Virus record (IMG/VR): IMGVR_UViG_3300036795_000052 | Span: 1-51,836 of that record | Source of the DNA: a virus | Length of the DNA stretch: 51,836 bases | Reading direction: 5' to 3' (one strand) | Part shown: piece by piece, positions 1 through 51,836 of the stretch | How positions within the stretch are numbered: position 1 is the stretch's first letter | Layout of the letters: each line of letters starts with the position of its first letter | Position numbers and translations under genes: made by a program | Notes under the pieces: generated by a model | Database searches by the model: none | What the model was told of the DNA's origin: nothing | What the model saw: only the letters and a program-made list of their open reading frames with translations

Positions 1-120
1 GGTTCGGTTGACTTCGCTGATGTCCCAGCCATCGACCTTGACTGTGAAATCTTGAGCCTTTCGTTCCTTCGGGAATATCGACTCGTCCTCAAGAGCTTTG
101 AACAATTCGAGTAGGGTCAT
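1..120 (-). CDS. 5' end of small hypothetical gene (repeat copy)
   Basis: Partial copy of the gene complete at 51451-51777, carried in the terminal repeat. It starts at an ATG at 118-120, preceded on the minus strand by an AAGGAG ribosome-binding site about 11 bases upstream, and runs off the left edge. On a circular map this and the right-hand copy are one gene. Confidence 0.8.
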   Translation of the reverse strand, partial: MTLLELFKALEDESIFPKERKAQDFTVKVDGWDISEVNRT

Positions 121-178
121 TTTTTTTCGACTCCTTGGTTGCTAGTTTTTTGCTCTTGTTTAATTTTAACTGGGACCC
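1..178. repeat. Terminal direct repeat, left copy
   Basis: The first 178 bases match the last 179 bases of the window (51658-51836). The only difference seen is the length of the T run after the start codon of the gene encoded there: 8 T here, 9 T at the right. This is either a closing overlap of a circular or circularly permuted assembly, or a true short terminal redundancy. It contains the N-terminal part of the leftward gene that is complete at 51451-51777. Confidence 0.95.
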
Positions 179-187
179 GAGGATTTT

Positions 188-433
188 TCAAGGCCCAATT
201 TTGGGGTATGGATTGGTTGGAGTGTGCGTTAGCCACGCCTTGAAGCTGTCGATCTCTTCCTTTCCGAGGACGCCATAAGCGTCTCTTACTTTCTTGTCTA
301 GTTCTCGAGCGGCCTCTACGGACAGCATCGAAAAGTCGTCGTAGAGTACGCAACCTATCAGGTAACGCAAGGCTGCAAACTCTCTAGGAGTGAACTCTAC
401 GACGACTATCGGAGGTAGTGGTCTGCCTGGCAT
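188..433 (-). CDS. Hypothetical protein, 81 aa
   Basis: Function not recognised. An 81-residue soluble protein with a Pro-rich start (MPGRPLPP) and an acidic helical middle. Its ATG overlaps the stop of the upstream gene as TAATG, so the two are translationally coupled. It is the last gene before the terminal repeat junction. Confidence 0.6.
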   Translation of the reverse strand: MPGRPLPPIVVVEFTPREFAALRYLIGCVLYDDFSMLSVEAARELDKKVRDAYGVLGKEEIDSFKAWLTHTPTNPYPKIGP

Positions 434-909
434 TAACTCCAGCTTCCGGGTTTCGGTAGGTCAGACAGACCGTTGTAACCGTCTTCGACCGTTTCGTACT
501 TGGCCGTCTCGTTACCGTCTCCCTTCATTGGGAGCTCGATGTCGTCCTTATCGAGGTAACCGTCAACCTTGGCTGCCTCCTCGTCCCAGTCGATCTCGAC
601 ACCCACTCGCTGGGCACTCTTCCTACGCTCCTGAACCTCCTGCAGTTGGTTGTTCAGCGTAAAGGATATGAAGACTGTTGTCTTGTCCTTCGCAACGTGC
701 ACTGTCGCCTTCCCGTTGCGATTCTCGCCTTGGCGGTAAGCCATCAGTCGGAGCGTTTGCGGCTGGCAGTCGAAATCCTCGCCGGCGATCAGCCTGACAA
801 TTTCGCCTGGCACGAGCCATTCATCCCAGGGGTACTTCGCAGGCCTGCCTGCTCCGCGATTACTCAGGGCGCGGAACTCGGGATCGTTTGGGTCTACGAC
901 GCTTGCCAT
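433..909 (-). CDS. Putative DNA-binding protein with DDIELP motif, 158 aa
   Basis: The start at 909 is chosen because AAGGAGG lies just upstream; the frame is open further but without a good site. Residues 18-33 hold a GRPAKYPWDEW segment, typical of small phage DNA-binding proteins, followed by a QPQTLRLMAYRQ region that loosely resembles the PQMMYGYAK motif of the genes at 1921 and 2524. The C-terminus is acidic. Residues 119-130 (LDKDDIELPMKG) are nearly identical to residues 15-26 of the Sak4-like ATPase at 37034-37972, with different codons. A sigma70-like promoter at 944-973 drives it. DNA binding is inferred from weak similarity only. Confidence 0.65.
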   Translation of the reverse strand: MASVVDPNDPEFRALSNRGAGRPAKYPWDEWLVPGEIVRLIAGEDFDCQPQTLRLMAYRQGENRNGKATVHVAKDKTTVFISFTLNNQLQEVQERRKSAQRVGVEIDWDEEAAKVDGYLDKDDIELPMKGDGNETAKYETVEDGYNGLSDLPKPGSWS

Positions 910-943
910 TGTTGCCTCCTTTTTGTGTGTTGATGCTATATTT

Positions 944-973
944 ATTATATAGCGTCTCAAGTGGGTTCATCAA
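944..973 (-). promoter_or_regulatory. Leftward promoter TTGATG-N18-TATAAT
   Basis: On the minus strand the -35 TTGATG (968-973) is 18 bases from the -10 TATAAT (944-949), preceded by TA as at most other promoters of this genome. It lies 35 bases before the start of the gene at 433-909. Confidence 0.75.
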
Positions 974-1388
974 GGGAATCCAAAAGGTTTATATTTGGCC
1001 CTTTAATTTGTGTTACGGCTACAACATACTGACTCGATGGCGTTCTTTAAGAAGTGTTAACACGATTTGGTGCTCTCCAAATTTCCAACAATGTGGTTCC
1101 TTTAAGTACGATATGCTGTAGGTATTTATAATACGTCATGAAGAAACCGCAGTTAAACCAATGTGTCAGTCCATGACGTGAGGTTACGCTACATCAGTTT
1201 GAGGTACTATGAATATGAGGATAAAAGTATATTTTGTAAGAAAGGTAGTCGTTTCAAGTTTCGTTTCAAAGCGCAAAAATCCTTTGAGAGATAGGACGAC
1301 CCTAATCATCGTTGTTAGGCTAACTAATCACCAAAGTTACGGAAATGCCTAAAGCTAAGCACTTTAGGCACCCCGTTACTTTGTAACA
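974..1388. other. AT-rich non-coding region with 3' hairpins
   Basis: No convincing gene is seen in these roughly 415 bases, which are richer in A+T than the flanks. The right end has two stem-loops: a perfect 9-bp hairpin (arms 1346-1354 and 1362-1370, loop CTAAGCA) and a GTTAC/GTAAC mini-hairpin at 1375-1387. They lie just downstream of the leftward gene ending at 1389, so they probably terminate it. An origin function is possible but nothing specific shows it. Confidence 0.5.
1346..1370 (-). terminator. Stem-loop, probable terminator
   Basis: Perfect 9-bp stem with a 7-base loop directly after the leftward gene ending at 1389. It has no long U run, so it is a weak intrinsic terminator at best. 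Confidence 0.45.
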
Positions 1389-1667
1389 TTACCTCGTAGA
1401 ATGTCCGTGCGACTGATTGAGTTGTTCGCACGTTCCGCCCAGCTCTGTCGTGAACTCCGCCTTGTCGTCTGCCAGCGGTGTCCTGTTGTAGACAGATTCT
1501 ATAGAATAAGACGCTTTGATGGTATTGTTCGTTTGGGAGAGGGCGATCCTCTGACGTCGTGAAACAACGCGCCCTGTGGTTCTTGGGCGTTTTGGGGCCG
1601 TGCTAGGCCTGGACGCGATTTCGCGTTCAAGCCCAGCAACGTACTCTTCCCAGTCTGCCGGAAGCAT
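1389..1667 (-). CDS. Hypothetical protein, 92 aa
   Basis: The start is placed at 1667, where ATG overlaps the TAA of the upstream 46-codon gene (TAATG), giving a protein beginning MLPADWEEYVAGLEREIAS. The frame continues upstream, but that part looks non-coding. The protein is basic and Ser/Thr-rich after an amphipathic N-terminal helix. Function unknown. A CCCTGTGG octamer lies inside it at 1572. Confidence 0.55.
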   Translation of the reverse strand: MLPADWEEYVAGLEREIASRPSTAPKRPRTTGRVVSRRQRIALSQTNNTIKASYSIESVYNRTPLADDKAEFTTELGGTCEQLNQSHGHSTR

Positions 1668-1807
1668 TACCGCAGCTCCTCCGGAATATGGAAGACATCC
1701 TGTCCCGCCAAGTTGGTTCCGACGCGGACGATTACGTCGGCATTGAGTAGTGCCTGGAAGAGACCTTCGATACACGCTCCGCACGTGCAGTAGTTCGAGT
1801 GCTCCAT
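1667..1807 (-). CDS. Small hypothetical protein, 46 aa
   Basis: A short gene beginning MEHSNYCTCGACIEGLF, with three Cys close together (CTCGAC) that could bind a metal. It is coupled by TAATG to the next gene. The upstream AAGGCGG could serve as ribosome-binding site. Support: the coupling, a protein-like composition and neat fit between flanking features. Confidence 0.55.
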   Translation of the reverse strand: MEHSNYCTCGACIEGLFQALLNADVIVRVGTNLAGQDVFHIPEELR

Positions 1808-1887
1808 TACTGTGCCGCCTTACACGAGATGCCAGCAGCCACGAGGAAGCGGGCTGCTCCAGTACCTACTATAGGTACTAGGCAAGA

Positions 1888-1907
1888 AAGGATCCTTTCG
1901 GATCCTT
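1888..1907 (-). terminator. Terminator hairpin after the 1921 gene
   Basis: An 8-bp stem AAGGATCC/GGATCCTT with loop TTTC lies 14 bases past the stop of the leftward gene at 1921. A smaller AGTACC/GGTACT stem sits at 1861-1879. The same arrangement follows its paralogue at 2524. Confidence 0.7.
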
Positions 1908-1920
1908 CCTCACCTGGCAC

Positions 1921-2253
1921 CTACATGTACTGCTCGGCCAGAGCCTCGATGTTGACGGTGCGGCCTGAGGCGACCTTGCCGGACACGTACGCGTCCAGCC
2001 ACGTCTTGAAGCTGTCGCCGTCGAAGTAGACCTTCTTGTCTCCTTCGACAGTCACAGTCGCGATGGGGCCGTTCGACTTCTTGGCGTACGAGTACATCAT
2101 CTGGGGGGTGACCTTCTTGTCGACACCCTTGACCTCGAGGACGCGATTGGCGAGCATCGCGGCGTAGTAGGGCGTGAGGGGCGAGCGCGGCGTGGTGTCG
2201 TTGGTGTCGTTGGTGTCGTTGGTGTTGGTGTTGGTGGTGTCGGTGCTGGCCAT
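1921..2253 (-). CDS. Small DNA-binding-like protein, paralogue A, 110 aa
   Basis: The N-terminus is a Thr/Asn/Asp repeat coded by a 9-base minisatellite (about 2200-2240). The core has PQMMYSYAKK, a basic turn, then TVTVEGDKKVYFD and a final helix FKTWLDAYV. The core is clearly paralogous to the 85-aa protein at 2524-2781 and more distantly to the C-terminal part of the protein at 48256-48720. The helix-turn-helix-like pattern suggests DNA or nucleoid binding, which is inference. The gene is monocistronic, with its own terminator and an upstream TATAAT at 2365-2370. Confidence 0.7.
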   Translation of the reverse strand: MASTDTTNTNTNDTNDTNDTTPRSPLTPYYAAMLANRVLEVKGVDKKVTPQMMYSYAKKSNGPIATVTVEGDKKVYFDGDSFKTWLDAYVSGKVASGRTVNIEALAEQYM

Positions 2254-2364
2254 TTTGGGCTCCTTGTTTTGGCGAGACTTGTAGATTGATAGATTGAGAG
2301 ATGAGTTTAGATTGTTTAGTTTTTGTTTAGTTTTTTGTTTAGTTTTTTATTTTGTTGTTATTTT

Positions 2365-2370
2365 ATTATA
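2365..2370 (-). promoter_or_regulatory. -10 element TATAAT upstream of 1921-2253
   Basis: Minus-strand TATAAT in an AT-rich leader. No good -35 is present at 17-18 bases, but a TTGGGCAA box (2415-2422, plus strand) like those near other early promoters lies upstream, so the promoter may need an activator. About 270 bases (2254-2523) separate the two genes; besides this element they hold poly-T tracts and the next terminator. Confidence 0.5.
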
Positions 2371-2487
2371 CTAGGGAACGAGGGGCAAATACTAGTGCTT
2401 TTGCTAGGAATGATTTGGGCAATTTTTTGTGCACCCATTCGGGCAGACTCCTTTCCTAGAACGTTTTCGTTCCTATAGGAACGGAAC

Positions 2488-2514
2488 GAGGAGGATTCTT
2501 TTCGAATCCTCCTC
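2488..2514 (-). terminator. Strong terminator hairpin after the 2524 gene
   Basis: Perfect 11-bp stem GAGGAGGATTC/GAATCCTCCTC with a 5-base loop, 10 bases past the stop of the leftward gene at 2524. A second small stem CGTTCC-tata-GGAACG follows at about 2468-2483. Confidence 0.8.
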
Positions 2515-2523
2515 ACTCTCTTC

Positions 2524-2781
2524 CTACATGAACTGCTTCGCTAGTTCATCGTAGTCTTGGCGCGCGTTGCCTGCTCCACCTTTCAAGTACTGGTCGAGCC
2601 ATGACTTGAATGCTTCGACGTCGAAGTAAACTTTCTTGTCTCCTTCGACCTTGACTGTATTGATGCGCCCTGATTTGGCGTATCCATACATCATCTGGGG
2701 CGTAATGGTACGATTGATTCCTTTCGCCTCGAGCACGCGATTTGTAACTTGCGCTGCTGCGTAAGGAGTAATTGTAGCCAT
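2524..2781 (-). CDS. Small DNA-binding-like protein, paralogue B, 85 aa
   Basis: Same core as the protein at 1921: ITPYAAAQVTNRVLEAKG, PQMMYGYAK, VKVEGDKKVYFD and FKSWLDQYL, without the Thr/Asn/Asp tail. The length suits a single compact DNA-binding domain. A 46-bp near-perfect palindrome lies 43 bases before the start codon, an arrangement expected of a self-controlled regulator. Its role is inferred from this layout, not from a recognised family. Confidence 0.7.
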   Translation of the reverse strand: MATITPYAAAQVTNRVLEAKGINRTITPQMMYGYAKSGRINTVKVEGDKKVYFDVEAFKSWLDQYLKGGAGNARQDYDELAKQFM

Positions 2782-2823
2782 GATGATCCCTCTCTTTGGT
2801 TTCCTAGCTCTTTACTAGGAGAC

Positions 2824-2869
2824 AATGAATATTGACTATAGTCTATATAGACTATTGTCTATATTCATT
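2824..2869. promoter_or_regulatory. 46-bp palindrome, candidate operator
   Basis: Left half 2824-2846 and right half 2847-2869 pair at 21 of 23 positions; the two mismatches are both T-T. The core contains TAGTCTATATAGACTA, and GTCTAT/ATAGAC hexamers recur. It overlaps the likely promoter of the gene at 2524-2781. A dimeric or tetrameric regulator site is the simplest reading; a replication-initiator site is an alternative. Confidence 0.75.
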
Positions 2870-2885
2870 ATCTTCTCTCAAAGAA

Positions 2886-3107
2886 CTAACTATTGCACGA
2901 GCACGATCCATTTGTACTCTTAGCTTCGAAGCATATCTCGCATATATTCTTCTTTGAGATATCGAAGCCACCTGAGAACTTCTGATCTGCTTGCTGATCT
3001 GCTAGATCAGAATTGAAAGCTTTCTTTCCTTCATAGATATGAACGAGATGTTGAGTCTTGTTGAATCTATGAGTAGTCTCATATTGACTCCTCTGAGAAT
3101 TGAGCAT
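2886..3107 (-). CDS. Small Cys-rich hypothetical protein, 73 aa
   Basis: Starts after a good AAGGAG site and is more AT-rich than most of the genome. The C-terminal CEICFEAKSTNGSCSC holds four Cys that could form a small zinc site. It is driven leftward from the promoter at 3208-3236 and diverges from the structural operon. Function unknown. Confidence 0.65.
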   Translation of the reverse strand: MLNSQRSQYETTHRFNKTQHLVHIYEGKKAFNSDLADQQADQKFSGGFDISKKNICEICFEAKSTNGSCSCNS

Positions 3108-3207
3108 TTTTTGTCTCCTTGATTTTTTAGAGAGTTTTAGAGAGAGGAGAGAAGAGTTTATTTAGTTAAGAAGAAACGATTTGAGATTTTTGTTTGTATC
3201 TAACTAT

Positions 3208-3236
3208 ATTATATAGTACAGAGTCAAAAATCTCAA
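3208..3236 (-). promoter_or_regulatory. Leftward promoter TTGAGA-N17-TATAAT
   Basis: Minus-strand -35 TTGAGA (3231-3236) and -10 TATAAT (3208-3213), 17 bases apart, about 100 bases ahead of the gene at 2886-3107. Confidence 0.75.
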
Positions 3237-3253
3237 GACCCTCGGGCTTAGAA

Positions 3254-3331
3254 GTTGCCCATGTAAATTAATTCCTACCATTTCACTAGGGATTTAGTGG
3301 TTGCCCAAGGAAAATTAATCCCTAGTGAAAT
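3254..3331. promoter_or_regulatory. Inverted and direct repeats between divergent promoters
   Basis: A perfect 15-bp inverted repeat (ATTTCACTAGGGATT at 3280-3294 and its complement at 3317-3331) overlaps two imperfect direct repeats of about 22 bases, each starting GTTGCCCA (3254 and 3300) and ending in an AATTAAT tract. It lies between the divergent early and late promoters, so it probably controls one or both. Confidence 0.65.
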
Positions 3332-3357
3332 AGGAGGTAACACATAGGTAAGAGACG

Positions 3358-3387
3358 TTGTGGAAAGCGCTTGACCTCATATATAAT
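3358..3387 (+). promoter_or_regulatory. Late operon promoter TTGTGG-N18-TATAAT
   Basis: -35 TTGTGG (3358-3363), -10 TATAAT (3382-3387). The upstream block AAGAGACGTTGTG (3350-3362) recurs exactly before the capsid operon at 10348-10360 with the same spacing to TATAAT. The expected transcription start (about 3394) falls on the first ATG of the next gene, predicting a leaderless mRNA. Confidence 0.85.
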
Positions 3388-3394
3388 AGATTAC

Positions 3395-3688
3395 ATGGCG
3401 CGCGAAGAAGACCCTATGGCAGGCATTGAGAAGGACCTCTTCGGTGAAGAGACCAGCTCTCAGCGGACCAAGAGAATGTTCGACACTAATGGACCGTTTG
3501 CAGCTGCGCAAATCATAGATTTGGCAGCGAACAGCGCGAGTGACTCGATCAGGTTGAGAGCATCGCAGTATGTGGTAGATCGCGTGCTTGGACCGACGGG
3601 GAAAGAGAGTCAGGAAGACGTGCTCAACGAGTTCCTCGAAGGTATTTCCAAACTCGCAGGCCAAAGTGCCGAAGGCGAGCCCAAGTAG
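3395..3688 (+). CDS. Probable terminase small subunit
   Basis: First gene of the rightward operon, 97 aa from the ATG at 3395; a second ATG at 3416 has a GAAGAAG site. The segment AAQIIDLAANSASDSIRLRASQYVVDRVLG matches the helical pattern of small terminase or terminase-associated proteins of actinobacterial phages. Position directly before the large terminase supports a role in recognising packaging sites. The assignment rests on context and pattern rather than a clear motif. The start at 3395 would be leaderless given the promoter position. Confidence 0.5.
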   Translation: MAREEDPMAGIEKDLFGEETSSQRTKRMFDTNGPFAAAQIIDLAANSASDSIRLRASQYVVDRVLGPTGKESQEDVLNEFLEGISKLAGQSAEGEPK

Positions 3689-3742
3689 CCTGCACTCACT
3701 TCACCCTGTGGAACCGCGTAGCGGAAATAGAGAGGGGGGCCG

Positions 3743-5254
3743 ATGGTCGACAAGTTGAGTCAGGCATTCTGGGATTCGGTAGGATATAAGCCGCACCCTA
3801 GGCAAATGGAGTACCATACAAGCTCAGCACGATTCCGGGTTCCCTGTTGCGGGAGACGGTTCGGGAAAAGCACTATGGCCGCTCGGGACGTGACGCCCAG
3901 GTATCTTCTGCAGCCGAACAAGATGGTGTGGATTGTAGGGCCCACGTACGACCTTGCGGAGAAGGAATTCCGGGTTATCTGGAACGACTTGATTGTGACG
4001 AAGCAGCTTGGAAAGGACAAGCGTGTCCGCAAAGCGTACGCAAAACGGGCCGGGGATATGTTCATACAGTTCCCGTGGGGAACAAGAGTGGAATGCCGCT
4101 CTGCTGAGCATCCTGAGTATCTTGTTGGTGAGGCTTTGGATCACGTCATCATGTCCGAGGCTGCTAAGCACAAGCGTGAGACCTGGGAGCGTTACGTACG
4201 ACCAGCTCTTGCTGACCGCCGCGGCGGCGCAGACTTCCCGACTACTCCGGAGGGCTTCAACTGGTTGCATGACCTCTGGCAGCTTGGCCGTCGTGACAAG
4301 TTCAAGGGTATATACCAGAGCTGGAGATTCCCTAGCTGGGAGAACAGCTCTGTATACCCAGGCGGCCGCCTCGACGATGAGATTTCGCTACTAGAGGATA
4401 CTTCCGAGCCGGAATGGTTCCAGCAGGAGATCGGAGCTGACTTCGCCAGCTTCGTCGGCAAGATTTTTCCGGCGTGGGATGAGACGCGGCATGTGCTAAC
4501 AGGCGACTACAAGTTCATTCCAGCATGGCCGAACTACATCGCCTTTGACTGGGGCTTCACGAACCCACTTGCGGCTGTCGAGTTTCAAATTTCGCCACAA
4601 GATGAAGTCTATGTCTGGCGTGTGCACTACAAGAAGTACAAGACCATTCCGGACCATGTCGAGATACTGCTGTCCAGAGACCAACCAGCGAACTACCATA
4701 TCGACCTCACTTTCGGAGACCCCGCCGACCCTGCGGCCGCTGTGCAAGTTGCTCAGGAATTTGGGAAGCGTGGCTACCACGTCCAGTGCTGGGCGCCGCC
4801 GGAACTTAAGGCGGAATTCACGTGGCGAGATGGCATTGACCTTATGTCATCGTTTATGCGGCCGCGACAGGTTGGAGAAGATAGGTGGGGCGCTCCGATT
4901 GAGGAGCCGCGTTACTGGGTTGCCTGGGAGTGCAAGGAGCATATCAAGGAACTCAACAACTACCGTTCCAAGGAGCCGGTAAAGGGCCAGAACGTTCCTG
5001 AGCTTGGCAACAGAGTCGAGGACCATACGATCGACGCAATGCGATATGCACTCCTCTGTCTTTTCAAACTCGGCGCCGCAAATTCGCATTTGCACCAATC
5101 CATGGCTTCCGCTGCCCCTGTGGAGCTTTCTCCGAGGGCCGCGTCACTTCGACAAGCCGCTCGAGAACAACATGCCTTCGCTGACATGATGGGGCCAACT
5201 GGTGCCGCTGGCTTCTTCAGCCTTAGTTCGGCTGACAACGAGGTGGTCTTTTGA
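3743..5254 (+). CDS. Terminase large subunit
   Basis: Packaging motor ATPase and nuclease, 503 aa, about the usual length. Walker A GRRFGKST (residues 37-44), Walker B-like HVIMSEA (134-140, with SE where DE is usual), and RNase H-fold nuclease carboxylates at FDWGF (D269), TFGDPAD (D326) and EDHTIDAMRY (D431). It pumps DNA into proheads through the portal encoded downstream and cuts concatemers. A CCCTGTGG octamer precedes it at 3704 and another lies inside at 5116. Confidence 0.95.
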   Translation: MVDKLSQAFWDSVGYKPHPRQMEYHTSSARFRVPCCGRRFGKSTMAARDVTPRYLLQPNKMVWIVGPTYDLAEKEFRVIWNDLIVTKQLGKDKRVRKAYAKRAGDMFIQFPWGTRVECRSAEHPEYLVGEALDHVIMSEAAKHKRETWERYVRPALADRRGGADFPTTPEGFNWLHDLWQLGRRDKFKGIYQSWRFPSWENSSVYPGGRLDDEISLLEDTSEPEWFQQEIGADFASFVGKIFPAWDETRHVLTGDYKFIPAWPNYIAFDWGFTNPLAAVEFQISPQDEVYVWRVHYKKYKTIPDHVEILLSRDQPANYHIDLTFGDPADPAAAVQVAQEFGKRGYHVQCWAPPELKAEFTWRDGIDLMSSFMRPRQVGEDRWGAPIEEPRYWVAWECKEHIKELNNYRSKEPVKGQNVPELGNRVEDHTIDAMRYALLCLFKLGAANSHLHQSMASAAPVELSPRAASLRQAAREQHAFADMMGPTGAAGFFSLSSADNEVVF

Positions 5255-5409
5255 GCGTCCGGAGCAATAGCAATAATGACTGGCACTGGGCTTGGAGTTG
5301 GAACCCTAACCATATTTATATGCGTGGTTGGGGTCTTGTCCTTATACTCATTGCTGGTGCAATACTGGTAGGTTTTATGTTGTGGGGAGGACGTCATAAA
5401 GGACTTTAG
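5251..5409 (+). CDS. Small Trp-rich single-pass membrane protein, 52 aa
   Basis: A TTG start overlaps the terminase stop and is preceded by GAGGTGG at suitable spacing. The product has a Trp-rich N-terminus (DWHWAWSW), then one hydrophobic helix (GLVLILIAGAILVGFMLW) and a short basic tail (GRHKGL). It fills most of the gap between terminase and portal. Function unknown; holin-like or anti-host membrane roles are possible. Supported by ribosome-binding site, overlap and a classic membrane profile. Confidence 0.6.
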   Translation: MSVRSNSNNDWHWAWSWNPNHIYMRGWGLVLILIAGAILVGFMLWGGRHKGL

Positions 5410-5437
5410 AGACCTGCCTCGTGCCGACCTACAAGGG

Positions 5438-7333
5438 TTGATTGACGGAGGCTACGAGCCGGTCATTGCTCATGAGGGCCCCGATGCTTTCATTGTCATG
5501 GCACCTCCGGGCGGCGTGCATGAGCAAATGCTCGACGGAACGGCAAGCACCCAGTACGCGCAAGATGAACTTCCTGGTATGCAGCTGTCTTCTTCCATTA
5601 TGAGGCGCAAGACTGGTGTGCAGCGTAGAGGGAGACCGCAGCCTGGTGGAGCTCTACAGCCAGAGTTTCCAGGCGCGCAGACGAGTCCTGGAACTATCGA
5701 CCCCTATGGCGAGGGTCAAGACGGACTACAGTTTCCCCAGAAGCCGGATCAGAAACTAGGCTTCGGAGCGAACTCAGGAGAAGTACGTGCGCATCCACGA
5801 GTTGACCTTGCTCAGGGTCGTGGTGTTGGTCTTGGTGCTCCTGTTGGCGGCATTGGCAACGAGTTGGGCTCTGCTGTACCATCCCCATTCACCTCGTGGG
5901 TGCGTCGGGAATACAACCGTGACCTTTACGGGATCAAGGGCCTGCGGATATATGATCGGATGCGCAAGTCCGACGGTACAGTCCGGGGGACGATGCGTCT
6001 TGCCAAGACGCCTGTTCTAGCTGGCCAGTGGTCCATGAAGCCAGCCTCTCAGTCGAAACAGGATCAGAAGATAGCCAGCTTCGTCTGGAAGAATCTGACG
6101 CGCTGGACGACTACAAGCTGGCCGCAGACTCTGACTGAAGCGCTCCTGATGCTCGACTTCGGTTACTACATGTTCGAGAAGGTCTTCGCTCCAGGGGAAC
6201 AGATTACTAATGATCCTGAGGCTCGAGATAAGATCGTCTGGCAAAAGTTGGCCCCTCGACATCCCATGGACGTCAAGGAGTGGTTCTTCGACTACGAAGG
6301 TGGACCTCTATCGGTTGACCTATGGGCGCCACCAGTGTACGTTCCTGGTCTACAGGGAGGCGTCTTCCAGGGTTTCGAACAGTGGGTCAATATCCCGATC
6401 AACAAGCTTCTGGTCTTTTCCTTTGACAAGGAAGCTGGCAATATCGAGGGTATCTCCCTACTGCGTAGTGCGTATAAGCACTGGTACTACAAGGACAACC
6501 TTTACAAGATAGATGCGATCCAGAAGGAGCGTCATGGCATCGGTGTTCCGGTCATTCAACTGCCAGTCGGTTATAGTCCGCAGGATCTTTCTCTCGCTGA
6601 TAGTCTGGGGCGTAATCTGCGTACTAATGATCGCGCCCATGTGGTTCTTCCACCCAACTGGACCCTAACGTTTGCAGAGCTGAAGGGTCAGCCGGTCGAC
6701 TGCATCGCCTCGATCAATCACCACGATACGCAGATCGAGAAGCAGATCCTCGGCCAGTTCATTAACTCGTACACGAAGACTGACGAGCAAGATCAAACCT
6801 TGTTCCTGAAGGCGACAAGGTTCACAGCCGACATCGTGACGGACGCGATTAACTCGTACGCCATACCTCAGCTCGTCGACATGAACTGGGCGGGTATGGA
6901 ACCTCCTCAGCTCGTCGTGAAGCGAATTGGTGAACAGGAAGACTGGCGTACAGCCAGCTTCACTATCAGGAACTATGTAGGGGCCGGCGTCATTGTTCCT
7001 GACCAGCCTCTCGAGGACGCGATCCGAGACGAACTCGGACTGCCACCTTCGGACCCAGCAACCTCTCGTCTCGTCCGTTCGACGGAGAACCGGAACGTTG
7101 CACAGCCTGCTCCTGGCGAGCTTCCAGGCAGCCCAGAAGACATTGCGGCAGCGCTCAAGAGTGGCCAGATAACTCCGGAACAGCTTCAGCAAATGCAAAA
7201 TGCGCCTCAGTCTCCGGCAGGGCAACAGCAAGGAGCACAGCCAGGCGCTCCACGACAGGCAGCGCCTGGTACGACTGCACCATCCACAGGCAAGGGCGAT
7301 AGCTCAGGCAATGCGGGAAGAAGGGGTCAGTAA
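5438..7333 (+). CDS. Portal protein, DUF935 (Mu gp29-like)
   Basis: The dodecameric ring at the DNA entry vertex. The core is of the Mu-type DUF935 family: GLRIYDRMRKSDGTVRGTM, then the long helical stem region and LGQFINSYTKTDEQDQ. The C-terminus is a Pro/Gln-rich tail of low complexity. The start is uncertain: TTG at 5438 has a poor site, while the open frame upstream reads DFRDLPRADLQGLIDGG and a strong GGGGAGG precedes an ATA codon at 5396, so translation may begin there. It ends coupled (TAATG) to the next gene. Confidence 0.9.
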   Translation: MIDGGYEPVIAHEGPDAFIVMAPPGGVHEQMLDGTASTQYAQDELPGMQLSSSIMRRKTGVQRRGRPQPGGALQPEFPGAQTSPGTIDPYGEGQDGLQFPQKPDQKLGFGANSGEVRAHPRVDLAQGRGVGLGAPVGGIGNELGSAVPSPFTSWVRREYNRDLYGIKGLRIYDRMRKSDGTVRGTMRLAKTPVLAGQWSMKPASQSKQDQKIASFVWKNLTRWTTTSWPQTLTEALLMLDFGYYMFEKVFAPGEQITNDPEARDKIVWQKLAPRHPMDVKEWFFDYEGGPLSVDLWAPPVYVPGLQGGVFQGFEQWVNIPINKLLVFSFDKEAGNIEGISLLRSAYKHWYYKDNLYKIDAIQKERHGIGVPVIQLPVGYSPQDLSLADSLGRNLRTNDRAHVVLPPNWTLTFAELKGQPVDCIASINHHDTQIEKQILGQFINSYTKTDEQDQTLFLKATRFTADIVTDAINSYAIPQLVDMNWAGMEPPQLVVKRIGEQEDWRTASFTIRNYVGAGVIVPDQPLEDAIRDELGLPPSDPATSRLVRSTENRNVAQPAPGELPGSPEDIAAALKSGQITPEQLQQMQNAPQSPAGQQQGAQPGAPRQAAPGTTAPSTGKGDSSGNAGRRGQ

Positions 7334-7590
7334 TGGCAGTTACTACGGAGAACGGTTCGCGACGTTTGCAGTGGGCGCACTGCTGCAGCACGGCGGATCA
7401 CCATCCTCGGCACACGCACGTAGACGAGACGGGACAGATCGTATCGAAGCACATGGACTGTTGTGCAACGGACGGATGCCCTGACGGTTCGTGTAACAAG
7501 ACCTTGCAGGAAGCAGGAGACAAGCGCGGAGATGACCTCGTAGCGCATCTCGAGGCTCGCGCTAAGGCTCAGGAGGTTAACAATGCCTAG
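7333..7590 (+). CDS. Cys/His-rich hypothetical protein, 85 aa
   Basis: Coupled to the portal by TAATG. It contains WAHCC, a HPRHTH cluster, then CCATDGC and SC, enough ligands for one or two zinc ions. The position in the head region suggests a minor virion or assembly protein, but no family was recognised. Confidence 0.65.
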   Translation: MAVTTENGSRRLQWAHCCSTADHHPRHTHVDETGQIVSKHMDCCATDGCPDGSCNKTLQEAGDKRGDDLVAHLEARAKAQEVNNA

Positions 7591-8044
7591 TGGGATGGAC
7601 GCGACGCGGTCGAAGGCTATCCTAGCTGCTTCAGTAGGTCAGGCAGCCTTCCCGACGTTCACGGACACGACTCACGCGTACCTGAAGCTCTGTACGGGAA
7701 CTTCTGCAGGTAGCCCTTCGGCGAATACGGGTACCGAGATTACGCCGGGCGGTAGCTACACGAGTCCAGGTATTTCGTTCTCGCCTTCGACTACAGGGTT
7801 CGGTTCAGCTACGTATTCGGGCGGTGGAACCGACTCTGCTGGAACAGCATCGATCACTACGAACACGATCATCACTCAGGCGAACATGCCTGCAGCTACG
7901 GTTAATCAGGTTGAGCTTTGGGACAACACGTCTGGGTCAAAGCTTCGTTGGTGGTGGGGCGATCTTTCTGCGACCGTTACGACTAACTTGGGAGACACGC
8001 TCTCGTTCGCTTCGGGTAACATTACTGCGTCGCTTAACGTGTAG
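7583..8044 (+). CDS. Virion-associated hypothetical protein, 153 aa
   Basis: Overlaps the upstream gene by 8 bases. Gly/Ser/Thr-rich beta protein with a VELWDNTSGSKLRWWWGDLS segment, a pattern met in small phage structural proteins. Probably a head or surface component given its place between portal and fibre-like gene; no enzymatic motif seen. Confidence 0.6.
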   Translation: MPSGMDATRSKAILAASVGQAAFPTFTDTTHAYLKLCTGTSAGSPSANTGTEITPGGSYTSPGISFSPSTTGFGSATYSGGGTDSAGTASITTNTIITQANMPAATVNQVELWDNTSGSKLRWWWGDLSATVTTNLGDTLSFASGNITASLNV

Positions 8045-8050
8045 GCATTC

Positions 8051-10195
8051 ATGGGATCCTTTACTCATGAGGACACTGGACATAATTCCAGTGCAAGTAG
8101 CACATCCCTAGCGGTCACGCTGTCTGGAGCAGTCGACGCAGGTGACCTACTTGTCTTGTGGGTACAGTCGGCAGGCGCTGCTAGTACGTCAGTTACAGAC
8201 GACTCTGGCAATAGCTGGTCGAATCCTGATAGCGGCGCACTATGGTTCTGCGCTTCAGCAGCCGACGCGCCTAGCGGTGTGACTATCACTGCTACTGTCA
8301 CGTCTAACGCTGTCTACCAGATGATCGCTGACAGGTTCTCGGTTGTAGGGTCTCCTGTCTATGGTAGTTACAACACCATTAACTCTGCCGGCACACTAGG
8401 TTTGAACTACAACTCGGCGGGCTGTGGTAGCCTTGGCACAGTCCCTGTGGATGCTTTGGCTTGGGGCGCATTCAGTTGTAATGACACTGCCGGCGATCAG
8501 GCTTACACGGCAGGTTTCCAAACAGGTACAACTGCGCCTGCTGACGTTATTGGTTCGCAGTTCACGGGTGCTCACGGCACTGGTCTTAGTGTGTACGTGA
8601 CAGACTGTGCGAACGAAAACGCAACACTAACTTGGTACGGAACAGGCTCTGGGTCTATTGGTCCTTCTGGATCGATGTACTTTACAGCTATCGCACCGCC
8701 TCCTGCAGCACTGTTCACGCACGAAGATTCTGTAATCGTACAGGCAACGACCAATGTGACTGTACTTACGGCAACACTGACGGAACCTGTTAGTGCCGGC
8801 GACTTGCTAGTCTGCGCCGTTAAGAGTCCCGACGGTTCTGTCACGTCTTCGAACCTGACTGACTCAGCTGGCAATACATGGGTAACTGCTGGCGGTGGAA
8901 ACTATCTCTACCTCGCCTACGTTCTGGCATCCAACGCTGCGCCTAGTGGCCTTACTGTCACGATAACTACAGCAGGCGTTAGCCACCACGGTATTGTAGT
9001 AGACAGGTTTACGCCTTCTTCAGGTTATGTTGCACAGTTCGTATCCTTCGCAGACAACCTCGACTTGTCGTCATTTAGTACGGGGCTGAACTATCCGTAT
9101 GGTAATCATCCTGCTGGGTCTCTCACGTCGGTTCCTGCCGGTGACTTGGCCTACATGGGGTTCTTCGTTCTAGCAGGCGATTCGTCTTGTGTCTACTCTA
9201 GCGGTTATCAGGACGGCTCTAGCGGTACGCCTACAGACATAGGTTCTCAGGTTACCGAATCGAACGGCGACGGAGGCTTCTCCGAGTACTTGCTTTCTAC
9301 CGACTCTACTGGTAACGTTGCTATGCAGTGGTTCGGTACTGGTGCCAACAATGGCGGTTGGGCCGTTGAGGGCGTCTTTACACATACCACTACGAGCGTC
9401 TCCGGATCGGTATCCTTCTTCGGCACGGGTGGCTTTATGCTAGGCGCCTCGGCTGGCATTGCGCACATGTCAGGTTCGGGGTCGTTCTCGGCGAAGGCGA
9501 CTAGTACTTATGCAAGAGCCCTGAATCTGTCAGGGTCCGGTTCGTTTACCGTTGTACATGAAGGTGTACGTCAAGGTATTGCAGCCTTCGCCGGTTCAGG
9601 ATCATTCACTGCAGGTGCTGCAAACGTCACTAAGATGGGCGCCGTACACTTCTCCGGTTCGGGTTCGTTCGAAGCGCAGGTTACTGGTGCTCGCGATACT
9701 CGTACGGCATTGCACCTAGGCGGCATTTTCATCGGTGCGAATCTACTAGGTGGTACTGCTACTAGACTACCTCTTGGTGGTAGTCTAGTAGGAACGAATA
9801 TACTCGGAGGTTTGGCTACTATAGTCGACCTACTTGACGGCACACTCGTGGAGTGGACAATGCAAGAAGTAGATATCGTTCTGGCCGAATACAACGATGA
9901 CACGCTGAACTTGTCTCTTACATCGGGCGGGTCCGCTTACGACATTACAGACCTTGAGCTCGACATGTACCTTAAGGCTAAGGCAGGTGATGCCGATAAC
10001 GCTGGAACTACCACGAAGTTGTCGACAACCACCGGTGAGATTACCATCACCAATGCCTCTCAAGGTCAGGCAACAGTTGCGATTCCCAATGCTGATCTTC
10101 AGGCGTCTTCTTACACGTTCTATAGGGTTGACGTTGTGAATGACAGTAAGAAGAACACGGCCATATACGGGAAGGTAGCGATCACATCGCTGTGA
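8051..10195 (+). CDS. Large repeat-built fibre or surface protein, 714 aa
   Basis: Two tandem copies of a beta domain of about 220 residues begin with FTHEDTGHN (residue 4) and FTHEDSVIV; each contains a DSAGN/DDSGNSW loop and a GADW/NW-type strand. Then come five SGSGSF-like motifs spaced 25-30 residues apart, LGG repeats, and a C-terminal immunoglobulin-like domain resembling the BppU N-terminal fold (VDIVLAEYNDDT to YTFYRVDVVND). This looks like an adhesin or head fibre. It is unusual to find it between portal and capsid genes instead of in the tail module. A CCCTGTGG octamer is at 8453. Confidence 0.7.
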   Translation: MGSFTHEDTGHNSSASSTSLAVTLSGAVDAGDLLVLWVQSAGAASTSVTDDSGNSWSNPDSGALWFCASAADAPSGVTITATVTSNAVYQMIADRFSVVGSPVYGSYNTINSAGTLGLNYNSAGCGSLGTVPVDALAWGAFSCNDTAGDQAYTAGFQTGTTAPADVIGSQFTGAHGTGLSVYVTDCANENATLTWYGTGSGSIGPSGSMYFTAIAPPPAALFTHEDSVIVQATTNVTVLTATLTEPVSAGDLLVCAVKSPDGSVTSSNLTDSAGNTWVTAGGGNYLYLAYVLASNAAPSGLTVTITTAGVSHHGIVVDRFTPSSGYVAQFVSFADNLDLSSFSTGLNYPYGNHPAGSLTSVPAGDLAYMGFFVLAGDSSCVYSSGYQDGSSGTPTDIGSQVTESNGDGGFSEYLLSTDSTGNVAMQWFGTGANNGGWAVEGVFTHTTTSVSGSVSFFGTGGFMLGASAGIAHMSGSGSFSAKATSTYARALNLSGSGSFTVVHEGVRQGIAAFAGSGSFTAGAANVTKMGAVHFSGSGSFEAQVTGARDTRTALHLGGIFIGANLLGGTATRLPLGGSLVGTNILGGLATIVDLLDGTLVEWTMQEVDIVLAEYNDDTLNLSLTSGGSAYDITDLELDMYLKAKAGDADNAGTTTKLSTTTGEITITNASQGQATVAIPNADLQASSYTFYRVDVVNDSKKNTAIYGKVAITSL

Positions 10196-10207
10196 TTAGC
10201 TAACTCA

Positions 10208-10317
10208 GTCTAAACTTAAGTCTAAGCGTTTAGACCATAGCTTAGACGCGAGGAGCACGCAACGCGCGTGGTCAACTATAGGGCTTCAGCTGCGCGCGTC
10301 TAACTTAAGTCTAAACG
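10208..10317 (+). repeat. Dispersed intergenic element, copy A
   Basis: Order of blocks: GTCTAA, GTCTAA, TTAGAC, then TTAGACGCGAGGA (10242 on), about 40 variable bases, and GCGCGCGTCTAA. TTAGACGCG (10242-10250) is complementary to CGCGTCTAA (10295-10303). The same blocks in the same order are at 26305-26400 (minus) and 45895-46003 (plus). Here it sits between the fibre gene and the capsid promoter. Confidence 0.85.
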
Positions 10318-10355
10318 TTCTAACAGGAAGGAGTGTTACGCAAAGTAAAGAGACG

Positions 10356-10385
10356 TTGTGAGCCCATAGGGACACCCTATATAAT
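10356..10385 (+). promoter_or_regulatory. Capsid operon promoter TTGTGA-N18-TATAAT
   Basis: -35 at 10356-10361 and -10 at 10380-10385, with the same upstream AAGAGACGTTGTG block as the terminase promoter. The start codon at 10397 is only 11 bases past the -10, so the leader would be 5 bases or less. Confidence 0.85.
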
Positions 10386-10396
10386 AAGGGGAGAGC

Positions 10397-10684
10397 GTGA
10401 TTTACAACCCAAGCGGATCGGGCAATGTCCATGTAGACCGGATAATGGGGAGTAAGAAGATGCCTCCGAAGAAGCCGCCGGCTAAGAAGGGAATGGGTTT
10501 CGCTGCTGCAGCAAAGGCTGCTGGTGGCGGACAGAAGGGCGCCGCTATCGTTGCCGCTGCCAGTCAGAAGGCTTCTCCGGCGGCTAAGGCGGCAAATCCT
10601 AACCTCAAGAAGGTCGCTGTCAAGGGCTCGAAGAAGGCCGCTGGCGGCAAGTTCGTGAAGAAGGGTGGTGGCAAGAAGAAGTGA
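10397..10684 (+). CDS. Lys/Ala-rich basic protein with capsid-like N-terminus, 95 aa
   Basis: The GTG start gives an N-terminus IYNPSGSGNVHVD that matches the major capsid protein N-terminus (IYNPSGSGNVHID) at 12236, with different codons for several residues. The rest is a histone-H1-like tail of Lys, Ala, Gly and Pro (PPKKPPAKKG, KKAAGG). A DNA-condensing internal head protein carrying a shared capsid-targeting or scaffold-binding tag is the best inference. A second in-frame ATG (MPPKKPP) preceded by GGGGAG could yield a tagless form. It overlaps the protease start by 4 bases. Confidence 0.75.
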   Translation: MIYNPSGSGNVHVDRIMGSKKMPPKKPPAKKGMGFAAAAKAAGGGQKGAAIVAAASQKASPAAKAANPNLKKVAVKGSKKAAGGKFVKKGGGKKK

Positions 10685-11751
10685 ACAAGTATGGATTCTG
10701 GGTTGACGTCGCTAACAAGCAGTTCGGCGACCAGAGCTGGATCCACGCCCTTCCGATCGGAAAGTACGAACATCCGGTTTACGGGGCGATGGAATTCACG
10801 CCCGAGAAGATCAGCAACTTCGCGACGAGTGTGAAGACCAAGGTCCGCGGAATCGACCCGGACATCGACTACGATCACAAGGCGACTGATGGTAAGGCCG
10901 CTGGGTGGGTCAAGGACGCTAAGGTCGAAGGCGATGGTCTCCACCTCCAGGTGGAATGGACCAAGGCCGCTTCCGAAGCGATCAAGAACGGGGAGTACAG
11001 GTACTTCAGTCCTGAGTTCGATGACGAGTGGACTGACGGTCAGGGAGTTAAGCACAACGATGTCCTTTTCGGGGGCGCGCTTACCAACCGACCGTTCCTG
11101 AAGGATCTCCTGCCCGTCAACCTCTCAGAAATCACGACACACAAGGGAGACAAGGTGCCTACACCACCGACTCCTGCACCGACCCCCAGCGCACCAGTGA
11201 CTCCCCCTGTGGTTCCTTCAGCTGGAGGGTCCGCGCAGCTGGACGAGGCGGCAATCAACAAGCTGCTGTCGGAGCACCCGCTGCTCAAGCAGCTGCAGGA
11301 GCAGGTCAATTCCGCCAACACGAAGCTGGCCGAGGCTGAGCGTGCGACTAAGCTCGCCGAGACGCGTGGTCGTCTCAAGGCGCTTCAGGCGAATCAGGGT
11401 GGACGCAAGTACGTCCTTCCGCCATCGGTCATCGACAGCATCGCTCAGGGTACCGTTGCAGGTGACCCGGTGAAGATGTCGGAAGCCTTCGTTGGCTCTC
11501 TCGAGACGCTCGCCAAGGTGGGCTTCGTCGAGCTAGGCGAGCGTGGCAAGATGGGTCGGGGTGGTGCGGGTCAGGAGAAGGACGCGACGACTCAGCTCAA
11601 CGAGCTCGTGCTTCAGACTCGGGCGAACCACTTCAAGACGACCGGTAAGCAGCTTTCGTATTCCGAAGCTGTTCGAGCCGTCACGCGTGCTAACCCGGAG
11701 TTGTACCTCGAGCACCGAGCCGACTCCTACGCTGGAAAGGAGGAAAGCTAA
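10681..11751 (+). CDS. Prohead protease with C-terminal scaffold (Mu gpI-like)
   Basis: GTG start overlapping the upstream TGA; 356 aa. The first 150 residues follow the Mu-type phage protease pattern: HALPIGKYEHPVYGAMEFTP, DYDHKA (residues 62-67) and the FGGALTNRPF segment. A Pro-rich linker (residues about 158-180) follows, then a coiled coil LDEAAINKLLSEH to AETRGRLKAL typical of scaffolds. It cleaves head proteins during maturation. An internal start at 11155 probably makes the scaffold alone, as in Mu and lambda. Confidence 0.85.
   Translation: MNKYGFWVDVANKQFGDQSWIHALPIGKYEHPVYGAMEFTPEKISNFATSVKTKVRGIDPDIDYDHKATDGKAAGWVKDAKVEGDGLHLQVEWTKAASEAIKNGEYRYFSPEFDDEWTDGQGVKHNDVLFGGALTNRPFLKDLLPVNLSEITTHKGDKVPTPPTPAPTPSAPVTPPVVPSAGGSAQLDEAAINKLLSEHPLLKQLQEQVNSANTKLAEAERATKLAETRGRLKALQANQGGRKYVLPPSVIDSIAQGTVAGDPVKMSEAFVGSLETLAKVGFVELGERGKMGRGGAGQEKDATTQLNELVLQTRANHFKTTGKQLSYSEAVRAVTRANPELYLEHRADSYAGKEES
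11155..11751 (+). CDS. Nested in-frame scaffold protein (internal GTG start)
   Basis: Within the protease gene, AAGGGAGA (11143-11150) is correctly spaced before an in-frame GTG at 11155 (residue 159), exactly at the protease/scaffold boundary. The predicted product is 198 aa starting with a Pro/Thr-rich stretch, then the coiled coil. This mirrors the I/Z arrangement of Mu and C/Nu3 of lambda. The site is seen; use of the start is inferred. Confidence 0.6.
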   Translation: MPTPPTPAPTPSAPVTPPVVPSAGGSAQLDEAAINKLLSEHPLLKQLQEQVNSANTKLAEAERATKLAETRGRLKALQANQGGRKYVLPPSVIDSIAQGTVAGDPVKMSEAFVGSLETLAKVGFVELGERGKMGRGGAGQEKDATTQLNELVLQTRANHFKTTGKQLSYSEAVRAVTRANPELYLEHRADSYAGKEES

Positions 11752-12218
11752 TGCCGGGTATGGATTACAAGCTCTCCAAGGCGTTTCTCGCAACGGGCGG
11801 TTCTGTTGCGCTGAAGAAGTTTCAGGTCGTCAAGCAGGTAGCTGAGACGACTATCCAGCCTGCACAGTGTGCACTCTATGCACACACCGATGCGGTTATG
11901 CCTCTTGGTGTCCTGATGGAAGATCTTGACGCTGCGAAGACGAATACTGGTAAGGCGTTCGTCAACGTCGCTCTCGAGGGCAACGTCAAGGTCATCGTAG
12001 GCGCTACGACTAACATGGCTATCGGCAAGTACGTCATCCCGTCAATTACGGTCGATGGTGCAGTTGACGCTCTTGCCGGTATGGTAGGCGCTTCGGCAGG
12101 CACTCACGTTCTCGGCCGGATCATTGGTGTTTCAGGCAACTCGATCGGTCAGTCGGTTACTGCCGGCGACTACATAGACATCGAGCTGACGCCTGGCCTC
12201 GTTACCTACTTGACCTGA
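11751..12218 (+). CDS. Head decoration protein, DUF2190-like
   Basis: 155 aa, coupled to the protease gene by TAATG. Small beta-rich protein with TTIQPAQCALYAHTDAV, VIVGATTNMAIGKYVIPS and a C-terminal GDYIDIELTPG, the pattern of DUF2190 trimeric decoration proteins that stabilise the shell. The position directly before the capsid gene agrees. Confidence 0.75.
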   Translation: MPGMDYKLSKAFLATGGSVALKKFQVVKQVAETTIQPAQCALYAHTDAVMPLGVLMEDLDAAKTNTGKAFVNVALEGNVKVIVGATTNMAIGKYVIPSITVDGAVDALAGMVGASAGTHVLGRIIGVSGNSIGQSVTAGDYIDIELTPGLVTYLT

Positions 12219-12235
12219 TTGGGGGAGAGTCTTAA

Positions 12236-13387
12236 GTGGCAATTTACAACCCATCTGGTTCGGGCAACGTCCACATCGATGTTGTCCTTACTGGGATTTC
12301 GGTTGCATGGCCGAACGAGGGGCTGGTCGGGAATGTTCTCTTTCCGGCGGTTCCGGTTCAGAAGCAGTCGGACAAGTACTACGTCTTCGGAGGACGCGAA
12401 GGCTGGTATCCCGCTCTGGATGACGCTCGTGCACCTGGCACTGAAGCTAACGAGGTTCCTGGCCTTGAAGTCAGCCTCGGTAGTTACTACGCACAGGAAC
12501 ACGCGCTCCAGATCGCAGTCACGGACGAAGAGCGAGAGAACGCCGACTCGCCTCTGAGTCCCGATGTCGACGGTACGGAGATGCTTGCATCTCGTATCGC
12601 TCTCGGCAAGGAATACCGAATCTTCAAGATGGTCAGTAACTCTGCGAATTTCAACGCAGCGTGTACTACTGACCTGAGTTCGCCCTCCGGCGCATGGGCT
12701 AACTCGTTCCAGTGGGACAAGTATCTCACTACGCCTGCCGATCTTCCTACACCTGTGTACGACATTCGAGCAGCTTTCCGCGCAGTGCACTACACGTCGT
12801 TCCTCACGCCGAACTGTGCAATCATTCCCTACCTCGTGATGTCGTACCTCGAGGACACGCCAGACTTCGTAGATCGCATCAAGTACTCCGAGCGTGCGAT
12901 CTTGACGCCCGACCTTGTCGCCTCACTTCTGTCTCTGGATAACGTTGTCGTTCCAGGTTTCGGCTACGCGACGAACAACCCGGGACAGGTTCTCGCGCTC
13001 CAGTACCTCTGGCAGAACCAGGTACTGTTGACGTACAGCCCGCCGCGTCCTGGTCTGAAGGTTCCTGCCTTCGCGTACCAGTTCACTTGGGGCTTTGGCG
13101 GAGGCGGCGGTGGAAGTCTCGGATTCGGTTCGGGTGCCTTCTCTGGCCAGGGCATCAACGATGGTCAGGGGCTACGCGGTACGGCTCTTAACCCGACCGA
13201 CGACACGATGGGCACTGACAACGCACTCGGCGGCGGCATTGTCGACCGCTGGCGTGAAGAGCGTCGGGCCTCTGATGTGATTCGATTCCGTCAGCGGTAC
13301 GACCTCGAACTGATCGGTGTCGACTCAAGTGGCAAGTCCATTTGTGGCTTCCTCTTCCAGAACGCCATTTCGTCTACGACCGTTTAG
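12236..13387 (+). CDS. Major capsid protein
   Basis: 383 aa from a GTG start after a GGGGGAGAG site. Expected length for an HK97-fold shell protein and sits directly after protease and decoration genes. A Gly-rich loop (FGGGGGGSLGFGSG) and a C-terminal RFRQRYDLELIGVDSSGK strand are seen. Residues 3-15 (IYNPSGSGNVHID) are shared with the basic protein at 10397, which suggests a signal read by the scaffold or protease. Confidence 0.88.
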   Translation: MAIYNPSGSGNVHIDVVLTGISVAWPNEGLVGNVLFPAVPVQKQSDKYYVFGGREGWYPALDDARAPGTEANEVPGLEVSLGSYYAQEHALQIAVTDEERENADSPLSPDVDGTEMLASRIALGKEYRIFKMVSNSANFNAACTTDLSSPSGAWANSFQWDKYLTTPADLPTPVYDIRAAFRAVHYTSFLTPNCAIIPYLVMSYLEDTPDFVDRIKYSERAILTPDLVASLLSLDNVVVPGFGYATNNPGQVLALQYLWQNQVLLTYSPPRPGLKVPAFAYQFTWGFGGGGGGSLGFGSGAFSGQGINDGQGLRGTALNPTDDTMGTDNALGGGIVDRWREERRASDVIRFRQRYDLELIGVDSSGKSICGFLFQNAISSTTV

Positions 13388-13396
13388 GAGGTTTAG

Positions 13397-13699
13397 ATGG
13401 CTTACGTAGCGTACATGGATCGTAAGGACGCCAAGGCGGGCGAACCTGTCGATCAGTCCAAGTACGACGATGAGACCTGGGCAGATATGATCGCCAAGGG
13501 GATCATTGTCGTTCAGGGTTCGGAGAACGACCCGAAGGTTCTAGCAGCTCGTGCCTCAGGAGAAGGATACGAGGATCCTCGTGACCAGCGAATCGCCGAG
13601 CTCGAGGCGCAGGTTACGGACCTCCAGGCATCTGCGAAGCCTACGAAGCAGGAAGAGCAGAAGTCGCCGACGCCTACTCCGGAACAGAAGCAGTCTTAG
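13397..13699 (+). CDS. Head-region hypothetical protein, 100 aa
   Basis: Starts after AGGAGG. Globular N-terminal half, then a short coiled coil (RIAELEAQVTDLQ) and a Lys/Glu/Pro-rich tail. Usual place for a small head-completion or capsid-associated protein. No family recognised. Confidence 0.65.
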   Translation: MAYVAYMDRKDAKAGEPVDQSKYDDETWADMIAKGIIVVQGSENDPKVLAARASGEGYEDPRDQRIAELEAQVTDLQASAKPTKQEEQKSPTPTPEQKQS

Positions 13700-13710
13700 G
13701 GAGGTGTATC

Positions 13711-14196
13711 GTGGCCTCTGCGCACATTACGACTTCGCAGGTCCAAGCGTGGCTTGAGACCACGAAGTGCACCATCTCGGCGATCGATCCCAATCTGGAA
13801 GCAGAAGTTTCTGGTGAGGTACTTGGTCGTCTGACTCAGACCTACAACGAGTTCGTTCCAGCCTGGGTCGACTCGACGACTACACCAGCTATCGTGCAAA
13901 AGGTTATTGCCATGATGTACGCTGGCTGGTTCTACGATCGGCAGTATGCGGAGGTAATCAGTCAGGAGCCTGGGCAGTCTTATGGTCTTACCCTTCGGAC
14001 TTGGGCTGCCCAGCTTCTGGCTGATATCATTCGGGGCATTGTTGCCATCGAGGAAATCGAACCTAACCAGCCTGCAGTAGCGCCTGTGTTCTACCCAACG
14101 GACGTAAGCTCTACATGGGATGCTTGGCGGACTAACACAGACTGTAATGACCAGTCTCTAGGTCCTGCAAAGTTCGGTATGGGTAAAATTTTCTAG
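13711..14196 (+). CDS. Head-tail connector, Mu gp36-like
   Basis: 161 aa, GTG start after GGGAGGTG. A helical protein with a TQTYNEFVPAWV segment and VQKVIAMMYAGWFYDRQY, resembling DUF1320/adaptor proteins that sit below the portal. Gene order (capsid, this, virion morphogenesis, terminator) supports it. Confidence 0.6.
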   Translation: MASAHITTSQVQAWLETTKCTISAIDPNLEAEVSGEVLGRLTQTYNEFVPAWVDSTTTPAIVQKVIAMMYAGWFYDRQYAEVISQEPGQSYGLTLRTWAAQLLADIIRGIVAIEEIEPNQPAVAPVFYPTDVSSTWDAWRTNTDCNDQSLGPAKFGMGKIF

Positions 14197-14208
14197 GGAG
14201 GTGTTCTT

Positions 14209-14838
14209 ATGCCAGCTTACAAGCTCCAGAACGGTGTCAAGGTTGGTAGCCTTGTCAATCTCGGCTACGAGTTCTCTCCTAGTCTTGCTTTCAACGCTAA
14301 GGCGTTTGACAAGCTCGATCTCGATATCAGATCGTTTCGCGAGCCTCTCAAGCGTTCGATCCAGCATGTCATTGCTCCTAGCATTGGGAAGAACTTCCTC
14401 AAGGGTGGCCGTCCAGAAACATGGACGCCTTTGTCAGATGCTACTCTTCCTGTCAAGGCGAATGCTGGTTCAAAGTTCCCGATTAACGATCCGCTTCTTC
14501 GGTCCGGGTTGCTGATGAAGACCATGCAGCAACTCAACATATGGACCATCAATACGGTAGAGGCTTCGATTCAGAGTCTGCCGTCCAAGATCTCTTATGG
14601 TGGCATCCATCAAGCTGGGTCAGGTACTCAGCAGACAGCGGCTCAGGCTTCTGGCGGAACTGCCGAAGGCTTCATGAGGATGATTGGTGATGTCCTCGCT
14701 AGTGGCGGAGGTGGCGAGCGAGGACAGAACATTCCAGCTCGTCCATTTGGTATGGTTCAGACTTCTGACCTCGATGGTATTCAGCAGGAGTTCGAGATCT
14801 GGCTGAACGAGCGTATCATCGCCCAGTTGGGAACATGA
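14209..14838 (+). CDS. Virion morphogenesis / tail completion protein (Mu gpG-like)
   Basis: 209 aa. The WTPLSDATL segment, LLRSGLLMKTM and the C-terminal IPARPFGMVQTSDLDGI match the phage virion morphogenesis family acting in head-tail joining. The N-terminal half is basic and helical. It overlaps the next gene by four bases. Confidence 0.7.
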   Translation: MPAYKLQNGVKVGSLVNLGYEFSPSLAFNAKAFDKLDLDIRSFREPLKRSIQHVIAPSIGKNFLKGGRPETWTPLSDATLPVKANAGSKFPINDPLLRSGLLMKTMQQLNIWTINTVEASIQSLPSKISYGGIHQAGSGTQQTAAQASGGTAEGFMRMIGDVLASGGGGERGQNIPARPFGMVQTSDLDGIQQEFEIWLNERIIAQLGT

Positions 14839-15293
14839 TGCCTGGACCTAACACTGATAGCTCAGAGGTCATAGCTACCTACGTCTACGATATGGTGTCG
14901 GCTGCGAAGAGTGATCTAGGCCTTCAAGACGTATGGTACGGAGATCAGGAGTTGCTTCCCCATACTCCTGCAGCTTGCGTTATTCCTGGAAACAAGCGTC
15001 GAGAATTTGCCGGCGCTAGCTATCGGACGATGAACACTTTTGAAACCTATGTCTTGATATACTACGGTAAGATTCAAGACATTCAGGCTAACTTGCACGC
15101 TTCGACAGCGATAGCCGATAGCGTTGAGACTCTGGTTCATTCCGATCTCACTCTTGGCGGTAATGTCATATCGGTGATATGTACTCAGGATGAACCAGGT
15201 ATGGTAACTAAATCAGGTGTGCTTATGGTCGGAGCACGCCTAACGTTCGAGTCACAGAGTAAGACAACTTTCCCTCAGCAGGTGGTGTCATAG
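14835..15293 (+). CDS. Tail terminator or minor tail protein, 152 aa
   Basis: Starts at ATGATG overlapping the previous stop. A mixed alpha/beta protein with the size and position of tail terminator proteins. No diagnostic motif. It ends where a homing endonuclease gene has been placed between it and the next tail gene. Confidence 0.6.
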   Translation: MMPGPNTDSSEVIATYVYDMVSAAKSDLGLQDVWYGDQELLPHTPAACVIPGNKRREFAGASYRTMNTFETYVLIYYGKIQDIQANLHASTAIADSVETLVHSDLTLGGNVISVICTQDEPGMVTKSGVLMVGARLTFESQSKTTFPQQVVS

Positions 15294-15685
15294 TGCCTAG
15301 TGAGACTGATTTGGCGTGGATAGCAGGATTTTTCGATGGAGAAGGCTGCATATCAGCACGCATAACTGCTGAAGGTAGGACAACACTTCAGGTAAGTATT
15401 GGACAGAAGGACAGAACTCAGCTGGCATTTATTCAGGAGATCTTTGGCGGCTCTATAACGAAGATTAAAGGTAAGGATCATTACCACCTGAGTATGTACG
15501 CTACCAGAAGTACGCGTATGCTAGAAGCTATTATGCCCTACTTGAAACTTAAGAAGCCACAGGCTGTACTCGCACTTGAGTTTGCATCGTACGCATGTGG
15601 TCAGGGCATCAGAATAGCTGAAAATGACCACGAACGCAGACTAGAAATAGTTACAGAGCTGCGGCAACTTAAGAGAGGTGCCTAG
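15293..15685 (+). CDS. LAGLIDADG homing endonuclease
   Basis: 130 aa from GTG. The catalytic motif WIAGFFDGEGCI is at residues 9-20, followed by the usual GGSI and YLKLKKPQA elements; a single motif means it acts as a dimer. It is a selfish free-standing gene sitting between two tail genes, and its last codons (AGAGGTGCC) also supply the ribosome-binding site of the following gene. Confidence 0.9.
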   Translation: MPSETDLAWIAGFFDGEGCISARITAEGRTTLQVSIGQKDRTQLAFIQEIFGGSITKIKGKDHYHLSMYATRSTRMLEAIMPYLKLKKPQAVLALEFASYACGQGIRIAENDHERRLEIVTELRQLKRGA

Positions 15686-15689
15686 GACT

Positions 15690-15893
15690 GTGCCGTACAA
15701 AGTGAAAGTGGATCACCCCAATCTGGGGGAACAGTCGCTCTTCATTCACGGTTTGGGGACGTTCGCCAACAACACCGAGACGATCGTCGACGACGAACAA
15801 GGTGCACGCTTTCAGGCGCGTGAAGGCAAACCTCCGGAAGCTATTAAGCCTTTCGGAGTAACTATCACGAAGGTTCAGGGAGGTGACCAGTAA
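15690..15893 (+). CDS. Small tail-region protein, 67 aa
   Basis: GTG at 15690 is preferred over the in-frame GTG at 15678, because GAGGTG (15673-15678), inside the end of the endonuclease gene, is then correctly placed. Product starts MPYKVKVDHPNLGEQSLF. It ends overlapping the tail tube gene. Function unknown, presumably tail assembly. Confidence 0.6.
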   Translation: MPYKVKVDHPNLGEQSLFIHGLGTFANNTETIVDDEQGARFQAREGKPPEAIKPFGVTITKVQGGDQ

Positions 15894-16849
15894 TGACTTA
15901 CGGAATTGGTGCTGGTGGTATCATGGGCATCGCTTTTGAAACCGTCCCTGGTACTTATGTAGCTCCGACGAAGTTCATTCCGTTCCTGTCTGAGACTCTC
16001 GAGTACAAGGAGATGAACAACTACCGTCGGCCGATTAGGGCGTCGGCAGCTCAGATCGGTGTTGTCGCTGGAGACTTCGACATCGAGGGTACGATCTCGA
16101 TGGAAGCTACGGAAGACGTTTGTCTTTACTTCACGGAGTGCTCTCGGGCTATCGGTGTCAAGACGGGTACGACTCCGAACTGGATCTACACGTACACACC
16201 GATGGACTACGCAGTCCCAGGCACTACTATGTCAATTACAGTAGTGCGCGATGGAGTTGTTTTCGGCTACACAGGCGTCACGGTTAGCAAAACAACTTTC
16301 ACAGTCAATAACAACGTCCTCGAGATGGACTGTGACGTTATCGGTTTGGCTGAAACCTCGGAAAGCCTTCCGACAGCGACGTGGCCTACGTCGGTTCCTT
16401 ACGGTCCTGGTAGCTGGGACGTCGAGATTCCCACCGGCACGTCCGTTACCGACATGGACACGTTCTCGTTTGAGTGCGACGATGCTGGCGCTGCAAACTA
16501 CCGACTCAAGAACGCACGCGGTGCGACTTTCGTCTCGTACGGTGAGCGATCGCTTCAGATGACGGCAAGCCGCGACTTCCTGAACGAGACTGACTACAAC
16601 CTCTTCAAGGCTGTTACAGGTCAGGCTCTCTCAATCTCCGTTGCCCCTGTGGGGTCCACGTTCTCCGCTGCGAACAACGGGATCTCATTCAAGATGTTCA
16701 ACGGAATCAAGGACGTCTACCAGGTACCGCTCTCCGGTCAAGGAGATCTGGTTCGGGCGTCAATCACCTATCAGTCAACGCTAGATGGGTCGGGTAACGA
16801 GTACTCGATCATCTACAAGACACAGGAAGTTATCACGCCACACACGTGA
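15893..16849 (+). CDS. Major tail tube protein
   Basis: 318 aa beta-rich protein starting GIGAGGIMGIAFETVPGTYVAPTKFIPF, the pattern of siphovirus tail tube subunits, and ending with an Ig-like strand set (DLVRASITYQSTLDGSGNEYSI). It lies immediately before the tail chaperones, its normal place. Hexamers stack to form the tail tube around the tape measure. Confidence 0.85.
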   Translation: MTYGIGAGGIMGIAFETVPGTYVAPTKFIPFLSETLEYKEMNNYRRPIRASAAQIGVVAGDFDIEGTISMEATEDVCLYFTECSRAIGVKTGTTPNWIYTYTPMDYAVPGTTMSITVVRDGVVFGYTGVTVSKTTFTVNNNVLEMDCDVIGLAETSESLPTATWPTSVPYGPGSWDVEIPTGTSVTDMDTFSFECDDAGAANYRLKNARGATFVSYGERSLQMTASRDFLNETDYNLFKAVTGQALSISVAPVGSTFSAANNGISFKMFNGIKDVYQVPLSGQGDLVRASITYQSTLDGSGNEYSIIYKTQEVITPHT

Positions 16850-16870
16850 TAAGCACCACAGGGAGGCACA

Positions 16871-17323
16871 ATGGTTCGCGCAACGCTTTCGACAGTCCCA
16901 GAAGAGTTTAGGCTGGAGACTTGCGAAGGAGGTTGGGTCAAGCTCCGTCGGATGTCTTACGGTGAGCGTCTTCATCGGCAGGACCTCGCCGTCTCGATGC
17001 AGATGGAAGCTGACACCAAGACTCGTAAGACCGAGATGAACGTCAAACAGATGCAGACCGCCGTCGCGCAGTTCGAACTGTCGACGTGCATCGTTGATCA
17101 CAATCTCGAAGATGAGAATGACAAGAAACTCAACTTCAAGAACCCGCTTACCTTCTCGCAGCTCGACGGACGTATTGGGGAAGAGATTGCCCGGTACATT
17201 GAAGAGATGCACGACTGGGAGTCTACACTCCCAAACTCCGGAAAGAGGTCTTCCACCTCATCCTCGGATCAGGTAAAAGTCAACGCTCGCGAGAAGCGTC
17301 TGATACCCTCGACGGTCGAATAG
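16871..17323 (+). CDS. Tail assembly chaperone, short product
   Basis: 150 aa, following a CCACAGGGAGG sequence that serves as ribosome-binding site. Chaperones the tape measure during tail building. A canonical -1 slippery heptamer lies at codons 121-122, so a minority of ribosomes should make the longer fusion ending at 17493. Confidence 0.85.
   Translation: MVRATLSTVPEEFRLETCEGGWVKLRRMSYGERLHRQDLAVSMQMEADTKTRKTEMNVKQMQTAVAQFELSTCIVDHNLEDENDKKLNFKNPLTFSQLDGRIGEEIARYIEEMHDWESTLPNSGKRSSTSSSDQVKVNAREKRLIPSTVE
17230..17236 (+). promoter_or_regulatory. -1 programmed frameshift site CCCAAAC
   Basis: Zero-frame reading is C CCA AAC, a textbook X XXY YYZ heptamer. After slipping, the frame continues CTC CGG AAA (LRKEVFHLILGSGK) to a stop at 17491. 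A short GGAA/TTCC hairpin follows about 5 bases downstream. Confidence 0.85.
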
Positions 17324-17493
17324 CACAACAGCTGGTCGGGATCGTCGCCGTCTGTGAAGAATTCCACGTCCTTCCTCAATCGGGGGCTCTCTTCGATCAG
17401 GATTCATTCATGGTATACGGAATGGATATGGTTGTAGAGGCGAAGAAGATTAAGCAGGACGAGGAAGAACGTAGGGCAGGCAATAGGAGGTAA
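17236..17493 (+). CDS. Tail assembly chaperone, frameshift extension
   Basis: 85 codons read only after the -1 shift at 17230-17236, giving a 207-aa fusion (122 + 85). It contains GRIAQQLVGIVAVCEEFHV and a charged tail, and stops two bases before the tape measure start. This layout is conserved in long-tailed phages. Confidence 0.85.
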   Translation, partial: LRKEVFHLILGSGKSQRSREASDTLDGRIAQQLVGIVAVCEEFHVLPQSGALFDQDSFMVYGMDMVVEAKKIKQDEEERRAGNRR

Positions 17494-17494
17494 G

Positions 17495-20400
17495 GTGCCG
17501 CTAGGGGTTCGTGAAGTCATTCTGGTGGTTCGAGCCCAGAACATGGCTAGCGGCGTCCTCCGAGACATCTCCGGTAACTTCAGCAGCCTGAATACGGAAG
17601 AGAAGGCTGCGGCCCAGCAGTCCATAGCTCGCGGCCAGGCACTAATGGCAGTCGGTGCCGGTATCGCTGCAGTTGGGGCTGCTGGGCTTGTCTTTCTAGG
17701 TAAGGCAACTGCTGCAGCGGTTAATTACAACGCACAGGTTGCTCTTACCAAAACGCAGATGTACGGTATCAAGGCCAGCTTTGATGAAGTAGCTCAGGCA
17801 GGTCTTGATGTTGCGACTAAAATTGCAGTACCTCTTGATCAGATCCAGGGGGGCCTGTACGACATCTTCTCGTCTATGGACGTGAACATGTCTCAGGCTA
17901 AGTACCTGCTGACGAACTTTTCCAAGGAAGCTGTTGCAGGTCAGGTCGACTTGTCAACGGCTGAGAGAGCTTCTATTGGTATCCTGAACGCATACCAGAT
18001 GAAGGTCTCGCAGGTTACGCAAGTTCAAGACATCATGTTTAACCTTGTTAAGTATGGTGTTGGCACGTACGCGGACTTTGCTAACTCCATTGGTCGAGTT
18101 ACGGGTCCTGCTGTTCGAGCGAATCAGACGTTCCAGCAGACTGCTGCCTTGATGGCGTTTACGACTCGAAATGGTCTGTCGGCCTCCCAGGCTGCTTCCT
18201 CAGTGGGTCGTGCTCTAGATGCTATTAGCAAGTCGCGTCCAGCTATGCAGAAGTATGGCCAGATTGTTGTCGGGGCACTTGGTGATGCGACTGCTAAGAA
18301 GTTGGGCATCACAGCTAACAGCATGATCAAGATGACGAACGCAGCTGGCGACTTGCTGCCTATTAATCAGATCATGACTGAACTGGGTTCGTCTCTCAAG
18401 AACTTGAATCCGACGCAGCTGAACGATGTTCTAACTGCCATGTTCAAGGGTACTGGTGGCACAATTCAAGCTATGCGGTTCTTGGATATTGCTATCAAGA
18501 ACTACGGCCAGTTGAACAGTATTACTAAGGAGATGAGTAATAGTAAGGGCGCGTTGCAGGCTGCTTATAACATCATGGCGAATACGCCTGCAGCGAAGAT
18601 TCAACTCTTGAAGAACAACTTCCAGGCGTTGATGATCGAGATTGGGAACGTGCTGCTTCCCGTCTTGGGAGACTTGGCTAAGGTCTTTAGTACGCTCTTT
18701 AGCTGGATTGGTAAAATTCCCAAGCCTATACTGACAGCAATAGTCATCTTCGGTGCTGTCGCTTCGATCGCTTTGGTCCTTACAGGCATTGTCATAGCGC
18801 TCGTAGGTGCCTGGATCGTCTTCACTGTGATCATGGCTGCATCCGAAGTAGCACTTCTCCCGATCATCATAACTGTTCTAGCAGTTGTTGCAGCCATAGC
18901 ACTCCTAGCTGTAGCCGCTTATGAGATTTACAGTCACTGGGGTACGATCTCGTCGTTCTTCGTGAACCTTTGGAATACCGTCAAGAAGTACACTATCCAG
19001 TACTGGGACGATATTGTCCATGCGATCGAAGGCGCTTGGGCCGCTGTCGTCAACTTCTTCAAGCCTGCGCTCAACTGGGTAACGACTACTTGGAATAGAA
19101 CTTGGCAAGGCGTCTATAACTTCATTGCAGGTATTTGGAACGACATCGAAGGTGTCTTCCGAGGCATTGAGAACTATGTTAGTTCGAGTTTCGACAAGTG
19201 GTGGGCTACACATGGTGAGTCTGTCAAGATTATTTGGAACGCTATCTGGACGAGTGCTTCTACATCCTTCAAGGATTTCTGGAACTTTGTTACAGGTATA
19301 GCACAAACGTTCTGGGCACTCATATCTACAGACTTCAAGGTCTGGTGGGATCTGATCTCAACGATCTGGTCGATTGCGATAGATGTCATTATAGGCATCT
19401 TCAAGATCTTCTGGAACGAGCTTGTCACTGTAGCTAAGATCTTTGGCAATGTTCTGGCCCTAGTCTTCAAGGTAATCTGGGATGCTATCGCTCTAGTCGC
19501 TAAGGTTGTCTGGGATATAATTAGTACAGGCTTCAAGGTCTTCTGGGCCGTGCTAGTTGCTGTCTTCAAGGTCTTGTGGGCAACCTTCGCGCTGCTTTGG
19601 AAGATTGCTTGGGACACGCTCGTTGTCATTATCGACTTGGTTCTCGACCTGATCACAGGACACTGGCACACAGCTTGGGTTGACATTCTTAACTATGCAC
19701 ACCAGATAGGTAACGCGCTCGCTGCTTGGGGCGTAGCTTTCTGGCATGCAATCTACGGTGCTTGGGCAACTATTTGGAGTGACCTTAAGGGTGCCTGGAT
19801 TAGCTTCTGGCACGACATCTACAACACAGGCCATACGATAGCTAACCAGTTTTACTCGTTCGGAATGTCTGTTTGGCATAACCTCGAGAGTGGCTGGATT
19901 GGTATCTGGCACTCGATCTACAACGCTTCCCAGTCAATCTGGAGTGACATCAAGGGTGGCATCTCTAAGGTCTGGGGCGACATCGTTTCAGGTTGCAAGT
20001 CAACTGTTAGCGGCTTGAAGACCGCTTGGGATGCTTTGACTGGTATCTTTAAGCAGCCAATCGACTGGATCATCCGTTACGGTTACGACGACGGTCTGCG
20101 TTCCGTCTGGAACGGCGTAATGGGTGCTATCGGCCTGAGCAAGTGGGACCTGCCCTCTATTAAGACACTAGCCACAGGGGGAAGGCTTAGCGGCTATGGT
20201 GGTGGCGATATAGTTCCAGCTCTTCTGGAACCTGGAGAGACTGTTATAGACAAGCAGCGTTCCAAGAAGTATGCATCCTTGTTCGGTATGATGGGCGTTC
20301 GTGGATACGCAGGTGGCGGCATTGTTGATACAGGCAAGATGGTGCTGGCAGCCGCTACAGGAAACCAAACAGCTTTCGCAAACGCCTTCGCGGCCGCTAT

Positions 20401-21067
20401 GAGCCTTAAGGGTGCTGCAGGAACAGGTAAGCTACTCGACATGGCTGCAACTCTCCCTGTGGCGCTTGCGAAGAAGGCGATATCCGGGGTCTGGCATGCA
20501 ATCACCAAGGGTGCTAGTTCTACTCCAGGAATTGGTGGAGGTCCTGGAGGCGGCAACGCTACGGCGAACATGGCACTAGCTCGTCAGCTTATGCCTTCCT
20601 GGGCTAGCGGTTCGATCTGGAGCGACTGGATGCAGCTTTGGACTCGAGAGTCAGGCTGGAGCCAGACGGCATACAATGCAAGCTCTGGCGCTACAGGAAT
20701 TCCGCAGGCACTACCTTACACGAAGATGCCTAAGGCTGGATGGTTGCCATCACAGGGTGGTAGTGCTAACCCACGCGCACAGGAAACATGGGGTATCTCC
20801 TACATCAAGGGTAGGTATGGTAACCCTGCAGGAGCTTGGGCTCATGAGTTGGCAGCTGGTTGGTATGACAACGGTGGGCCGCTTCTTCCAGGGTTTACTC
20901 TAGCCTACAACGGTACTGGGAAGACCGAATGGGTAAGTCCTAACAAGGGCAGCGGGAGTAGTAAGGGTTCTGGCACTGAACAGAACTTCTACATTACCAC
21001 GCAGGAAATCAATCCGCGTTACCACGCTGCCCAGCTAGGCTTTGAAATTGCTAGAAGGAGTAGCTGA
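17495..21067 (+). CDS. Tape measure protein with lytic transglycosylase domain
   Basis: 1190 aa from GTG after AGGAGG. Sets tail length and is ejected on infection. N-terminal helical region; hydrophobic helices at about residues 410-490; a central zone with many Trp-containing repeats (FKVFWAVLVAVFKVLW and similar, about 620-790); GGG-rich linkers; then an SLT-type transglycosylase domain near residues 1030-1150 with catalytic Glu in WTRESGW (E1052), GATGIPQALP and a NPRAQ...WGISYIKGRYG segment. The domain should cut peptidoglycan to let DNA in. Confidence 0.92.
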   Translation: MPLGVREVILVVRAQNMASGVLRDISGNFSSLNTEEKAAAQQSIARGQALMAVGAGIAAVGAAGLVFLGKATAAAVNYNAQVALTKTQMYGIKASFDEVAQAGLDVATKIAVPLDQIQGGLYDIFSSMDVNMSQAKYLLTNFSKEAVAGQVDLSTAERASIGILNAYQMKVSQVTQVQDIMFNLVKYGVGTYADFANSIGRVTGPAVRANQTFQQTAALMAFTTRNGLSASQAASSVGRALDAISKSRPAMQKYGQIVVGALGDATAKKLGITANSMIKMTNAAGDLLPINQIMTELGSSLKNLNPTQLNDVLTAMFKGTGGTIQAMRFLDIAIKNYGQLNSITKEMSNSKGALQAAYNIMANTPAAKIQLLKNNFQALMIEIGNVLLPVLGDLAKVFSTLFSWIGKIPKPILTAIVIFGAVASIALVLTGIVIALVGAWIVFTVIMAASEVALLPIIITVLAVVAAIALLAVAAYEIYSHWGTISSFFVNLWNTVKKYTIQYWDDIVHAIEGAWAAVVNFFKPALNWVTTTWNRTWQGVYNFIAGIWNDIEGVFRGIENYVSSSFDKWWATHGESVKIIWNAIWTSASTSFKDFWNFVTGIAQTFWALISTDFKVWWDLISTIWSIAIDVIIGIFKIFWNELVTVAKIFGNVLALVFKVIWDAIALVAKVVWDIISTGFKVFWAVLVAVFKVLWATFALLWKIAWDTLVVIIDLVLDLITGHWHTAWVDILNYAHQIGNALAAWGVAFWHAIYGAWATIWSDLKGAWISFWHDIYNTGHTIANQFYSFGMSVWHNLESGWIGIWHSIYNASQSIWSDIKGGISKVWGDIVSGCKSTVSGLKTAWDALTGIFKQPIDWIIRYGYDDGLRSVWNGVMGAIGLSKWDLPSIKTLATGGRLSGYGGGDIVPALLEPGETVIDKQRSKKYASLFGMMGVRGYAGGGIVDTGKMVLAAATGNQTAFANAFAAAMSLKGAAGTGKLLDMAATLPVALAKKAISGVWHAITKGASSTPGIGGGPGGGNATANMALARQLMPSWASGSIWSDWMQLWTRESGWSQTAYNASSGATGIPQALPYTKMPKAGWLPSQGGSANPRAQETWGISYIKGRYGNPAGAWAHELAAGWYDNGGPLLPGFTLAYNGTGKTEWVSPNKGSGSSKGSGTEQNFYITTQEINPRYHAAQLGFEIARRSS

Positions 21068-21924
21068 TGCCTCCTGCACTGACAGACTACACTTGGGCGT
21101 TTGGAGACACAGGTGTTGTCTTGAACACCGACGATATGGGTTTGCCTTTCGTCGACGTCACTCAGGTATCGGGTCTAGATGCTGCGCCTCTACGGTCGAC
21201 GACAGACGAGCACCAAGGTATGGACGGTACCTACGTTGACTCGCCCTTCACGTCAATGCGTACGGTTGTAGTCACAGCTAACCTGTACACCGATCCATCT
21301 GATCCTGATTCTCTTCTGAACCAGTTGAGGCATGACTATAACTCTAATGCGGTTCGACCATTCTACTGGCAAACGCCTGGCCAAGTAATTAGGTTCGTGA
21401 ACGCTTCAGGCGGCGGCTGTCAATACGACATTGATACTAATCGTCGTATAGGTATGACGCCAATCCAGTTGACGGTACTTGCTGGCGATCCGTACATCTA
21501 TGACTACCCTGCACAGGTAAGCTCTGCGGCGGTGCCTCTTACGTCGGACGTTGGCGCAGGCTTCAATATGGCCTTCAACGTCGGCTTCGGTGGATCAATT
21601 CCCATCAACGCTGTGTCAGGTTATAACGGCGGCACGCATACAGCTTACCCTGTACTTACTATCGCCGGCCCTGTGGTGAATCCTGTCCTTGTGGACGCTT
21701 TCGGTATTACTATGGCATTTAGCATAACTCTTGCTGCGAGCGACCTGCTTGTAGTCGATTGTCGTAACAAGTCAGTTGTCCTAAATGGTACAGCAAGTCG
21801 TAGGACATCCCTTGCAGGTCTTCAATGGTTTTCTGTACCTTCAGGAATGACAGAGTCCGTCGCCTTTTCAGCAGACTCAGGTACAGGTACGCTAACCATG
21901 TCTTTGAGTTCGACATACTACTAG
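21067..21924 (+). CDS. Distal tail protein (Dit-like)
   Basis: 285 aa, coupled by TGATG to the tape measure. The position and the N-terminal beta domain followed by a galectin-like beta-rich half fit a distal tail protein, which joins tube to tip. No motif is decisive. Confidence 0.65.
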   Translation: MPPALTDYTWAFGDTGVVLNTDDMGLPFVDVTQVSGLDAAPLRSTTDEHQGMDGTYVDSPFTSMRTVVVTANLYTDPSDPDSLLNQLRHDYNSNAVRPFYWQTPGQVIRFVNASGGGCQYDIDTNRRIGMTPIQLTVLAGDPYIYDYPAQVSSAAVPLTSDVGAGFNMAFNVGFGGSIPINAVSGYNGGTHTAYPVLTIAGPVVNPVLVDAFGITMAFSITLAASDLLVVDCRNKSVVLNGTASRRTSLAGLQWFSVPSGMTESVAFSADSGTGTLTMSLSSTYY

Positions 21925-21931
21925 GAGCGTT

Positions 21932-22945
21932 ATGCCTATCAATCCTGCTTACGTTATGCAGGGGAGGACAGACCACCCTGCGCAGCTCTTTAGGCTGGCT
22001 CTTGCCGGTGTAGCTTCTAGTCCTGTAGTTGCTGGTGCTACAGCTCCTGGTGGTGGCGTCAACCCCTATCTTGGTGGACGTCTAGCCGTTACTGGTCTAG
22101 CCTCTTTGAGTGTCCAGGTAAACACAGGCCTAGTATACATACCGAACTCTACTGCGTGGCAAGGGTTGTATGCAGGCTTTAACACGTCGACTTACAATGT
22201 AAGTATTCCTTCAGCCTCTTCTACTCAGTGGCGTCGTGATTACATTGCGGCAGTTGTTACCGACCCTGGAGACAATACAGCCAACTGGAATATCATAGAC
22301 GTTGCAGGAACGTTCTCGTCTAGTTCTCCAGGAGCTCTGCCTTCGCTACCTGCTAATGCAGTGCCGTTGGCTATCGTCAACGTTGTGCCTAACATGACCG
22401 TGACTAACGGTTCTGGCACTGTTGCAGATGCTAGGCTATGGCAGCCGCTAGGTGGTCCCTGGACGACTACGTCGAGTGCTAGGCCGTCAACTAGTGCGCC
22501 TAACGGTACGATGTGGTATGAGACCGATACCAACCAGCTAGGTGTCATTATTAATGGCGCTTACAAGTATGTCAACGTCGGCACAGCTGCAGATACATGG
22601 CATACGGTTACATACCAGAATGGTTGGGGTCCTCAGGCTGCAGGCCTCGATCTACAATACACCAAGTTGCAGAACGGCCTAGTAGCTACGCTAGGAAGGC
22701 TTACTTGCGGAAGTACCTTTAGCGGTGGCCCGCAAACAATTGCGACGCTTCCTACGGGTTACAGGCCTACACAGCCTAGCGCCTACATTGCTAGCCAGGC
22801 ACACGGTGGTTCTGGTACTACACCTCCATATGAGATAACAGGTTCTGGCCTTGTCGTCGTAGACTCTAGCGGCAACGTGAAGGTATACGGCGCGATGAAC
22901 TCAGGCCAATTCCTTGAAGTTAGTGGCTCGTTCTTGGGGGCGTGA
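21932..22945 (+). CDS. Minor tail protein, probable fibre, 337 aa
   Basis: The N-terminus PINPAYVMQGRTDHPAQLFRLALAG is typical of actinophage baseplate or fibre proteins; then a long Gly/Ser/Thr-rich beta region and a C-terminal YITG-like end with GNVKVYGAM. Likely receptor-facing. Overlaps the next gene by four bases. Confidence 0.65.
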   Translation: MPINPAYVMQGRTDHPAQLFRLALAGVASSPVVAGATAPGGGVNPYLGGRLAVTGLASLSVQVNTGLVYIPNSTAWQGLYAGFNTSTYNVSIPSASSTQWRRDYIAAVVTDPGDNTANWNIIDVAGTFSSSSPGALPSLPANAVPLAIVNVVPNMTVTNGSGTVADARLWQPLGGPWTTTSSARPSTSAPNGTMWYETDTNQLGVIINGAYKYVNVGTAADTWHTVTYQNGWGPQAAGLDLQYTKLQNGLVATLGRLTCGSTFSGGPQTIATLPTGYRPTQPSAYIASQAHGGSGTTPPYEITGSGLVVVDSSGNVKVYGAMNSGQFLEVSGSFLGA

Positions 22946-24057
22946 TGACAGCACAGTATACGTACATAGCAACGGATCTTGTTACAGACAAGATTCTAGG
23001 AGAGCTACCTGTTAACAATGTCTCCTTGGATTGCCAGTTGAACTCAGCAGGTAACCTGTCTGCAGGGATGCGGTTGAGCGATCCTAGGTTGACTAACGAA
23101 GACGCCATAGCAAGGACTGAACCAGGCAAGACAGCGTTCTGGGCTCTCCGAGATAACACTGTTGTCTGGGGCGGATGTATTCTTTCCAGAGAGTACCAGT
23201 CTAATGGCAAGAGCGTTTCACTAACAGGACAAACGTTCGAGTGCTATGCAGCTAGGCGATTTCCTCGTGACGTGCTCGGCATAGCTACGCAGAACTTGAC
23301 ATTGGGTCAGGCAGCTACTATCGACTATCTTTGGAGTCAGATGCAATCTGCAGCCAATGGTAGTATCAATGTTGCTCCAGCCAATGTACCAGCTGTAGAC
23401 CCAGCAACGACATTGACCATTAACGGTTACGACTTGTCGTCCAGTTACAACGACTTGATCACGTCTGTTACTGAACTAGATGGTGGGCCTGACTGGACAA
23501 TAGCATGGCTAGTTGATCCCAATGGCAATCTCAACAAGCAGCTAGTAGTTGGAACACCTATTGGCAACGCTCTAGGTACGACAGACCTGACAGTTGACTA
23601 TCCTGGGCCTGTTAAGGATTATACCTATACTGAAAATGCATCATCAGGTGCTAACCAGTGGTATGGCGTCGGCGACGGCGATCCCACGACGGCAGTGGTT
23701 GGCGTTGCTACAGATACGACGAGCCTTGCCAGCGGTTACCCCCTGTGGTGCAGTGTCAATAACTATTCGGGCGTGACCATTCAGGCTACGATTAACGCCC
23801 ATGCCTCTTCTGACTTGAGTGTGTCGCCCTTGCCTTTGGTTACTCATGCAGCCGAGCTAGCTGGTGAAAGCTTTCCTGAGTTCGGAACGTACGGCCTAGG
23901 TGACTATGTCGTCTTTAATGTTACGGACCCTAGGTTCCCTAAAGGGTTCACTTTCAACGTTCGTGTTATAGGTTGGAGCATTCAACCACCTGACGAGGCC
24001 CAAGGGACAGAGACGATCAATCTCGTCTTCGACGAGTCCACAGGGAGCACGGGCTGA
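22942..24057 (+). CDS. Tail hub / minor tail protein, 371 aa
   Basis: GTG at 22942 or ATG at 22945; both overlap the previous stop. Contains WGGCILSREYQSNGKSVSLTGQTFECYAARR, a signature of the tail hub proteins of siphoviruses of actinobacteria (ReqiPepy6 gp37-like). Probably forms the central tip below Dit. Confidence 0.7.
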   Translation: MMTAQYTYIATDLVTDKILGELPVNNVSLDCQLNSAGNLSAGMRLSDPRLTNEDAIARTEPGKTAFWALRDNTVVWGGCILSREYQSNGKSVSLTGQTFECYAARRFPRDVLGIATQNLTLGQAATIDYLWSQMQSAANGSINVAPANVPAVDPATTLTINGYDLSSSYNDLITSVTELDGGPDWTIAWLVDPNGNLNKQLVVGTPIGNALGTTDLTVDYPGPVKDYTYTENASSGANQWYGVGDGDPTTAVVGVATDTTSLASGYPLWCSVNNYSGVTIQATINAHASSDLSVSPLPLVTHAAELAGESFPEFGTYGLGDYVVFNVTDPRFPKGFTFNVRVIGWSIQPPDEAQGTETINLVFDESTGSTG

Positions 24058-24452
24058 TGCCAAAGTACCAGTACGCCAAGCCGTTCGATTTCGCCAGGGA
24101 CTTTAAAGCTTTGCAGGCAACTGTCAAGGCTCTGCAGTTGAAGTCAGGATCTATGGGTCCTTGGCAGCAGGCTACTCTGGCAAACGGTTGGACTGGTCAT
24201 CTCAATTATCGTTCTGCAGGAAATAACCAGCTACAGTTTTCCGCTTACGACTTGACTCCTGGAACAATAACCGACGCCACTATCCTGACTACGTTGACTA
24301 CCACGCCTGTAGGTAACCATGAGTTTGGAGCTGCCGCTACAGGGAAGGCTTGCGTAGTTAGAATCACATCTACAGGGGTGATGCAAATCTATGGTCTGCC
24401 TGGCGGTGCTTCAGACCTATCCTTTGAAGTGGTTATCCCTCTTGACATTTAG
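24057..24452 (+). CDS. Minor tail protein, 131 aa
   Basis: Short N-terminal helix, then a beta domain (WQQATLANGWTGHLNYRS to LSFEVVIPLDI) that resembles the C-terminal domain of the fibre protein at 21932, which has WHTVTYQNGWG. Probably a tip or fibre accessory subunit. Confidence 0.6.
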   Translation: MPKYQYAKPFDFARDFKALQATVKALQLKSGSMGPWQQATLANGWTGHLNYRSAGNNQLQFSAYDLTPGTITDATILTTLTTTPVGNHEFGAAATGKACVVRITSTGVMQIYGLPGGASDLSFEVVIPLDI

Positions 24453-24460
24453 GAGGGCGC

Positions 24461-24745
24461 ATGTCAATAGGCGACGTCCTGACACTCTTGGGCGGTACCG
24501 GTGGTGGTATCGGCCTCGTCATGCTAGCGCTTTTTATTACAGGCTATATCGTCCCAAAAAGCCGAGTAGACGATATCAAAGAAGAACGTGACGAGTGGAA
24601 ACGAACCTCCGAGCTTGAACGGCAAAGGGCCGATGCAAGTGTAGCCGCTAGTCAGATCGTTAAGGACGTAATGATCAGTCTCCGAAAGGAGCTCGGGCCA
24701 TTATGCAGTTCAAGTTCTGGAGGAAGCAGGTGCGTGAGGGTGTAG
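24461..24745 (+). CDS. Putative holin, one membrane helix, 94 aa
   Basis: An N-terminal hydrophobic helix (LTLLGGTGGGIGLVMLALFITGYIV) is followed by a charged coiled coil. This shape, and its place ahead of the lysin, suit a holin-like protein. It overlaps the next gene by 43 bases. Confidence 0.55.
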   Translation: MSIGDVLTLLGGTGGGIGLVMLALFITGYIVPKSRVDDIKEERDEWKRTSELERQRADASVAASQIVKDVMISLRKELGPLCSSSSGGSRCVRV

Positions 24746-24897
24746 AGAAGGCACGCGCTGAAAGACGTGCATCGGAGTACCGTCTAGAGATAGCGCAACG
24801 AGAAGTCATACATCCCCTTCGTGAGATGCGTGAGAAGAACCATGTATCGGATATGCTTAACGCGCTTATCCAACGTCGAACGGGAGAACAGCGTTGA
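24703..24897 (+). CDS. Charged helical hypothetical protein, 64 aa
   Basis: Basic helical protein starting MQFKFWRKQVREGVEK, overlapping genes on both sides in the lysis cassette. No membrane helix. Function unknown. Confidence 0.5.
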   Translation: MQFKFWRKQVREGVEKARAERRASEYRLEIAQREVIHPLREMREKNHVSDMLNALIQRRTGEQR

Positions 24898-25250
24898 ACG
24901 AGATTAACCTGGTCCTTTGGGAAATTAGAATCGTGTTCTGGGTATCGGTTCTGTTTCCTATAGTCGCAGCTGCATACTGGCCGTGGTGGAAAACGGATTG
25001 GGGTAGGAACCTAGTCTCGTTCGACCTAAGCGTAGCGCTCACGATCTTTCCAGAGTGGATGAGTTCGACGTTCAACGTTCACGTATCTAGAAGCCCAGGC
25101 TGGCTATGGGTAGAGATAGTAGGGATATTTCTAGTCATAGTCAACATCCTATGGCGCACTGTCATGATCTACAGGATACAAAGGAAAGGCACCAGACATG
25201 AGTCTACACCACGTGTTCGACGCAGCATACCCTCCGACGACGAAGCCTAG
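24894..25250 (+). CDS. Membrane protein of lysis cassette, 118 aa
   Basis: TTG start overlapping the previous stop. At least two hydrophobic helices (IVFWVSVLFPIVAAAYW and LWVEIVGIFLVIVNILW) and a WWKTDWGRNLVSFDLSVAL segment common to membrane proteins next to actinophage lysins. Holin or anti-holin is likely. The last 53 bases overlap the lysin gene. Confidence 0.6.
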   Translation: MNEINLVLWEIRIVFWVSVLFPIVAAAYWPWWKTDWGRNLVSFDLSVALTIFPEWMSSTFNVHVSRSPGWLWVEIVGIFLVIVNILWRTVMIYRIQRKGTRHESTPRVRRSIPSDDEA

Positions 25251-25740
25251 CTCATGCGATGGTGTCCTCGGCTACATCGGCGGAGCACGTGCTCTCCGAG
25301 TCTGGACTCACGAAGAGTGGCTCAGGTTCGAAAGCATTCGACAGTTCCCATGCTGGGTGCCTCGTGGGAACGAGAACCCCGTAACCGATGCCAAGAACGC
25401 CGTTGCCGAGGCGAACAAGCTTGGCTGGGTCTCCTGGGACGGTAGTCGTGTCATCGTCTGTGACCTGGAGACGCTTGAGCTTCCTTCTTGGTACCACCAG
25501 TGGGCCGAAGAAGTCAATAACGGTGGTTACTACGCCGTAGCGTACGGGTCGGCTTCGACTGTGACGGCGAACAAGGCCAGTAACGTCTGGGTCGCTAAGT
25601 ACGACGGCTCTCAAGCTTTGCCTTCAGGCACTCACGGTCATCAGTATGCGGAGGACATCCGGTTCTCGAATACCGAAGTCGACTACTCTGTCGTCGATGA
25701 CTGGCTGTTCGATCGTGGCGGTGTAGGCTCCCGCCACTAA
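25198..25740 (+). CDS. Endolysin, glycoside-hydrolase-like (DUF1906/GH25-type) domain
   Basis: 180 aa. The TIM-barrel pattern of the Rv2525c/DUF1906 group is visible: an N-terminal FDAAYPP with its Asp, GYIGG, CWVPRGNEN, the acidic strand VIVCDLETLELP, and AVAYGS. It probably hydrolyses peptidoglycan; no separate cell-wall-binding domain is seen, and the protein is short. Last gene of the rightward operon, ending 10 bases before a strong terminator. Confidence 0.75.
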   Translation: MSLHHVFDAAYPPTTKPSSCDGVLGYIGGARALRVWTHEEWLRFESIRQFPCWVPRGNENPVTDAKNAVAEANKLGWVSWDGSRVIVCDLETLELPSWYHQWAEEVNNGGYYAVAYGSASTVTANKASNVWVAKYDGSQALPSGTHGHQYAEDIRFSNTEVDYSVVDDWLFDRGGVGSRH

Positions 25741-25749
25741 CCCTTAGTC

Positions 25750-25809
25750 GTCTAGCCCTTCCCAGAGCGTTGCGGTTGCGCTCATTGTCTCCCGGGGGAA
25801 GGGCTAGAC
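25750..25809. terminator. Large two-tier terminator between converging operons
   Basis: Perfect 14-bp outer stem (GTCTAGCCCTTCCC at 25750-25763 with its complement at 25796-25809) enclosing a second GAGCG/CGCTC hairpin. The plus strand continues TTATCTTA. It lies between the rightward late operon and the leftward resolvase gene and can act in both directions. Confidence 0.85.
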
Positions 25810-26286
25810 TTATCTTAGCTTCCGGAGCAAGTTGTTTCTAAGCATGACAAACTCTCTGCGACGAGATTTGTTCGTCGTCAAATAGTACATGAGATGCTTG
25901 CGAGCGTCTTGAGCGTGCTTGTTCTTCACTGCAGGTGTAATGTAGGCGTCAAGCTTGATGAGCTTTTCAACTGTCATGAAAACCTTGGCCTGACTCGCTC
26001 CTTGAAACACCACAGGGCGCTTGTATTGTTGCGACCACATCTTGATCACGCCAATGTACTCACATGAAATGAGCAGAGCGAAGTCGTTGGTTCGTTTCTC
26101 AAACCGCTCACAGATAACTAGGTCGGGCTTCTTAGATCCGAGAAGCTTTCGAAGTTGGTTGTGATGATCCTCTTTGTCTAGATGACCGAAGTCAATATGC
26201 TTAAGGTCTACAGTGTCTCCTCCATCATCTAGTTCGGCAGAACACCAACCAGTAGTACCGCCTGGGTCGAACGACATTATGAGCAT
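25810..26286 (-). CDS. RuvC-like Holliday junction resolvase
   Basis: 158 aa. RNase H-fold motifs: FDPGGTTGWC (first Asp, residues 6-15), VICERFEKRT (Glu), and NKHAQDARKHL (final acidic Asp). Phage resolvases of this kind trim branched DNA before packaging. It overlaps part of the 3' side of the terminator at its end. Confidence 0.8.
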   Translation of the reverse strand: MLIMSFDPGGTTGWCSAELDDGGDTVDLKHIDFGHLDKEDHHNQLRKLLGSKKPDLVICERFEKRTNDFALLISCEYIGVIKMWSQQYKRPVVFQGASQAKVFMTVEKLIKLDAYITPAVKNKHAQDARKHLMYYLTTNKSRRREFVMLRNNLLRKLR

Positions 26287-26304
26287 GACACTCCTTAGAA
26301 TGCG

Positions 26305-26400
26305 ATTTAGACGCGCGCGATTTTGAAGCTATGTTGAACATCGTGTGTGAGTATTCCTCGCGTCTAATCTATGAGTCTAAAGGTTAGACTCACCTTAGAC
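26305..26400 (-). repeat. Dispersed intergenic element, copy B
   Basis: Inverse orientation relative to copy A. On the minus strand it reads GTCTAA, GTCTAA, TTAGAC, TTAGACGCGAGGAATAC, then GCGCGCGTCTAA. CGCGTCTAA at 26359-26367 and TTAGACGCG at 26307-26315 are complementary. It fills the gap between the resolvase and a homing endonuclease. Confidence 0.85.
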
Positions 26401-26426
26401 TGCGCGCTACTGCTTTGTGAAGCGCG

Positions 26427-26723
26427 CTAGCTATCTAGGTTGTCTAGGAAGGTATTCGCACGAGCAGTCTCTGCTTCTTCTAGTATTCGATAAGGTTGTA
26501 TAGCACATAGAAAGTCGCGCATCTTTTGTCCTGTGACTAGCCAGTAAAGCTGGCCTCTTTTTCGATGGGATGTGATATGTATACGACCCCCGAAGCGTGC
26601 CTTGAACAGGTCGAGTACTAGTCGATCGTCAAAGTTGATTGCATTGACACGTACTTGTGTTTCCGTTTCGATTCCTCGTGCATCGAAGAAACCTGCAAAC
26701 CATGCTAGCTCAGTTACCTTCAT
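26427..26723 (-). CDS. LAGLIDADG-type homing endonuclease, degenerate motif
   Basis: 98 aa with LAWFAGFFDARGIE where active members have DGEG, so the second acidic residue is replaced and activity is doubtful. The rest (FGGRIHITSHRKRGQLYWLVTG) keeps the fold pattern. It overlaps the next gene by 14 bases. Confidence 0.75.
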   Translation of the reverse strand: MKVTELAWFAGFFDARGIETETQVRVNAINFDDRLVLDLFKARFGGRIHITSHRKRGQLYWLVTGQKMRDFLCAIQPYRILEEAETARANTFLDNLDS

Positions 26724-27045
26724 TGACTTCCTCCTGCAGTTCTTTCCTTTGCTGTTCGAGCAGTGAGAGCTGGTCTTTCATGTCAGCGATCTTAGCTTCT
26801 AGAAGAGACAGACGTGATTTCGGAGTTCGTGCTTTCCTAAGCTTGATGCCGATATTGCTAGGATCGATGTTACCTCTGTTTCCGTCCTTGAAGTAGACTT
26901 GCTCGTCAGGCTTCGGTCGACGCTTGAGCTTCTCTTCGGCTATGATCTGGTGCACAGCTTCCCAGCCACGGTTGGTCTTCTCGTAAGTGTATCCATTCTT
27001 GTTTACGAACCGATCTCCGAGAACGCTCTTCGTACCTCTAGGCAT
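26710..27045 (-). CDS. HNH-like protein with lost catalytic residues, 111 aa
   Basis: GYTYEKTNRGWEAVHQIIAEEKLKRRPKPDEQVYFKDGNRGNIDPSNI follows the HNH_3 layout, but the central NH of VNHxDGN is replaced by YF (VYFKDGN), so cleavage is unlikely. A coiled coil (LLEAKIADMKDQLSLLEQQ) is attached. Possibly a domesticated DNA-binding protein. Confidence 0.6.
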   Translation of the reverse strand: MPRGTKSVLGDRFVNKNGYTYEKTNRGWEAVHQIIAEEKLKRRPKPDEQVYFKDGNRGNIDPSNIGIKLRKARTPKSRLSLLEAKIADMKDQLSLLEQQRKELQEEVNEGN

Positions 27046-27066
27046 TGTTTCTCCTCACGACAAAAG

Positions 27067-27094
27067 AGGGGCGGCTCCCGAAGAAGCCGCCCCT
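27067..27094 (-). terminator. Intrinsic terminator
   Basis: 10-bp GC-rich stem AGGGGCGGCT/AGCCGCCCCT, followed on the minus strand by CTTTTGTC. It ends the leftward unit after the Ig-like gene at 27104. The octamer CCCTGTGG at 27091 overlaps the right arm. Confidence 0.9.
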
Positions 27095-27103
27095 GTGGAT
27101 GTG

Positions 27104-27403
27104 TTAGGCTGTGGTGGTCGCCGTGGCGGAAACGCCGTCAGCACCCATCGAGACGTTCCAGGTACGGTTACCGTCGTCGGTCGCCTGAACCGAGAACGTG
27201 TCACCAGGCGCACTGGTGTTGACGGAGAAGGTAGCAGTCGCCGTCACTGACTCGCTGTTCTGGTTCTGAACCGTCACCGTGAGAGTGAAGCCCTGACTTT
27301 CCACCTGCTCTCCTGACTGCCAGGCGATCGATGCAGTGATCGTGTCGCCGGGGTTGTAGACGGACTTGTCGAACGTAACGACTGGGCTAACCGGTGCGGT
27401 CAT
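27104..27403 (-). CDS. Small Ig-like domain protein, 99 aa
   Basis: ATG at 27403 is preferred (AAGGAG nine bases upstream); the frame could also start at a GTG at 27457. A single immunoglobulin-like beta sandwich (FDKSVYNPGDTITASIAW to WNVSMGADGVSATATTTA) with no signal peptide. It is probably a virion surface or decoration protein although it lies in the replication region, just before a strong terminator. Confidence 0.65.
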   Translation of the reverse strand: MTAPVSPVVTFDKSVYNPGDTITASIAWQSGEQVESQGFTLTVTVQNQNSESVTATATFSVNTSAPGDTFSVQATDDGNRTWNVSMGADGVSATATTTA

Positions 27404-27456
27404 GATACCTAGCTCCTTCTCGAGCCATTTGAACGGATGGTGGCGGTGATGTCTCA

Positions 27457-29823
27457 CTAGAGCTCACCCCAGTTGGAACCGACGGTGATATCTACGTCGA
27501 ACTTGACGTAGTCACCGACTACCTTCTTCGCCGCCGCAATCATGTAGTGACGAAGAAGCTCTTTGACTTGGTCCACCTTGTTCTTGGGGCACTCGATGAG
27601 GATCGAGTCGTGGACCAAGTTACGTACCCACCCAATGCCTTTCAGGTGAGGACGCAAGTCACAGAACGCATCGAGGCAAATGTCCGATGCAGTTGATTGA
27701 GGCATGAAGGCCAAAGCCTCATTCATGATCTCGTGCTTGTTCTCCTCGGCGATCAACCAGAAGCGTCGATGCCTTCCGAACGGCGTTATGAGATCTTCTC
27801 CGGCGTTGACCTTTGCCTTTATGTCTTCCCTGAACTTGACAATGTTCGGGATGACTTCGAAGAACGCGCGCATACCTCGAGCTGCTTCCGCAACGGGAAT
27901 CTTGAACTCGTCGGCGATGCTCTGCGCTTCTCGTCCATAGCCTAGTCCGTATACATAAGCCTTGACACGAATTCGAAGCTCCTTGAGAGCTGCCTTATCA
28001 AGTCCTCCCATGTTTCCATAGAGTCGAGGGGCAAGTTCATCGAAAATATCGCGACTGGGATCGTTGAATATTTCCTGAAAATATTCCTCGCGGGCAAACC
28101 AGGTGAGGATCCGAAGTTCAGCTTGCTTGAAGTCAGCCTGTACGAAGACATTTTCAAGTCGAACAGGTACGAACTGCTTACGAAGGACTTCTCCTCGGGT
28201 GATGTTTTGAAGGTTAGGATTGCGAGAAGATAGTCTGCCCGTTTCGGTCCCATGAAGAAGAAAGGTCGAGAACACACGACCTTGATAGACGCGTTTACGA
28301 ATACCTCGGACGTAAGTTCCGTCACTTTTGGCATCCTTTCGGTGGAGCTGCAACGTTTCTAGGAAATCCCTCTGCGGCCCCTGTGGTGCTCTTTCCAGAA
28401 GGAGGTTCAGCGCGTCGTTGTCCGTTGTAGGTCGCATCTCTCCTTTCTGGTTTCGTTTCAGAGGCACTCGGAAGCCTAGCTCGTCTAGAGCCTCGACTAG
28501 CTGCTTAGGCGAGCGAGGATTGACTTCACGACCTAGGATATCGGCTAGCTCTTGTTCGAACTGCTTTAGCCTAGCCGCGTAATGAATGTGCAACTCGTCG
28601 TTGTATTGTAGATCGACACCAAACCCGTTGAGCTCGACGTACATGAGTTCGTTGGATGCCCGAACGAGGAAATCATGAAGACGACGAAGGCCAGGTTCTT
28701 CATCCAGAAGACGATCGAAGAGCAGATAGAGCTCGTACGTCGCAGCACAGTCGTACGCGTTATACCTGTAGAGGATTTCACGAGGTATAGATCCGTACCC
28801 TTTACCAGCTCGTACATACTGTTTGATCTCGTCATCGTATCGAGGTGTCCCTAGTCGTTCCACTGCCATGTATTTGAGTCCGTGGATTCCGGGCCGCTCG
28901 TCAAGACAGTAGCTGGCGAGCATTGTGTCGAACCAGAGACGAATGTCTCGCATTCCTTTGGCATGAAGCCCTGCAAGATCGAACTTGCCATTCTGAGCAA
29001 TGACTCGACGGTGTTCCTTGAGATAGCGTCCAAGTCCGGTGCGGACAGCATTGTCCTGTAGGGCAGTCTCACCGAACACAGCGACCTTGCCCCTGTCGTA
29101 TCCGACACCCACACAGAGTAGACCGTGTCGAGTTGGGTGGTCGAATGAAACGTCTTTATCGATATCTGATTCGATGTCCACTGTGATTGGACGTGAGAGG
29201 GCTGTGAGTTCCACCAGTCCTGCAAGAGCTTCTCTAGGTTGTTCGAAGACGACGTGTTCTGGTTCTTTCCATTCACTAGTAAGCCCCTTGAGCTTGGCGA
29301 AGTCATTTACGATCGACGGGAAGTAGGCGTCACCTTTCGGACGGAGACATGCGGCTGGGTGGAACGTTGGAATGACTGAAAATGGAACTCCTTCGACCTC
29401 TTTCGGCGGTCCGACGCGTAGGCGCGTGATGCCATCCTTAGTTCCCAAGATCGATTTCGTGGCAGAGTTACCCAGAGCCACCACTTGCTTGATCCTGGTA
29501 CTTTCCAACTCCGACATGAGACGGGGCCTACATGCAGCCACCGCGACCGCGCTTGGGGTTGCGTTATCTGGTGGTCGACAAGAACAGGAGTTGGAAAGTA
29601 GCGTTTCTCCACGATCGATGTGGTAGTATTGGAGTACTCGATCAAGGAGCTTACCCGAGACGCCAGAGAAAGGAATGCCAAGGCGTGCTTCATTTCTCCC
29701 AGGCGCTTCTCCAACGATCGCGATGCCATTGCTGTGCGTTGGGATAGCTGACGGGACGTACCGACCACTTTCATACAGATCACACTTCTCGCAGATTGCT
29801 AGAGGGTGTTTACGTTCAGTCAC
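27457..29823 (-). CDS. Uracil-DNA glycosylase / DNA polymerase I fusion
   Basis: 788 aa from a GTG overlapping the upstream stop. Residues 1-180 are a family 4 UDG: Cys at 11, 14, 80/82 and 98 for a 4Fe-4S cluster, GEAPG (38-42) and HPAACLR (155-161). A 3'-5' exonuclease follows (VDIES, D216 and E218; QNGKFD; YDCAATY), then a family A polymerase: motif A QADFKQAELRI (D564), motif B RVKAYVYGLGYG and motif C VHDSI (D739, with S where E is common). Replicative polymerase; the UDG part could recognise uracil in template or host DNA. Confidence 0.93.
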   Translation of the reverse strand: MTERKHPLAICEKCDLYESGRYVPSAIPTHSNGIAIVGEAPGRNEARLGIPFSGVSGKLLDRVLQYYHIDRGETLLSNSCSCRPPDNATPSAVAVAACRPRLMSELESTRIKQVVALGNSATKSILGTKDGITRLRVGPPKEVEGVPFSVIPTFHPAACLRPKGDAYFPSIVNDFAKLKGLTSEWKEPEHVVFEQPREALAGLVELTALSRPITVDIESDIDKDVSFDHPTRHGLLCVGVGYDRGKVAVFGETALQDNAVRTGLGRYLKEHRRVIAQNGKFDLAGLHAKGMRDIRLWFDTMLASYCLDERPGIHGLKYMAVERLGTPRYDDEIKQYVRAGKGYGSIPREILYRYNAYDCAATYELYLLFDRLLDEEPGLRRLHDFLVRASNELMYVELNGFGVDLQYNDELHIHYAARLKQFEQELADILGREVNPRSPKQLVEALDELGFRVPLKRNQKGEMRPTTDNDALNLLLERAPQGPQRDFLETLQLHRKDAKSDGTYVRGIRKRVYQGRVFSTFLLHGTETGRLSSRNPNLQNITRGEVLRKQFVPVRLENVFVQADFKQAELRILTWFAREEYFQEIFNDPSRDIFDELAPRLYGNMGGLDKAALKELRIRVKAYVYGLGYGREAQSIADEFKIPVAEAARGMRAFFEVIPNIVKFREDIKAKVNAGEDLITPFGRHRRFWLIAEENKHEIMNEALAFMPQSTASDICLDAFCDLRPHLKGIGWVRNLVHDSILIECPKNKVDQVKELLRHYMIAAAKKVVGDYVKFDVDITVGSNWGEL

Positions 29824-30581
29824 TCTGCTGCCTTGTCCAGAGCTTCGATGTTCTGGTCGACGAGATGGATGGGAAAGTTTGTCACATCCAGAGCGAAGTA
29901 ACGTTCGGATCGTTCAGGATTGAAATTCGGCCAGGTGAGGCTAGTATCTTCTGTTGCCCAGACGAACGGTGCATCGGTATCGATCGACCTGACCTTGTCA
30001 CGTAGTATATGAACCTCGTGTAGTGGTCCTGCTGGATTATGTACACGAGAGAGGCCGAGAAGATGGATCTGAACTTCTTCTTCAGGGCACTGCTCTCGGA
30101 TATGGTTAACGGCGATTGCTCGTGCCATACTACCCATATCTTCGTTCATCTTACGTGGAAGACCGAAAGTGAACTGTTCGATTCCTGCTCCGTGCATTGC
30201 ATGGCTAGCGCGTCGAACGAAGATAGGAATCTCTTCGAAGTTACGTACCTGCATAACGACCATAAGGTCTAGGTCGTAATCGGTCTGCTCGAAGAGCCTG
30301 AGAAAGGTTTCGAGTTGATTAATCGTGAAGCCCAGGTCACGATAGGTATCGGGTACGATAACTTCGTTGCAGTGATACCACATTGCGACGTCGAGAAGCT
30401 CCTCCATGCCAATAGATTCCTTCTCGAACATACCGTTGTCGAGAATCGTGTAGCACCCTCGTAGGTCCTGATAAGCCTTGGCAAGCTTCGAGTACTTAAG
30501 CATTTCCGGAACTAGCATTTGGAACTGTCGATGCTGGATTCGCTCCGCTAGACATGCTGGAGGAATAATCGCCACTTGCAT
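29820..30581 (-). CDS. DpdA-like DNA transglycosylase (TGT family)
   Basis: ATG at 30581 starts MQVAIIPPACLAERIQ. Matches the phage branch of the queuine/archaeosine tRNA-ribosyltransferase fold: YTILDNGMFE, VIVPDTYRD, VVMQVRNFEEI, FGLPRKMNE, IHLLGLSR and VRSIDTDAPFVWA. In phages with folE/queC/D/E such proteins exchange guanine in DNA for a 7-deazaguanine. It overlaps the membrane-protein gene upstream by 86 bases and the polymerase by four. The target base and site are inferred. Confidence 0.75.
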   Translation of the reverse strand: MQVAIIPPACLAERIQHRQFQMLVPEMLKYSKLAKAYQDLRGCYTILDNGMFEKESIGMEELLDVAMWYHCNEVIVPDTYRDLGFTINQLETFLRLFEQTDYDLDLMVVMQVRNFEEIPIFVRRASHAMHGAGIEQFTFGLPRKMNEDMGSMARAIAVNHIREQCPEEEVQIHLLGLSRVHNPAGPLHEVHILRDKVRSIDTDAPFVWATEDTSLTWPNFNPERSERYFALDVTNFPIHLVDQNIEALDKAAE

Positions 30582-30825
30582 GTTCGCTCGCTTCTGGTAG
30601 TTTGCCGATGTCTGGGTGATGCTTGCGGCACACCTTATAAGGCGTACCATCCACAGGGTGCTTAGCGAGCCGCACGCATCGTCTGGTATGGCACTGATTG
30701 TGCCAGTAGTATACGGCTGCTAGACCGAACACGTTAAGAAATGGTGGAATGATAACGGAGCCGGATCCACTCCAAAACGCATAAGCGAATCCGGCTACGT
30801 TATCAAGACCTAGAAAGTGGAACAT
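30496..30825 (-). CDS. Membrane protein with HPVDGTPYKVCRKHHP motif, 109 aa
   Basis: ATG at 30825. A hydrophobic helix (IIPPFLNVFGLAAVYYW) is followed by a Cys/His cluster and HPVDGTPYKVCRKHHP, a combination frequent in actinobacterial phages, of unknown function. The tail is Ser/Asn-rich and overlaps the dpdA-like gene. Confidence 0.6.
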   Translation of the reverse strand: MFHFLGLDNVAGFAYAFWSGSGSVIIPPFLNVFGLAAVYYWHNQCHTRRCVRLAKHPVDGTPYKVCRKHHPDIGKLPEASEHASGDYSSSMSSGANPASTVPNASSGNA

Positions 30826-30826
30826 G

Positions 30827-31036
30827 TTACAGAGTGGTGCTGCCTGGAGGTGGCGGCATACCCTCGTGTGCTGCGACACTTACAATGTGATTGGCGACTG
30901 TTGCCTGAGTGACGTCGGCCTTGTTACTCGCTGCGCTGGCGGTTGCATGAGCCTTGATCGCTGCGACAAGAGCTGTAAGTGCTCCGAGAATCGAAACGAT
31001 AGCCGTTGTCAGGGCTGCGATGGTAGCTGCGTCCAC
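30827..31036 (-). CDS. Small membrane protein, 69 aa
   Basis: GTG start overlapping the upstream TAG. One hydrophobic helix (IAALTTAIVSILGALTALVAAI), then Ala/Ser-rich and a Pro-rich end. Holin-like profile but far from the lysin; function unknown. Confidence 0.6.
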   Translation of the reverse strand: MDAATIAALTTAIVSILGALTALVAAIKAHATASAASNKADVTQATVANHIVSVAAHEGMPPPPGSTTL

Positions 31037-31317
31037 TAGCTGTCAGCCTTAGGCACGCCCGGAACGATGTGAGTGAGATCGTTCTCGACGGCATGGATCT
31101 GAGATCGTACCGCCTGGTCCTTCGCCTCGACAAGCTTCTGCATCGTCTTGGTGAGTTCCGGACTCGACGGGATCTTCTGCAGGAGATCTGCAGCGAGCTT
31201 CTCGAACATCTCCGGAACGGCCTTCAGGTCGTCGCGAAGGTGTGAGCTGTCGAGAAACCGAACGACATCGGTAACAGGCTTGACGTGCTGCGCGAGGATC
31301 GACTTGTCAATCGCCAC
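31036..31317 (-). CDS. Helical hypothetical protein, 93 aa
   Basis: GTG start at 31317. A helical acidic protein beginning AIDKSILAQHVKPVTDVVRFLDSSHL, a pattern I associate with small conserved actinophage proteins of unknown role. Overlaps neighbours by a few bases in a tight operon. Confidence 0.6.
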   Translation of the reverse strand: MAIDKSILAQHVKPVTDVVRFLDSSHLRDDLKAVPEMFEKLAADLLQKIPSSPELTKTMQKLVEAKDQAVRSQIHAVENDLTHIVPGVPKADS

Positions 31318-31624
31318 TAGTGAACATCTCCTTCATAGGTGTGAACCCTTCCTTGTCGACAAGGGGATTCTTCTTCGTGATTTGGTCGAGCTTCTTCTGG
31401 AGGACGAAAAGCTTGACGTACGTGAACCTAGCGTAGTTGGCTAGGTCTACTACTTCGTCCATCGCCTCCTGGAGAGTGTCCACGCTCAGGAACTTAACTG
31501 AGCCGTACTGCTCTTCGCCCTTACTTAGGCGTGAACTGCACTCGCGGATGAATGTCTCGTCCGCCTCCGCTAGTGCTGCCTGTAGGGCCGAAGCGACGTC
31601 GGTTTCGGTGCCGCTTTCGTTCAT
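31307..31624 (-). CDS. Hypothetical protein, 105 aa
   Basis: ATG with GGAGG eight bases upstream. Helical, with LQEAMDEVVDLANYARFTYVKLFVLQKKL. Its first 104 bases overlap the mazG gene in another frame; both frames look coded, since mazG keeps its KRxxNxxRFG end there. Confidence 0.6.
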   Translation of the reverse strand: MNESGTETDVASALQAALAEADETFIRECSSRLSKGEEQYGSVKFLSVDTLQEAMDEVVDLANYARFTYVKLFVLQKKLDQITKKNPLVDKEGFTPMKEMFTSGD

Positions 31625-31880
31625 ATGCTGCCTCCGGATGATGTCCTAGTGCTGCGAATACGTTCATGATGTAGATGAGGCAGTCGGTTGCCTCATCAAC
31701 CATCTCCGCTTGAAGGTCCATACGCTTGTGCGTACCGCGTTCGACCTTCTTGACGAGGTTGGCTAGTTCGCCTACTTCGCCAGCCAGTGCAAGAACTTGA
31801 AAGGGTAGGTCAGTTGCGGTTTCAGGAAACCACTCCTTACTATCCTCCGAACACTGGATATATAGGTCGTCTAGGTTCAT
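31521..31880 (-). CDS. MazG-like nucleotide pyrophosphohydrolase
   Basis: 119 aa. The MazG pattern is clear: ALAGEVGELANLVKKVERG and EMVDEATDCLIYIMNVFAALG, with the metal-binding Glu and Asp residues, and the KRHRNRRRFG end. It hydrolyses (d)NTPs to monophosphates and may cleanse the pool of modified or alarmone nucleotides. Encoded beside folE. Confidence 0.8.
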   Translation of the reverse strand: MNLDDLYIQCSEDSKEWFPETATDLPFQVLALAGEVGELANLVKKVERGTHKRMDLQAEMVDEATDCLIYIMNVFAALGHHPEAAYERKRHRNRRRFGPTGSTSGGGRDIHPRVQFTPK

Positions 31881-32473
31881 CTGATACTCTCCATGAATTC
31901 TGCTTTCGCAGTTCGGTCGTGGTCTGAGAACACTCCTAGCATAGATGCGGTTCGCGTCATTGCTCGAAGCGCCTTTGCTCCACGAATTGACATACAGGTG
32001 TGATGTGCTTCCATCACGACAGCGACACCGAGCGGGTTGAGGAGCACCATCATGTGTTGAGCAATTCGTTCGGTGAGCTCTTCCTGAGTGTTAAGAGCTC
32101 GACAGTGCTGCTCGACTAGCCTCGGAATCTTACTCAGGCCCACGACCTTACCATCTGGAATGTAGCCGACGTGCGCTACGCCTATGAACGGAAGAACATG
32201 ATGTTCGCATAGCGTTGCGAAGTCGATGTCCTTAACGACTACCATGTTCTGGACATCTGATTCGAAGGTCGTGAACTTAAACACTTCAGGCGTCGTTAGC
32301 TGCTTCAGAGCTTCGACAAAACGCCTTGGTGTAGCACCCTGGTCGGGAAGCTGCGTATTGAGAGTAGCTACGCGTCGGAGAAGGATCTCGGCAAGCTCTT
32401 CGTCTTCGAACTGACTGCCCGATTCAAATTCCACGCTTTTGAGCTCCGTACACGTAGTTATGGACCTGAACAT
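31877..32473 (-). CDS. folE: GTP cyclohydrolase I
   Basis: 198 aa. First step of preQ0 synthesis from GTP. Zinc and active-site motifs are CEHHVLPFIGVAHVGYIP, GLSKIPRLVE and EAHHTCMSIRGA. It overlaps queE by 50 bases; the four genes folE-queE-queD-queC are contiguous, which shows that the 7-deazaguanine branch and not folate is the purpose. Confidence 0.93.
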   Translation of the reverse strand: MFRSITTCTELKSVEFESGSQFEDEELAEILLRRVATLNTQLPDQGATPRRFVEALKQLTTPEVFKFTTFESDVQNMVVVKDIDFATLCEHHVLPFIGVAHVGYIPDGKVVGLSKIPRLVEQHCRALNTQEELTERIAQHMMVLLNPLGVAVVMEAHHTCMSIRGAKALRAMTRTASMLGVFSDHDRTAKAEFMESIR

Positions 32474-33113
32474 TGAGCCGCCAAGGAAGATGGTAACCCT
32501 TGACGAACTCTAGGATCTGGGGTTCGAAGTTCTTACCCCAGACGGACCCGACATAGATCTCGATGATCGTTTCCTTGAGATACTGTATCCAGAGTAGTCG
32601 GGCTACTTCCAAGTCCCTGAGATCCGACACGACGAACTTGATTGCGTTCCCGAACATGTCGATGCTATCGATGTTCGCGATACGCGTCTTGTGATACGGA
32701 TCTTCTTGCGAACTAGGAAGCTTCCAGTCCATTACGAATGTAGCGTCCAGACCGAAGATTGGACGCGTACCGTTCGTGAAGACCTCGAAGCCGAGTACAG
32801 GAATTGCTAGACGACACAGACTAAGCAGATCTTCGAGATCATCATGATTTTGGAGCAGAGGCTCGCCGCCCGTGATGCATACGTTCCTCGCCCCTGTGGA
32901 GTGTGCTTCTTTGATGATGCGCTCGGACAGGTTTCTTGGTGTGATTTCGACTTGCTCTTCGCGATAGAGCTTCGGCTTTACTGCATACGGCGTATCGCAA
33001 GGCCAGCCCGGACAGCGAAGGTTACATCCGGCGAACCGGACGAACTGAGTGAGCATACCAACTCGAGGACCTTCTCCCTGAGTTGAAATGTAATGTTCGA
33101 GTAGCCTAAGCAT
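32424..33113 (-). CDS. queE: 7-carboxy-7-deazaguanine synthase (radical SAM)
   Basis: ATG at 33113 with GGAG six bases upstream; 229 aa. Radical SAM cluster segment GCNLRCPGWPCDTPYA: the spacing is C-x3-C-x4-C, where most members have C-x3-C-x2-C. CITGGEPLLQ follows. Converts 6-carboxytetrahydropterin to 7-carboxy-7-deazaguanine. Confidence 0.9.
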   Translation of the reverse strand: MLRLLEHYISTQGEGPRVGMLTQFVRFAGCNLRCPGWPCDTPYAVKPKLYREEQVEITPRNLSERIIKEAHSTGARNVCITGGEPLLQNHDDLEDLLSLCRLAIPVLGFEVFTNGTRPIFGLDATFVMDWKLPSSQEDPYHKTRIANIDSIDMFGNAIKFVVSDLRDLEVARLLWIQYLKETIIEIYVGSVWGKNFEPQILEFVKGYHLPWRLNVQVHNYVYGAQKRGI

Positions 33114-33552
33114 TGCTACTCCAGGTTGCACAGTTGACGGAAGTTTCCCAGACCGTGACGTTCGTGAGTGGACAGGCGAAGAAGCCTTTTGCCCAGCTGC
33201 CTATCTCCGTGGCGAAGTTCTCCGTTGTAGGATCTCCATTAAAGACTGCGCGTCCTGGTAGGGCTAGCTTCTCGACGTTACCGTCTACGTCGTAGACGTA
33301 ACCGATCACTTGCGACCAAGGGTCGCGTGCGTTTAGGAGTACACGATGGTCGTACTGCGTATCGAGCCACTTGCGGAAGTGCTTCTTGATCATTCCGAAG
33401 TCAAGAGTTTCTAGGAGTCCGTGATTGTCGACTTCACCACCGAGTTCGAGTTCGACCCACCAGCTGTGTCCGTGAATGTTCTGACACTTGCCTGGTGTCT
33501 CATAGAGACGATGAGCCATCTCGACGTTGTGCTTGACCTTGATAGTCTGCAT
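33106..33552 (-). CDS. queD: 6-carboxytetrahydropterin synthase
   Basis: ATG at 33552, coupled by TAATG to queC; 148 aa. Zinc histidines in MAHRL and NIHGHSW, catalytic Cys in KCQNIHGH, YDHRVLL, and PTTENFATEI with VWET. Second step of preQ0 synthesis. Confidence 0.93.
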   Translation of the reverse strand: MQTIKVKHNVEMAHRLYETPGKCQNIHGHSWWVELELGGEVDNHGLLETLDFGMIKKHFRKWLDTQYDHRVLLNARDPWSQVIGYVYDVDGNVEKLALPGRAVFNGDPTTENFATEIGSWAKGFFACPLTNVTVWETSVNCATWSSNA

Positions 33553-34256
33553 TACTTGATTACCGTCTTCCAGAAAAGATAGTCCTCGTAGATCGTGTCG
33601 TCTTCGACACCCGCTTCGTCGATAGCTTCGAGACGCTCGACGCAGGTTCCGCACTTGCCGCAGTGGAACATTCCACCTTTGTAACACGACCAGGTCTTGT
33701 CGATCGGAACTCCGTGCATCTCTGCGTCGCTGGCGATATCGGCCTTAGTCTCGTAGATGTAAGGCGCGAAAATCTTGAAGTGGTCAGGAAGGAAATCTTC
33801 GTTACCAACCCTGATTGCGTGTTCGAGACTTCCGAGGAAGTCTGGCCTGCAGTCAGGATAGATCTCGTGGTCGCCGGCGTGCACAGCCGTTGCGACGAAC
33901 TCGTCGTACCCGGAGGCAATAGCAGTGCTGGTTGCGATCGAGAGCATGACCATGTTACGATTCGGAACGACCGTCTGCTTCATGTTGTCTTCGGCGTAGT
34001 GACCTTCCGGAACCTCGATGACAGGATTCGTGAGGCTTGAACCGCTACTTTTCAGGATGTCAGCCCAGTCGTTAAGCTTGACGACGTTGTGCGTGACGTT
34101 GAGCATACGACTGACCGTCGCTGCTGCATCGAGCTCCTTCTTGTGTCGCTGTCCGTAGTCGAACGACAGAGCGAGAACGTCGTGACCTTCGTGCACGAGC
34201 TTGTACAGCAGCGTCGTGCTGTCGAGTCCACCAGAAAGAATTACGATACCCTTCAT
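33552..34256 (-). CDS. queC: 7-cyano-7-deazaguanine (preQ0) synthase
   Basis: 234 aa from the second of two ATG codons, which is better spaced from AGGAG. PP-loop ILSGGLDSTTL, DYGQRHKKE, VVPNRNMVML and zinc cysteines CYKGG/HCGKCGTCVER. Makes preQ0, the last free base before insertion. No queF is seen, so the pathway should stop at preQ0. Confidence 0.95.
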   Translation of the reverse strand: MKGIVILSGGLDSTTLLYKLVHEGHDVLALSFDYGQRHKKELDAAATVSRMLNVTHNVVKLNDWADILKSSGSSLTNPVIEVPEGHYAEDNMKQTVVPNRNMVMLSIATSTAIASGYDEFVATAVHAGDHEIYPDCRPDFLGSLEHAIRVGNEDFLPDHFKIFAPYIYETKADIASDAEMHGVPIDKTWSCYKGGMFHCGKCGTCVERLEAIDEAGVEDDTIYEDYLFWKTVIK

Positions 34257-36415
34257 CATGTCTCCTGAAGTAGTGTGTTGTACGATATACCTCGACCCTC
34301 GCCACCCTTAGTGATGAGACCTCGGTTGACGAGAGTGTTCTCGATCTCAGACATTTCCTTCGCGGTTAGATGGTATGTCTGCATGACTCGAGAACGTGTC
34401 ATTGTCTGCTTCTTCTGGATCGCGTTCAGGACGAGCGTGATCTTGTGTTCTGCCTCAGACCTGCCAACGTTGAGTACAATCTCCTGAGCATACCTCCGCC
34501 ATTGATCTCCGAATGAGGCTGCCTTGAGTATGTCATACTCTGTGACTTCGACCGGTCCTTCTTCGGTTCTAGCTGCAGCCAAGAGCATCGCACACTTGAG
34601 CATGCTGGCAGCGAGCCGTGCATTGGTGGGGACAACAACATCGGCCATCTCTCCTGCATCTAGACCTATCTGCGATAGTGTCTGGTCGAGAATATTGTAC
34701 CGATGCCAAGCGTCTTGAGACATCCTGATCTCTTGCGCCTGACGCGTCATGCCAACTACTTTGCCATTGACACTCACAGGCATGTTATTGCTATGCCTTT
34801 GGCTGATGTCTCGAAGCTCGGCGAGTATCCGATCGCGGCCCTCGATGTTGAGCGCCACAGGGGGTCCCAAAGGTTTGACCCTGGAAATGTCACTCTCGGC
34901 TGTGATGATGACGAACCTTGGTAGGAAGCCCGACTCGACATGTTCGAACGAAAGGATCCGAGTCATCTTGGACTTGATACCTCCGCCGAAGATAATCAGC
35001 CGAGGATCTCGAACGATGATCTCTTCTTTCCGCAGTAGACGCTTTTGAGTTTTGCCATCGTAGATCTTGGCGAAGAACTCTGGCATACCTGCCATGTAGT
35101 CCTTCTTGTGCATCTGGTCTACTAGGCCTGTAAACTCGTCTCGTAGGAAGACAGACGGTTGTCCTGATCGGGCGGATAGTGCTGTCGTGAGACCTTCGAG
35201 TGATCCGTCCGTTGCCATGAGGATACTCTCATCGACCTCCATAATTAGGTCCATCGCCAAGTCCATGGCTGTCGACTTTCTCGTCAGGGTCGTATCCGCT
35301 AGGAGTAGAAACCAGATGTTCGGCTGAACTGTCCCGAAGGATGTCGGCAGCTTGATAGACCCAGCTAGTACCGACGACAAAGCTACGAACGCTCCTGCTA
35401 CGTGATACTGCGGTGCTGCGTCCCCAACTGTCTTGGCCCACTCGATATACCTGTCTACGAAGGTTGGTGGAAGTTCCTTGATCAGGGTTTTTTCTGAATC
35501 CGACAGAAGTGAGATCTCTCCTGACGGAGGCATGGAAGACTGTTTACGGTTAGTATCGAACCTGGCTCTTGCGCGGCAGATATCTTTCCATAGACGTATG
35601 TCTTCATCAAACTTGTTACATGAAGCGTCTCTGCATACTTGAAACGTTTCTGCCATGGAAAGCAACGCTTCAAAGCAGTACATTTCCAGACGGAATAGGA
35701 GCGCACTGCGATCAGCGCCCTCTGCTAGCTCCCTGTGGAAAAGTGTGAACGCGGCACCGTTTATCTTGTGTCGAACATCTTCTAGAACCTCTTGACCAGT
35801 TCGAACTGTTAGGTCCGGGAAAGGAATATCGAGGTACTCGTACCCTTCGACTTGAGGGTACATATAGAAGTCATCGACACTGTAGATGAGTTCTGGATCC
35901 CAGACGAGTACTTGGACGTACGGTGGCTCTGCATCGCCATACTTAAAGTTCCGTGTTCCCGGTACTCTCAGGAGTTGGGTGAGGTCCCATCCCGATCGGT
36001 CGCTTCCTTCCTGTGCGTGTCCGTAAGCGATTCGTCGTGAGATGGCTTCTGCTGTCTCGGCATCGACAGGCTTGTCAAGAGTCCATATTGCTTGATAGCG
36101 GCCTGGGCTTGTCTCGAGCGATATCGACGGTTGCACATGTAGATTATCAGGGTGACAATCGTCCAGGTCAGACCAAACACACTGCACCAGACCAACATGT
36201 TTCTTGTCTCGTTTCTTTTCCGTAAGTAGCTGCGGACAGAAGTAGACGTTTTCTACCATGGTTTTCGACCTGACGAGCTCGGCAACGTCGCCAAAGTCTT
36301 CTGGGAACTTAAAGAATCGTTCTTGAAACTGACCACTCTTCTTTCTGGAAGCGATACACATGTATCCCTCTGTATCGCCGTATGCTGACAGGAAGAAGCC
36401 TTTCAAGCCAGGCAT
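34256..36415 (-). CDS. Primase-helicase (AEP-like primase + DUF3987)
   Basis: 719 aa. The N-terminal part has the archaeo-eukaryotic primase carboxylate motif CVWSDLDDCHP and SPGRYQAIWTL; the middle is a DUF3987-type P-loop ATPase (LADTTLTRKSTAMDLAMDL, then FLRDEFTGL as Walker B). The end is a winged-helix-like segment (MTRSRVMQTYHLTAKEMSEIENTL). Likely the replisome primase-helicase. Confidence 0.8.
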   Translation of the reverse strand: MPGLKGFFLSAYGDTEGYMCIASRKKSGQFQERFFKFPEDFGDVAELVRSKTMVENVYFCPQLLTEKKRDKKHVGLVQCVWSDLDDCHPDNLHVQPSISLETSPGRYQAIWTLDKPVDAETAEAISRRIAYGHAQEGSDRSGWDLTQLLRVPGTRNFKYGDAEPPYVQVLVWDPELIYSVDDFYMYPQVEGYEYLDIPFPDLTVRTGQEVLEDVRHKINGAAFTLFHRELAEGADRSALLFRLEMYCFEALLSMAETFQVCRDASCNKFDEDIRLWKDICRARARFDTNRKQSSMPPSGEISLLSDSEKTLIKELPPTFVDRYIEWAKTVGDAAPQYHVAGAFVALSSVLAGSIKLPTSFGTVQPNIWFLLLADTTLTRKSTAMDLAMDLIMEVDESILMATDGSLEGLTTALSARSGQPSVFLRDEFTGLVDQMHKKDYMAGMPEFFAKIYDGKTQKRLLRKEEIIVRDPRLIIFGGGIKSKMTRILSFEHVESGFLPRFVIITAESDISRVKPLGPPVALNIEGRDRILAELRDISQRHSNNMPVSVNGKVVGMTRQAQEIRMSQDAWHRYNILDQTLSQIGLDAGEMADVVVPTNARLAASMLKCAMLLAAARTEEGPVEVTEYDILKAASFGDQWRRYAQEIVLNVGRSEAEHKITLVLNAIQKKQTMTRSRVMQTYHLTAKEMSEIENTLVNRGLITKGGEGRGISYNTLLQET

Positions 36416-36533
36416 TCAAGATCCTCACCTTCCTGTGTAGTGTCCGGATCACGTTTGCCGAACTGTCAGTGGATTGCGACCGACGGACTAGAGCTTTCGC
36501 AATCTCCGCGAGTACCACTGTCAATCCTTTCAG

Positions 36534-37028
36534 CTACGGGAGAAGACCGGCAGAAGCCTTAGCCTTGCCTTCCTTGGAGTCCTTGTCGTAGGCTGAGAAG
36601 CCTCGAACCTCGATGTACTCCTTCGGGTCGACGTCAGGACCCTCTTCCTTGCGAGCCTTCTCGAGCGACTTCCGGTTAAGTCCACGACGCACCATGATGT
36701 CGCGGCCGATGTAGAACTCGGGAGTCGTCGGAATGTCGAGATCGCGTTGGCCTCCGCAGTTCTCGTACTCACCGAGCGCCTTGAGTATGTTGATGATCGT
36801 GTACAGCGCACCGTCCCAGCAGCACGCGTTGACGCCCATCGTCTTCTCGGCGTACTTACCCTCCTGGACGTTCAGGGTGAAGTACAGCATCGGCTTGCCG
36901 GTGTTCTTCTCCGACTTGGATTCCTTCTGCTCTACCTCGGTGATGACGGCGTGATAGTTGCCCGACGGAAGAATTTCGTATTCGCCGGCGCGCGACTCCT
37001 GGTCGCTGACATTGACCTTGATTGACAT
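36534..37028 (-). CDS. Phage ssDNA-binding protein, DUF669-like
   Basis: 164 aa starting after AAGGAA. The pattern YEILPSGNYHAVITEVEQKES...TGKPMLYFTLNVQEGKYA matches DUF669/OB-fold proteins adjacent to recombination genes. Binds single strands at forks with the neighbouring Sak4-like ATPase. The 118 bases between it and the primase (36416-36533) hold no clear gene; a weak TTG-started frame reading MTVVLAEIAKALVRR could be a short peptide. Confidence 0.75.
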   Translation of the reverse strand: MSIKVNVSDQESRAGEYEILPSGNYHAVITEVEQKESKSEKNTGKPMLYFTLNVQEGKYAEKTMGVNACCWDGALYTIINILKALGEYENCGGQRDLDIPTTPEFYIGRDIMVRRGLNRKSLEKARKEEGPDVDPKEYIEVRGFSAYDKDSKEGKAKASAGLLP

Positions 37029-37033
37029 CTTTG

Positions 37034-37972
37034 CTATTCCTTGGTGATAGTTTCGTAGAGTTTTGACATATCGGGATCGACTACGAGGAGTGGTAGGTTT
37101 CCGCTTCGGTCCTTGGTGACGTAGCCCTCGAGCGCACCTGTCATCAAGATCCTCTTGACTTCGGCACTCTTGGTCTCGTCACCCTCTGACACCTGCTTCG
37201 TGTACAGGTACATGACCTGGTCGAAGAAGGCAGCAGCTTGGTTCGCCAGCTTGCCTGGCAGGTCTGGCTTCTTCCAGAGAAGACCTCGGTTGTCGCGGTC
37301 TTCCTGTTCGTGGCAGACGAAGATGAAGTTGAGAGGCAGATCTCGGAAGTTGCGAATGACTGTCCGCATCCGGTTCGTAGACTTGCCCCAGTCATGAAGT
37401 CCCGGAACGTCTGGGTCGCGGTCTGGGTGGTCAGCAAGAGTCTGCTTCATGACCCAGACCATGTTGATCTTCTGTAGCTCGGTCCCGGTATCGATCGCGA
37501 CTGTTCTAAAGTCGCAACCGTCCTTGGTGTTGTAGCACTGGCGATCGAGCTCATCGTAGACAACTTCGAGCTCTTCCCAGGTAATAGAACCTCTAGTATT
37601 CGGGTCAGGAACAACCTGAATGTCTCGAGCTACCTGCTTGATAGTCGACGCTCCGGCCTCGGCGCTGATGTACATCATCGGAGACATGAGAGACGATCTC
37701 TGAGCAGTCGCAGTAAGGTAAGTCTTACCTGCGCCAGGCCGTCCGTAGATCAGCATGTTGACGTTTGGTTTTACCTCAGAGACAGGTGCCATCGGAATGC
37801 CTGCGAAGGTACGAGCGGCCTTGACTTCAGGTTTCGTCTGCGGTACCTGTGCGCGTGTTTCAAGCTGCTGCTTGGGTGCTTGCACTGACATCCTACCTTT
37901 AACAGGTAGTTCGATATCATCGTCGTCCAGGGGATACTGAGTACCTGTTCCATCTTTGGGATCGAGTGGCAT
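37034..37972 (-). CDS. Sak4-like RecA-fold ATPase
   Basis: 312 aa from ATG at 37972 (TAATG with the upstream gene). Walker A YGRPGAGKTYL, Walker B-like VAIDTGTELQ, and FIFVCHEQE; the architecture fits phage Sak4/AAA_24 annealing ATPases. The disordered N-terminus carries LDDDDIELPVKG (residues 15-26), a motif shared with the protein at 433-909. Works with the ssDNA-binding protein and nuclease beside it. Confidence 0.8.
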   Translation of the reverse strand: MPLDPKDGTGTQYPLDDDDIELPVKGRMSVQAPKQQLETRAQVPQTKPEVKAARTFAGIPMAPVSEVKPNVNMLIYGRPGAGKTYLTATAQRSSLMSPMMYISAEAGASTIKQVARDIQVVPDPNTRGSITWEELEVVYDELDRQCYNTKDGCDFRTVAIDTGTELQKINMVWVMKQTLADHPDRDPDVPGLHDWGKSTNRMRTVIRNFRDLPLNFIFVCHEQEDRDNRGLLWKKPDLPGKLANQAAAFFDQVMYLYTKQVSEGDETKSAEVKRILMTGALEGYVTKDRSGNLPLLVVDPDMSKLYETITKE

Positions 37973-39162
37973 TATGGCTTCTTGTCTGTTGAGGGTTTGG
38001 CTTCTTCGTAGTATCTTGGTTTGATTTCGTAGAGAGTGTCTAGCGCGTACTGGTAATCTCGGCCTGCAGTTGCATCGATACATGGTCCTTGGAACGCGCA
38101 CCATGCGCACACAAACCTTCCAGGACTCGGATAAATCGCCGGAGCATTGATCATCTCCTTTGCCTGGTAGTAGATGTACTTACCGATGTTGTCGAGCGTC
38201 TGTCGTGGCTTGTAGATCTTATGGACCTGGATGTACTTGACACCCTCGTTCTTGAGCCACTCGAGATGCTCGTCGTACAGTCCACGCTGGTAAGCATCTG
38301 CATCCTGCGACATCACAGTTTGCTGGAAGATACCATACTCGGTGTCTTGCTGCTTCGAAACGGAAAACTGCCTGCCGAGTCTCATCTGCTTAAGCTCCAC
38401 AGGGGGCTTGGGAGAACCCTTCCGAAGTTCTACGTACAGGAAGCCCCTGATGTTCAGGCCCATCGAACGCATGAGCGCCCAGCAGTAGGAAGCGATCTGG
38501 TCGTCCGTCTCGAGGATAATGTCCGAGTCTTCCGACATCATCCGCGCAGTGGTCTTCCAGTCGAGAATCCAGTAGTCACCTCGCTTGTCCTGCATGAGAC
38601 CGTCGATGCGGCCTTCATACATTACAGGGAGCCCTATCCAGCTTTCGGTTGGCAGTTCATGGAGCGAATTTGCATGTAGCCACTTGTCGTGGCAGCGATC
38701 GCACCAGCAGAATTGCGGGAAGCCTTCCTCGTCGAGAATAGGAACCTGGAACTTGATCTCCACTGCGATTGGGGTGTATTCACCTTGGGGAAGATGCTCC
38801 TTGGCGTACCACCGAATCATTCCGGTACCAAGCTTCAGGGACTCTTCGTAGTCCTTTTCCGCTTGGTCATCGAGACCGTATTGACCAGTTACTCGCATGT
38901 AGTTGCGACGCTGTTCTTTACAGGTTTCGATAAAGGCTGTCTCGGCACGAACACCCAGAACATATTTGTCCAGGTGCCAAGTGTCGGGCGAATACATTAC
39001 TTCCATCGCCCTGTGGAACGCTACACCGAACTCGAGGGGCGTCGGCGTAACTAGGGGTTGCCTGTTCTCGTTGAACAGCCAATTCCATCGCCTTCGACAT
39101 GCACGGTAAGAGCGAAGCTCTGACACGTGTACTTCATGACGCAGCTCGATTTTATCTTGCAC
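37972..39162 (-). CDS. Cas4/RecB-like PD-(D/E)XK exonuclease with Fe-S cysteines
   Basis: 396 aa, GTG start. Nuclease motifs GRIDGLM (Asp) and YWILDWKTT (D-x-K), then QIASYCWAL. Cysteines in YRACRRRW and the C-terminal FVCAWCAFQGPC suggest a 4Fe-4S cluster as in Cas4/AddB. An additional CWCDRCHD pair lies in an insertion. Resects ends for annealing. First gene behind the promoter at 39189. Confidence 0.85.
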   Translation of the reverse strand: MQDKIELRHEVHVSELRSYRACRRRWNWLFNENRQPLVTPTPLEFGVAFHRAMEVMYSPDTWHLDKYVLGVRAETAFIETCKEQRRNYMRVTGQYGLDDQAEKDYEESLKLGTGMIRWYAKEHLPQGEYTPIAVEIKFQVPILDEEGFPQFCWCDRCHDKWLHANSLHELPTESWIGLPVMYEGRIDGLMQDKRGDYWILDWKTTARMMSEDSDIILETDDQIASYCWALMRSMGLNIRGFLYVELRKGSPKPPVELKQMRLGRQFSVSKQQDTEYGIFQQTVMSQDADAYQRGLYDEHLEWLKNEGVKYIQVHKIYKPRQTLDNIGKYIYYQAKEMINAPAIYPSPGRFVCAWCAFQGPCIDATAGRDYQYALDTLYEIKPRYYEEAKPSTDKKP

Positions 39163-39188
39163 TGGACCCCCTTACGCTGTTAATCTAA

Positions 39189-39218
39189 TTATATAGGGGA
39201 ACAGATGGGGTCCACAAG
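39189..39218 (-). promoter_or_regulatory. Leftward replication promoter TTGTGG-N18-TATAAT
   Basis: Minus-strand -35 at 39213-39218 and -10 at 39189-39194, identical in form to the late promoters. The -35 lies inside the stem of the terminator of the upstream gene (39205-39262). Confidence 0.85.
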
Positions 39219-39262
39219 AGGTTCCACTTGGGAACTTTTGGGAACTTTTGTGGACCCCATCC
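39205..39262 (-). terminator. Terminator overlapping the next promoter
   Basis: Perfect 14-bp inverted repeat GATGGGGTCCACAA / TTGTGGACCCCATC with an inner GGTTCC/GGGAAC region holding two TTGGGAAC boxes (39229 and 39239). It ends the secreted-protein gene at 39273 and includes the -35 of the replication promoter, so RNA structure or a bound protein here affects both. Confidence 0.75.
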
Positions 39263-39272
39263 GCATGACTAA

Positions 39273-40166
39273 CTAGCTGGCAGGAGTTAGCTGCACGACG
39301 TCGGCCGTGCCACCGATCAGGTTGTACTCGCTAGCGCTAGTGTCAGCGTCGTAGCCGAACCCGTAGACGTACAGGGTAAGGTGGTCGGCGTCGACGGTAA
39401 CGACCTGAGCGCCGCTAGCGTACGCGTCATGCTGACTGCTACCAGTGGCCGAGACGTACGGCTGGAGGTCCGTACTGACGTTGAACAGGTCTCCAGCGAA
39501 GTCGGCATTCTTCACCTGGTTGTAGACGAAGAACTGAGCCGAGACATTTCCTGTCGTAGCAGAGTCAGGCTCCGACTTCATGTTGAGGCTGACCAGGTAG
39601 GTGCCGGCTGCAGGAAGCGTGATAGTTCCGACCTGCACGGCCTTGGAGTTGAAGCTCCCGCCAGTGGGCACCGAATTGCTTGCCGCGATCGTAGTAGTGC
39701 CGACCGACTGAAGTCCTGACGGGCCAGTAGCGCCCGCGTCACCCTTCGGACCCGTTGCTCCGTCGTTGCCTGGAGTACCCTGAGACCCTGGTGCGCCGGC
39801 AGCACCTGCTGCGGCCGTCGTGTAGACTAGCTGGGTCGGAGTCCAGCCAGCGTTCCCCGCGCTAGAAGTGGCATCCAGGCGCAGCTCGTTCGCCGTTCCG
39901 GCTGTCAGGCCCGTGACGGTGCCACCATTGGGAAGGTTCCCCCTGAATTCCTGCTTCAGCGTACTGGCGTCATACGCCTGGACGTTAACAGTCTCGCCCG
40001 AGGCACCAGACCAGCTTACCTTGAAGCTAGTAGAGGTGACGGCAGATACCGTGATTCCGGTGGGCTTGGTGACTGCCGCAGTAGTGGCGCTGGCGATACT
40101 CGCGATGCCCAGACTGCCTCCCAGAGCAATGAGAGCTGCGATTCCGCCGATGATCTTCTTGTTCAT
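39273..40166 (-). CDS. Secreted Fn3/collagen-like protein, 297 aa
   Basis: Sec signal peptide (MNKKIIGGIAALIALGGS, Ala-rich cut site near ASATTA, residues 25-30), a fibronectin type III-like domain (about 35-115), a Gly-X-Y collagen-like stretch (about residues 120-150: GAPGSQGTPGND, GATGPKGDAGATGP) and a C-terminal beta jelly-roll-like domain of the C1q type. The signal peptide suggests it is exported from the infected cell, unlike virion fibres. Possibly surface exclusion or adhesion; not recognised further. Confidence 0.75.
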   Translation of the reverse strand: MNKKIIGGIAALIALGGSLGIASIASATTAAVTKPTGITVSAVTSTSFKVSWSGASGETVNVQAYDASTLKQEFRGNLPNGGTVTGLTAGTANELRLDATSSAGNAGWTPTQLVYTTAAAGAAGAPGSQGTPGNDGATGPKGDAGATGPSGLQSVGTTTIAASNSVPTGGSFNSKAVQVGTITLPAAGTYLVSLNMKSEPDSATTGNVSAQFFVYNQVKNADFAGDLFNVSTDLQPYVSATGSSQHDAYASGAQVVTVDADHLTLYVYGFGYDADTSASEYNLIGGTADVVQLTPAS

Positions 40167-40184
40167 TGCGGTTGTACCTTTCAG

Positions 40185-40655
40185 TTACCCAGCGACTGAT
40201 TCGCCGGGAGCTTTGAGAACGTGATCGGAATGATCAACGTTGCCTTGCTGGAAAGAGCCTTCCATAACGTGCTCGGCGTCGCTCATGATATGAACGTCTG
40301 CTGGCTCGTTTGGAAACAGCTCAGGAAGTATGTCGTTGTGACCATTCTTGAGGTTCTCGATGAACGTCCGAATGATCAGCTTCGTAGGCTTGTTACAGGC
40401 AGCGTGGACCCACCAACCGAAGCGCTTCGTCTTCTTGTACCCGAACTTGTTACCTGAAACGCGTTTCCCGGAGCATTTACAGGCTGCTAGAGGCTGTGCG
40501 AGCATCCACTCGATCTTCGCGGAGCTAGCTGCAAGGAACCCGACTTCGGTGTACTGTTCACCGGAAGCGAAGGGATCTTGTTCGGCCCAGAGCTTCTTGA
40601 CGAAGGCTTCAGCTGCTTGGTTATCACGGAAGGTAAGGAGGACCGCTCGGGCCAT
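40185..40655 (-). CDS. Hypothetical protein, 156 aa
   Basis: ATG at 40655 with AAGGAG upstream. N-terminal VLLTFRDNQAAEAFVKKLW resembles residues of the neighbour at 40624 (LEATFRDEAAAERFEDKV), pointing to a shared small alpha/beta domain. Two Cys/His groups (CKCSGKRV and HAACNKP) may bind zinc; this resembles PRC-barrel-free actinophage accessory proteins of unknown role. Confidence 0.6.
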   Translation of the reverse strand: MARAVLLTFRDNQAAEAFVKKLWAEQDPFASGEQYTEVGFLAASSAKIEWMLAQPLAACKCSGKRVSGNKFGYKKTKRFGWWVHAACNKPTKLIIRTFIENLKNGHNDILPELFPNEPADVHIMSDAEHVMEGSFQQGNVDHSDHVLKAPGESVAG

Positions 40656-40893
40656 CTTCTTTCTCCTTCGGCTTAGGTCCTGGAGTACTGTACAGTACTT
40701 CCATGTTATCGTTCTCGAGAAGTTTCCGGACCTTGTCTTCGAACCTCTCAGCTGCTGCCTCATCACGGAAGGTTGCCTCGAGGCGAACCATGTACTCGTT
40801 CTCATCGCCGAGAAACGAACTACGGGGAAACCTACGGATGATGTCAACAGCGAAGCTCTCCAGGTAGCTAAGTGGAGTGTTGCTTTGTGCCAT
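40624..40893 (-). CDS. Hypothetical protein, 89 aa
   Basis: ATG at 40893. Carries YMVRLEATFRDEAAAERFEDKVRKLL, the same ferredoxin-like strand-helix unit as the gene at 40185, then a Pro/Lys-rich tail. The pair is probably an old duplication. Confidence 0.55.
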   Translation of the reverse strand: MAQSNTPLSYLESFAVDIIRRFPRSSFLGDENEYMVRLEATFRDEAAAERFEDKVRKLLENDNMEVLYSTPGPKPKEKEDGPSGPPYLP

Positions 40894-41074
40894 GGTCTTT
40901 TCCCCATTCGTCGATGACGAGACTGTCCTTGTACAGGCGATGATCCCAGCCTTCACACTTCATGTCTTCCGCATGGAAGTGGACGGTGATAAGACCTTCG
41001 GCAGACTTCTTACGTGCATCTTCCAGAACCTTCTGCACGTCAAGAATCTTCGGGATGTACATCTGCCTATTCAT
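40868..41074 (-). CDS. Hypothetical protein, 68 aa
   Basis: Short soluble protein starting MNRQMYIPKILDVQKVLEDARKK, overlapping genes on both sides by a few bases. Function unknown. Confidence 0.5.
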   Translation of the reverse strand: MNRQMYIPKILDVQKVLEDARKKSAEGLITVHFHAEDMKCEGWDHRLYKDSLVIDEWGKDHGTKQHST

Positions 41075-41501
41075 AGACGACGAACCAGTCCCTGACGGTA
41101 CGCGCGGCCTTCTTGATACGAGACCACAGGGGGTTGGTATACGTCCAGGTCGCCTCTTCGTCCCAGATCGCGATGAGGCTGTCCGTGTTAGGATCTCTAT
41201 CGGGACGGATGACCGGAATGGTCGTAGTGTCGGCGATGATCGACTTGGGTGTGAAGACAGGCTGCGGACCTGTTTGGATGTTCACCGTGAAGGTGCGTTC
41301 CTGCTCACGGCGCTGGTCGGCGATCCGAGCGATGTGGTGAGCTGCTGCACTGGCAGCGTATCGAGCCTTCTCTTCGGCTTCGCGCTTCAGGAGTTCGGTA
41401 ACGGTCTCCGCTCGTTCCCAGCCTCGACACAGCTGGTCGAAGAAGTCGTTACCCTTGACTACAGGTACTGGAGTAGACCGGTCGAGGTAGTCGATGCTCA
41501 T
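41067..41501 (-). CDS. Hypothetical protein, 144 aa
   Basis: ATG at 41501 in a TAATG overlap. Helical centre (VTELLKREAEEKARYAASAAAHH), C-terminal Trp-rich region. Contains an octamer CCACAGGG at 41122. Function unknown. Confidence 0.55.
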   Translation of the reverse strand: MSIDYLDRSTPVPVVKGNDFFDQLCRGWERAETVTELLKREAEEKARYAASAAAHHIARIADQRREQERTFTVNIQTGPQPVFTPKSIIADTTTIPVIRPDRDPNTDSLIAIWDEEATWTYTNPLWSRIKKAARTVRDWFVVYE

Positions 41502-41809
41502 TACTTTACCTTTCCGTTCATCTGTTGGGCTCGCCGCTCTCGGATAGATTCGCATCCACCTTGCAGGAGCTTCTTGAGTTCGGAATCTGTGCACCAGGGA
41601 TTGCCTGTAACTGTCAGGTTCGCGACGTAGTGTTCAGGGCCGATAAGAACACCCTTAGCCATGAAGACGATGCCCCACATCGCGCCGTTCGGGCCCATGA
41701 TAGGAACGACGTCGACCATGATGATGTCGAGTCCGAAACTGATTTCGCCCAGAATCGACATCGCTCGATTATACAGGTCGGTCGTCGGACGGACTGGATC
41801 CTTAAGCAC
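41501..41809 (-). CDS. Hypothetical protein, 102 aa
   Basis: GTG at 41809, ending in TAATG overlap. The pattern VPIMGPNGAMWGIVFMAKGVLIGPEHYVANLT suggests a small enzyme-like alpha/beta fold, not identified. Overlaps the helicase end by 8 bases. Confidence 0.5.
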   Translation of the reverse strand: MLKDPVRPTTDLYNRAMSILGEISFGLDIIMVDVVPIMGPNGAMWGIVFMAKGVLIGPEHYVANLTVTGNPWCTDSELKKLLQGGCESIRERRAQQMNGKVK

Positions 41810-43263
41810 TCTTACCCTCCAGGAGCATGATGAGGTCTTTGGCCTTGCCTTGGATACGCTGCTTACGTCCTAGGTCGACTGTGTCGCGAGCCATGATGTC
41901 GATTACTTGGACGGTATCGAGTTGTCCGATCCGATGAAGTCGATCCTCCGCCTGCGTGTTCTTGCTGGGGTTCCACATCCTGTCCACGAAAACGACAGTA
42001 CTGGCTCGGTGAAGGGTGATACCTTCACCACCAGACGCGATCGTCGCAGCGAGAACCTGTATGTCTCCGGCTTGAAATGCCTCAATATTCTTGTCGCGGT
42101 CTCTGTGTGAAACCTGACCTGTGTAAGGTACAGCTGAGATCCGTCGTTGATGGAGACGCTGAATCGCGAGGTCGACCATAGACCGTGACTGGGAAAAGAA
42201 CACGAGGGGTTCGTTTGGGTTGCCATCAACCAGCTCCATGAATCTATCGAGCTTGATACTGGGATCAGTGAGCTTGACATGGATTCGACCGTTCTTGTCT
42301 TCGGAAAACTCGGGAGTGGCTAGAGCGATTTGCTGGAGTCGAACGAGTTGACTAACTACGACAGGAGCGGTGAGCGGGATGTCTTCGTTCTTTCCGAGCC
42401 AGGCTATCATGTCCTTTCTCATCTGATCGTAGATGCGCCTCTGCTTCGGACTCAGCGACACATGAAGTTCGGTCCAGTACTTCGGCGGCAAGTCAATCCC
42501 AACTTCGGACTTCTTGCGGCGGATATACCAAGCATCCCACTCCCTGTGGAGTTGTGGAATGCGGTCCTCGCGTATGCCGACGATCTTCCGAAAGGTCTTC
42601 CCTCGGCCTTGTTCGACCTGATGCTCACAATAAGTGTTCGTGAAGCGCCAGTACGAGCTATACTGCTTCGGGTGGAGCCAGTTGAGAATTGACCAGATGT
42701 CTTGCGGCTTGTCGTCAGCTGGCGTACCAGAAAGACCTGTCTTGTAGTAGCAAGACAGCTTCTTGATTGCCTGAGTCTGCTGCGAAGTTCTCGACTTGAT
42801 TCGATGAACTTCGTCGGCGATGATGTGGAACCACTTGATCTCTTTCAAGATCGGCATCAGCCGAAGAGCTTCGTAGTGCACGATCACGTAGCACGGAAGA
42901 GGCTTCTGCTTGAGTCGAAGTTCGAGTTTGTCTCGATGCTTCGAGTCGATAACTGCGATGTTCCTGTCAAGCGCCTTTTCAGACCAGGTGTCTTCTGTTC
43001 GAAGTTCCCGGATAGCTTTCACCCAGGCGTCGTAGTGCGTTGCTAGAGGTGCGATGATCAACGTCGGCCGCTTGTAAGGAGGCTGTTCCCCTTTGGGAAA
43101 ATCTTCCCAAAGTCTGTAGCTGCGTAGTTCGTCGTCGATGAGGAGGCCTTCAAGGGTCTTTCCTAGCTAAAAGCCCCATATCGTCAGCGACAAGTCGACT
43201 TGGTAGTTCCTTCTTTGCCAGTCTCTTAACACATTCTAGCTGATACGGATACGGAGTAATCAT
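41802..43263 (-). pseudogene. SNF2-type helicase, frame broken inside Walker A
   Basis: From 43135 down, a long open frame encodes SNF2 motifs: ADEVHRIKS (II, DEVH), GLSGTPADD (III), VFFSQSRSMV, ASGGEGITLHRAS (V) and DRLHRIGQ (VI). An ATG at 43263 starts MITPYPYQLECVKRLAKKELPSRLVADDMGL, but the next bases insert 7 nt (43171-43165) before GKTLEGLL, so the Walker A reads MGL-LARKDP-stop and the GKT frame has an in-frame TAG. Removing those 7 bases restores MGLGKT. As sequenced only the part from TTG 43061 or an unusual recoding event could give protein. Confidence 0.8.
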
Positions 43264-43266
43264 GCT

Positions 43267-43581
43267 TCACCTCCCCATTAGGCCTTTAGAACGGCGAACG
43301 GCTTCCCGTCGACATTCCTTGCAGCCATGAATAGCACCAGTTTGCGGATGTCTGTAGACATTGTCTTCTGTTAGTTCGTGCCCGTTTTTACATCTAGGCT
43401 TCCGATCATAATCTGCGTGGCATGATCTACAGAGTGGTATGAATGCACCGGTCTCGTGTACAGTAGCCCAGTCGAAAGCTTGTTCACCGCATAGCATCCA
43501 GCATGTGTGGTTAGACGCTGGCCCTTTATGGTAACGTTGCTTGACATGGATGTTCCTGTACTCGTTATCGCCTGTCTTCAT
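43267..43581 (-). CDS. HNH homing endonuclease, free-standing
   Basis: 104 aa. Zinc and HNH pattern: CWMLCGEQAFDWATVH, CRSCHADYD, then a CKNGHELTEDNVY / CKECRREA zinc unit. It sits exactly after the codons for LVADD of a first helicase N-terminus copy and before a second copy of the same N-terminus. Its last codons (GGGGAGGTGA) provide the ribosome-binding site for the second copy. Confidence 0.88.
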   Translation of the reverse strand: MKTGDNEYRNIHVKQRYHKGPASNHTCWMLCGEQAFDWATVHETGAFIPLCRSCHADYDRKPRCKNGHELTEDNVYRHPQTGAIHGCKECRREAVRRSKGLMGR

Positions 43582-43670
43582 GTGTCGTCTGCAACGAGCC
43601 TACTAGGAAGTTCCTTCCTCGCTAGCTTTTGCACGCATGCTACCTGGTAGGGGTATGGCTTGAGTGCCAA
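43581..43670 (-). pseudogene. First copy of SNF2 helicase N-terminus, cut by HNH gene
   Basis: A TTG at 43670 with GGAGG upstream begins MALKPYPYQVACVQKLARKE and LPSRLVADDT, then stops (TGA overlapping the HNH ATG). It is about 70 percent identical in protein to the second copy at 43263, with many synonymous differences, so the two were not copied recently from each other. Likely the original gene start. Confidence 0.75.
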
Positions 43671-43836
43671 GGTACACCTCCTTCATAATGTCACGAACGA
43701 CCCTAGTATCCGGGTACACTATATCGAACAGACTCGAGGGGCAAAGGTTCCGGGAGACCGAGTGGACGACCTGTCCAGAATCCTTCACATCGCAGTACGT
43801 CTTGTGCGCGACGCACTTGTATCTGATCATTCGCAC
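43603..43836 (-). CDS. Small Cys/His hypothetical protein, 77 aa
   Basis: Starts at GTG 43836 or ATG 43830 just after the preceding stop. IRYKCVAHKTYCDVKDSGQVVHSVSRNLC suggests a zinc-binding module. Its end overlaps the first helicase copy in another frame. Confidence 0.5.
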   Translation of the reverse strand: MRMIRYKCVAHKTYCDVKDSGQVVHSVSRNLCPSSLFDIVYPDTRVVRDIMKEVYLGTQAIPLPGSMRAKASEEGTS

Positions 43837-43837
43837 C

Positions 43838-44245
43838 TTACTTGTCGATTACGTTGTGACGCTTCTTGCCATCGTCGGCGTACCAGCCACCGCCCATACC
43901 TAGGCAGTCGCCGCACGTCTTGGTATTGGCAAGTGGTCCTTGTGTCTGCTTAAGCTCTCTGGAGAACGTACGCCATGGCTTTGGGATGGGCTTTCCATCC
44001 ATCATGACTACTCCGCAGCTCTCGCAGGTTTCACAGTCAAGCCACCTGATTGCTTCATGGCCTTGCTTACTGAGCCAGAAGCCATTATCTCGGATTGCTC
44101 TTCGAGTTACGACGACAAATAGGAAGACTGTCGCCGCGACGATGAGTGCTGCTATGGTAAGTCCTATGTGCTGAAACACAACCCAGACCACCTCCACCAT
44201 TCCTAGTAGGAGTACGAAGCCGATGTCATTGAAGAAGCCGCTCAT
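43838..44245 (-). CDS. Membrane protein with zinc-ribbon-like tail, 135 aa
   Basis: Two hydrophobic helices (IGFVLLLGMVEVVWVVF and IGLTIAALIVAATVFLFVVV), then CETCESCG and TCGDCLGMGGGWY, a DnaJ-type zinc-finger arrangement. Probably placed at the inner membrane with the zinc module in the cytoplasm. Function unknown. Confidence 0.65.
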   Translation of the reverse strand: MSGFFNDIGFVLLLGMVEVVWVVFQHIGLTIAALIVAATVFLFVVVTRRAIRDNGFWLSKQGHEAIRWLDCETCESCGVVMMDGKPIPKPWRTFSRELKQTQGPLANTKTCGDCLGMGGGWYADDGKKRHNVIDK

Positions 44246-44550
44246 TTACCTAGTCTAAGAGTTCCGATTACGTCGCCGCTTCTTGGACAGAGCCAGAGGA
44301 GCGCTTCCGGCGATCCGTCCTGGGCGAACTGGTAGCTCGTCAGTAGACGGTTCTTTCCGTTGTACGGATGCCTGATCTTGCAACGCCTGCACCAGACGCC
44401 GCTCCCCTTGTCTTGCAGAGTAGGCGGCTTCCAGCTTACGCCGTCGTGACTCCTCTTTTTTCTGTGCCACCTCTTGGAGAATGGCGTCTCGAACAGCTTG
44501 CCGCGCTTGTTCTTGGGCGGCGGCCGCTTGTCGCTTTCGCTCACGAACAC
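44242..44550 (-). CDS. Possible overlapping gene with WCRRCK motif, 102 aa
   Basis: Shares nearly 300 bases with the gene at 44255 in another frame. The second half (GVWCRRCKIRHPYNGKNRLLTSYQF, ALLWLCPRSGDVIGTL) looks more protein-like than the alternative frame, and its stop overlaps the next gene's ATG. A true overlap, a shorter gene with non-standard start, or a frameshift fusion with the upstream frame are all possible. Confidence 0.4.
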   Translation of the reverse strand: MFVSESDKRPPPKNKRGKLFETPFSKRWHRKKRSHDGVSWKPPTLQDKGSGVWCRRCKIRHPYNGKNRLLTSYQFAQDGSPEALLWLCPRSGDVIGTLRLGK

Positions 44551-44743
44551 ACCTCATATGTCCCTTGTGATGTTTCGACGACTTGGCTCGAGCCCCGATA
44601 TACGGGTCCCCGCACATAGTAAAGACAGCCACAGGGGCGCGAGTGGGTTTGTCGGGAGCTTTGACTTTCTTGGCCTCTTTAGGCTTGGGTTTGTGTAGCT
44701 CGTTCAGGAGCTTCTTCACATTGAACTTGCTGTCGTGGCTCAC
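44255..44743 (-). CDS. Basic coiled-coil hypothetical protein, 162 aa
   Basis: GTG overlapping the previous TGA. Lys/Pro-rich start, one CGDPYIGARAKSSKHHKGHMRC zinc-like segment and a long Arg/Glu/Ala coiled coil. The last third overlaps another frame (44242-44550) and may be replaced by it through a shift. Function unknown. Confidence 0.5.
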   Translation of the reverse strand: MSHDSKFNVKKLLNELHKPKPKEAKKVKAPDKPTRAPVAVFTMCGDPYIGARAKSSKHHKGHMRCVRERKRQAAAAQEQARQAVRDAILQEVAQKKEESRRRKLEAAYSARQGERRLVQALQDQASVQRKEPSTDELPVRPGRIAGSAPLALSKKRRRNRNS

Positions 44744-44883
44744 CGCGCATCCTTCTCATCTATGACGAAGTCCCGGAATTTCGCTAGAACTCGTTGGGTT
44801 GTAGGGTCCTCGAAGTTCCACTTCTCGCCGCGGTCGTAAGCGGCCAGTATAGCTAGAATGAGGTCCCACTCTTCAGGTTCCAT
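44740..44883 (-). CDS. Small hypothetical protein, 47 aa
   Basis: Short gene MEPEEWDLILAILAAYDRG, ATG inside the end of the upstream gene, stop overlapping the next GTG (GTGA). The chain of overlaps and the acidic helical composition support it. Confidence 0.6.
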   Translation of the reverse strand: MEPEEWDLILAILAAYDRGEKWNFEDPTTQRVLAKFRDFVIDEKDAR

Positions 44884-45037
44884 TGGAACTTCTTTCCTCG
44901 ATGCTCTCGACCTCCCAGTTGAACTCGAGTTCGTCTGCCTGACTTATAGCTTCCTCTTTGGCGGCTTCTCGGCTGTCGGCTTCGATTTCGAGAACTGCTG
45001 GTGAGTAAGTGGGCTTGACTGTTACGGTGTACTTCAT
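44873..45037 (-). CDS. Small hypothetical protein, 54 aa
   Basis: Begins MKYTVTVKPTYSPAVLEIEA, like the MKYAVVKRTV and MKFIVEISD starts of the genes at 46676 and 46876, suggesting a family of small beta-start, acidic proteins. ATG overlaps the upstream TGA. Confidence 0.65.
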   Translation of the reverse strand: MKYTVTVKPTYSPAVLEIEADSREAAKEEAISQADELEFNWEVESIEERSSNGT

Positions 45038-45330
45038 GGCAGGAGACCTTCCTTTCGTGCCTTGATAACCTGCGGGTCGGATTCCTGCCTAGCGACTAGC
45101 TCCCTGCGACGCTTTTCGGTGTTCTCGGTAGCGATTCGAACGAGCTCGTTGTGTGCCTCTTCTGTAGTGTCCCAGTCGAGGTAGACGCCATCTGTTTCGA
45201 CGCGGAGCTTGCCGTACCAGAGTTCCCACTGGCCGTCGTTCCAGAAGAAGACGGGCTTCTTCATGTCTTCGATGGTGAGCTTCTGCATTTCCTGCCAGAG
45301 CTCTTCCGCCTTGGGACTTTCAGCGCTCAT
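45034..45330 (-). CDS. Hypothetical protein, 98 aa
   Basis: Acidic soluble protein with KKPVFFWNDGQWELWYGKLRVETDGVYLDWDT. Overlaps neighbours by four bases. Function unknown. Confidence 0.6.
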   Translation of the reverse strand: MSAESPKAEELWQEMQKLTIEDMKKPVFFWNDGQWELWYGKLRVETDGVYLDWDTTEEAHNELVRIATENTEKRRRELVARQESDPQVIKARKEGLLP

Positions 45331-45623
45331 GCTGTGTAGCCTCCGTAGGGAAAGATCTCGGGGTCGAGCTTCGGGTAGCTGTCATCATAGAAGAGGTTGT
45401 CGTAGCAGGGACCGTGCATGCCTGTCATCAGGGCTTCGCGTTCGTTTTCGCTAAGCTCAGGCCAGAACTTCTGGACGAGCGGTTTGTCGTCGAGGGCGTA
45501 CCACTCTTCCCACTTCTTCGTCGGAACGACGACTCTATTGTTCTTCTTGCATTCCTGGCAGGTGTACTGTAGTGTAGTCGTTCCGTTGCCGTTGTTCATT
45601 ATCGTCGGGAGTGCTAGCGTCAT
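45327..45623 (-). CDS. Zinc-ribbon-like hypothetical protein, 98 aa
   Basis: Contains YTCQECKKNNRVVVPTKKWEEWYALDD and ENEREALMTGMHGPCYDNLF, a small conserved pattern of actinobacterial phages. The first ATG (45623) has GAGG upstream and overlaps the HTH gene by 89 bases; an ATG at 45599 is the alternative. Confidence 0.6.
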   Translation of the reverse strand: MTLALPTIMNNGNGTTTLQYTCQECKKNNRVVVPTKKWEEWYALDDKPLVQKFWPELSENEREALMTGMHGPCYDNLFYDDSYPKLDPEIFPYGGYTA

Positions 45624-45855
45624 CGTCGTCCTCTTCTTTCTCCTGGTTGATTTGGAAGTATTCGTCGGCTTCTTCTCTTACCACACACTTCCGTCCACAA
45701 TCACACCATACAGGTACGAGGTGCTTCTGCCTGATATGATAATACACGGTTTGCGGCGACATACTGCGGAGTCGTGCATACTCGATCGGGGTCATCAACC
45801 TCTGTTCGGCCCGATCGTCCTGTTCTATTTGGCGAGCGAGCTCGTCGAGGTTCAT
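45535..45855 (-). CDS. Helix-turn-helix DNA-binding protein, 106 aa
   Basis: MTPIEYARLRSMSPQTVYYHIRQKHLVPVW is an excisionase/MerR-type HTH, followed by CDCGRKCVV (possible zinc) and an acidic disordered tail. A regulator of phage genes is likely; directly upstream lies element copy C. Confidence 0.75.
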   Translation of the reverse strand: MNLDELARQIEQDDRAEQRLMTPIEYARLRSMSPQTVYYHIRQKHLVPVWCDCGRKCVVREEADEYFQINQEKEEDDDDASTPDDNEQRQRNDYTTVHLPGMQEEQ

Positions 45856-45894
45856 GAGCTACCTTTTTTAAGAGCGCTAGCTTTGTGCAAAAAG

Positions 45895-46003
45895 GTCTAA
45901 ACTTAGGTCTAAGGCTTAGACTCATAAGTTAGACGCGAGGAATACGCTTCTCTTTGTTGCAACGCGCGCACGATTTTGCGCGCGTCTAACTCGCGGTCTA
46001 AGC
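45895..46003 (+). repeat. Dispersed intergenic element, copy C
   Basis: GTCTAA (45895), GTCTAA (45907), TTAGAC (45916), TTAGACGCGAGGAATAC (45929 on) and GCGCGCGTCTAA (to 45989), followed by another GTCTAAGC. Opposite to the local (leftward) transcription, so it may work as DNA. It separates the HTH gene from the gene ending at 45998. Confidence 0.85.
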
Positions 46004-46228
46004 TTTGTCGTGAACCGCGTGCGCGTAGAAGTACCCGAACCAGAAGCACGCGATTGTCTTGTCTTCGACGGATAGTTCCGTCTCGAAGATATCCTTCATT
46101 GCAAGACCGTGTGCGTTTAGGTCGTTCGCCTTGGCGTAGGCGATTTCCCTTTCGCTTATGTCCTCGAACAGACTAACGGTATCGCCGGACTGCTGGACGA
46201 GATAGCGCCCACTGGGCAGACGTGCCAT
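45998..46228 (-). CDS. Hypothetical protein, 76 aa
   Basis: ATG at 46228: MARLPSGRYLVQQSGDTVSLFEDISEREI. The N-terminal beta segment and FETELSVEDKTIACFWFGYFYAHAV are seen. Function unknown. Its stop overlaps element C. Confidence 0.6.
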   Translation of the reverse strand: MARLPSGRYLVQQSGDTVSLFEDISEREIAYAKANDLNAHGLAMKDIFETELSVEDKTIACFWFGYFYAHAVHDKA

Positions 46229-46236
46229 TTTTCCGC

Positions 46237-46350
46237 CTAAAAGCTGTCGTTGATGTTCTTGGCGAACTTCACCCAGATGATTATCAAGACGAGCCAGCAC
46301 AGGATGCATGCCACACCGCCTCCGATGATAAGCCAGCACCACCAAGGCAT
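46237..46350 (-). CDS. Tiny membrane protein, 37 aa
   Basis: MPWWCWLIIGGGVACILCWL then LIIIWVKFAKN: one membrane helix with Trp/Cys-rich head. Excellent AGGAGG site four bases before ATG. Role unknown. Confidence 0.7.
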   Translation of the reverse strand: MPWWCWLIIGGGVACILCWLVLIIIWVKFAKNINDSF

Positions 46351-46683
46351 TTATCCTCCTAGGATTCGAATGATCTCGCGGTCCGTTAGTCCTGGATGAG
46401 TCGTCTTGTAATCCAGGATACGGAGTTGATCCCTGGCACGCTGTGCCTGCTCGGACTTGTGATTGATCTTCGGGAACGCTTTCGGACCCTTGTGCGCCTG
46501 AGGAATGCTTCCGTCAGGATTGGTTTGTACGATCCTTCTGTTCTCAAAGTCCGTACAACGATCGTTGCGGCATTCAAATACATGAACCTTACCGCCCTGT
46601 GGAAGCTTTGTCACCTTCACAGCCGCGCAGGGCTCCTGACACTTGGGACAGCGACTTGCGATCTCGAAGGTTGTCTCAGCCAT
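46351..46683 (-). CDS. Zinc-ribbon protein, 110 aa
   Basis: ATG at 46683. CPKCQEPC and CRNDRC form a treble-clef-like zinc ribbon; a basic helical C-terminus ends THPGLTDREIIRILGG. Possibly nucleic-acid binding. Octamer CCCTGTGG at 46595. Confidence 0.65.
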   Translation of the reverse strand: MAETTFEIASRCPKCQEPCAAVKVTKLPQGGKVHVFECRNDRCTDFENRRIVQTNPDGSIPQAHKGPKAFPKINHKSEQAQRARDQLRILDYKTTHPGLTDREIIRILGG

Positions 46684-46879
46684 CCGACTGCGTAACCTCC
46701 ACTTCAACCGTGACGTCGTCTGCTTCGTTGACGAATTCAAGAACTTCTCCGAGTTCGTCGTTCTCCTTTTCGAATTTCGTGATGGTCTCGAGTGTTGACT
46801 CTTCGCCTTCAAGGACGTAATCCTCGAAGGCGACTGTCGCGGTCGCGACGACCGTCCTCTTGACGACTGCGTACTTCAT
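46676..46879 (-). CDS. Acidic hypothetical protein, 67 aa
   Basis: MKYAVVKRTVVATATVAFEDYVLEGEESTLE: a beta start then acidic helices. Same general form as the genes at 44873 and 46876. Function unknown. Confidence 0.6.
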   Translation of the reverse strand: MKYAVVKRTVVATATVAFEDYVLEGEESTLETITKFEKENDELGEVLEFVNEADDVTVEVEVTQSDG

Positions 46880-47154
46880 ACCTGCTCCAGAATGACACTG
46901 GTAAGAGCTGCCTCGATGTTATCAGACTCGGTGTCGTTCCACGAGATGATACCGAGGCCCTCTTCCGAGGCATGGAAGTCGACGAACGTCTTCGCCTCGT
47001 CGACGTCCTTGAACTGGAGAAGGACAGTTCCGGGCTCGAGCTTCTTGGTGGACAAGGCTCTGAATCCGAGGTTCGCGATTTCGAGAAATGTCTCACCGAC
47101 AAGGCTGAGGCCTTCGAGGTCGGCCTCGTCGGAGATTTCGACGATAAACTTCAT
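46876..47154 (-). CDS. Hypothetical protein, 92 aa
   Basis: MKFIVEISDEADLEG; contains VLLQFKDVDEAKTFVDFH, reminiscent of the TFRDEAAAERF unit at 40185/40624. Overlaps neighbours by four bases. Confidence 0.6.
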   Translation of the reverse strand: MKFIVEISDEADLEGLSLVGETFLEIANLGFRALSTKKLEPGTVLLQFKDVDEAKTFVDFHASEEGLGIISWNDTESDNIEAALTSVILEQV

Positions 47155-47564
47155 GATGCTTTCTCCGATTCTAGAACCTCGACCTTTGCTTCGAGGATGT
47201 TGACACGATTCACGAGGACGCTAACAACGTCCATCGTCTGGCCGAGCTTGGTGTTGGTCTTGCGCCGCTTCTCTTCGAAGCTAGCGAAGTCGTCCCAGTT
47301 GGGCTCGCGAACGATTTCCCAACGACTAGGAGAGCTTCCTCCTCCTCGAGCGATCTGCCTCACGCAGTGCATCGCCTTCAGTCGCTTCAGGACTTCGGTG
47401 TAGTAAGGCGTCGCCAACCTTAGCTCCTGGAAGAGCTGAGTGATGAAGCCTTCGTACACCAACGCGGAACGGCCTTCTATCTTTCCGGGTTCAGAAACCT
47501 TCTTCATGGCCTCGTAAACCGTTGAGCAGTGCTCAAACAAACGCGGCGGGGCGTCTTCACTCAA
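47151..47564 (-). CDS. Putative winged-helix protein, 137 aa
   Basis: ALVYEGFITQLFQELRLATPYYTEVLKRLKAMHCVRQIARGGGSSPSRWEIV reads as a winged-helix domain with a wing (RGGGSSPSRW); a coiled coil closes the protein. Possible transcription factor of the early operon. Confidence 0.65.
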   Translation of the reverse strand: MSEDAPPRLFEHCSTVYEAMKKVSEPGKIEGRSALVYEGFITQLFQELRLATPYYTEVLKRLKAMHCVRQIARGGGSSPSRWEIVREPNWDDFASFEEKRRKTNTKLGQTMDVVSVLVNRVNILEAKVEVLESEKAS

Positions 47565-47745
47565 GGGAATCCCTCACCTTCTTCAAAACTAGAAGCATCT
47601 CATCCGAGAAGGATGTATGTTCAAGGAGCTCTTCCCAGCTGCCGAATGGCTCCTTGCTCAGTTGCTTCTTTGCGTCTTCCCAAGCATCGAGGTCGATGTC
47701 AAGGTTGTCACGTAGAAGCTCCTTCTCATGTTCCGTTAGATCCAT
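47557..47745 (-). CDS. Acidic hypothetical protein, 62 aa
   Basis: MDLTEHEKELLRDNLDIDLDAWEDAKKQL: small helical acidic protein. It is the first gene after the long structured non-coding region, suggesting it is translated from an RNA processed or terminated there. Confidence 0.6.
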   Translation of the reverse strand: MDLTEHEKELLRDNLDIDLDAWEDAKKQLSKEPFGSWEELLEHTSFSDEMLLVLKKVRDSLE

Positions 47746-47872
47746 GTATTACTCTCTTGTCATGTAAAACTAGGCGCCGAATTCAACCCCTGGCAGGGAG
47801 TTCGTGACGACGCCTAGCCCCAGACTGCCATCCGGTTGTAGCTATCTCAGGTGTTAGGTCTGAGTGCTACCG

Positions 47873-47953
47873 TACGACGTCCGGATTTGAACCGGAACCT
47901 CTCTAAGTCCGGGGGCCCAGATTAGAGTGTTCTGCTTAAACTACGTCGCCGTA
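47873..47953 (-). ncRNA. tRNA-like element with abnormal anticodon arm
   Basis: Minus strand, 81 nt. 7-bp acceptor (TACGGCG with CGTCGTA, one G-U), 5-bp T stem with loop TTCAAAT, 4-bp D stem (GTTT/GAAC) without the GG of D loops, and a 6-bp stem CTCTAA/TTAGAG that encloses 15 nt instead of 7; these can extend it to about 11 bp with a GCCC loop. No anticodon with U33 can be assigned and CCA is not encoded. A decoding tRNA is unlikely; a processing signal or tRNA mimic is more plausible. Confidence 0.55.
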
Positions 47954-48220
47954 CCCGACCCCATCGCGGGTACGTTGGAGGAACCACCTGCCGTCCGACG
48001 GGAGTGGCAGCGTTCGACAAGTGGTTCCGCTTAAGGAGAAGGACGTTAGCGTGTTCCCTACCTACTGACGAACAGCGCTGGCACTTTTAGACCTGTGTGT
48101 GGCCAGGTATGCCCTACGACTTACGTTGCACTAGTCTCAGGAGCTTCTTACGTCCTTCTCCGTCAACGGGCCGAGCGCCTTCCTCTCAGGAGCTGGGGAC
48201 TCCTACGCTCGGCCCTGGTA

Positions 48221-48248
48221 GACGGTAGAGGCTTGACCCTCTACCGTC
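48221..48248 (-). terminator. Hairpin after the 48256 gene
   Basis: Perfect 11-bp stem GACGGTAGAGG/CCTCTACCGTC, loop of 6, eight bases past the stop of the leftward gene at 48256. It may terminate, or form the first helix of the structured RNA region. No U tract follows. Confidence 0.6.
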
Positions 48249-48255
48249 CTGCGGA

Positions 48256-48720
48256 TTACTCCGCCTCTTCGAACTCGGCTTCCTGAGCCTCGTCCTCGTC
48301 GTCGCTCTCGTCCTCGACGACAGCTTCGCCCTCGGGCTCAGCCTCTTCCGACTTCTTGGTCTTCTTGACCGCTGACCGCGTACTCCGGTCGACGTACCAC
48401 TGCACGGCCTCTTCGAGGTCAGGAAGCCCCGGACGCGTGATGCCGTCGTACTCCTCGGCGGTGGGCTGCGTCTCGTAGACGTTGCCATCCTCGTCGTACC
48501 ACTTCACGGGGAAGCGGCCTTCGCCCTTGCCCGGCGACTTGACGTAGGCGTACATCTGCTGCGGCTTGAGAGTGTCCGGTGCGATCTCTTCTGCAACCAG
48601 GTGGTTGCGAAGCTGGATCGGCGTGACGACGCCCTTCGGGAGCGGGAAGCGCGCCGACTTCGGCTTGACCGGTGCGGCCTTCTCTTCCTGCTCTTCGACT
48701 TCAGTTGCGGTGTCAGACAT
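48256..48720 (-). CDS. DNA-binding-like protein, long paralogue, 154 aa
   Basis: ATG at 48720 behind GAGGAGACAAA. Central region VTPIQLRNHLVAEEI, LKPQQMYAYVK, RFPVKWYDEDGNVYE and LEEAVQWYVD aligns with the core of the short proteins at 1921 and 2524 (PQMMYGYAK, VKVEGDKKVYFD, FKSWLDQYL). A very acidic C-terminal tail (EDESDDEDEAQ) is added. All three are monocistronic with own promoters, as expected for abundant nucleoid or regulatory proteins. Confidence 0.7.
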   Translation of the reverse strand: MSDTATEVEEQEEKAAPVKPKSARFPLPKGVVTPIQLRNHLVAEEIAPDTLKPQQMYAYVKSPGKGEGRFPVKWYDEDGNVYETQPTAEEYDGITRPGLPDLEEAVQWYVDRSTRSAVKKTKKSEEAEPEGEAVVEDESDDEDEAQEAEFEEAE

Positions 48721-48788
48721 TTTGTCTCCTCGGGTGATTGGTGACGCGAGGCCCTTGTTCCCCGCTAGCTTTTTGCTGCTATGATTCA

Positions 48789-48818
48789 ATTATATATGGG
48801 CACACATGGGAACCGCAA
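48789..48818 (-). promoter_or_regulatory. Leftward promoter TTGCGG-N18-TATAAT
   Basis: -35 at 48813-48818, -10 at 48789-48794 (minus strand). Upstream lies a TTGGGAAA box (48838-48845), and TATGGGCACA near the -10 pairs with TGTGTCCATA at about 48855-48864, the same design as at 39189-39262. Confidence 0.85.
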
Positions 48819-48868
48819 GGGCTCTCCAAAGATTTCTTTGGGAAATTTTTTGTGTCCATATGAATACG

Positions 48869-49105
48869 CTAGTTCCAGTTGTTCGGGTATGACTTCCCGC
48901 CACAGACGATGCTACTCGGGCAGTAGTTACTGCTGCTACTCGGAGGCTTCGGCATGTCACACTCTGGGCCTAGGTAGGCGCCGTTCGCGCTGATGTGTGT
49001 CATGAGCTTCCGACAGAGCCAGACGTGAGTTCCCGTTCCGGAATTGCAATGCGGACGGAGAGGGTTGAGGCGGTACAAGACCACCATCGCGGCTAGAACC
49101 TTCAT
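48869..49105 (-). CDS. Cys-rich hypothetical protein, 78 aa
   Basis: MKVLAAMVVLYRLNPLRPHCN: short hydrophobic start, then several Cys (CRKL, PECDMP, NYCPSSIVC) that could form disulfides. Possibly exported, but the signal region is weak. Function unknown. Confidence 0.5.
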   Translation of the reverse strand: MKVLAAMVVLYRLNPLRPHCNSGTGTHVWLCRKLMTHISANGAYLGPECDMPKPPSSSSNYCPSSIVCGGKSYPNNWN

Positions 49106-49107
49106 GA

Positions 49108-49281
49108 TTATCTTTTTCCTTCTGTGAGCGGTCCGAATACTATTCGGAGGTTTTCGAGTGACGTGCCCATGCCGACGTCTTGTGCCTGGTGTATAGCACC
49201 ATCACGACTTTCGGCGCAGATGAAACGATCCGGTTCGATTTCGAACCATGGGTCGCCATCGCGGTCGATGTAGGTCCTCAT
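49108..49281 (-). CDS. Hypothetical protein, 57 aa
   Basis: ATG at 49281: MRTYIDRDGDPWFEIEPDRFICAESRDG. The frame is open further upstream but overlaps the next gene. A small beta protein, unknown function. Confidence 0.55.
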   Translation of the reverse strand: MRTYIDRDGDPWFEIEPDRFICAESRDGAIHQAQDVGMGTSLENLRIVFGPLTEGKR

Positions 49282-49490
49282 ATAACTTCCCTTCTCGAAC
49301 GCTCGAGGCGGCCGGTGTAGTACTTCTTGCCATCTTCCGTCTGGATGAGATAGCGCTTGTGACCGAACGAGAACAACCGTCTCTTGATAAGACGTACAGG
49401 AACGCGCTCGAGCCATATCCTGCGAATATCCACAGGGGCGCTGCTGTTCTGTCCAGGGTCGACCATGAGGTAAATGCTACCGACTTTCAT
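49278..49490 (-). CDS. Basic hypothetical protein, 70 aa
   Basis: MKVGSIYLMVDPGQNSSAPVDIRRIWLERV: basic small protein with DIRRIWLERVPVRLIKRR. Overlaps both neighbours by four bases. Contains octamer at 49430. Confidence 0.55.
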   Translation of the reverse strand: MKVGSIYLMVDPGQNSSAPVDIRRIWLERVPVRLIKRRLFSFGHKRYLIQTEDGKKYYTGRLERSRREVI

Positions 49491-49726
49491 CGCGGTGTAC
49501 CTCCGATCGTGTTCCTGAGAGCGTCGTCGATTTCGGTGCCGCGCTCGTTGAGTGCATTCAACGTGACGGTGATGCTCTCCAGCTGTGCCTTGAACACTGC
49601 CGTCTGCTGCTTGATTGCCGTCGCGATAGCCAGCAACGCGAGGCCGACGGGATAATCTGTATTGCTGAGGTCCGTTGTTTCCAACGACTTCTTCGCGTCG
49701 GTGATGCTGACACTAATGTCCGGCAT
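49487..49726 (-). CDS. Helical hypothetical protein, 79 aa, translated behind ribozyme HHR-3
   Basis: ATG at 49726 with AGGGAGAAG upstream; MPDISVSITDAKKSLETTD, then a helical core. The frame continues to 49765 but that part lies in the hammerhead. Its ribosome-binding site pairs with the 5' side of ribozyme stem II, so ribozyme folding and cleavage should affect its expression. Confidence 0.65.
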   Translation of the reverse strand: MPDISVSITDAKKSLETTDLSNTDYPVGLALLAIATAIKQQTAVFKAQLESITVTLNALNERGTEIDDALRNTIGGTPR

Positions 49727-49734
49727 TACTTCTC

Positions 49735-49798
49735 CCTGTGGCTTCTCGTCAGGCACGCCCGCCACAACGTACGACGCCTCCCGGCGTTTCGAATCAGG
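49735..49798 (-). ncRNA. Type II hammerhead ribozyme HHR-3
   Basis: Minus strand order: stem II 5' side (CCUG-A-UUC), GAAA (49790-49787), stem III A-CGCC with GGGA loop, GUC (49775-49773), stem I GUACG/CGUGC, CUGACGA (49752-49746), stem II 3' side (GAA-GCCA-CAGG). Cleavage is expected between 49773 and 49772. Stem II needs an internal loop, so it is the weakest of the three, but all core bases are present. Lies between the genes at 49799 and 49726. Confidence 0.82.
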
Positions 49799-50092
49799 TT
49801 ACAGCTTGCGAATTTCGATCCAGATGTCCGAGCCGTCAGCTGCCGCCCAGAGGAAGCCGGGTGTAGTCTCGACGAGCTCGTCCTCTCCGAAGGCGAACCC
49901 GACTCCGTCGAATTGGATCTTCACGAGCTCGGCGTAGAAGAACGCCTTGGCAGGCTCTTGCGCTGCCACGATGTGGTGCCACGTCACCGTCTCGTTCGAG
50001 CCCATGAGTGTGTTGTGGACTTCGACGAGGTAGTTCGTCCACGGTCCTTCGCTTGTCCGGAAGCGACCGTGTCGAGTTAGATTTGCTTCCAC
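49799..50092 (-). CDS. Hypothetical protein, 97 aa
   Basis: MEANLTRHGRFRTSEGPWTNYLVEVHNTLMG, with FFYAELVKIQFDGVGFAFGEDELVETTPGFLW. Globular alpha/beta; no family recognised. Its 3' end adjoins HHR-3. Confidence 0.6.
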   Translation of the reverse strand: MEANLTRHGRFRTSEGPWTNYLVEVHNTLMGSNETVTWHHIVAAQEPAKAFFYAELVKIQFDGVGFAFGEDELVETTPGFLWAAADGSDIWIEIRKL

Positions 50093-50340
50093 TTGAGCTC
50101 CTTCAGTCCGTACTTCTCGACCTGTCCTGCGAATTCCTTTTCTGAGTACTGGAAAGCCCAGTCGCGTCCGAATAGGTTGAGCATCTTCGCTCGTGCCTCT
50201 TCGCGGTCATCTGCTTCGATGATCACGTAGCGGTGGTCTAGAGAAATGCCCTGTGCGAAGACCGATGGTGAATTCATCGGCCTCTCGGGGTTGTACGAGA
50301 CGAGCCTGTGCTCGAATCCGAATGTGAAGTAGAACTCCAT
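50077..50340 (-). CDS. Hypothetical protein, 87 aa
   Basis: ATG at 50340: MEFYFTFGFEHRLVSYNPERPMN; contains YVIIEADDREEARAKMLNLFGRDWAFQYSEKEF, a pattern of small actinophage proteins of unknown function. Overlaps genes on both sides. Confidence 0.6.
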   Translation of the reverse strand: MEFYFTFGFEHRLVSYNPERPMNSPSVFAQGISLDHRYVIIEADDREEARAKMLNLFGRDWAFQYSEKEFAGQVEKYGLKELKWKQI

Positions 50341-50492
50341 TGCCTCACGAGCTCCTTTCCTGCCGGCTGAGCCGCGGCTATCATAATTCCCCAACCCACA
50401 GGGAGAAAGAGTACCGTGGCGCTGATAGCCAGTCCTAGTATTGCACCGAACACAGCTAGGACGATAAGTAGGATGAACCTAACTGTTGGCAA
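50274..50492 (-). CDS. Small membrane protein, 72 aa
   Basis: TTG at 50492 with AAGGA upstream: LPTVRFILLIVLAVFGAILG and LAISATVLFLPVGWGIMIA give two closely spaced hydrophobic helices. The last 66 bases overlap the next gene in another frame. Probably real from its membrane profile; start uncertain. Confidence 0.5.
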   Translation of the reverse strand: MPTVRFILLIVLAVFGAILGLAISATVLFLPVGWGIMIAAAQPAGKELVRQWSSTSHSDSSTGSSRTTPRGR

Positions 50493-50856
50493 GTAGCATC
50501 CTTGCTTCGGAAATGAAGCTGTTGATGTTGGCGAGCTCCATGTACAGGGCCGCGAGGTCTTCGCTCTCGTCGTACTGGTCGTCGCTGACGAGCTCCGATT
50601 CCGCACCCTTGGCGTCTGCGTACTGCCTGTACGTCAGGCCGAGTCGCGATACGGCCTTAGCTTCGGCGACGAAGCCCTCGAGCTCGACGCACGTCGTCCT
50701 AGCTGTCCAAGTCAGGTGTACGAGGTCTGCGAGTGGGACGTTGAAGACTCGTTCTTCGTCTTCTGGCTCGGTGTATAGGTGCAGATTCGTCTGCATGTTC
50801 ACCGACAGCGTCACCTCGATGTTGTCGTCGACTTTCTTGAACGTGAATGGTTCCAT
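50479..50856 (-). CDS. Hypothetical protein, 125 aa, translated behind ribozyme HHR-1
   Basis: ATG at 50856: MEPFTFKKVDDNIEVTLSVNMQTNLHLYTEPED; beta N-terminal half and acidic helical C-terminal half. Its GGAG ribosome-binding site lies in stem II of HHR-1. Confidence 0.65.
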   Translation of the reverse strand: MEPFTFKKVDDNIEVTLSVNMQTNLHLYTEPEDEERVFNVPLADLVHLTWTARTTCVELEGFVAEAKAVSRLGLTYRQYADAKGAESELVSDDQYDESEDLAALYMELANINSFISEARMLLANS

Positions 50857-50860
50857 GGTA

Positions 50861-50920
50861 CTCCGATCTCGTCAGGCCAGTTCCTTACTGGCGACGGCTC
50901 ACGCCGTTTCGATCGTGGAG
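50861..50920 (-). ncRNA. Type II hammerhead ribozyme HHR-1
   Basis: Minus strand: stem II 5' CGAUC (50915-50911), GAAA, stem III A-CGGC closed by a GUGA tetraloop, GUC (50895-50893), stem I GCCAG/CUGGC with loop UAAGGAA, CUGACGA (50875-50869), stem II 3' GAUCG then GAG pairing with upstream CUC. Cleavage expected between 50893 and 50892. All conserved core nucleotides are present and all three stems close. Confidence 0.92.
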
Positions 50921-51085
50921 TTAGTGGAAGCTGTCGTCGACGAGCCTGTCGTTCTCGGTCAGAAGCCTGACGATTTCTGCCTGGTCGTCCAGGTCGAGCT
51001 TCTTCAGGTGGTCGACGATCTGCTGCAGCGACAGCGCCTGTGCAGTGTTTTCGGTGGCTATCTGCATGTCTACGACTCCGTACAT
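50921..51085 (-). CDS. Small helical protein, 54 aa, between two ribozymes
   Basis: ATG at 51085 after UUUUAGGAG: MYGVVDMQIATENTAQALSL, then QQIVDHLKKLDLDDQAE. Its stop (TAA, 50921) abuts HHR-1 and its ribosome-binding site is in stem II of HHR-2, so after both cleavages it would be left as a monocistronic RNA. Function unknown. Confidence 0.7.
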   Translation of the reverse strand: MYGVVDMQIATENTAQALSLQQIVDHLKKLDLDDQAEIVRLLTENDRLVDDSFH

Positions 51086-51091
51086 GGTCTC

Positions 51092-51151
51092 TCCTAAAAC
51101 TCATCAGGCAGGTATGTCCTGCGACCGGCGTAAGCCGGTTTCGTTCTAAGA
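51092..51151 (-). ncRNA. Type II hammerhead ribozyme HHR-2
   Basis: Minus strand: 9-pair stem II (UCUUAGAAC with GUUUUAGGA, two G-U), GAAA (51142-51139), stem III A-CCGGC with UUAC loop, GUC (51125-51123), stem I GCAGG/CCUGC with loop ACAUA, CUGAUGA (51107-51101). Cleavage expected between 51123 and 51122. The 5' side of stem II contains the UAG stop of the upstream gene and the 3' side contains AGGA of the downstream ribosome-binding site. Confidence 0.93.
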
Positions 51152-51454
51152 CTCTTCGGCCTGTAGCTTCCGTTCGGCATCGAACCTATTCATCCGCTCT
51201 CTGCGGATGACTGCCGCGACGCGCTCTTCCCTGGGCCTGAAGGAGCGTATCTCGAGTGCACCCTGACGATTAATAAGGCTCAGGTCGAGTGTCGCGGCGA
51301 GGTCTGCGAATGCGCTTACTACATTCGCGCCGAGTTCTTTGCTAACATCGAGCCACGCGATCGTCCGATACTTCTCGTGGTCCGGTAGCTCCATGAGCCT
51401 GCGGCTCATTTCGACAGCGCCGAGTTCCTTCTCGATCTCTTCGTTCTTCGTCAT
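51146..51454 (-). CDS. Hypothetical protein, 102 aa, ends inside ribozyme HHR-2
   Basis: MTKNEEIEKELGAVEMSRRLM; soluble, with YRTIAWLDVSKELGANVVSAFADLAATLDLSL. Its stop codon forms part of stem II of HHR-2. Function unknown. Confidence 0.65.
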   Translation of the reverse strand: MTKNEEIEKELGAVEMSRRLMELPDHEKYRTIAWLDVSKELGANVVSAFADLAATLDLSLINRQGALEIRSFRPREERVAAVIRRERMNRFDAERKLQAEES

Positions 51455-51777
51455 TGCTTCTCCGCGTCCGCTGTAGCGTCTTCCTGCAGCTGCTTCTCAT
51501 AGGTCCGCTCGATGAGGTAGTCGCCAAACTTCTCGACGTAGGTCGACGTTTCGGCATCTCCGCGCGGCTCTTCCTTTTGGTACAAACTCCACAGGGTGAG
51601 GAGTTTCTGGGTTTCTTCCTCGGCCTTGGAAGTCTGTATCACAATCTCGTCGGTGTCGGTTCGGTTGACTTCGCTGATGTCCCAGCCATCGACCTTGACT
51701 GTGAAATCTTGAGCCTTTCGTTCCTTCGGGAATATCGACTCGTCCTCAAGAGCTTTGAACAATTCGAGTAGGGTCAT
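51451..51777 (-). CDS. Hypothetical protein, 108 aa
   Basis: MTLLELFKALEDESIFPKERKAQDFTVKVDGW; acidic, helical C-terminus with KLLTLWSLYQKEEP. First gene of the leftward ribozyme operon, preceded by AAGGAG; the upstream part of the operon is at the left end of the window across the closure. Octamer at 51589. Confidence 0.65.
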   Translation of the reverse strand: MTLLELFKALEDESIFPKERKAQDFTVKVDGWDISEVNRTDTDEIVIQTSKAEEETQKLLTLWSLYQKEEPRGDAETSTYVEKFGDYLIERTYEKQLQEDATADAEKQ

Positions 51778-51836
51778 TTTTTTTTCGACTCCTTGGTTGC
51801 TAGTTTTTTGCTCTTGTTTAATTTTAACTGGGACCC
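51658..51836. repeat. Terminal direct repeat, right copy
   Basis: Matches 1-178 except for one additional T in a T run (9 against 8). See the left copy. Confidence 0.95.

Follow-up and report, generated by a model that had tools for sequence, protein, structure and literature searches.

A strand-wise spaced octamer array as predicted template start sites of a phage RepB'-type primase

The virus record IMGVR_UViG_3300036795_000052, analysed over all of its 51,836 nucleotides (the window), carries 29 exact copies of the octamer CCCTGTGG, 17 on the plus strand and 12 on the minus strand. Taken together, sequence, structural models and analogy with studied enzymes indicate that this octamer is very likely the template start signal of the phage's own RepB'-type archaeo-eukaryotic primase (AEP).

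The plus-strand copies lie at 1572-1579, 3704-3711 (between called genes, upstream of terL), 5116-5123 (inside terL), 8443-8450, 11205-11212, 16645-16652, 20455-20462, 21669-21676, 23741-23748, 27091-27098 (between called genes), 28379-28386, 32892-32899, 35731-35738 (inside the primase gene), 39009-39016, 42542-42549, 46595-46602 and 49734-49741. Those of the minus strand lie at 16856-16863 (between called genes), 20172-20179, 24038-24045, 26010-26017, 30651-30658, 34855-34862 (inside the primase gene), 38397-38404, 41124-41131, 44629-44636, 49430-49437, 50396-50403 and 51589-51596. Plus-strand sites are found everywhere along the genome, those of the minus strand over two thirds of it. Our exact recount agrees in number and position with a previous sequence-only reading of this DNA, which had also called the octamer over-represented. 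A second-order Markov model predicted 1.07 copies (z = 27), and no other 8-mer of the window was as strongly over-represented as CCCTGTGG; the possibility raised earlier, that a Markov background would account for the count, was thus not borne out. Within genes, 23 copies were found, compared with 2.2 ± 1.2 after synonymous-codon shuffling (maximum 6 in 300 shuffles). An artefact of composition or codon usage is excluded by these two tests. The remaining six sites lie between called genes, and the in-gene copies occur in sense and antisense and in several frames, although 10 of the 23 share one sense frame. Nor are only the eight bases constant, as had been stated. Position −2 was C or G at all 29 sites (about 1e-8) and at 139 of 164 sites in related genomes, and in the window G was rare at +8 and A never occurred at +12.

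We examined the spacing of the sites on each strand. Gaps between same-strand neighbours in the window ranged from 1.2 to 5.4 kb on the plus strand and from 1.0 to 4.8 kb on the minus strand, with coefficients of variation of 0.38 and 0.39, respectively. On each strand the word thus recurs roughly every 3 kb. When eight related genomes were pooled, only 8 same-strand pairs lay less than 1 kb apart against 46 expected, whereas opposite-strand pairs at this distance numbered 47 against 45 expected. Shuffling of the strand labels gave a mean of 27.9 close same-strand pairs and a minimum of 16, and none of 2000 shuffles was as low as observed. These results show that same-strand sites repel each other, while sites on opposite strands are mutually independent. 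The even spread reported previously is therefore true of each strand but not of the genome as a whole, since the closest opposite-strand neighbours are 211 bp apart in the window and 21 bp apart in one relative. A strict alternation of plus and minus sites looked suggestive, but follows from regular spacing that is independent on the two strands.

The word is retained in related genomes. Rather than being lost there, which the sequence-only reading had considered, CCCTGTGG was the top 8-mer in six relatives and the second in three more; the 10 kb records L168-L170 were left out as too short for word statistics, and an unbounded EM motif search was dropped because in many genomes it converged on codon periodicity instead. 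Individual sites mostly shift position from genome to genome. Between 20 and 47% of mapped sites were kept in relatives, compared with about 8% of background 8-mers, and the number of copies per genome stayed at 16-29 despite this turnover. Selection thus acts on the number of sites rather than on their place. A plus-strand site 1.4 kb into terL was present in nearly all relatives, and the sites at 20455 and 39009 kept their positions in four and five relatives, respectively. A near-identity search among cultured phages gave no match to the window, and a host search with terL in GTDB genomes likewise gave none.

The candidate reader is a primase-helicase encoded at 34256-36415 on the minus strand, in which a RepB'-like AEP domain and a helix-bundle-like domain (residues about 1-300) are joined to a DUF3987 P-loop domain. 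A PDB sequence search with this protein gave only weak matches to RepB' (E 0.1-0.2), and its family assignment was settled because the fold search matched (RepB' 3h20, E = 9e-11; 6zp9, E = 2e-7). Pfam RepB_primase also matched (E = 3e-7), and VIA-align of the AF2 model (pLDDT 88) gave Z scores of 18.3 to the S-2L PrimPol, 17.7 to RepB' and 7.9 to pRN1. As modelled, the protein has an AEP catalytic fold of the RepB' type. A W-x-D-L-D motif (D83, D85) was invariant in 24 homologues, and we take its two aspartates to be the catalytic acidic residues of AEP motif I. Residues 190-292, the candidate helix-bundle (PriCT-like) domain, are helical and align to the DNA-bound helix bundle of pRN1 with a Z of 6.6 at 4.1 Å, a Z that is common among helical folds. 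Also encoded on the minus strand are a family A DNA polymerase with an N-terminal uracil-DNA glycosylase domain (27457-29823), a DUF669/single-strand DNA binding protein family member (36534-37028), a Sak4-like single-strand annealing ATPase (37034-38110), a PD-(D/E)XK (RecB/Cas4-like) exonuclease (37972-39162) and a SNF2-type helicase (41802-43061).

In the mechanism that we propose, the helix-bundle-like domain of the primase would recognize the GTGG at the template's 3' side, and synthesis would start on CCCT, the bases immediately 5' of GTGG, so that the primer begins 5'-(A)GGG. The DNA polymerase at 27457-29823 would likely extend such primers. Because the sites of each strand are spaced about 1-5 kb apart, either strand, when exposed as lagging-strand template or displaced strand, could be primed often enough; a plus-strand site would serve a rightward-moving fork, and a minus-strand site a leftward one. 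Two studied enzymes resemble this scheme. The phage AEP enzyme of NrS-1 uses GTGG/GTGA as its most efficient template motif and starts 1-4 bases upstream (PMC8718748), which compares well with CCCT-GTGG in the window; NrS-1, however, also uses TTTGGTTA and is itself the polymerase, whereas the window has a separate PolA and an eight-base site. The pRN1 primase ORF904 likewise combines an AEP domain with a helix-bundle domain and needs GTG in the template, the first dinucleotide being made opposite the two template bases that precede GTG on its 5' side (PMC8076596). It differs in being an archaeal plasmid enzyme, and that study concerns template specificity in vitro and no evenly spaced genomic array.

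RSF1010 RepB' (PDB 3h20, 3h25) is among the closest solved folds, and it too has strand-specific sites, with GTG in ssiA as the proposed start (PMC4434180). This likeness raises an alternative in which the same primase serves ssi sites for strand-displacement replication, with continuous synthesis on the displaced strands and no Okazaki fragments. RepB' primes at one ssi per strand and RSF1010 replicates in leading-strand mode (PMC4434180), and the presence of CCCTGTGG on both strands across most of the genome would agree with such use. We nevertheless regard it as unlikely. RSF1010 has a single 40-nt hairpin-bearing site on each strand, ssiA or ssiB (PMC4434180), whereas the window has a short octamer in 12-17 copies per strand, and many regular sites 1-5 kb apart look like repeated priming rather than single starts. 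An ssiA-like hairpin 5' of the octamer was looked for and not found, the 40 nt upstream showing no excess of structure (z 0.3). Downstream of the octamer there was a slight structure excess (z −2.3).

Whether the word follows the primase was examined in cultured phages. A word with a GTG core was the top 7-mer in 15 of 18 phages that encode a homologous AEP domain, and in none of 7 that lack one (Fisher 2.5e-4, for a core pattern set after the first genomes and phages that are not independent). CCCTGTGG itself is CCCT plus GTGG, and the core is present in 29 of 29 copies by construction. The words among AEP phages include CTGTGG, CGTGTGG, GTGTGG, GTGTGGCC, CTGTGCT, CCTGTGC and GTGTGCC; the Nonagon word CTGTGCT can be set beside GTGCTCA in the published pRN1 complex (PMC8076596). 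Two observations count against the link: Pan2 and Quantum have the AEP domain and a top word without the core, and in the control Che8 a word containing GTG comes fourth in the ranking. Among 13 proteins or domains of the window tested, the AEP domain alone was common to every GTG-word phage; PolA, Sak4, the exonuclease, SNF2 and DUF3987 were each undetected in some of them. Hortus1, with SNF2 and DUF3987 but no AEP domain, has no GTG-core word. Whether GTG is followed by G or by C tracks the primase tree and not the host: all six GTGC phages fall in one branch, and their hosts span different phyla.

Same-strand repulsion with between-strand independence was also seen in unrelated cultured phages, each with its own word (P = 0.0003 for Nonagon, 0.0007 for CMP1, 0.0013 for Cozz, 0.0017 for McGalleon, 0.003 for Kurt1, 0.008 for Muddy and 0.015 for CherryonLim; 0 of 3000 for PrincePhergus). 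The spacing was not significant in Yappy and Thunderclap, and the CN1A word CCGTGCG was clustered rather than repelled, which counts against the priming-site reading. AEP-primase phages probably carry genome-wide, strand-wise spaced arrays of primase-specific words, with word and primase co-evolving, and hence specificity, preferred Okazaki interval and fork direction could be readable from sequence in hundreds of phages. INPHARED contains 344 records with a homologue of the primase. A literature search of incomplete coverage found no report of such an array, and GTGTGG is not among the repeats given in a survey of Microbacterium phages (PMC7302621). Start words of primases usually have three to five bases and are too common to stand out in genomes. 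T7 gp4 is a DnaG-type primase with sites GTC/(G/T)2GTC; its active sites lie 1-6 kb apart and must be selected among 504 GTC in the lagging-strand region, and T7 Okazaki fragments measure 1-6 kb, with a mean of about 3 kb and none below 1 kb (PMC12839067). Same-strand gaps in the window are of similar length. The octamer itself, unlike GTC, is rare enough to serve as a map. A rare word with spacing selected on each strand would be an evolutionary record from which Okazaki initiation can be read directly, so that a genome may reveal where new DNA pieces begin. Template specificity could then be predicted for many uncharacterized phage primases, its evolution tested through natural variation, and replication direction inferred in uncultured phages.

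The cross-phage comparison also bears on the other readings. A Chi-like site, modulating a RecBCD/AddAB-like or phage exonuclease of host or phage machinery, would suit an asymmetric octamer over-represented on both strands of a phage that has its own RecB/Cas4-like exonuclease and Sak4 ATPase. This proposal of the sequence-only reading is nonetheless very improbable, as the GTG-core word follows the phage primase across seven unrelated host genera (Gordonia, Mycobacterium, Microbacterium, Pseudomonas, Serratia, Stenotrophomonas and Clavibacter), no Sak4 or exonuclease homologues were detected in the GTG-word phages CMP1, Nonagon and CN1A, and same-strand repulsion would not be expected of Chi. 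The annotation of Nonagon does include a nuclease of the Cas4 type. DNA of T5, phiKMV-like and tf phages carries localized single-strand nicks, and nick sites with a strand-specific short consensus would look alike across a genome, with regular spacing per strand conceivable; the co-variation of the GTG core with the primase family, and the lack of a candidate nickase among the proteins scanned, make them extremely unlikely here.

Stoperator-like repressor sites of the cluster A type, or binding sites of small paralogues, almost certainly do not explain the array. Cluster A stoperators are likewise short asymmetric words in about 20 or more copies, and the 29 sites of the window are close to the 23-35 quoted previously. 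They differ, however, in being longer, repressor-read, clustered, in one orientation relative to transcription and mostly outside genes. The known stoperator word of D29, taken as positive control, was one-sided (19:2) and clustered in the same spacing test, whereas the sites of the window fall mostly in called genes, in sense and antisense, and on both strands. The earlier caution that the array is no simple copy of stoperators was well founded. The proteins scanned, which covered part of the small genes, gave no match to a repressor family, and no DNA-binding family was found for the 1921, 2524 and 48256 paralogues once named as possible readers. Insertion of 7-deazaguanine by a DpdA-like transglycosylase, also suggested earlier, is favoured by the dPreQ0 pathway of the window and by a DpdA-like candidate at 29820-30650, a weak match (E = 0.01) encoded beside folE/queE/queD/queC. 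It is scarcely credible, given that a search of the remaining GTG-word phages for the queuosine genes (homologues of QueC and of the DpdA candidate) found none and that modification predicts no 1-5 kb strand-wise spacing. The sequence-only reading was right that the octamer is a real, selected and protein-read site, but none of the readers that it named fits best. The phage primase, the best-fitting reader, was absent from its list of candidates.

The window carries 29 copies of the octamer CCCTGTGG between 1572 and 51596, of which 17 are on the + strand and 12 on the − strand. This word ranks first among the over-represented 8-mers of the window, with 1.07 copies expected from a second-order Markov model (z = 27). 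The recount reproduced the 29 exact copies of the sequence-only reading, and the over-representation claimed there held against the Markov background. Shuffling of synonymous codons within called genes gave 2.2 ± 1.2 in-gene copies versus the 23 seen; the other six sites lie between called genes.

Sites on the same strand were regularly spaced, with a CV of 0.38 and 0.39 on the two strands of the window and 0.24 for 19 sites on one strand of the related IMG/VR record G007, and sites on opposite strands lay as close as 21–60 bp. Pooled over eight genomes, pairs less than 1 kb apart numbered 8 on the same strand versus 46 expected, and 47 on opposite strands versus 45 expected. Strand-label shuffles with positions held never produced so low a same-strand count. 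Same-strand repulsion combined with opposite-strand independence thus indicates that each strand is read independently. The gaps per strand in the window (1.0–5.4 kb) resemble the lengths of T7 Okazaki fragments, which are 1–6 kb with a mean of about 3 kb (PMC12839067). The + octamers span the entire genome and the − octamers are confined to 16.9–51.6 kb, leaving a 17-kb stretch, from 51.6 kb across the ends to 16.86 kb, where only + sites persist. This stretch, a restriction seen partly in relatives, could mark replication direction. Because an exact 178-bp direct repeat is present at both ends (1–178 and 51659–51836), the IMG/VR virus record is consistent with a complete, circularly assembled genome.

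Through TerL, 25 related IMG/VR contigs were found, most 73–82% identical and two near 56%. The octamer was the first 8-mer in six fetched relatives and the second in three others, with 7–29 copies in records near full length. Each relative kept 20–47% of the mappable window sites, versus ~8% for background 8-mers. Positions mostly differ between relatives and totals stay similar; selection therefore bears on how many sites there are and how they are spaced more than on where they lie. The word shifts to YCCTGTGG in remoter relatives, and to CCGTGTGG in those with a 45%-identical primase.

The window encodes its own replication set, comprising a family A polymerase, an SSB-like DUF669 protein, Sak4, a PD-(D/E)XK exonuclease, an SNF2 helicase, and a primase (34256–36415, − strand) whose N-terminal part is a RepB-type primase domain and whose C-terminal part is a DUF3987 domain. 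The structure model of primase residues 1–340 (pLDDT 88) matched RSF1010 RepB' (E = 9e-11) and S-2L PrimPol, with NrS-1 also listed among the matches, and residues 190–292 aligned to the helix bundle of pRN1 primase in its DNA-bound form. NrS-1 primase prefers GTGG/GTGA templates and starts just upstream (PMC8718748), pRN1 primase needs GTG and forms the initial dinucleotide opposite the two template bases that lie 5' of this motif (PMC8076596), and GTG is the proposed start in RSF1010 ssiA (PMC4434180). GTG is thus common to all three, and CCCT-GTGG fits this template plan. Judging from sequence, CCCTGTGG is very probably a priming site of the primase, and the sequence data are equally compatible with lagging-strand priming and RSF1010-like displaced-strand priming. 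Two bases upstream of the octamer (position −2), C or G stands at all 29 window sites and at 139 of 164 sites in relatives; this base may be held constant close to where the primer grows.

Matches to the primase protein were found by tblastn in 344 cultured-phage records. We compared 18 phages carrying the archaeo-eukaryotic primase (AEP) domain, sampled over many hosts, with 7 lacking it. A TGTGG, TGTGC or CGTGC core, a pattern set after the first genomes had been seen, was present in the top 7-mer of 15 of the 18 versus none of the 7. Relatedness among the phages makes them non-independent, and the few controls were host-matched only in part. Pan2 and Quantum were exceptions to the match between AEP domain and GTG core; the method also recovered two positive controls, the stoperator of D29 and the promoter of T7. 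Among 13 window proteins or domains tested, only the AEP domain was detected in all phages with a GTG-core word. GTGC-word phages, from hosts of different phyla, all fall in one primase-tree branch, and GTGG-word phages lie elsewhere. Same-strand repulsion with opposite-strand independence recurred in Nonagon, Kurt1, McGalleon, PrincePhergus, CMP1, Cozz, Muddy, and CherryonLim; the repulsion was weak in Jojan60, Yappy, and Thunderclap, and the same spacing test found none for the CN1A word.

Inspection of the window also revealed other features. The family A DNA polymerase (27457–29823, − strand) has an N-terminally fused uracil-DNA glycosylase superfamily domain, a match present in phages Almagne and Serbin too. 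A cluster of folE, queE, queD, and queC (dPreQ0 pathway) occupies 29820–34259 (− strand), where a 276-aa protein (29820–30650) matches DpdA only weakly (E = 0.01). GTCTAA units followed by GACGCGAGGA form an intergenic repeat in both orientations (10208–10260, 26348–26390, and 45895–45947), which is probably regulatory. Tandem TTGTTTAGTTTTT units (2312–2357) adjoin the paralogous genes 1921–2253 and 2524–2781, and a large imperfect palindrome spans 2805–2888. The gene at 39273–40166 (− strand), in the genome half that holds the replication genes, encodes a protein that combines a fibronectin type III domain with collagen-like repeats.

Follow-up and report, generated by a model that had tools for sequence, protein, structure and literature searches.

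In a soil phage, the major capsid protein and a small, strongly basic protein begin with the same peptide, IYNPSGSGNVH(V/I)D. The peptide pair is real, is common to many genomes and is constrained as a peptide; among the interpretations considered, the sequence comparison favours a packaging address, which is probably the right one. The window, i.e. the whole stretch of DNA that was analysed, comprises the 51,836 bases of a virus record, and the features needed for the argument are the following.

5438..7333, + strand: candidate portal protein (from its position; its tblastn relatives lie upstream of the tagged genes)
8051..10195: large protein starting at 8051, first in the gene order around the finding and followed by the basic protein
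10397..10684, + strand: basic protein of 95 residues, made of an N-terminal tag, a linker, a KGMGF...NPNLKKV core and a Lys/Gly tail
10400..10438, + strand: tag on the basic protein, IYNPSGSGNVHVD, the most constrained segment of this protein
10445..10684, + strand: polycationic body of the basic protein, including a core common to free-standing untagged phage proteins
10681..11751, + strand: head maturation protease, Mu-like I protein (PF10123, E 7.2e-24; phrog_328, E 3.1e-21)
11751..12218, + strand: small head protein, candidate decoration protein (from its position; relatives occupy the same slot)
12236..13387, + strand: major capsid protein, 383 residues, HK97 fold (phrog_1005, E 6.9e-56; PDB 3bjq)
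12242..12280, + strand: peptide in the capsid N-arm, IYNPSGSGNVHID, a residue-level match to the tag of the basic protein

The basic gene lies directly 5' of the head protease gene, whose product belongs to the Mu-like I head proteases (85.4 bits against PF10123, for a gathering cut-off of 25.2) and possibly has an additional scaffold function. No confident family was found for the 11751..12218 protein by Pfam/NCBIfam and PHROG profile searches. The slot at 8051-10195, upstream of the basic and protease genes, is occupied by a large protein that varies from one relative to another (L004, L006, L014, L024, L028) and is often rich in repeats, such as ADSGTGTDSIAV or LGVATETDS; ahead of the basic gene, in the gap at 10190-10330, short TAACTTAAGTCTAA-like stretches, recognised by eye, are repeated as well. 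At 15293-15685, among head-tail genes, an ORF starting AWIAGFFDGEGCIS carries what we take to be the motif of a LAGLIDADG homing endonuclease.

Both ORFs open with GTG, at 10397 and 12236, so that the proteins begin M-IYNPSGSGNVHVD-RIM and MA-IYNPSGSGNVHID-VVL respectively. The two peptides are identical at 12 of 13 residues and at 30 of 39 bases, and the serine codons differ (AGC against TCT, for instance), as the preliminary description had stated. A query made of the first 57 capsid residues matched the whole record at two places only, the second being the basic protein (E 8.9e-5). When nine base changes were placed at random over the 39 positions, none of 20,000 placements retained 12 residues or more. 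AGGAG-like sites precede the tagged start in nearly all of the 18 genomes listed, which indicates that this start is likely the true one and makes a wrong start codon unlikely; internal Met codons are also present in the basic protein. That the likeness is a matter of chance, or an artefact of annotation such as a wrong start, has a probability next to nil: the two copies occur in 15 of 15 records, the random placements are incompatible with it, and the peptide is conserved in 31 tagged sequences.

With the capsid protein as a query, 80 viral loci were collected, the near set being the 19 loci (L003-L021) whose capsid identity is 70% or more. A tagged basic ORF is found in 15 of these 19 loci, roughly 2 kb ahead of the capsid gene; the four others (L005, L012, L015, L017) comprise just 256-891 bases 5' of this gene. 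The preliminary description had proposed a search of relatives: all 15 near loci reaching upstream carry the same pair, and in each of the 15 full near records the peptide is present exactly twice, on the basic protein and on the capsid protein. In this near clade the tagged gene stands between the putative portal gene and the protease gene, and relatives of this candidate portal protein flank the tagged gene in related loci.

The distant set (38 loci, 37 records) gathers more remote capsid relatives or carriers of the basic core. The tag query matched 36 of the 37 records, mostly at the capsid protein, and six of them (G024, G038, G040, G045, G048 and G052) encode a second tagged, lysine-rich ORF, located at other genome positions; one more match, close to the end of G033, looks like an end repeat. 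A second search of the 23 records devoid of tagged protein, this time with the most divergent tag as the query, retrieved the capsid protein in 23 of 23 and a second protein in none. Later scans added tagged proteins in L226, L230 and L231. In L193, L195 and L166 the tagged gene follows another small-gene neighbourhood, so that the tag is independent of any single gene order. In five cultured capsid relatives (Ottawa, ValentiniPuff, Waltz, RHph_Y60 and KPP23; about 11-13 kb each), the capsid N-terminus was not found duplicated.

Selection acts on the peptide itself: synonymous sites are near saturation and replacement sites far from it. Between the basic and capsid tags of a same genome (24 distinct genomes), pS is 0.761 and pN 0.140 (pN/pS 0.18); among the basic tags of 18 near genomes the values are 0.779 and 0.090 (pN/pS 0.12). 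Region by region in 17 near genomes, pN/pS rises from 0.10 in the tag (pS 0.782, pN 0.079, zero gaps) to 0.30 in the core, 0.49 in the linker and 0.67 in the tail; no other part of the basic protein changes as slowly as the tag. Together with the random placements, these counts bear out the earlier proposal that the peptide, not the DNA, has been kept. They also answer the idea that the likeness is maintained at the DNA or RNA level, as a leader, a regulatory site or the scar of a recent duplication: both copies do sit at gene starts, but with synonymous sites nearly saturated, few replacements, and serine codons that switch between AGY and TCN, we rejected this explanation, which is hardly credible.

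Seven residues (Y4, G8, S9, G10, V12, H13 and D15) are invariant in the 31 tags, and three of them, G8, H13 and D15, are invariant also across 43 capsid proteins. Of the 31 tags, 29 have Val or Ile at position 17 and 30 have Met or Ile at position 18; near capsid proteins have Val/Ile and Leu at these positions, so that the shared element may extend to residue 18. No clear sign of concerted evolution of the two copies was seen. At column 5 the identity exceeds that of shuffles (P about 0.01, 18 genomes), for a column picked post hoc and without correction for kinship.

The capsid protein has the HK97 fold by profile and by structure: PDB 3bjq is matched with a profile E of 1.5e-31 and a fold E of 6.6e-18, and the next fold matches are P74-26, HFTV1 and lambda. 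The profile alignment to 3bjq starts only where the shared peptide ends. Residues 1-6 and 8-27 of the monomer model have a pLDDT below 50 for a mean of 70.2, which is expected for an arm that becomes ordered only in contacts.

The basic nature of the second protein, announced in the preliminary description, is pronounced: its pI is 11.0, and its body contains 27% Lys+Arg and no acidic residue. The 31 tagged bodies all share this composition, with 20-35% Lys+Arg and 0-5% Asp+Glu. The 10397-10684 protein matched no Pfam or NCBIfam family, histone-like and DNA-binding ones included, and gave weak PHROG matches only; it is by its composition that DNA binding is suggested. The predicted structure, with a mean pLDDT of 55.8, is uninformative.

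The likeness to the capsid targeting sequence (CTS) of T4, already put forward in the preliminary description, is a fair analogy. According to PMC9026906, the T4 internal proteins IPI, IPII and IPIII carry an N-terminal CTS that is cleaved off; it is common to IPII and IPIII, and its first 10 residues are enough for incorporation. The CTS binds the core, and gp21 cleaves it at a Glu-containing logo (LIE-9 in the same source). In both cases a short N-terminal peptide is found on a small basic protein, those of T4 being head proteins and ours a putative one. The phage described here differs in that the peptide is the N-terminus of the capsid protein itself, and in that it occurs on one basic protein per genome: T4 has its CTS on several internal proteins, whereas each of the 15 near and 6 distant records has one such non-capsid protein.

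Another system calls for comparison, phage 80alpha, in which the capsid protein (CP), the scaffold (SP) and the host protein L27 have a common N-terminal motif that is cleaved (PMC5744158). Here too one N-terminal peptide is carried by the capsid protein and by a second protein, whose head role is in our case deduced; in 80alpha, however, the peptide is an F|A cleavage site for Prp and the second protein is the scaffold instead of a polycation. The shared peptide might accordingly be a common processing site, at which a head or host protease trims both proteins as Prp does, and the protease gene is indeed located between the basic and capsid genes. Against this, columns 1-18 of the 31 tags contain no Glu that could make a gp21-type site and no Phe that could make an 80alpha-type one, so that neither site occurs in any tag. 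Furthermore, the motif is constrained along its whole length and, in the capsid protein, this constraint reaches L18 and S22 with no break; the residue directly after D15 is not the same in the basic and capsid proteins. With no Glu logo, no F|A and a differing next residue, the tag sequence gives a cleavage role no positive support; we hold this explanation unlikely, though a little less so than the other alternatives.

We thus return to the packaging address. By analogy with T4 and from the sequences compared, the tag is probably a copy of the capsid N-arm, kept as an N-terminal assembly address that would bring a DNA-neutralising protein into the head. A small lysine-rich protein would have received a copy of the first 15 to 18 or so residues of the capsid protein. 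As the prohead assembles, this tag would stand in for a capsid N-arm or use its partner, whether a neighbouring capsid subunit or the protease/scaffold, and copies of the basic protein would thereby be built into the prohead. Once inside the head, the Lys/Ala/Gly body would neutralise or condense the packaged DNA. Such a device would work like the T4 CTS, except that the signal would be the capsid protein's own arm.

Three observations count against this address. Sixteen capsid relatives in the tree come from records in which no tagged basic protein was found, so that the tagged protein is dispensable for this capsid type. In the distant group the residues of the tag follow those of the capsid protein of the same genome only loosely (e.g. 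NPTGSG versus NPSGGG). Finally, N-arms can be external: it is on the outer face that the N-terminal peptide of the BPP-1 capsid protein contacts the cement protein (PMC3863775).

This last example leads to the possibility that the basic protein is attached by its tag to the outside of the head, for instance to a cement or decoration protein receiving the capsid N-terminus, the basic tail then acting outside through surface charge or adhesion. In BPP-1 the peptide reaches outward, where it adds to a sheet of the cement protein (PMC3863775), and in our window a small ORF of no known family precedes the capsid gene. On the other hand, an acid-free body with 27% Lys+Arg is what is expected beside DNA, and in the near clade the gene adjoins that of the protease; an outer location therefore seems quite unlikely. 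Alternatively the tagged protein might remain outside the virion and regulate assembly, as a chaperone or a decoy occupying N-arm sites of free capsid subunits. The mimicry of the arm by the tag and, in the near clade, the position of the gene before the capsid gene would suit such a regulator, but it leaves the polycationic nature of 31 of 31 bodies without explanation and we consider it improbable.

The distribution of the peptide bears on which protein gave it. The KGMGF...NPNLKKV core of the tagged body is also found as a free, untagged protein of about 50-60 residues in many other phages, where it lacks the capsid-like N-terminus; these free cores come mostly from phages whose examined stretch has no such capsid family. 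L022, L025 and L107 have, in the same slot, longer untagged proteins that carry the end of the core, and another untagged one is present in L112. Conversely, five of the 31 tagged proteins (L019, L198, L207, L226, L231) are without the usual core and retain the tag and a lysine-rich body. The motif is widespread in capsid relatives, whereas the basic core occurs without it, from which we infer that the capsid protein was the donor of the peptide. L207 and L193 have the same gene, in which the resemblance to capsid N-arms spans about 28 residues, and this points to a capsid origin too. Taken together, the free untagged cores, the coreless tagged proteins and the L193/L207 likeness suggest that basic proteins received the capsid N-arm as a graft, and not the reverse.

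The free core protein is itself basic and has an invariant pattern, KGMGF..AAA....I.A..R.AS..AK..NPNL.KV, in varied gene neighbourhoods (alignment A3: L101, L106, L109, L110, L113-L115, L124-L126, L130, L131, L142, L143, L145), and ORFs that by eye look GroEL-like lie close to it in L109 (34-1437) and L110 (1005-2588). Among the free cores scanned, no Pfam/NCBIfam family came above cut-off. Five of 16 members matched phrog_1999 weakly (best E 0.0013), and five of 16 the C-terminal stretch of the head maturation protease phrog_53 (best E 0.0065; e.g. L109, 3141-3308); we relied on neither for naming them. Searches with the tagged and free cores gave zero matches in 50,697 records of cultured phages, a search whose low-complexity filter may mask such queries, and zero in genome contigs.

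On the capsid tree (40 rows, the first 17 residues being left out), tagged genomes form two groups, which require three changes or more; well-supported branches force two of these. Two gains, a transfer of the tagged gene and repeated loss each fit this tree. More tentatively, we propose that phages of this capsid family grafted their own N-arm onto unrelated polycationic tails at least twice (or acquired the graft by transfer), and that a histone-like lining might in this way be tethered inside the shell through the arm-binding sites. The arm would then be a portable, self-derived packaging tag within a general loading system, an extension that we regard as possible and not as the likelier outcome.

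T4-like and giant phages are known to use short packaging addresses at protein N-termini; to our knowledge the signal is never, in those phages, the N-terminus of the capsid protein itself. A literature search, with most subscription journals outside its scope, returned, in the material it covered, no description of a basic protein that carries a copy of the capsid N-arm. If the capsid N-arm is indeed a portable tag, it would reveal what this arm recognises; it would also explain how a protein could be loaded into the head of a siphovirus-like phage, and would provide a ready-made tag for the loading of cargo.

Follow-up and report, generated by a model that had tools for sequence, protein, structure and literature searches.

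To our knowledge, few large structured phage RNAs without an assigned function have been described. GOLLD forms a 14-mer nanocage and ROOL an octameric one. According to PMC12286853 both cages are built of RNA only, and in PMC7157519 the prophage origins of cluster A mycobacteriophages are presented as RNA-based, noncoding stretches of 400–500 nt in actinophages.

The DNA analysed here (the window) is an IMG/VR record of 51,836 bases from a tailed phage, with genes that include portal, capsid, tape-measure and terminase. Its terminase is closest to those of Arthrobacter, Microbacterium and Gordonia phages, at no more than 34% among the matches listed, and its 25-kb half at positions 25000–49999 has no near match in the collection of cultured phages searched. 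It also encodes, on the minus strand, a DNA polymerase A whose N-terminus carries a uracil-DNA-glycosylase domain (27457–29823) and QueC, a radical SAM protein and GTP cyclohydrolase I (31877–34259), the last three genes suggesting 7-deazaguanine modification of the DNA. Comparison with related phages makes it very likely that the region at 47770–48248 specifies a structured RNA under selection, and we favour, with a probability of roughly 0.6, a dedicated large structured noncoding RNA of ~480 nt that acts as such. It probably belongs to a new family of large viral RNAs in soil phages.

Results

Position and folding of the gap

The gap at 47746–48255 (510 nt) is the largest in the leftward gene block, the runner-up having 205 nt, which bears out the original prediction of a gene-free stretch in a tightly packed leftward operon. 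Its longest sense ORF has 32 codons and no ORF in it is conserved; a 145-codon open frame across the corresponding RNA of the relative L007 was rejected as coding because that of the window phage is so short. Of 107 tiles, each of 480 nt, on the minus strand (mean z −1.5, sd 1.65), the one at 47770–48249 ranked top with z −8.0, and the segment 47740–48260 gave z −8.4 on the leftward (minus) strand vs −3.2 on the plus strand. The limits first proposed, 47770 and 48248, fit the fold, 48248 being the start of the first 11-bp helix and 47770 the end of the last 7-bp arm. Its parts, all on the minus strand, are listed here from upstream to downstream with the neighbouring genes.

48789–48841 (−): probable promoter, read directly (TTGCGG 48818–48813, 18 nt, TATAAT 48794–48789)
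48256–48720 (−): upstream gene, 154-aa protein, in all nine phages compared
47766–48248 (−): whole structured RNA, first helix through to the T run behind the last hairpin; fold z −8.4
48221–48248 (−): 5' hairpin P1a, 11 bp, perfect, from the fold and helix count
48168–48215 (−): 5' hairpin P1b, 10-bp outer arm and inner GGAG/CTCC stem
48035–48161 (−): domain X, with the 12-bp helix GGAGAAGGACGT/ACGTCCTTCTCC as its closing stem
48111–48122 (−): 5' strand of the X core, AAGTCGTAGGGC, same letters in three phages
48076–48095 (−): 3' strand of the X core, CAGGTCTAAAAGTGCCAGCG, with an invariant CTAAAA bulge
47980–48030 (−): hairpin P3, with conserved 5' strand AAGCGGAACC common to the window phage and L007
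47950–47974 (−): hairpin P4, 8 bp; L007 has a different sequence at the same place
47872–47950 (−): tRNA-like domain, Rfam RF00005, 33.7 bits (cut-off 29)
47838–47870 (−): hairpin P5, GTAGC..GCTAC, from the comparison with L007
47825–47830 (−): linker TGGCAG, the complement of the loop CTGCCA; part of GGATGGCAGTCTGGGGCT, which L007 shares unchanged
47770–47817 (−): 3' hairpin P6, 12-bp outer stem, then TTTT; terminator-like
47557–47745 (−): downstream gene, 62 aa, conserved neighbour
47151–47564 (−): downstream gene, 137 aa, query for relatives

On the minus strand, eight perfect Watson–Crick helices of at least 7 bp form within 150 nt, compared with a mean of 3.5 (sd 1.8, maximum 10) in 500 dinucleotide shuffles, and three have at least 10 bp (shuffles: mean 0.06, maximum 2). 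The original count of at least seven stems of 7–12 bp is thus reached by perfect helices, but two of the eight 7-mers compete with other stems and only six can form at once. Likewise, the 12-bp pairing is real and spans 127 nt but encloses 103 nt, not 104, and the 11-mer repeat AGCTCCTGAGA is exact (copies at 48145 and 48194), yet an 11-mer repeat also turns up in 20 of the 500 shuffles, so that the repeat alone is weak evidence. A plain terminator was rejected, the region being too large and its core covarying.

A second cluster of strongly folded tiles (z −4.4 to −6.7) lies at 900–3400 (−) of the window. It contains small genes equipped with TATAAT boxes and hairpins of their own, a 428-nt folded gap (961–1388) and two paralogous small proteins in which TPQMMYSYAK resembles KPQQMYAYVK of the 154-aa protein.

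Synteny, folding and covariation in relatives

Searches for relatives with the 154-aa and 137-aa proteins encoded nearby led to further contigs, and merging of near-identical contigs left nine distinct phages: the window phage (W) and eight relatives (L003, L006, L007, L014, L016, L017, L019 and L020). L002, L004, L005, L008–L013, L018 and L021, which are listed contigs or near-identical ones, were not recounted; near-identity was compared for L002/L003 and, over part of the locus, for L020/L021. Scans of viral contigs for exact T-arm, X-core and 3'-motif patterns added nothing but L015, rejected as a chance match. The phage collections searched yielded no relative: the matches of one search had chance E values, and those listed for another fell within the part of the 154-aa gene that encodes the acidic tail. 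The genome collections searched yielded none either, L022 being rejected as a spurious short match.

In all nine phages, the 154-aa gene is followed by the gap and then by the 62-aa and 137-aa genes. In seven of them (W, L003, L006, L007, L014, L017 and L020) the gap is 371–692 nt long, gene-free and folded, and in each of these seven long regions the sense strand is better folded relative to shuffles than the antisense strand (z −2.5 to −7.9 and −1.6 to −4.6, respectively), folding being modest in L020 (z −2.5). The gap of L019 has 97 nt and one hairpin only, and its antisense strand folds better. In L016, a 264-codon ORF (4701–5495) replaces the RNA below the same upstream gene, as if the RNA site held exchangeable cargo, and is followed by a folded stretch whose strands fold about equally. 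Across these genomes the RNA locus can be seen to change or be lost between phages.

W and L007 are ~61% identical in this region, align end to end and keep the complete domain order. An RNAalifold structure derived from these two sequences themselves has 117 pairs, 28 of which are changed on both sides yet remain paired, vs at most five in controls slid by 1–3 columns. A cleaner test uses the minimum free energy structure predicted from the W sequence on its own: of 31 pairs changed on both sides, 21 were kept in L007 (expected 0.45, P 0.01), and one-sided changes left 18 paired and 20 broken; on the opposite strand, 11 of 27 double changes were paired, and one-sided changes left 11 kept vs 37 broken. 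The reciprocal test, starting from the structure of L007, was weaker (17 of 30 kept, P 0.09). The same kind of covariation was at chance for L006–L003, L003–L014 and L017–L020, whose sequences align poorly, and hence speaks neither for nor against a shared fold.

Short motifs recur more widely. Strands like GGGACAACGCTG, facing strands like CACTGGTGTCCC, are present in five of eight regions, as is a linker like CTACAACTGAAT, in both cases above shuffles, and in L006 domain X is nested inside a GGGACAACGCTG/CACTGGTGTCCC-like pair of the other subtype and so joins the two subtypes. One family uniting all seven long regions would be founded on synteny and short motifs, because covariation between distant pairs is at chance, X is absent from six of the nine phages and the folding of L020 is modest.

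Domain X

The AAGTCGTAGGGC and TCTAAAAG strands of X are identical across W, L007 and L006 while the surrounding helices vary, and a GCA/TGC pairing in the 3' strand of the core becomes GCG/CGC in L006. Over these three phages, 15 of the 46 pairs in X are changed on both sides, a count reached by none of 500 shuffles and vs at most three in slid controls. Compensatory changes in homologues, the lack of which was to count against the original prediction, are found both here and in the W–L007 alignment. A covariance model of X built from W and L007 only, with L006 excluded (R1), identified L006 at 65.8 bits (E ~1e-11) in the same syntenic gap and at no other site in that record; in the other six of the nine records R1 did not detect X. 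Convincing matches to a second model, of the 3' part (R2), were confined to W and L007, with a weak partial match in L019 (E 0.02) ~6 kb off the locus and one of E 4 in L006. As far as genome comparison goes, fold and strand, syntenic position and covariation in two to three phages are established.

tRNA-like domain

The RF00005 match emerged only from a search confined to the region, having been missed by ARAGORN and by cmscan of the whole window. In W, its 7-bp acceptor (GCGACGT/ACGTCGT) and T arm (CCGGTTCAAATCCGG) are both intact. The D arm is short, with a D loop AAGCA that lacks GG (G18G19); the anticodon arm/loop has a large insertion and no 7-nt anticodon loop; and the acceptor is followed by ACGG, with no CCA. 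A translating tRNA gene was rejected on these grounds, and the domain is unlikely to serve translation because of the D loop without GG, the abnormal anticodon arm and the missing CCA. The equivalent in L007 scores 42.6 bits and is called tRNA-Gly by ARAGORN, and L006 has an acceptor/T-arm element with 20.6 bits (tRNA-Sec model), below the cut-off. A tRNA-like part is hence recognised in only three of the nine phages. The original prediction had linked such RNAs to neighbouring tRNAs: ARAGORN found no tRNA in the 51,836 bases, and hence no tRNA island, so that what survives of this link is the degenerate domain inside the RNA.

The placement of this domain, in the 3' part of the region in W and L007 vs the 5' end in L006, would suit a variable cargo site, in which small independent elements such as hairpins and a decayed tRNA gene lie side by side and do not make up one RNA. 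Order and content do vary by phage, the ORF of L016 and the L019 gap, empty except for its hairpin, being the extreme cases. We nevertheless consider a cargo site improbable, given that W and L007 retain the complete order at ~61% identity, that motifs common to the subtypes exceed shuffles, and that X in L006 sits within the G motif of the other subtype.

Flanking hairpins and a possible pseudoknot

At the 5' end, L007 has a single, different hairpin of 12–13 bp where W has P1a and P1b. Three of the 13 pairs of P3 are changed on both sides between the two phages, as are four of the 12 + 6 pairs of P6. The CTGCCA loop of P6 (47796–47791) and the TGGCAG linker are unchanged in W and L007 while the P6 stem changes by compensatory pairs. 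Loop and linker might form a pseudoknot, within one molecule or between molecules; their strands are invariant and hence offer no covariation test.

Neighbouring genes and expression

The 154-aa protein has no Pfam or PHROG match. Its AlphaFold model (mean pLDDT 71) shows a small core of helices and strands and an acidic tail of low confidence, and a PDB fold search with this model returned nothing below E 0.9. Upstream of its gene, a TATAAT lies ~18 nt from a CTTG-type box, with an A-rich stretch, in all six phages compared (W, L003, L006, L007, L014 and L017); promoter and terminator scans made no call at the probable promoter, whose −35 box is poor, or at P6. Just upstream of the probable promoter is a perfect 16-nt palindrome, CCAAAGAAATCTTTGG (48841–48826), also present in L017, which is likely an operator and whose plus strand also reads as terminator-like. 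From this arrangement we infer a single transcript comprising the 154-aa gene, the RNA and the terminator hairpin.

A type II hammerhead ribozyme (49736–49794, −; 38.3 bits against a cut-off of 37) is located between a 97-aa ORF and the gene that follows. The same family has one match over the cut-off in G001 and two in G003, and weaker ones in G002 and G003; these phages therefore carry hammerheads repeatedly.

The single transcript proposed for the 154-aa gene and the RNA could also be read as an mRNA with a long structured 3' UTR, whose hairpins protect the 3' end of the 154-aa message and terminate it while the RNA itself has no function. The region does follow the 154-aa gene and share its orientation, no separate promoter having been called for it, and the compared regions end in a hairpin ahead of the 62-aa gene, the one element that L019 retains. 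A UTR of this kind would have no need for an X core whose bulges and single strands are identical in three phages, or for a tRNA-like cloverleaf, and 480 nt is far above its requirement; we regard it as rather unlikely.

Discussion

Proposed mode of action

For a dedicated noncoding RNA, the preferred reading, transcription would start at the probable promoter upstream of the 154-aa gene, proceed leftward and stop at the 3' hairpin and T run. The predicted fold comprises variable 5' hairpins, a long helix around the conserved core X, the tRNA-like domain and the 3' hairpin, whose loop could pair with its linker. By analogy with GOLLD and ROOL, the product may be an abundant accessory RNA acting in trans, and the tRNA-like acceptor and T arm might expose it to cleavage or binding by host RNase P/Z or tRNA-binding proteins, any specific role for the tRNA mimic being a guess. 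A host-facing scaffold or decoy, not a housekeeping part, is suggested because the sequence changes fast and modularly around a few fixed motifs.

Comparison with known phage RNAs

Cluster A origins (Alma, RedRock) resemble the locus as noncoding RNAs of similar size in actinophages and, like the phages that carry them, the window has no integrase. They differ in lying beside parABS and in being required for lysogeny: neither a tyrosine or serine integrase nor a ParA-type ATPase (AAA_31) was found in the window record, so that a parABS neighbour is missing. R1 did not match the Alma and RedRock regions, which fold less extremely (z −2.7 and −3.5), and the detrended GC-skew minimum of the window is at ~2 kb, not 48 kb. 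An RNA-based replication origin of this prophage type, which the size range given in PMC7157519 would allow, is accordingly very improbable.

A gene-free stretch of ~400 nt with a degenerate tRNA is also carried by the Streptomyces phages Comrade, Karp, Belfort and relatives. In Comrade (117891–118295; L025 1187–1591) it is conserved, with the degenerate tRNA near its 3' end, and full or partial matches to it occur in 38 Streptomyces phage records, some of which annotate 'tRNA-OTHER'. Unlike the present RNA, it has no X and no 3' domain and matches in the T arm only (E 6), a resemblance that is likely convergent; it is possibly another tRNA-bearing phage RNA. A literature search, with most subscription journals outside its scope, gave no description of the RNA studied here.

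ROOL is phage-encoded, comparable in length (the RNA whose structure was solved has 659 nt), rich in stems and of a function not known, all of which recall this locus, but its model gives no match here. GOLLD, as portrayed in PMC12286853 and PMC6582537, is a large phage or prophage RNA with an internal tRNA or pseudo-tRNA in some cases, loop–linker pseudoknots and parts of unequal conservation; the internal tRNA-like trait is present here, in the RF00005 match at 47872–47950. Unlike GOLLD, the locus has no model match and no tRNA island and measures ~480 nt, many GOLLD RNAs exceeding 800 nt. Membership in either class, which had been raised at the outset, is not supported: at E up to 10, RF02032 (GOLLD, 416-position model) was found in none of seven records, in a search with no GOLLD-positive control genome, and RF03087 (ROOL, 574 positions) in none of the seven, its control genome being silent too; neither was listed when cmscan was run on the region with E up to 10. 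Similar size, phage origin and an embedded tRNA-like part as in GOLLD (PMC6582537, PMC12286853) would also suit a very diverged member of one of these classes, to which we give very little credence in view of these searches.

The alternative raised in the original prediction, a new class of large phage RNA, is supported by the compensatory changes, the shared syntenic site and the finding of a third phage by R1. More tentatively, and as a possibility that we would not call probable, it could stand with GOLLD and ROOL as a third class of large ornate RNA in phages, one in which outer domains are swapped around a fixed core and a tRNA mimic is built in. If so, it might self-assemble via its complementary loop and linker, or be bait for host tRNA-targeting enzymes or defences. 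Were it a separate family with its own core, tRNA mimic and module swapping, such RNAs would be commoner than thought, and the size of the 127-nt core would suit probing and cryo-EM. Our best reading of the compared sequences is a fast-evolving, modular RNA that would be like GOLLD and ROOL in kind, not in sequence.

Follow-up and report, generated by a model that had tools for sequence, protein, structure and literature searches.

The window, by which we mean the whole 51,836-nt stretch of viral DNA analysed here, is a 51.8 kb IMG/VR record with about a dozen related viral contigs, recognised via helicase and primase-like proteins; among cultured phages no near DNA match to positions 20-44 kb of the window was found. 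Its minus strand carries a segment of small genes in which three junctions are occupied by hammerhead ribozymes of type II, designated HH1, HH2 and HH3 (Table 1). The 102-aa gene upstream of HH1 has no PHROG or Pfam match and belongs to no known family, and the 54-aa gene has no PHROG match and no Pfam match over the cut-off. Homologues of the 97-aa gene are present in contigs L002, L003 and L005, and exact peptide patterns retrieved no close relatives of the 125-aa gene among viral contigs.

The three hammerhead junctions have gaps of 60, 64 and 72 nt; elsewhere in the segment, neighbouring genes overlap or lie about 2 nt apart. Since large gaps occur at the hammerhead junctions alone, the ribozymes divide the operon into several blocks, namely the 54-aa gene by itself (HH1 to HH2), four genes (HH2 to HH3) and the remainder; overlapping genes within the blocks are probably translationally coupled. 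A terminator scan returned no terminator-like site on HH1, HH2 or HH3, and no promoter-like site was found on the minus strand of positions 43000-51836, so that the three sit inside a presumed single transcript.

Other features of the window include a cluster of folE, queE, queD and queC homologues (31877-34259), whose gene content suggests 7-deazaguanine modification of the phage DNA, and a single ORF (27457-29823) for a DNA polymerase A whose N-terminal domain is of uracil-DNA glycosylase family 4. Two long hairpins (13955-14027 and 3180-3237) score below threshold against microRNA families and are probably plain inverted repeats. A search of the window against the other RNA families of Rfam gave sub-threshold eukaryotic or viral families only.

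Table 1. Positions of the hammerheads and of the neighbouring genes in the window (stem lengths in bp).
Feature	Position	Strand	GAAA	Stem III	Cut	Stem I	CUGANGA	Stems II/III/I	Remarks
102-aa gene, upstream of HH1	51146-51454	minus							ORF; TAG stop 3 nt before GAAA
HH1, type II hammerhead	51151-51092	minus	51142-51139	51139-51124	51123/51122	51122-51108	CUGAUGA 51107-51101	9/6/5	stem II formed by the outer flanks, 9 bp including G-U
54-aa gene, sole gene between HH1 and HH2	50921-51085	minus							ORF; SD AGGAG from 51095
HH2, type II hammerhead, compact form	50915-50864	minus	50910-50907	50907-50894	50893/50892	50892-50876	CUGACGA 50875-50869	5/5/6	
125-aa gene, directly after HH2	50479-50856	minus							L002 homologue, tblastn 34% identity, E 6e-14
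97-aa gene, upstream of HH3	49799-50092	minus							ORF with AAGGAG SD; TAA stop 8 nt before GAAA
HH3, type II hammerhead	49793-49743	minus	49790-49787	49787-49774	49773/49772	49772-49753	CUGACGA 49752-49746	3/5/7	
HH3 3' tail GCCACA	49742-49737	minus							predicted from sequence to form a pseudoknot with loop I UGUGGC 49766-49761, as is typical of type II
79-aa gene, directly after HH3	49487-49726	minus							L002 homologue, tblastn 54% identity, E 5e-12

Detection, folding and covariation of the three hammerheads

Both strands of the window were scanned with descriptors for hammerheads of types I, II and III. The scan yielded three complete type II hammerheads, all on the minus strand, and no type I or type III permutation, while 60 Markov-shuffled windows contained no type II match. 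These are the same three places at which the first-pass annotation had reported full hammerhead cores in intergenic gaps, and the cut sites that it predicted after GUC at 51123, 50893 and 49773 agree with the positions given by the scan. Stems I and III are closed by loops and stem II is open in HH1, HH2 and HH3, and the invariant core (C3U4G5A6N7G8A9, G12A13A14, A15.1-U16.1 and H17) is exact in each. All three lie within 1.4 kb and on the same strand as the genes, an arrangement that qualifies as a hammerhead cluster. A pseudoknot of 6 bp between loop I and the tail was recognised by inspection in HH3; none is evident in HH1 and HH2.

The first-pass annotation had also proposed a search with a type II covariance model. 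The Rfam model RF02276 detected HH3 alone, at 38.3 bits against a gathering cut-off of 37, HH1 and HH2 being absent from its listing up to E = 5. An independent model, R1, was built from 40 compact type II hammerheads of other viral contigs, with the window and its relatives left out. It recovered exactly the three (E 7e-15 to 8e-8): HH2 at 49.3 bits (E 7.2e-15), HH3 at 36.8 bits (E 2e-10) and HH1 at 29.6 bits (E 7.6e-8), with no further match in the window up to E = 10; these E-values are rough because the calibration was short. At the level of sequence, the three sites are thus confirmed as type II hammerheads.

The minimum free energy folds of HH1 and HH2 are the exact hammerhead secondary structure, with z-scores of -4.2 and -2.9, respectively. 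The nested fold of HH3 is not a hammerhead (z = -0.9), because the pseudoknot helix wins. Considering that its stem II has only 3 bp and that the nested fold favours another structure, HH3 activity would rest on the pseudoknot. HH1, for its part, may be slow at cellular Mg2+ concentrations, since its stem I is unusual (15 nt) and it has no clear tertiary contact.

Relatives of the window allowed us to follow the stems. The relative G001 (L002/L028) carries four hammerheads in a row, two of which match HH2 and HH3 by gene context and show compensatory changes. The HH2 homologue (around L002 2082-2134) precedes the homologue of the 125-aa gene and the HH3 homologue (L002 4235-4290) that of the 79-aa gene, and in both cases the upstream gene differs. 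Between HH2 and its L002 homologue, 6 of the 15 pairs are changed on both sides and none is broken, which bears out the earlier observation that the stems vary while pairing is kept. The HH3 pseudoknot reads GUGGC/GCCAC in the window and GUGGU/ACCAC in L002, a C-G to U-A change; this pairing was read by eye, the MAFFT alignment misplacing stems III and I. Covariation extends to 11 of 15 pairs in the 40-member alignment, although pairing had been a criterion for choosing its members.

The relatives G002 and G003, near-identical in the sequence they share, carry three hammerheads each, two of them with the core CCGAUGA (U4C), a change reported to slow cleavage considerably. Intercistronic hammerheads with this core are found at L003 1990-2051 and 2286-2337, and likewise in L004; the one at 1990-2051 is homologous by loop I (UCAGAUAGG) to the L002 hammerhead at about 2083-2133. 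No convincing hammerhead was seen in the sequence examined of relatives G004-G012, and the device is therefore dispensable.

Placement of type II hammerheads across viral contigs

We surveyed IMG/VR with a DNA pattern that fixed stem III as ACGCC/GGCGU but imposed little on stem II and nothing on stem I, and the matches do not sample phage hammerheads at random. A stem I of at least 5 bp is present in 88% of the 131 distinct matches listed and in 1.5% of shuffled ones, most pattern matches being therefore real. Hammerheads occur in at least 108 viral loci, at least 13 of which have three or more, with up to nine in series among the matches listed. The first-pass annotation had thought a series of three to be an uncommon device, a view at odds with these counts and with the prophage clusters published in 2011 (PMC3088659).

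Nine hammerheads follow each other in L144 (3617-6699), one between nearly all consecutive small genes, and eight in L078 (8125-11317), at nearly every small-gene junction; cultured phages gave no match for two viral contigs with long hammerhead series. Across loci L048-L167 the stem I segments fall into two classes, a compact one of about 17 nt (loop GUNANGC, stem II of 4 bp) and one of about 22 nt with a pseudoknot. The compact form, which includes HH2 (stem I segment of 17 nt, stem II of 4-5 bp), is common in the sampled viral contigs; RF02276 misses its copies in the window and in L002 or gives them low scores. Phage hammerheads of the compact and variant-core kinds are probably undercounted, since some of them escape the Rfam model. 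Single-substitution core variants are rare, with 3 against 143 canonical cores (strict stems, all loci listed).

The survey also revealed where the ribozymes lie relative to the genes. In 68% of the 176 distinct hammerheads listed, all from other viral contigs, the GAAA starts 0-5 nt past a stop codon, compared to 3.4% of control CGAAAC sites, which are non-hammerhead sites on the same strands; within 0-10 nt the values are 84% and 5.8%. Among the matches listed, the distance from stop codon to cut has a median of 25 nt (interquartile range 23-30), 63 of 162 hammerheads have a stem II that overlaps the stop codon, and an ATG with a Shine-Dalgarno sequence (SD) follows within 60 nt of the core in 69% of cases, against 10% for random places. 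The layout across viral contigs is thus stop codon, ribozyme, SD and ATG. The window fits this rule loosely, the distances for HH1, HH2 and HH3 being 3, 10 and 8 nt from stop to GAAA, 23, 28 and 26 nt from stop to cut, and 37, 36 and 46 nt from cut to ATG. Each of the three had been said to lie between a stop codon and the next start, which stands for all of them, except that HH1 slightly overlaps the end of the 102-aa gene, its stem II beginning inside the stop-codon region. The open literature that we searched gave no description of this stop-codon placement.

A proposed model of transcript dicing and its alternatives

We consider it probable that the three hammerheads act in cis and dice the long leftward polycistronic transcript wherever one block of overlapping genes gives way to the next. 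Read directly from the DNA are the structures themselves, how they covary, where they lie and how the operon is laid out. The earlier proposal that they are intercistronic cutters of one phage operon is supported, provided that they are active. As the polymerase passes a junction, stems I, II and III would form and self-cleavage would follow after GUC, at a distance of 23-28 nt from the stop codon of the preceding gene. Of the two resulting mRNAs, the upstream one would retain this stop codon and terminate with the hairpin of closed stem III, carrying a 2',3'-cyclic phosphate; the downstream one would have a 5'-OH and open with the hairpin of closed stem I, its ATG lying 36-46 nt from the new end. 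To our knowledge, type II is the one circular permutation of the three in which closed hairpins flank the cut on either side. On general grounds hairpins are expected to protect RNA ends; we infer that the RNA is cleaved in the cell and that the hairpins stabilise the products. The predicted pieces are a message ending with the 102-aa gene, the 54-aa gene, the block from the 125-aa to the 97-aa gene, and the 79-aa gene onward, and their expression may differ. No RtcB or RNA ligase gene that could circularise the 230-nt HH1-HH2 fragment was found in the record, although enzymes of the host might do so.

A wider and more speculative proposal, about which we are rather doubtful, is that the position of phage type II hammerheads, with GAAA a few nt from a stop codon and the cut some 25 nt beyond it, is itself selected, as part of a general operon-dicing system in which ORFs are spared, both ends are protected by hairpins and cleavage is gated by terminating ribosomes. 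If true, it would explain why the type II permutation, with both cut-side stems closed, is the one found at junctions. The layout rule also makes the transcript-processing idea yield testable predictions on ribosome gating and end protection, for which the window offers a compact test case with three ribozymes, three junctions and four defined mRNA pieces.

Ribosome gating is also a possible refinement of dicing in its own right, compatible with it, though we think it less likely than not. A ribosome terminating at the adjacent stop codon would cover stem II and the GAAA, so that cleavage would occur only without upstream termination and message stability would be tied to translation by cutting. 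Such gating is suggested by the adjacency of the stop codons, which, among the matches listed, lie 0-5 nt from the GAAA in 68% and overlap stem II in 63 of 162, and HH1 conforms to it exactly. However, the gaps of phages are short and close packing alone could give this placement, and HH2 and HH3 begin 8-10 nt past the stop.

Alternatively, the ribozymes might mainly be 5'-leader switches, in which the SD of the next gene is masked by the uncut stem II or pseudoknot until cleavage exposes it and turns on translation. Indeed, stem II of HH1 pairs AGGA of the SD and that of HH2 marginally reaches it (the first G of GGAG), and the predicted accessibility of the HH2 SD rises from 0.01 to 0.47 after cleavage; moreover, HH2 and HH3 stay with the downstream gene in L002 while the upstream gene differs. 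On the other hand, the HH3 pseudoknot merely abuts the SD, which is left free. The first-pass claim that each ribozyme pairs over a ribosome-binding region hence applies to HH1 and marginally to HH2 but not to HH3, and it does not generalise: among the matches listed, the SD overlaps stem II in 8 of 143 phage hammerheads, and mean predicted SD accessibility in these 143 changes from 0.49 to 0.54 on cleavage. Nor is there a bias toward the downstream gene across viral loci, where 16 homologous pairs share the downstream gene only and 14 the upstream gene only (among the matches listed). A leader switch is unlikely in view of these data, and SD masking as a purpose is weak in general, given the 8 overlaps and the gain of 0.05. 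At HH1, and slightly at HH2, where stem II pairs SD bases, release of the products of dicing may also free the SD, which looks like a local extra and not a general purpose. We also considered the hammerhead and its downstream gene as a mobile cassette; this fits HH2 and HH3 compared with L002 and was rejected as a rule on the same 16 versus 14 pairs, among the matches listed.

It appears quite improbable that the hammerheads have little present function and persist as relics, or as neutral sequences marking junctions where genes have been shuffled. Neighbouring genes do vary between relatives, some relatives are without hammerheads, and the U4C copies of G002 and G003 are expected to be slower; yet the cores are intact, the stems are compensated and placement relative to stop codons is strict. 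Intact cores with compensated stems need selection for structure. Chance hairpins, attenuators or intrinsic terminators can be dismissed with near certainty: each region does have two GC-rich hairpins, but there is no U-run, the terminator scan is empty at the three places, and all invariant core bases occur in all three with none in 60 shuffles.

Comparison with known hammerheads

Dicing by clustered hammerheads has a precedent in the type II hammerheads of Perreault et al. 2011 (PMC3088659), where prophage clusters flank single genes or short blocks and were proposed to dice the transcript and process it into single-gene mRNAs. Tandem phage sets cleave in vitro and one, from A. tumefaciens, in E. 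coli, while 4 of 18 consensus-like hammerheads were inactive when tested. The clusters in Agrobacterium tumefaciens, Azorhizobium caulinodans and Clostridium scindens prophages share with the window the serial hammerheads that flank small genes of one transcript; the phage and genes of the window differ, and position relative to stop codons is not described in the text consulted. What is already known, on this basis, is the clustering of phage hammerheads and the dicing proposal, and what is new here is the quantified stop-codon layout rule. In a 2017 review (PMC6155905), the ORFs flanked by prokaryotic hammerheads are described as small and not conserved, and the role of these hammerheads is called open.

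HHphage of the haloviruses HF1/HF2 lies, like the window hammerheads, just upstream of a start codon, and the 5' end of the early mRNA falls within 3 nt of its cut site; unlike them, it is single, has a variant core, precedes the first gene of its transcript and belongs to an archaeal host (PMC3088659). All three window ribozymes have the open stem II, closed stems I and III and CUGANGA / GAAA / GUC core of RF02276. A pseudoknot of at least 4 bp between loop I and the stem II flank is found in the majority of published type II members; HH3 has its loop I-tail pseudoknot and passes the cut-off, whereas HH1 and HH2, in which none is clear, are missed. In PDB 8YDC (PMC11300833) the core is stabilised by a pseudoknot, as is likely in HH3; however, that construct was designed to act in trans, consists of two strands and has its pseudoknot in place of helix II, while HH3 retains a stem II of 3 bp.

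Follow-up and report, generated by a model that had tools for sequence, protein, structure and literature searches.

A putative type II hammerhead ribozyme as the probable 5′ leader of a viral gene, and a pseudoknot-less hammerhead form arrayed between phage genes

A 51,836-nucleotide viral DNA (positions 1 to 51,836 of IMG/VR record IMGVR_UViG_3300036795_000052; the whole stretch is referred to here as the window) carries, on its minus strand, a sequence that we call HHR-1, between the stop of a gene for a 54-aa protein and the start of a gene for a 125-aa protein. Judged by its sequence, HHR-1 is a complete type II hammerhead, beyond chance. Its sequence, fold, compensatory conservation and placement are established. 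We consider it probable that HHR-1 is a self-cleaving ribozyme, provides the 125-aa gene with its 5′ leader and cuts the operon into short, hairpin-capped mRNAs.

We infer the cleavage of HHR-1, the separation of the mRNAs and the effects on their stability or translation. Once the leftward operon has been transcribed, HHR-1 would cut the RNA after position 50893. The upstream mRNA would retain its stop codon and would have the stem III hairpin as its 3′ end. The downstream mRNA would carry the stem I hairpin and a 5′-OH at its 5′ end, and its 36-nt leader would run up to GGAG and ATG. As HHR-1 lies exactly between two genes, each of them would get its own mRNA. Two further hammerheads in the window, HHR-2 and HHR-3, would act likewise at adjacent junctions, so that one long transcript becomes a set of short hairpin-capped mRNAs. 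A 5′-OH and terminal hairpins slow decay by nucleases that sense 5′ phosphates.

HHR-1 and its neighbours in the window

HHR-1 has every hammerhead core base, with a three-way junction, the GAAA strand, a UH cleavage step and the CUGANGA strand (Table 1). It is the type II permutation, in which stem II is open and stems I and III are capped. When the 75 nt around HHR-1 were folded without constraints, the hammerhead was both the minimum-energy and the centroid structure (−25.6 kcal/mol, z −2.36). The minimum-energy fold has a 4-bp GAUC/GAUC helix, a bulged AC and a 5-bp ACUCC/GGAGU helix. A preliminary description of this DNA had GGAG paired, as it is in this fold, but through CGAUC/GAUCG continued by CUC/GAG. 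That register is an alternative to the one found here, and in the folding model ACUCC/GGAGU is the stronger lock on GGAG. The same description correctly placed a GNRA loop on stem III (GUGA, read directly) and the 5′ end of HHR-1 at the stop of the 54-aa gene, where ACTCC shares the last A of TAA. Its stem I loop, UAAGGAA, is shortened here to AAGGA, as the closing U-A pair had been counted as loop.

Table 1. Positions of HHR-1, its parts and the neighbouring features in the window
Feature	Position	Strand	Description
HHR-1	50860..50921	−	Type II hammerhead with SD-sequestering stem II extension; predicted cleavage between 50893 and 50892
Upstream stop TAA	50923-50921	−	Read directly
ACTCC	50917..50921	−	Partner of GGAGT; first A doubles as the final base of the TAA stop upstream
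AC bulge	50916-50915	−	Between ACTCC and GATC
HHR-1 stem II 5′ strand GATC	50911..50914	−	Pairs with 50865-50868
GAAA core	50910-50907	−	
HHR-1 stem III CGGC-GUGA-GCCG	50895..50906	−	4 bp, GUGA loop
U C before predicted cut	50894-50893	−	Predicted cleavage after 50893
HHR-1 stem I GCCAGU-AAGGA-ACUGGC	50876..50892	−	6 bp, AAGGA loop; 5′-terminal hairpin of the predicted 3′ product
CUGACGA core	50875-50869	−	
HHR-1 stem II 3′ strand GATC	50865..50868	−	
GGAGT	50860..50864	−	Includes GGAG (50864-50861), the SD of the 125-aa gene; pairs with ACTCC when uncleaved
Start ATG of 125-aa gene	50856	−	
HHR-2	51092..51151	−	Type II hammerhead, 9-bp stem II; predicted cleavage after 51123; leader 37 nt
HHR-3	49736..49794	−	Type II hammerhead, RF02276 38.3 bits; predicted cleavage after 49773
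125-aa gene	50479..50856	−	Downstream of HHR-1; leader after predicted cut 36 nt
54-aa gene	50921..51085	−	Flanked by HHR-2 and HHR-1; relatives yielded no homologue
102-aa gene	51146..51454	−	Upstream of HHR-2; stop paired within HHR-2 stem II

A strict scan for type II hammerheads, based on the core and three stems, found three matches on the minus strand of the window and none on the plus strand. The same scan matched once in 8.3 Mb of Markov control sequence, and about 0.012 matches would therefore be expected in the window. No type I or type III hammerhead was found in the window. To score the matches we used a covariance model (R1) built from an alignment (A1) of 88 sequences from which the clade of the window was excluded. 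It gave HHR-1 48.1 bits (E 8e-11), HHR-2 42.7 bits (E 2e-9) and HHR-3 30.1 bits (E 6e-6), with no further match in the window at E ≤ 10. Rfam 15 detected HHR-3 alone, just above the RF02276 gathering cut-off of 37 bits, and left HHR-1 and HHR-2 unmatched even at E ≤ 10. Loop I of HHR-3 is able to pair with the tail of that ribozyme. In HHR-1 and HHR-2, the longest complement between stem-loop I and the tail, sought as evidence of a pseudoknot, is 3 bp. These two ribozymes are members of a pseudoknot-less form that Rfam mostly misses.

Stem II of HHR-2 pairs the whole of the upstream stop UAG and the AGGA of the Shine-Dalgarno (SD) sequence. With a longer 5′ flank, unconstrained folding of HHR-2 reaches its energy minimum in a structure other than the ribozyme. 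The predicted leader of HHR-3 is 46 nt long, up to the ATG at 49726. A consensus scan found no promoter directly before HHR-1 or HHR-2 on their strand. PHROGs and Pfam yielded nothing useful for the neighbouring genes, although the TFIIE beta core domain of Pfam matches the 54-aa orphan at 21.3 bits, below the cut-off of 28.1, and this orphan may be a small protein that binds DNA. No relatives of the 125-aa and 102-aa proteins were found in viral contigs, nor any DNA relatives of the window among phage records.

Three other features of the window were noted in passing. An antisense ORF of 203 aa (50486-51097, plus strand) spans HHR-1 and most of the 54-aa gene and is probably a by-product of codon bias. 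A long imperfect hairpin lies within an ORF at 13955-14027 and matches a microRNA family below its cut-off; it is probably chance or a DNA structure. At 31877-34259, adjacent minus-strand genes look by eye like queC, queD, queE and folE, which would point to deazaguanine DNA modification.

Relatives of the window were defined by their DNA polymerase and comprise 13 IMG/VR contigs. Type II hammerheads occur in three of the 13, with four in G001, two in G006 and one in G013, and several of the other contigs are fragments or were model-searched in part; the strict scan accounts for seven matches in these relatives. Between HHR-1 and its counterpart in G001 (L026), six of 14 pairs have changed on both sides and none is broken. 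The hammerheads of G006 (L031 6947-7767) and G013 (L033 13042-13071) have a long stem III, compared with the short-loop forms of the window. In G001, a sigma-70-like site (L029 9988-10017) lies shortly before a hammerhead in a wider gap. This weak evidence suggests that the ribozyme there may shorten a primary transcript instead of separating two genes.

A pseudoknot-less form of the type II hammerhead

To place HHR-1 among other viral hammerheads, we made a structural collection with two DNA patterns run over viral contigs, each returning at least 120 stretches and biased to the stems of the pattern. At least 332 unique candidates were obtained, and filters on stems and core kept 308 of them on 217 loci. 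Because the strict scan demands paired stems, percentages of pairs are partly set by construction; the absence of a fifth pair and the position counts are unaffected.

Among the matches listed, the 308 ribozymes split into form A, or class A (209, stem I of at most 18 nt), and form B (the other 99, with a longer stem I), and stem I is exactly 17 nt in 189 of all 308. Form B shows complementarity between loop I and the tail that exceeds that of permuted tails among the matches listed, and corresponds to the published pseudoknot form. The same search in form A found pairing no better than with permuted tails, again among the matches listed. Within the listed form A matches, stem I usually has 6 bp and a UNANK-type pentaloop, and stem II has 4 bp in 200 of 209. 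Directly beyond stem II, 198 of 203 listed matches carry A on the 5′ strand and 151 carry A.A; a fifth stem II pair forms in six of the 203. In alignment A1 the fifth pair is absent from 83 of 88 sequences. The Rfam gathering cut-off recovers one of 20 form A ribozymes (20 loci submitted). Form A is rare in cellular genomes, where one pattern, with a 17-nt stem I, matched 11 stretches in 257 Gb.

HHR-1 matches the class A model but does not have the 4-bp stem II ended by A.A; C and G stand there instead. Its loop I is AAGGA, compared with the UNANK pentaloop of the class. HHR-2 has an A-U pair where class A has A.A. The available text of PMC11300833 places the tertiary contact needed for fast cleavage between stems I and II. 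The stem III loop of HHR-1, which the preliminary description had named together with the stem I loop as being of a size that can make this contact, is irrelevant to it. The departures of HHR-1 in loop I and stem II probably sit where the stem I-II contact lies. The cleavage rate of HHR-1 is uncertain because loop I and the end of stem II differ from the class consensus; that the RNA cuts itself as a hammerhead ribozyme is, from its sequence, very probable.

Arrays of these ribozymes are present in cultured Streptomyces phages, which were reached by weak BLAST similarity followed by model search. We count 11 model matches in Janus (10 within the stretch read and one outside), eight in Puginator, six in Wentworth (a weak seventh, E 0.08, was left aside) and six in phiRKBJ001. 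These counts merge two sets of results, one of which alone gives 10, 6, 6 (one of them weak) and 6, respectively. The annotated features shown for these phages include no ribozyme. Mazun and FP_Brigit, reached by weak BLAST similarity, are not counted as carriers, as the stretches examined gave no model match at E ≤ 1. Up to 11 hammerheads per record occur in ten further IMG/VR records, which were chosen as rich.

All 28 ribozymes counted over the four phage stretches lie in gaps between CDSs. The end of the ribozyme is 11-14 nt before the annotated CDS start in 10 of 10 cases in Wentworth and phiRKBJ001, and 19-30 nt before it in 16 of 18 in Janus and Puginator. The distance to the previous CDS varies in the four phages, from −3 to 630 nt. 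In an 8.4-kb stretch of Janus (NC_054660.1, L297), each of the nine CDS gaps of at least 60 nt contains a hammerhead. Wide gaps that contain no ribozyme number three of 11 in Puginator and six of 11 in both Wentworth and phiRKBJ001. For strict-core ribozymes, the predicted cleaved leaders of the cultured phages are 42-68 nt long. One Janus gap (2637-3003) holds two hammerheads, perhaps around an unannotated small gene.

Ribosome-binding site, placement and alternative readings

In the window's clade, uncleaved RNA is also predicted to hold the SD sequence in a helix with nucleotides at the stop of the preceding gene, from which cleavage or a ribosome positioned on that stop would help to release it. 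HHR-1 could be mainly a switch, in which the SD sequence stays locked until cleavage or upstream translation opens the helix, although we regard this as unlikely. The folding predictions are consistent with a switch. The probability that the HHR-1 SD sequence is unpaired is 0.01 in uncleaved RNA, 0.39 after cleavage and 0.46 when the region covered by a ribosome at the stop is masked. Bases of the stop lie within the locking helix of both HHR-1 and HHR-2. In the five clade ribozymes tested, the SD sequence starts 4-5 nt after CUGANGA, compared with a median of 15 nt for class A, where an SD sequence was assigned among the matches listed.

With the ribozyme core enforced, pairing between the SD sequence and the 5′ flank is 0.99 in HHR-1, 0.80 in HHR-2, 0.83 in L015 (G001) and 0.65 in the G006 ribozyme. 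Counter to the switch, it is weak (0.60) in L026, the orthologue of HHR-1. The clade mean of 0.78, compared with 0.44 when flanks were swapped in from form A, gives P 0.0012 for n=5 in a post hoc test that was chosen after HHR-1 had been seen, and that has HHR-1, with its start set by hand, as one of its five members.

The lock is not enriched more widely. A class-wide test covered 232 ribozymes with an SD match of at least 4, a start within 60 nt and enough flank; HHR-1 was not among them, as the automatic start picker took a later GTG. Among the matches listed, an SD sequence that is locked and then free occurs in 39 of 149 class A ribozymes compared with 32.0 with swapped flanks, which is no enrichment, and in 19 of 83 of form B compared with 17.4. 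Nor was enrichment seen in Wentworth (P 0.15), phiRKBJ001 (0.26), Janus (0.81) or Puginator (0.31), in a test that dropped three of 10 Wentworth and phiRKBJ001 ribozymes lacking a strict core.

On this modelling, the SD lock has perhaps been selected in the window's clade; it is not the general purpose of these ribozymes, and what generalises across them is placement. We tentatively entertain a combined view, which we also think unlikely. The clade would have fused hammerhead and ribosome-binding site into one switch, such that translation of the second gene needs self-cleavage or a ribosome finishing the first gene. It would then be a particular instance of a practice widespread among phages, in which rows of pseudoknot-less hammerheads divide operons into hairpin-capped mRNAs. 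If the SD lock of HHR-1 works, it would be a natural self-cleaving gene switch.

Placement itself could be read in favour of either neighbouring gene. Among the matches listed, the stop of an ORF of at least 60 codons lies 0-8 nt before GAAA in 226 of 304 ribozymes (four of the 308 had short flanks), compared with 3.2% of random same-strand positions. Such abutment would be expected if selection acted on the upstream gene, with the stem III hairpin and its cyclic phosphate replacing a terminator, a reading that we consider quite improbable. Counter to it, in the cultured phages the downstream start is the one that lies at a mostly fixed distance, and some ribozymes there lie 244-630 nt past the last annotated CDS.

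The hammerheads conserved between the window and G001 also keep their downstream gene. One hammerhead directly precedes the G001 counterpart of the 125-aa gene, whose product is a homologue at 34% identity (E 4e-15), and another directly precedes the gene for the homologue of the HHR-3 gene product (49487-49765; 54% identity). The gene before HHR-3 differs from the gene before its G001 counterpart. Upstream of HHR-1, phmmer found no homologue of the 54-aa protein in the relatives, and BLASTP gave two chance-level matches elsewhere (E 3.0 and 4.8). A resemblance seen by eye to the protein upstream of the G001 ribozyme was dropped on these results.

When ribozymes on different loci were paired, among the matches listed, 69 pairs had a homologue downstream only, 34 upstream only and 12 on both sides. 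As these pairs are not independent, we also counted by families, with 27 downstream only and 14 upstream only among the same matches. The fixed downstream spacing, the comparison with G001 and the pair and family counts favour the 5′ leader. The preliminary description gave HHR-1 and HHR-2 together the role of trimming the 54-aa gene into its own mRNA. The two ribozymes do flank that gene, and the interval of 230 nt agrees with the coordinates. Trimming would be the minor half of the role, because between the window and G001 the ribozyme stays with the downstream gene and no homologue of the 54-aa gene was found in the relatives.

That HHR-1 is an inactive relic or a chance match is very improbable. 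It does lack two features of the class consensus, but its core bases are intact, its orthologue shows compensatory changes and the model match has the E value given above. Least probable of all is that HHR-1 and HHR-2, as two hammerheads around one short gene, excise the 54-aa gene as a 230-nt RNA for subsequent circularisation in the manner of a retrozyme, since the ribozymes of cultured phages flank single genes and gene blocks alike and spliced or circular products were sought but not detected in the work described in the available part of PMC3088659.

Comparison with known systems

Tandem hammerheads between prophage genes were described in 2011, with mRNA processing proposed as their role (Perreault et al., PMC3088659, here and below as far as its available text goes). 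The tandem ribozymes were active in vitro, and one array also in E. coli; the role of phage hammerheads was called unclear in that report (PMC3088659). An enrichment of hammerheads near genes of Mu-like phages is noted in the accessible part of PMC10085705, according to which the association of hammerheads with phage genes was still without a known reason in 2023. The type II hammerheads of Perreault et al. (PMC3088659, RF02276) share with HHR-1 the core, the permutation and the occurrence of several per phage between genes. HHR-1 and HHR-2 differ from the published type II consensus (PMC3088659) in having no pseudoknot between loop I and the tail and in their stem I of 5-6 bp with a 5-nt loop. 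In most of class A, stem II also departs from it, with exactly 4 bp and a terminal A.A.

In the open-licence literature, we found no phage hammerheads described as fixed-distance leaders or in Streptomyces phages. As far as that literature shows, four elements are new: the form A consensus, as a group mostly under the Rfam cut-off; the geometry that combines an abutting stop with a fixed leader; the arrays in cultured Streptomyces phages; and the SD sequence within stem II in the window's clade. Members of form A may be present among the 2011 sequence sets. The geometry, in which the stop abuts the core, the distance to the start is mostly fixed and the downstream gene is kept, amounts to a testable claim that phage hammerheads are 5′ leaders. 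Cultured Streptomyces phages with 6 to 11 hammerheads make this claim testable in culture.

In leaders that sequester a ribosome-binding site, such as riboswitches and thermosensors, the SD sequence is paired with an upstream anti-SD strand. HHR-1 would differ from these in the trigger for release, which would be RNA cleavage or a terminating ribosome in place of a ligand or heat.

Closer in position is HHphage of the haloviruses HF1 and HF2, a hammerhead that lies 13 nt ahead of the start codon of a phage gene and for which a transcript 5′ end was mapped at most 3 nt from the cleavage site (PMC3088659). HHphage differs in its variant core and its occurrence in an archaeal virus, and an array is not described for it in the available text (PMC3088659). 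The synthetic element RiboJ resembles HHR-1 in being a hammerhead before a ribosome-binding site that trims the leader and leaves a 5′ hairpin; in E. coli it raised transcript about twofold and protein two- to tenfold (PMC6206723, available portion). RiboJ differs in its synthetic nature, its origin in a plant satellite RNA and its separate hairpin (PMC6206723). In HHR-1, stem I itself would be the terminal hairpin, and the SD sequence lies at or in stem II. By this analogy, our best reading is that a leader of the HHR-1 type would be like a natural RiboJ insulator.
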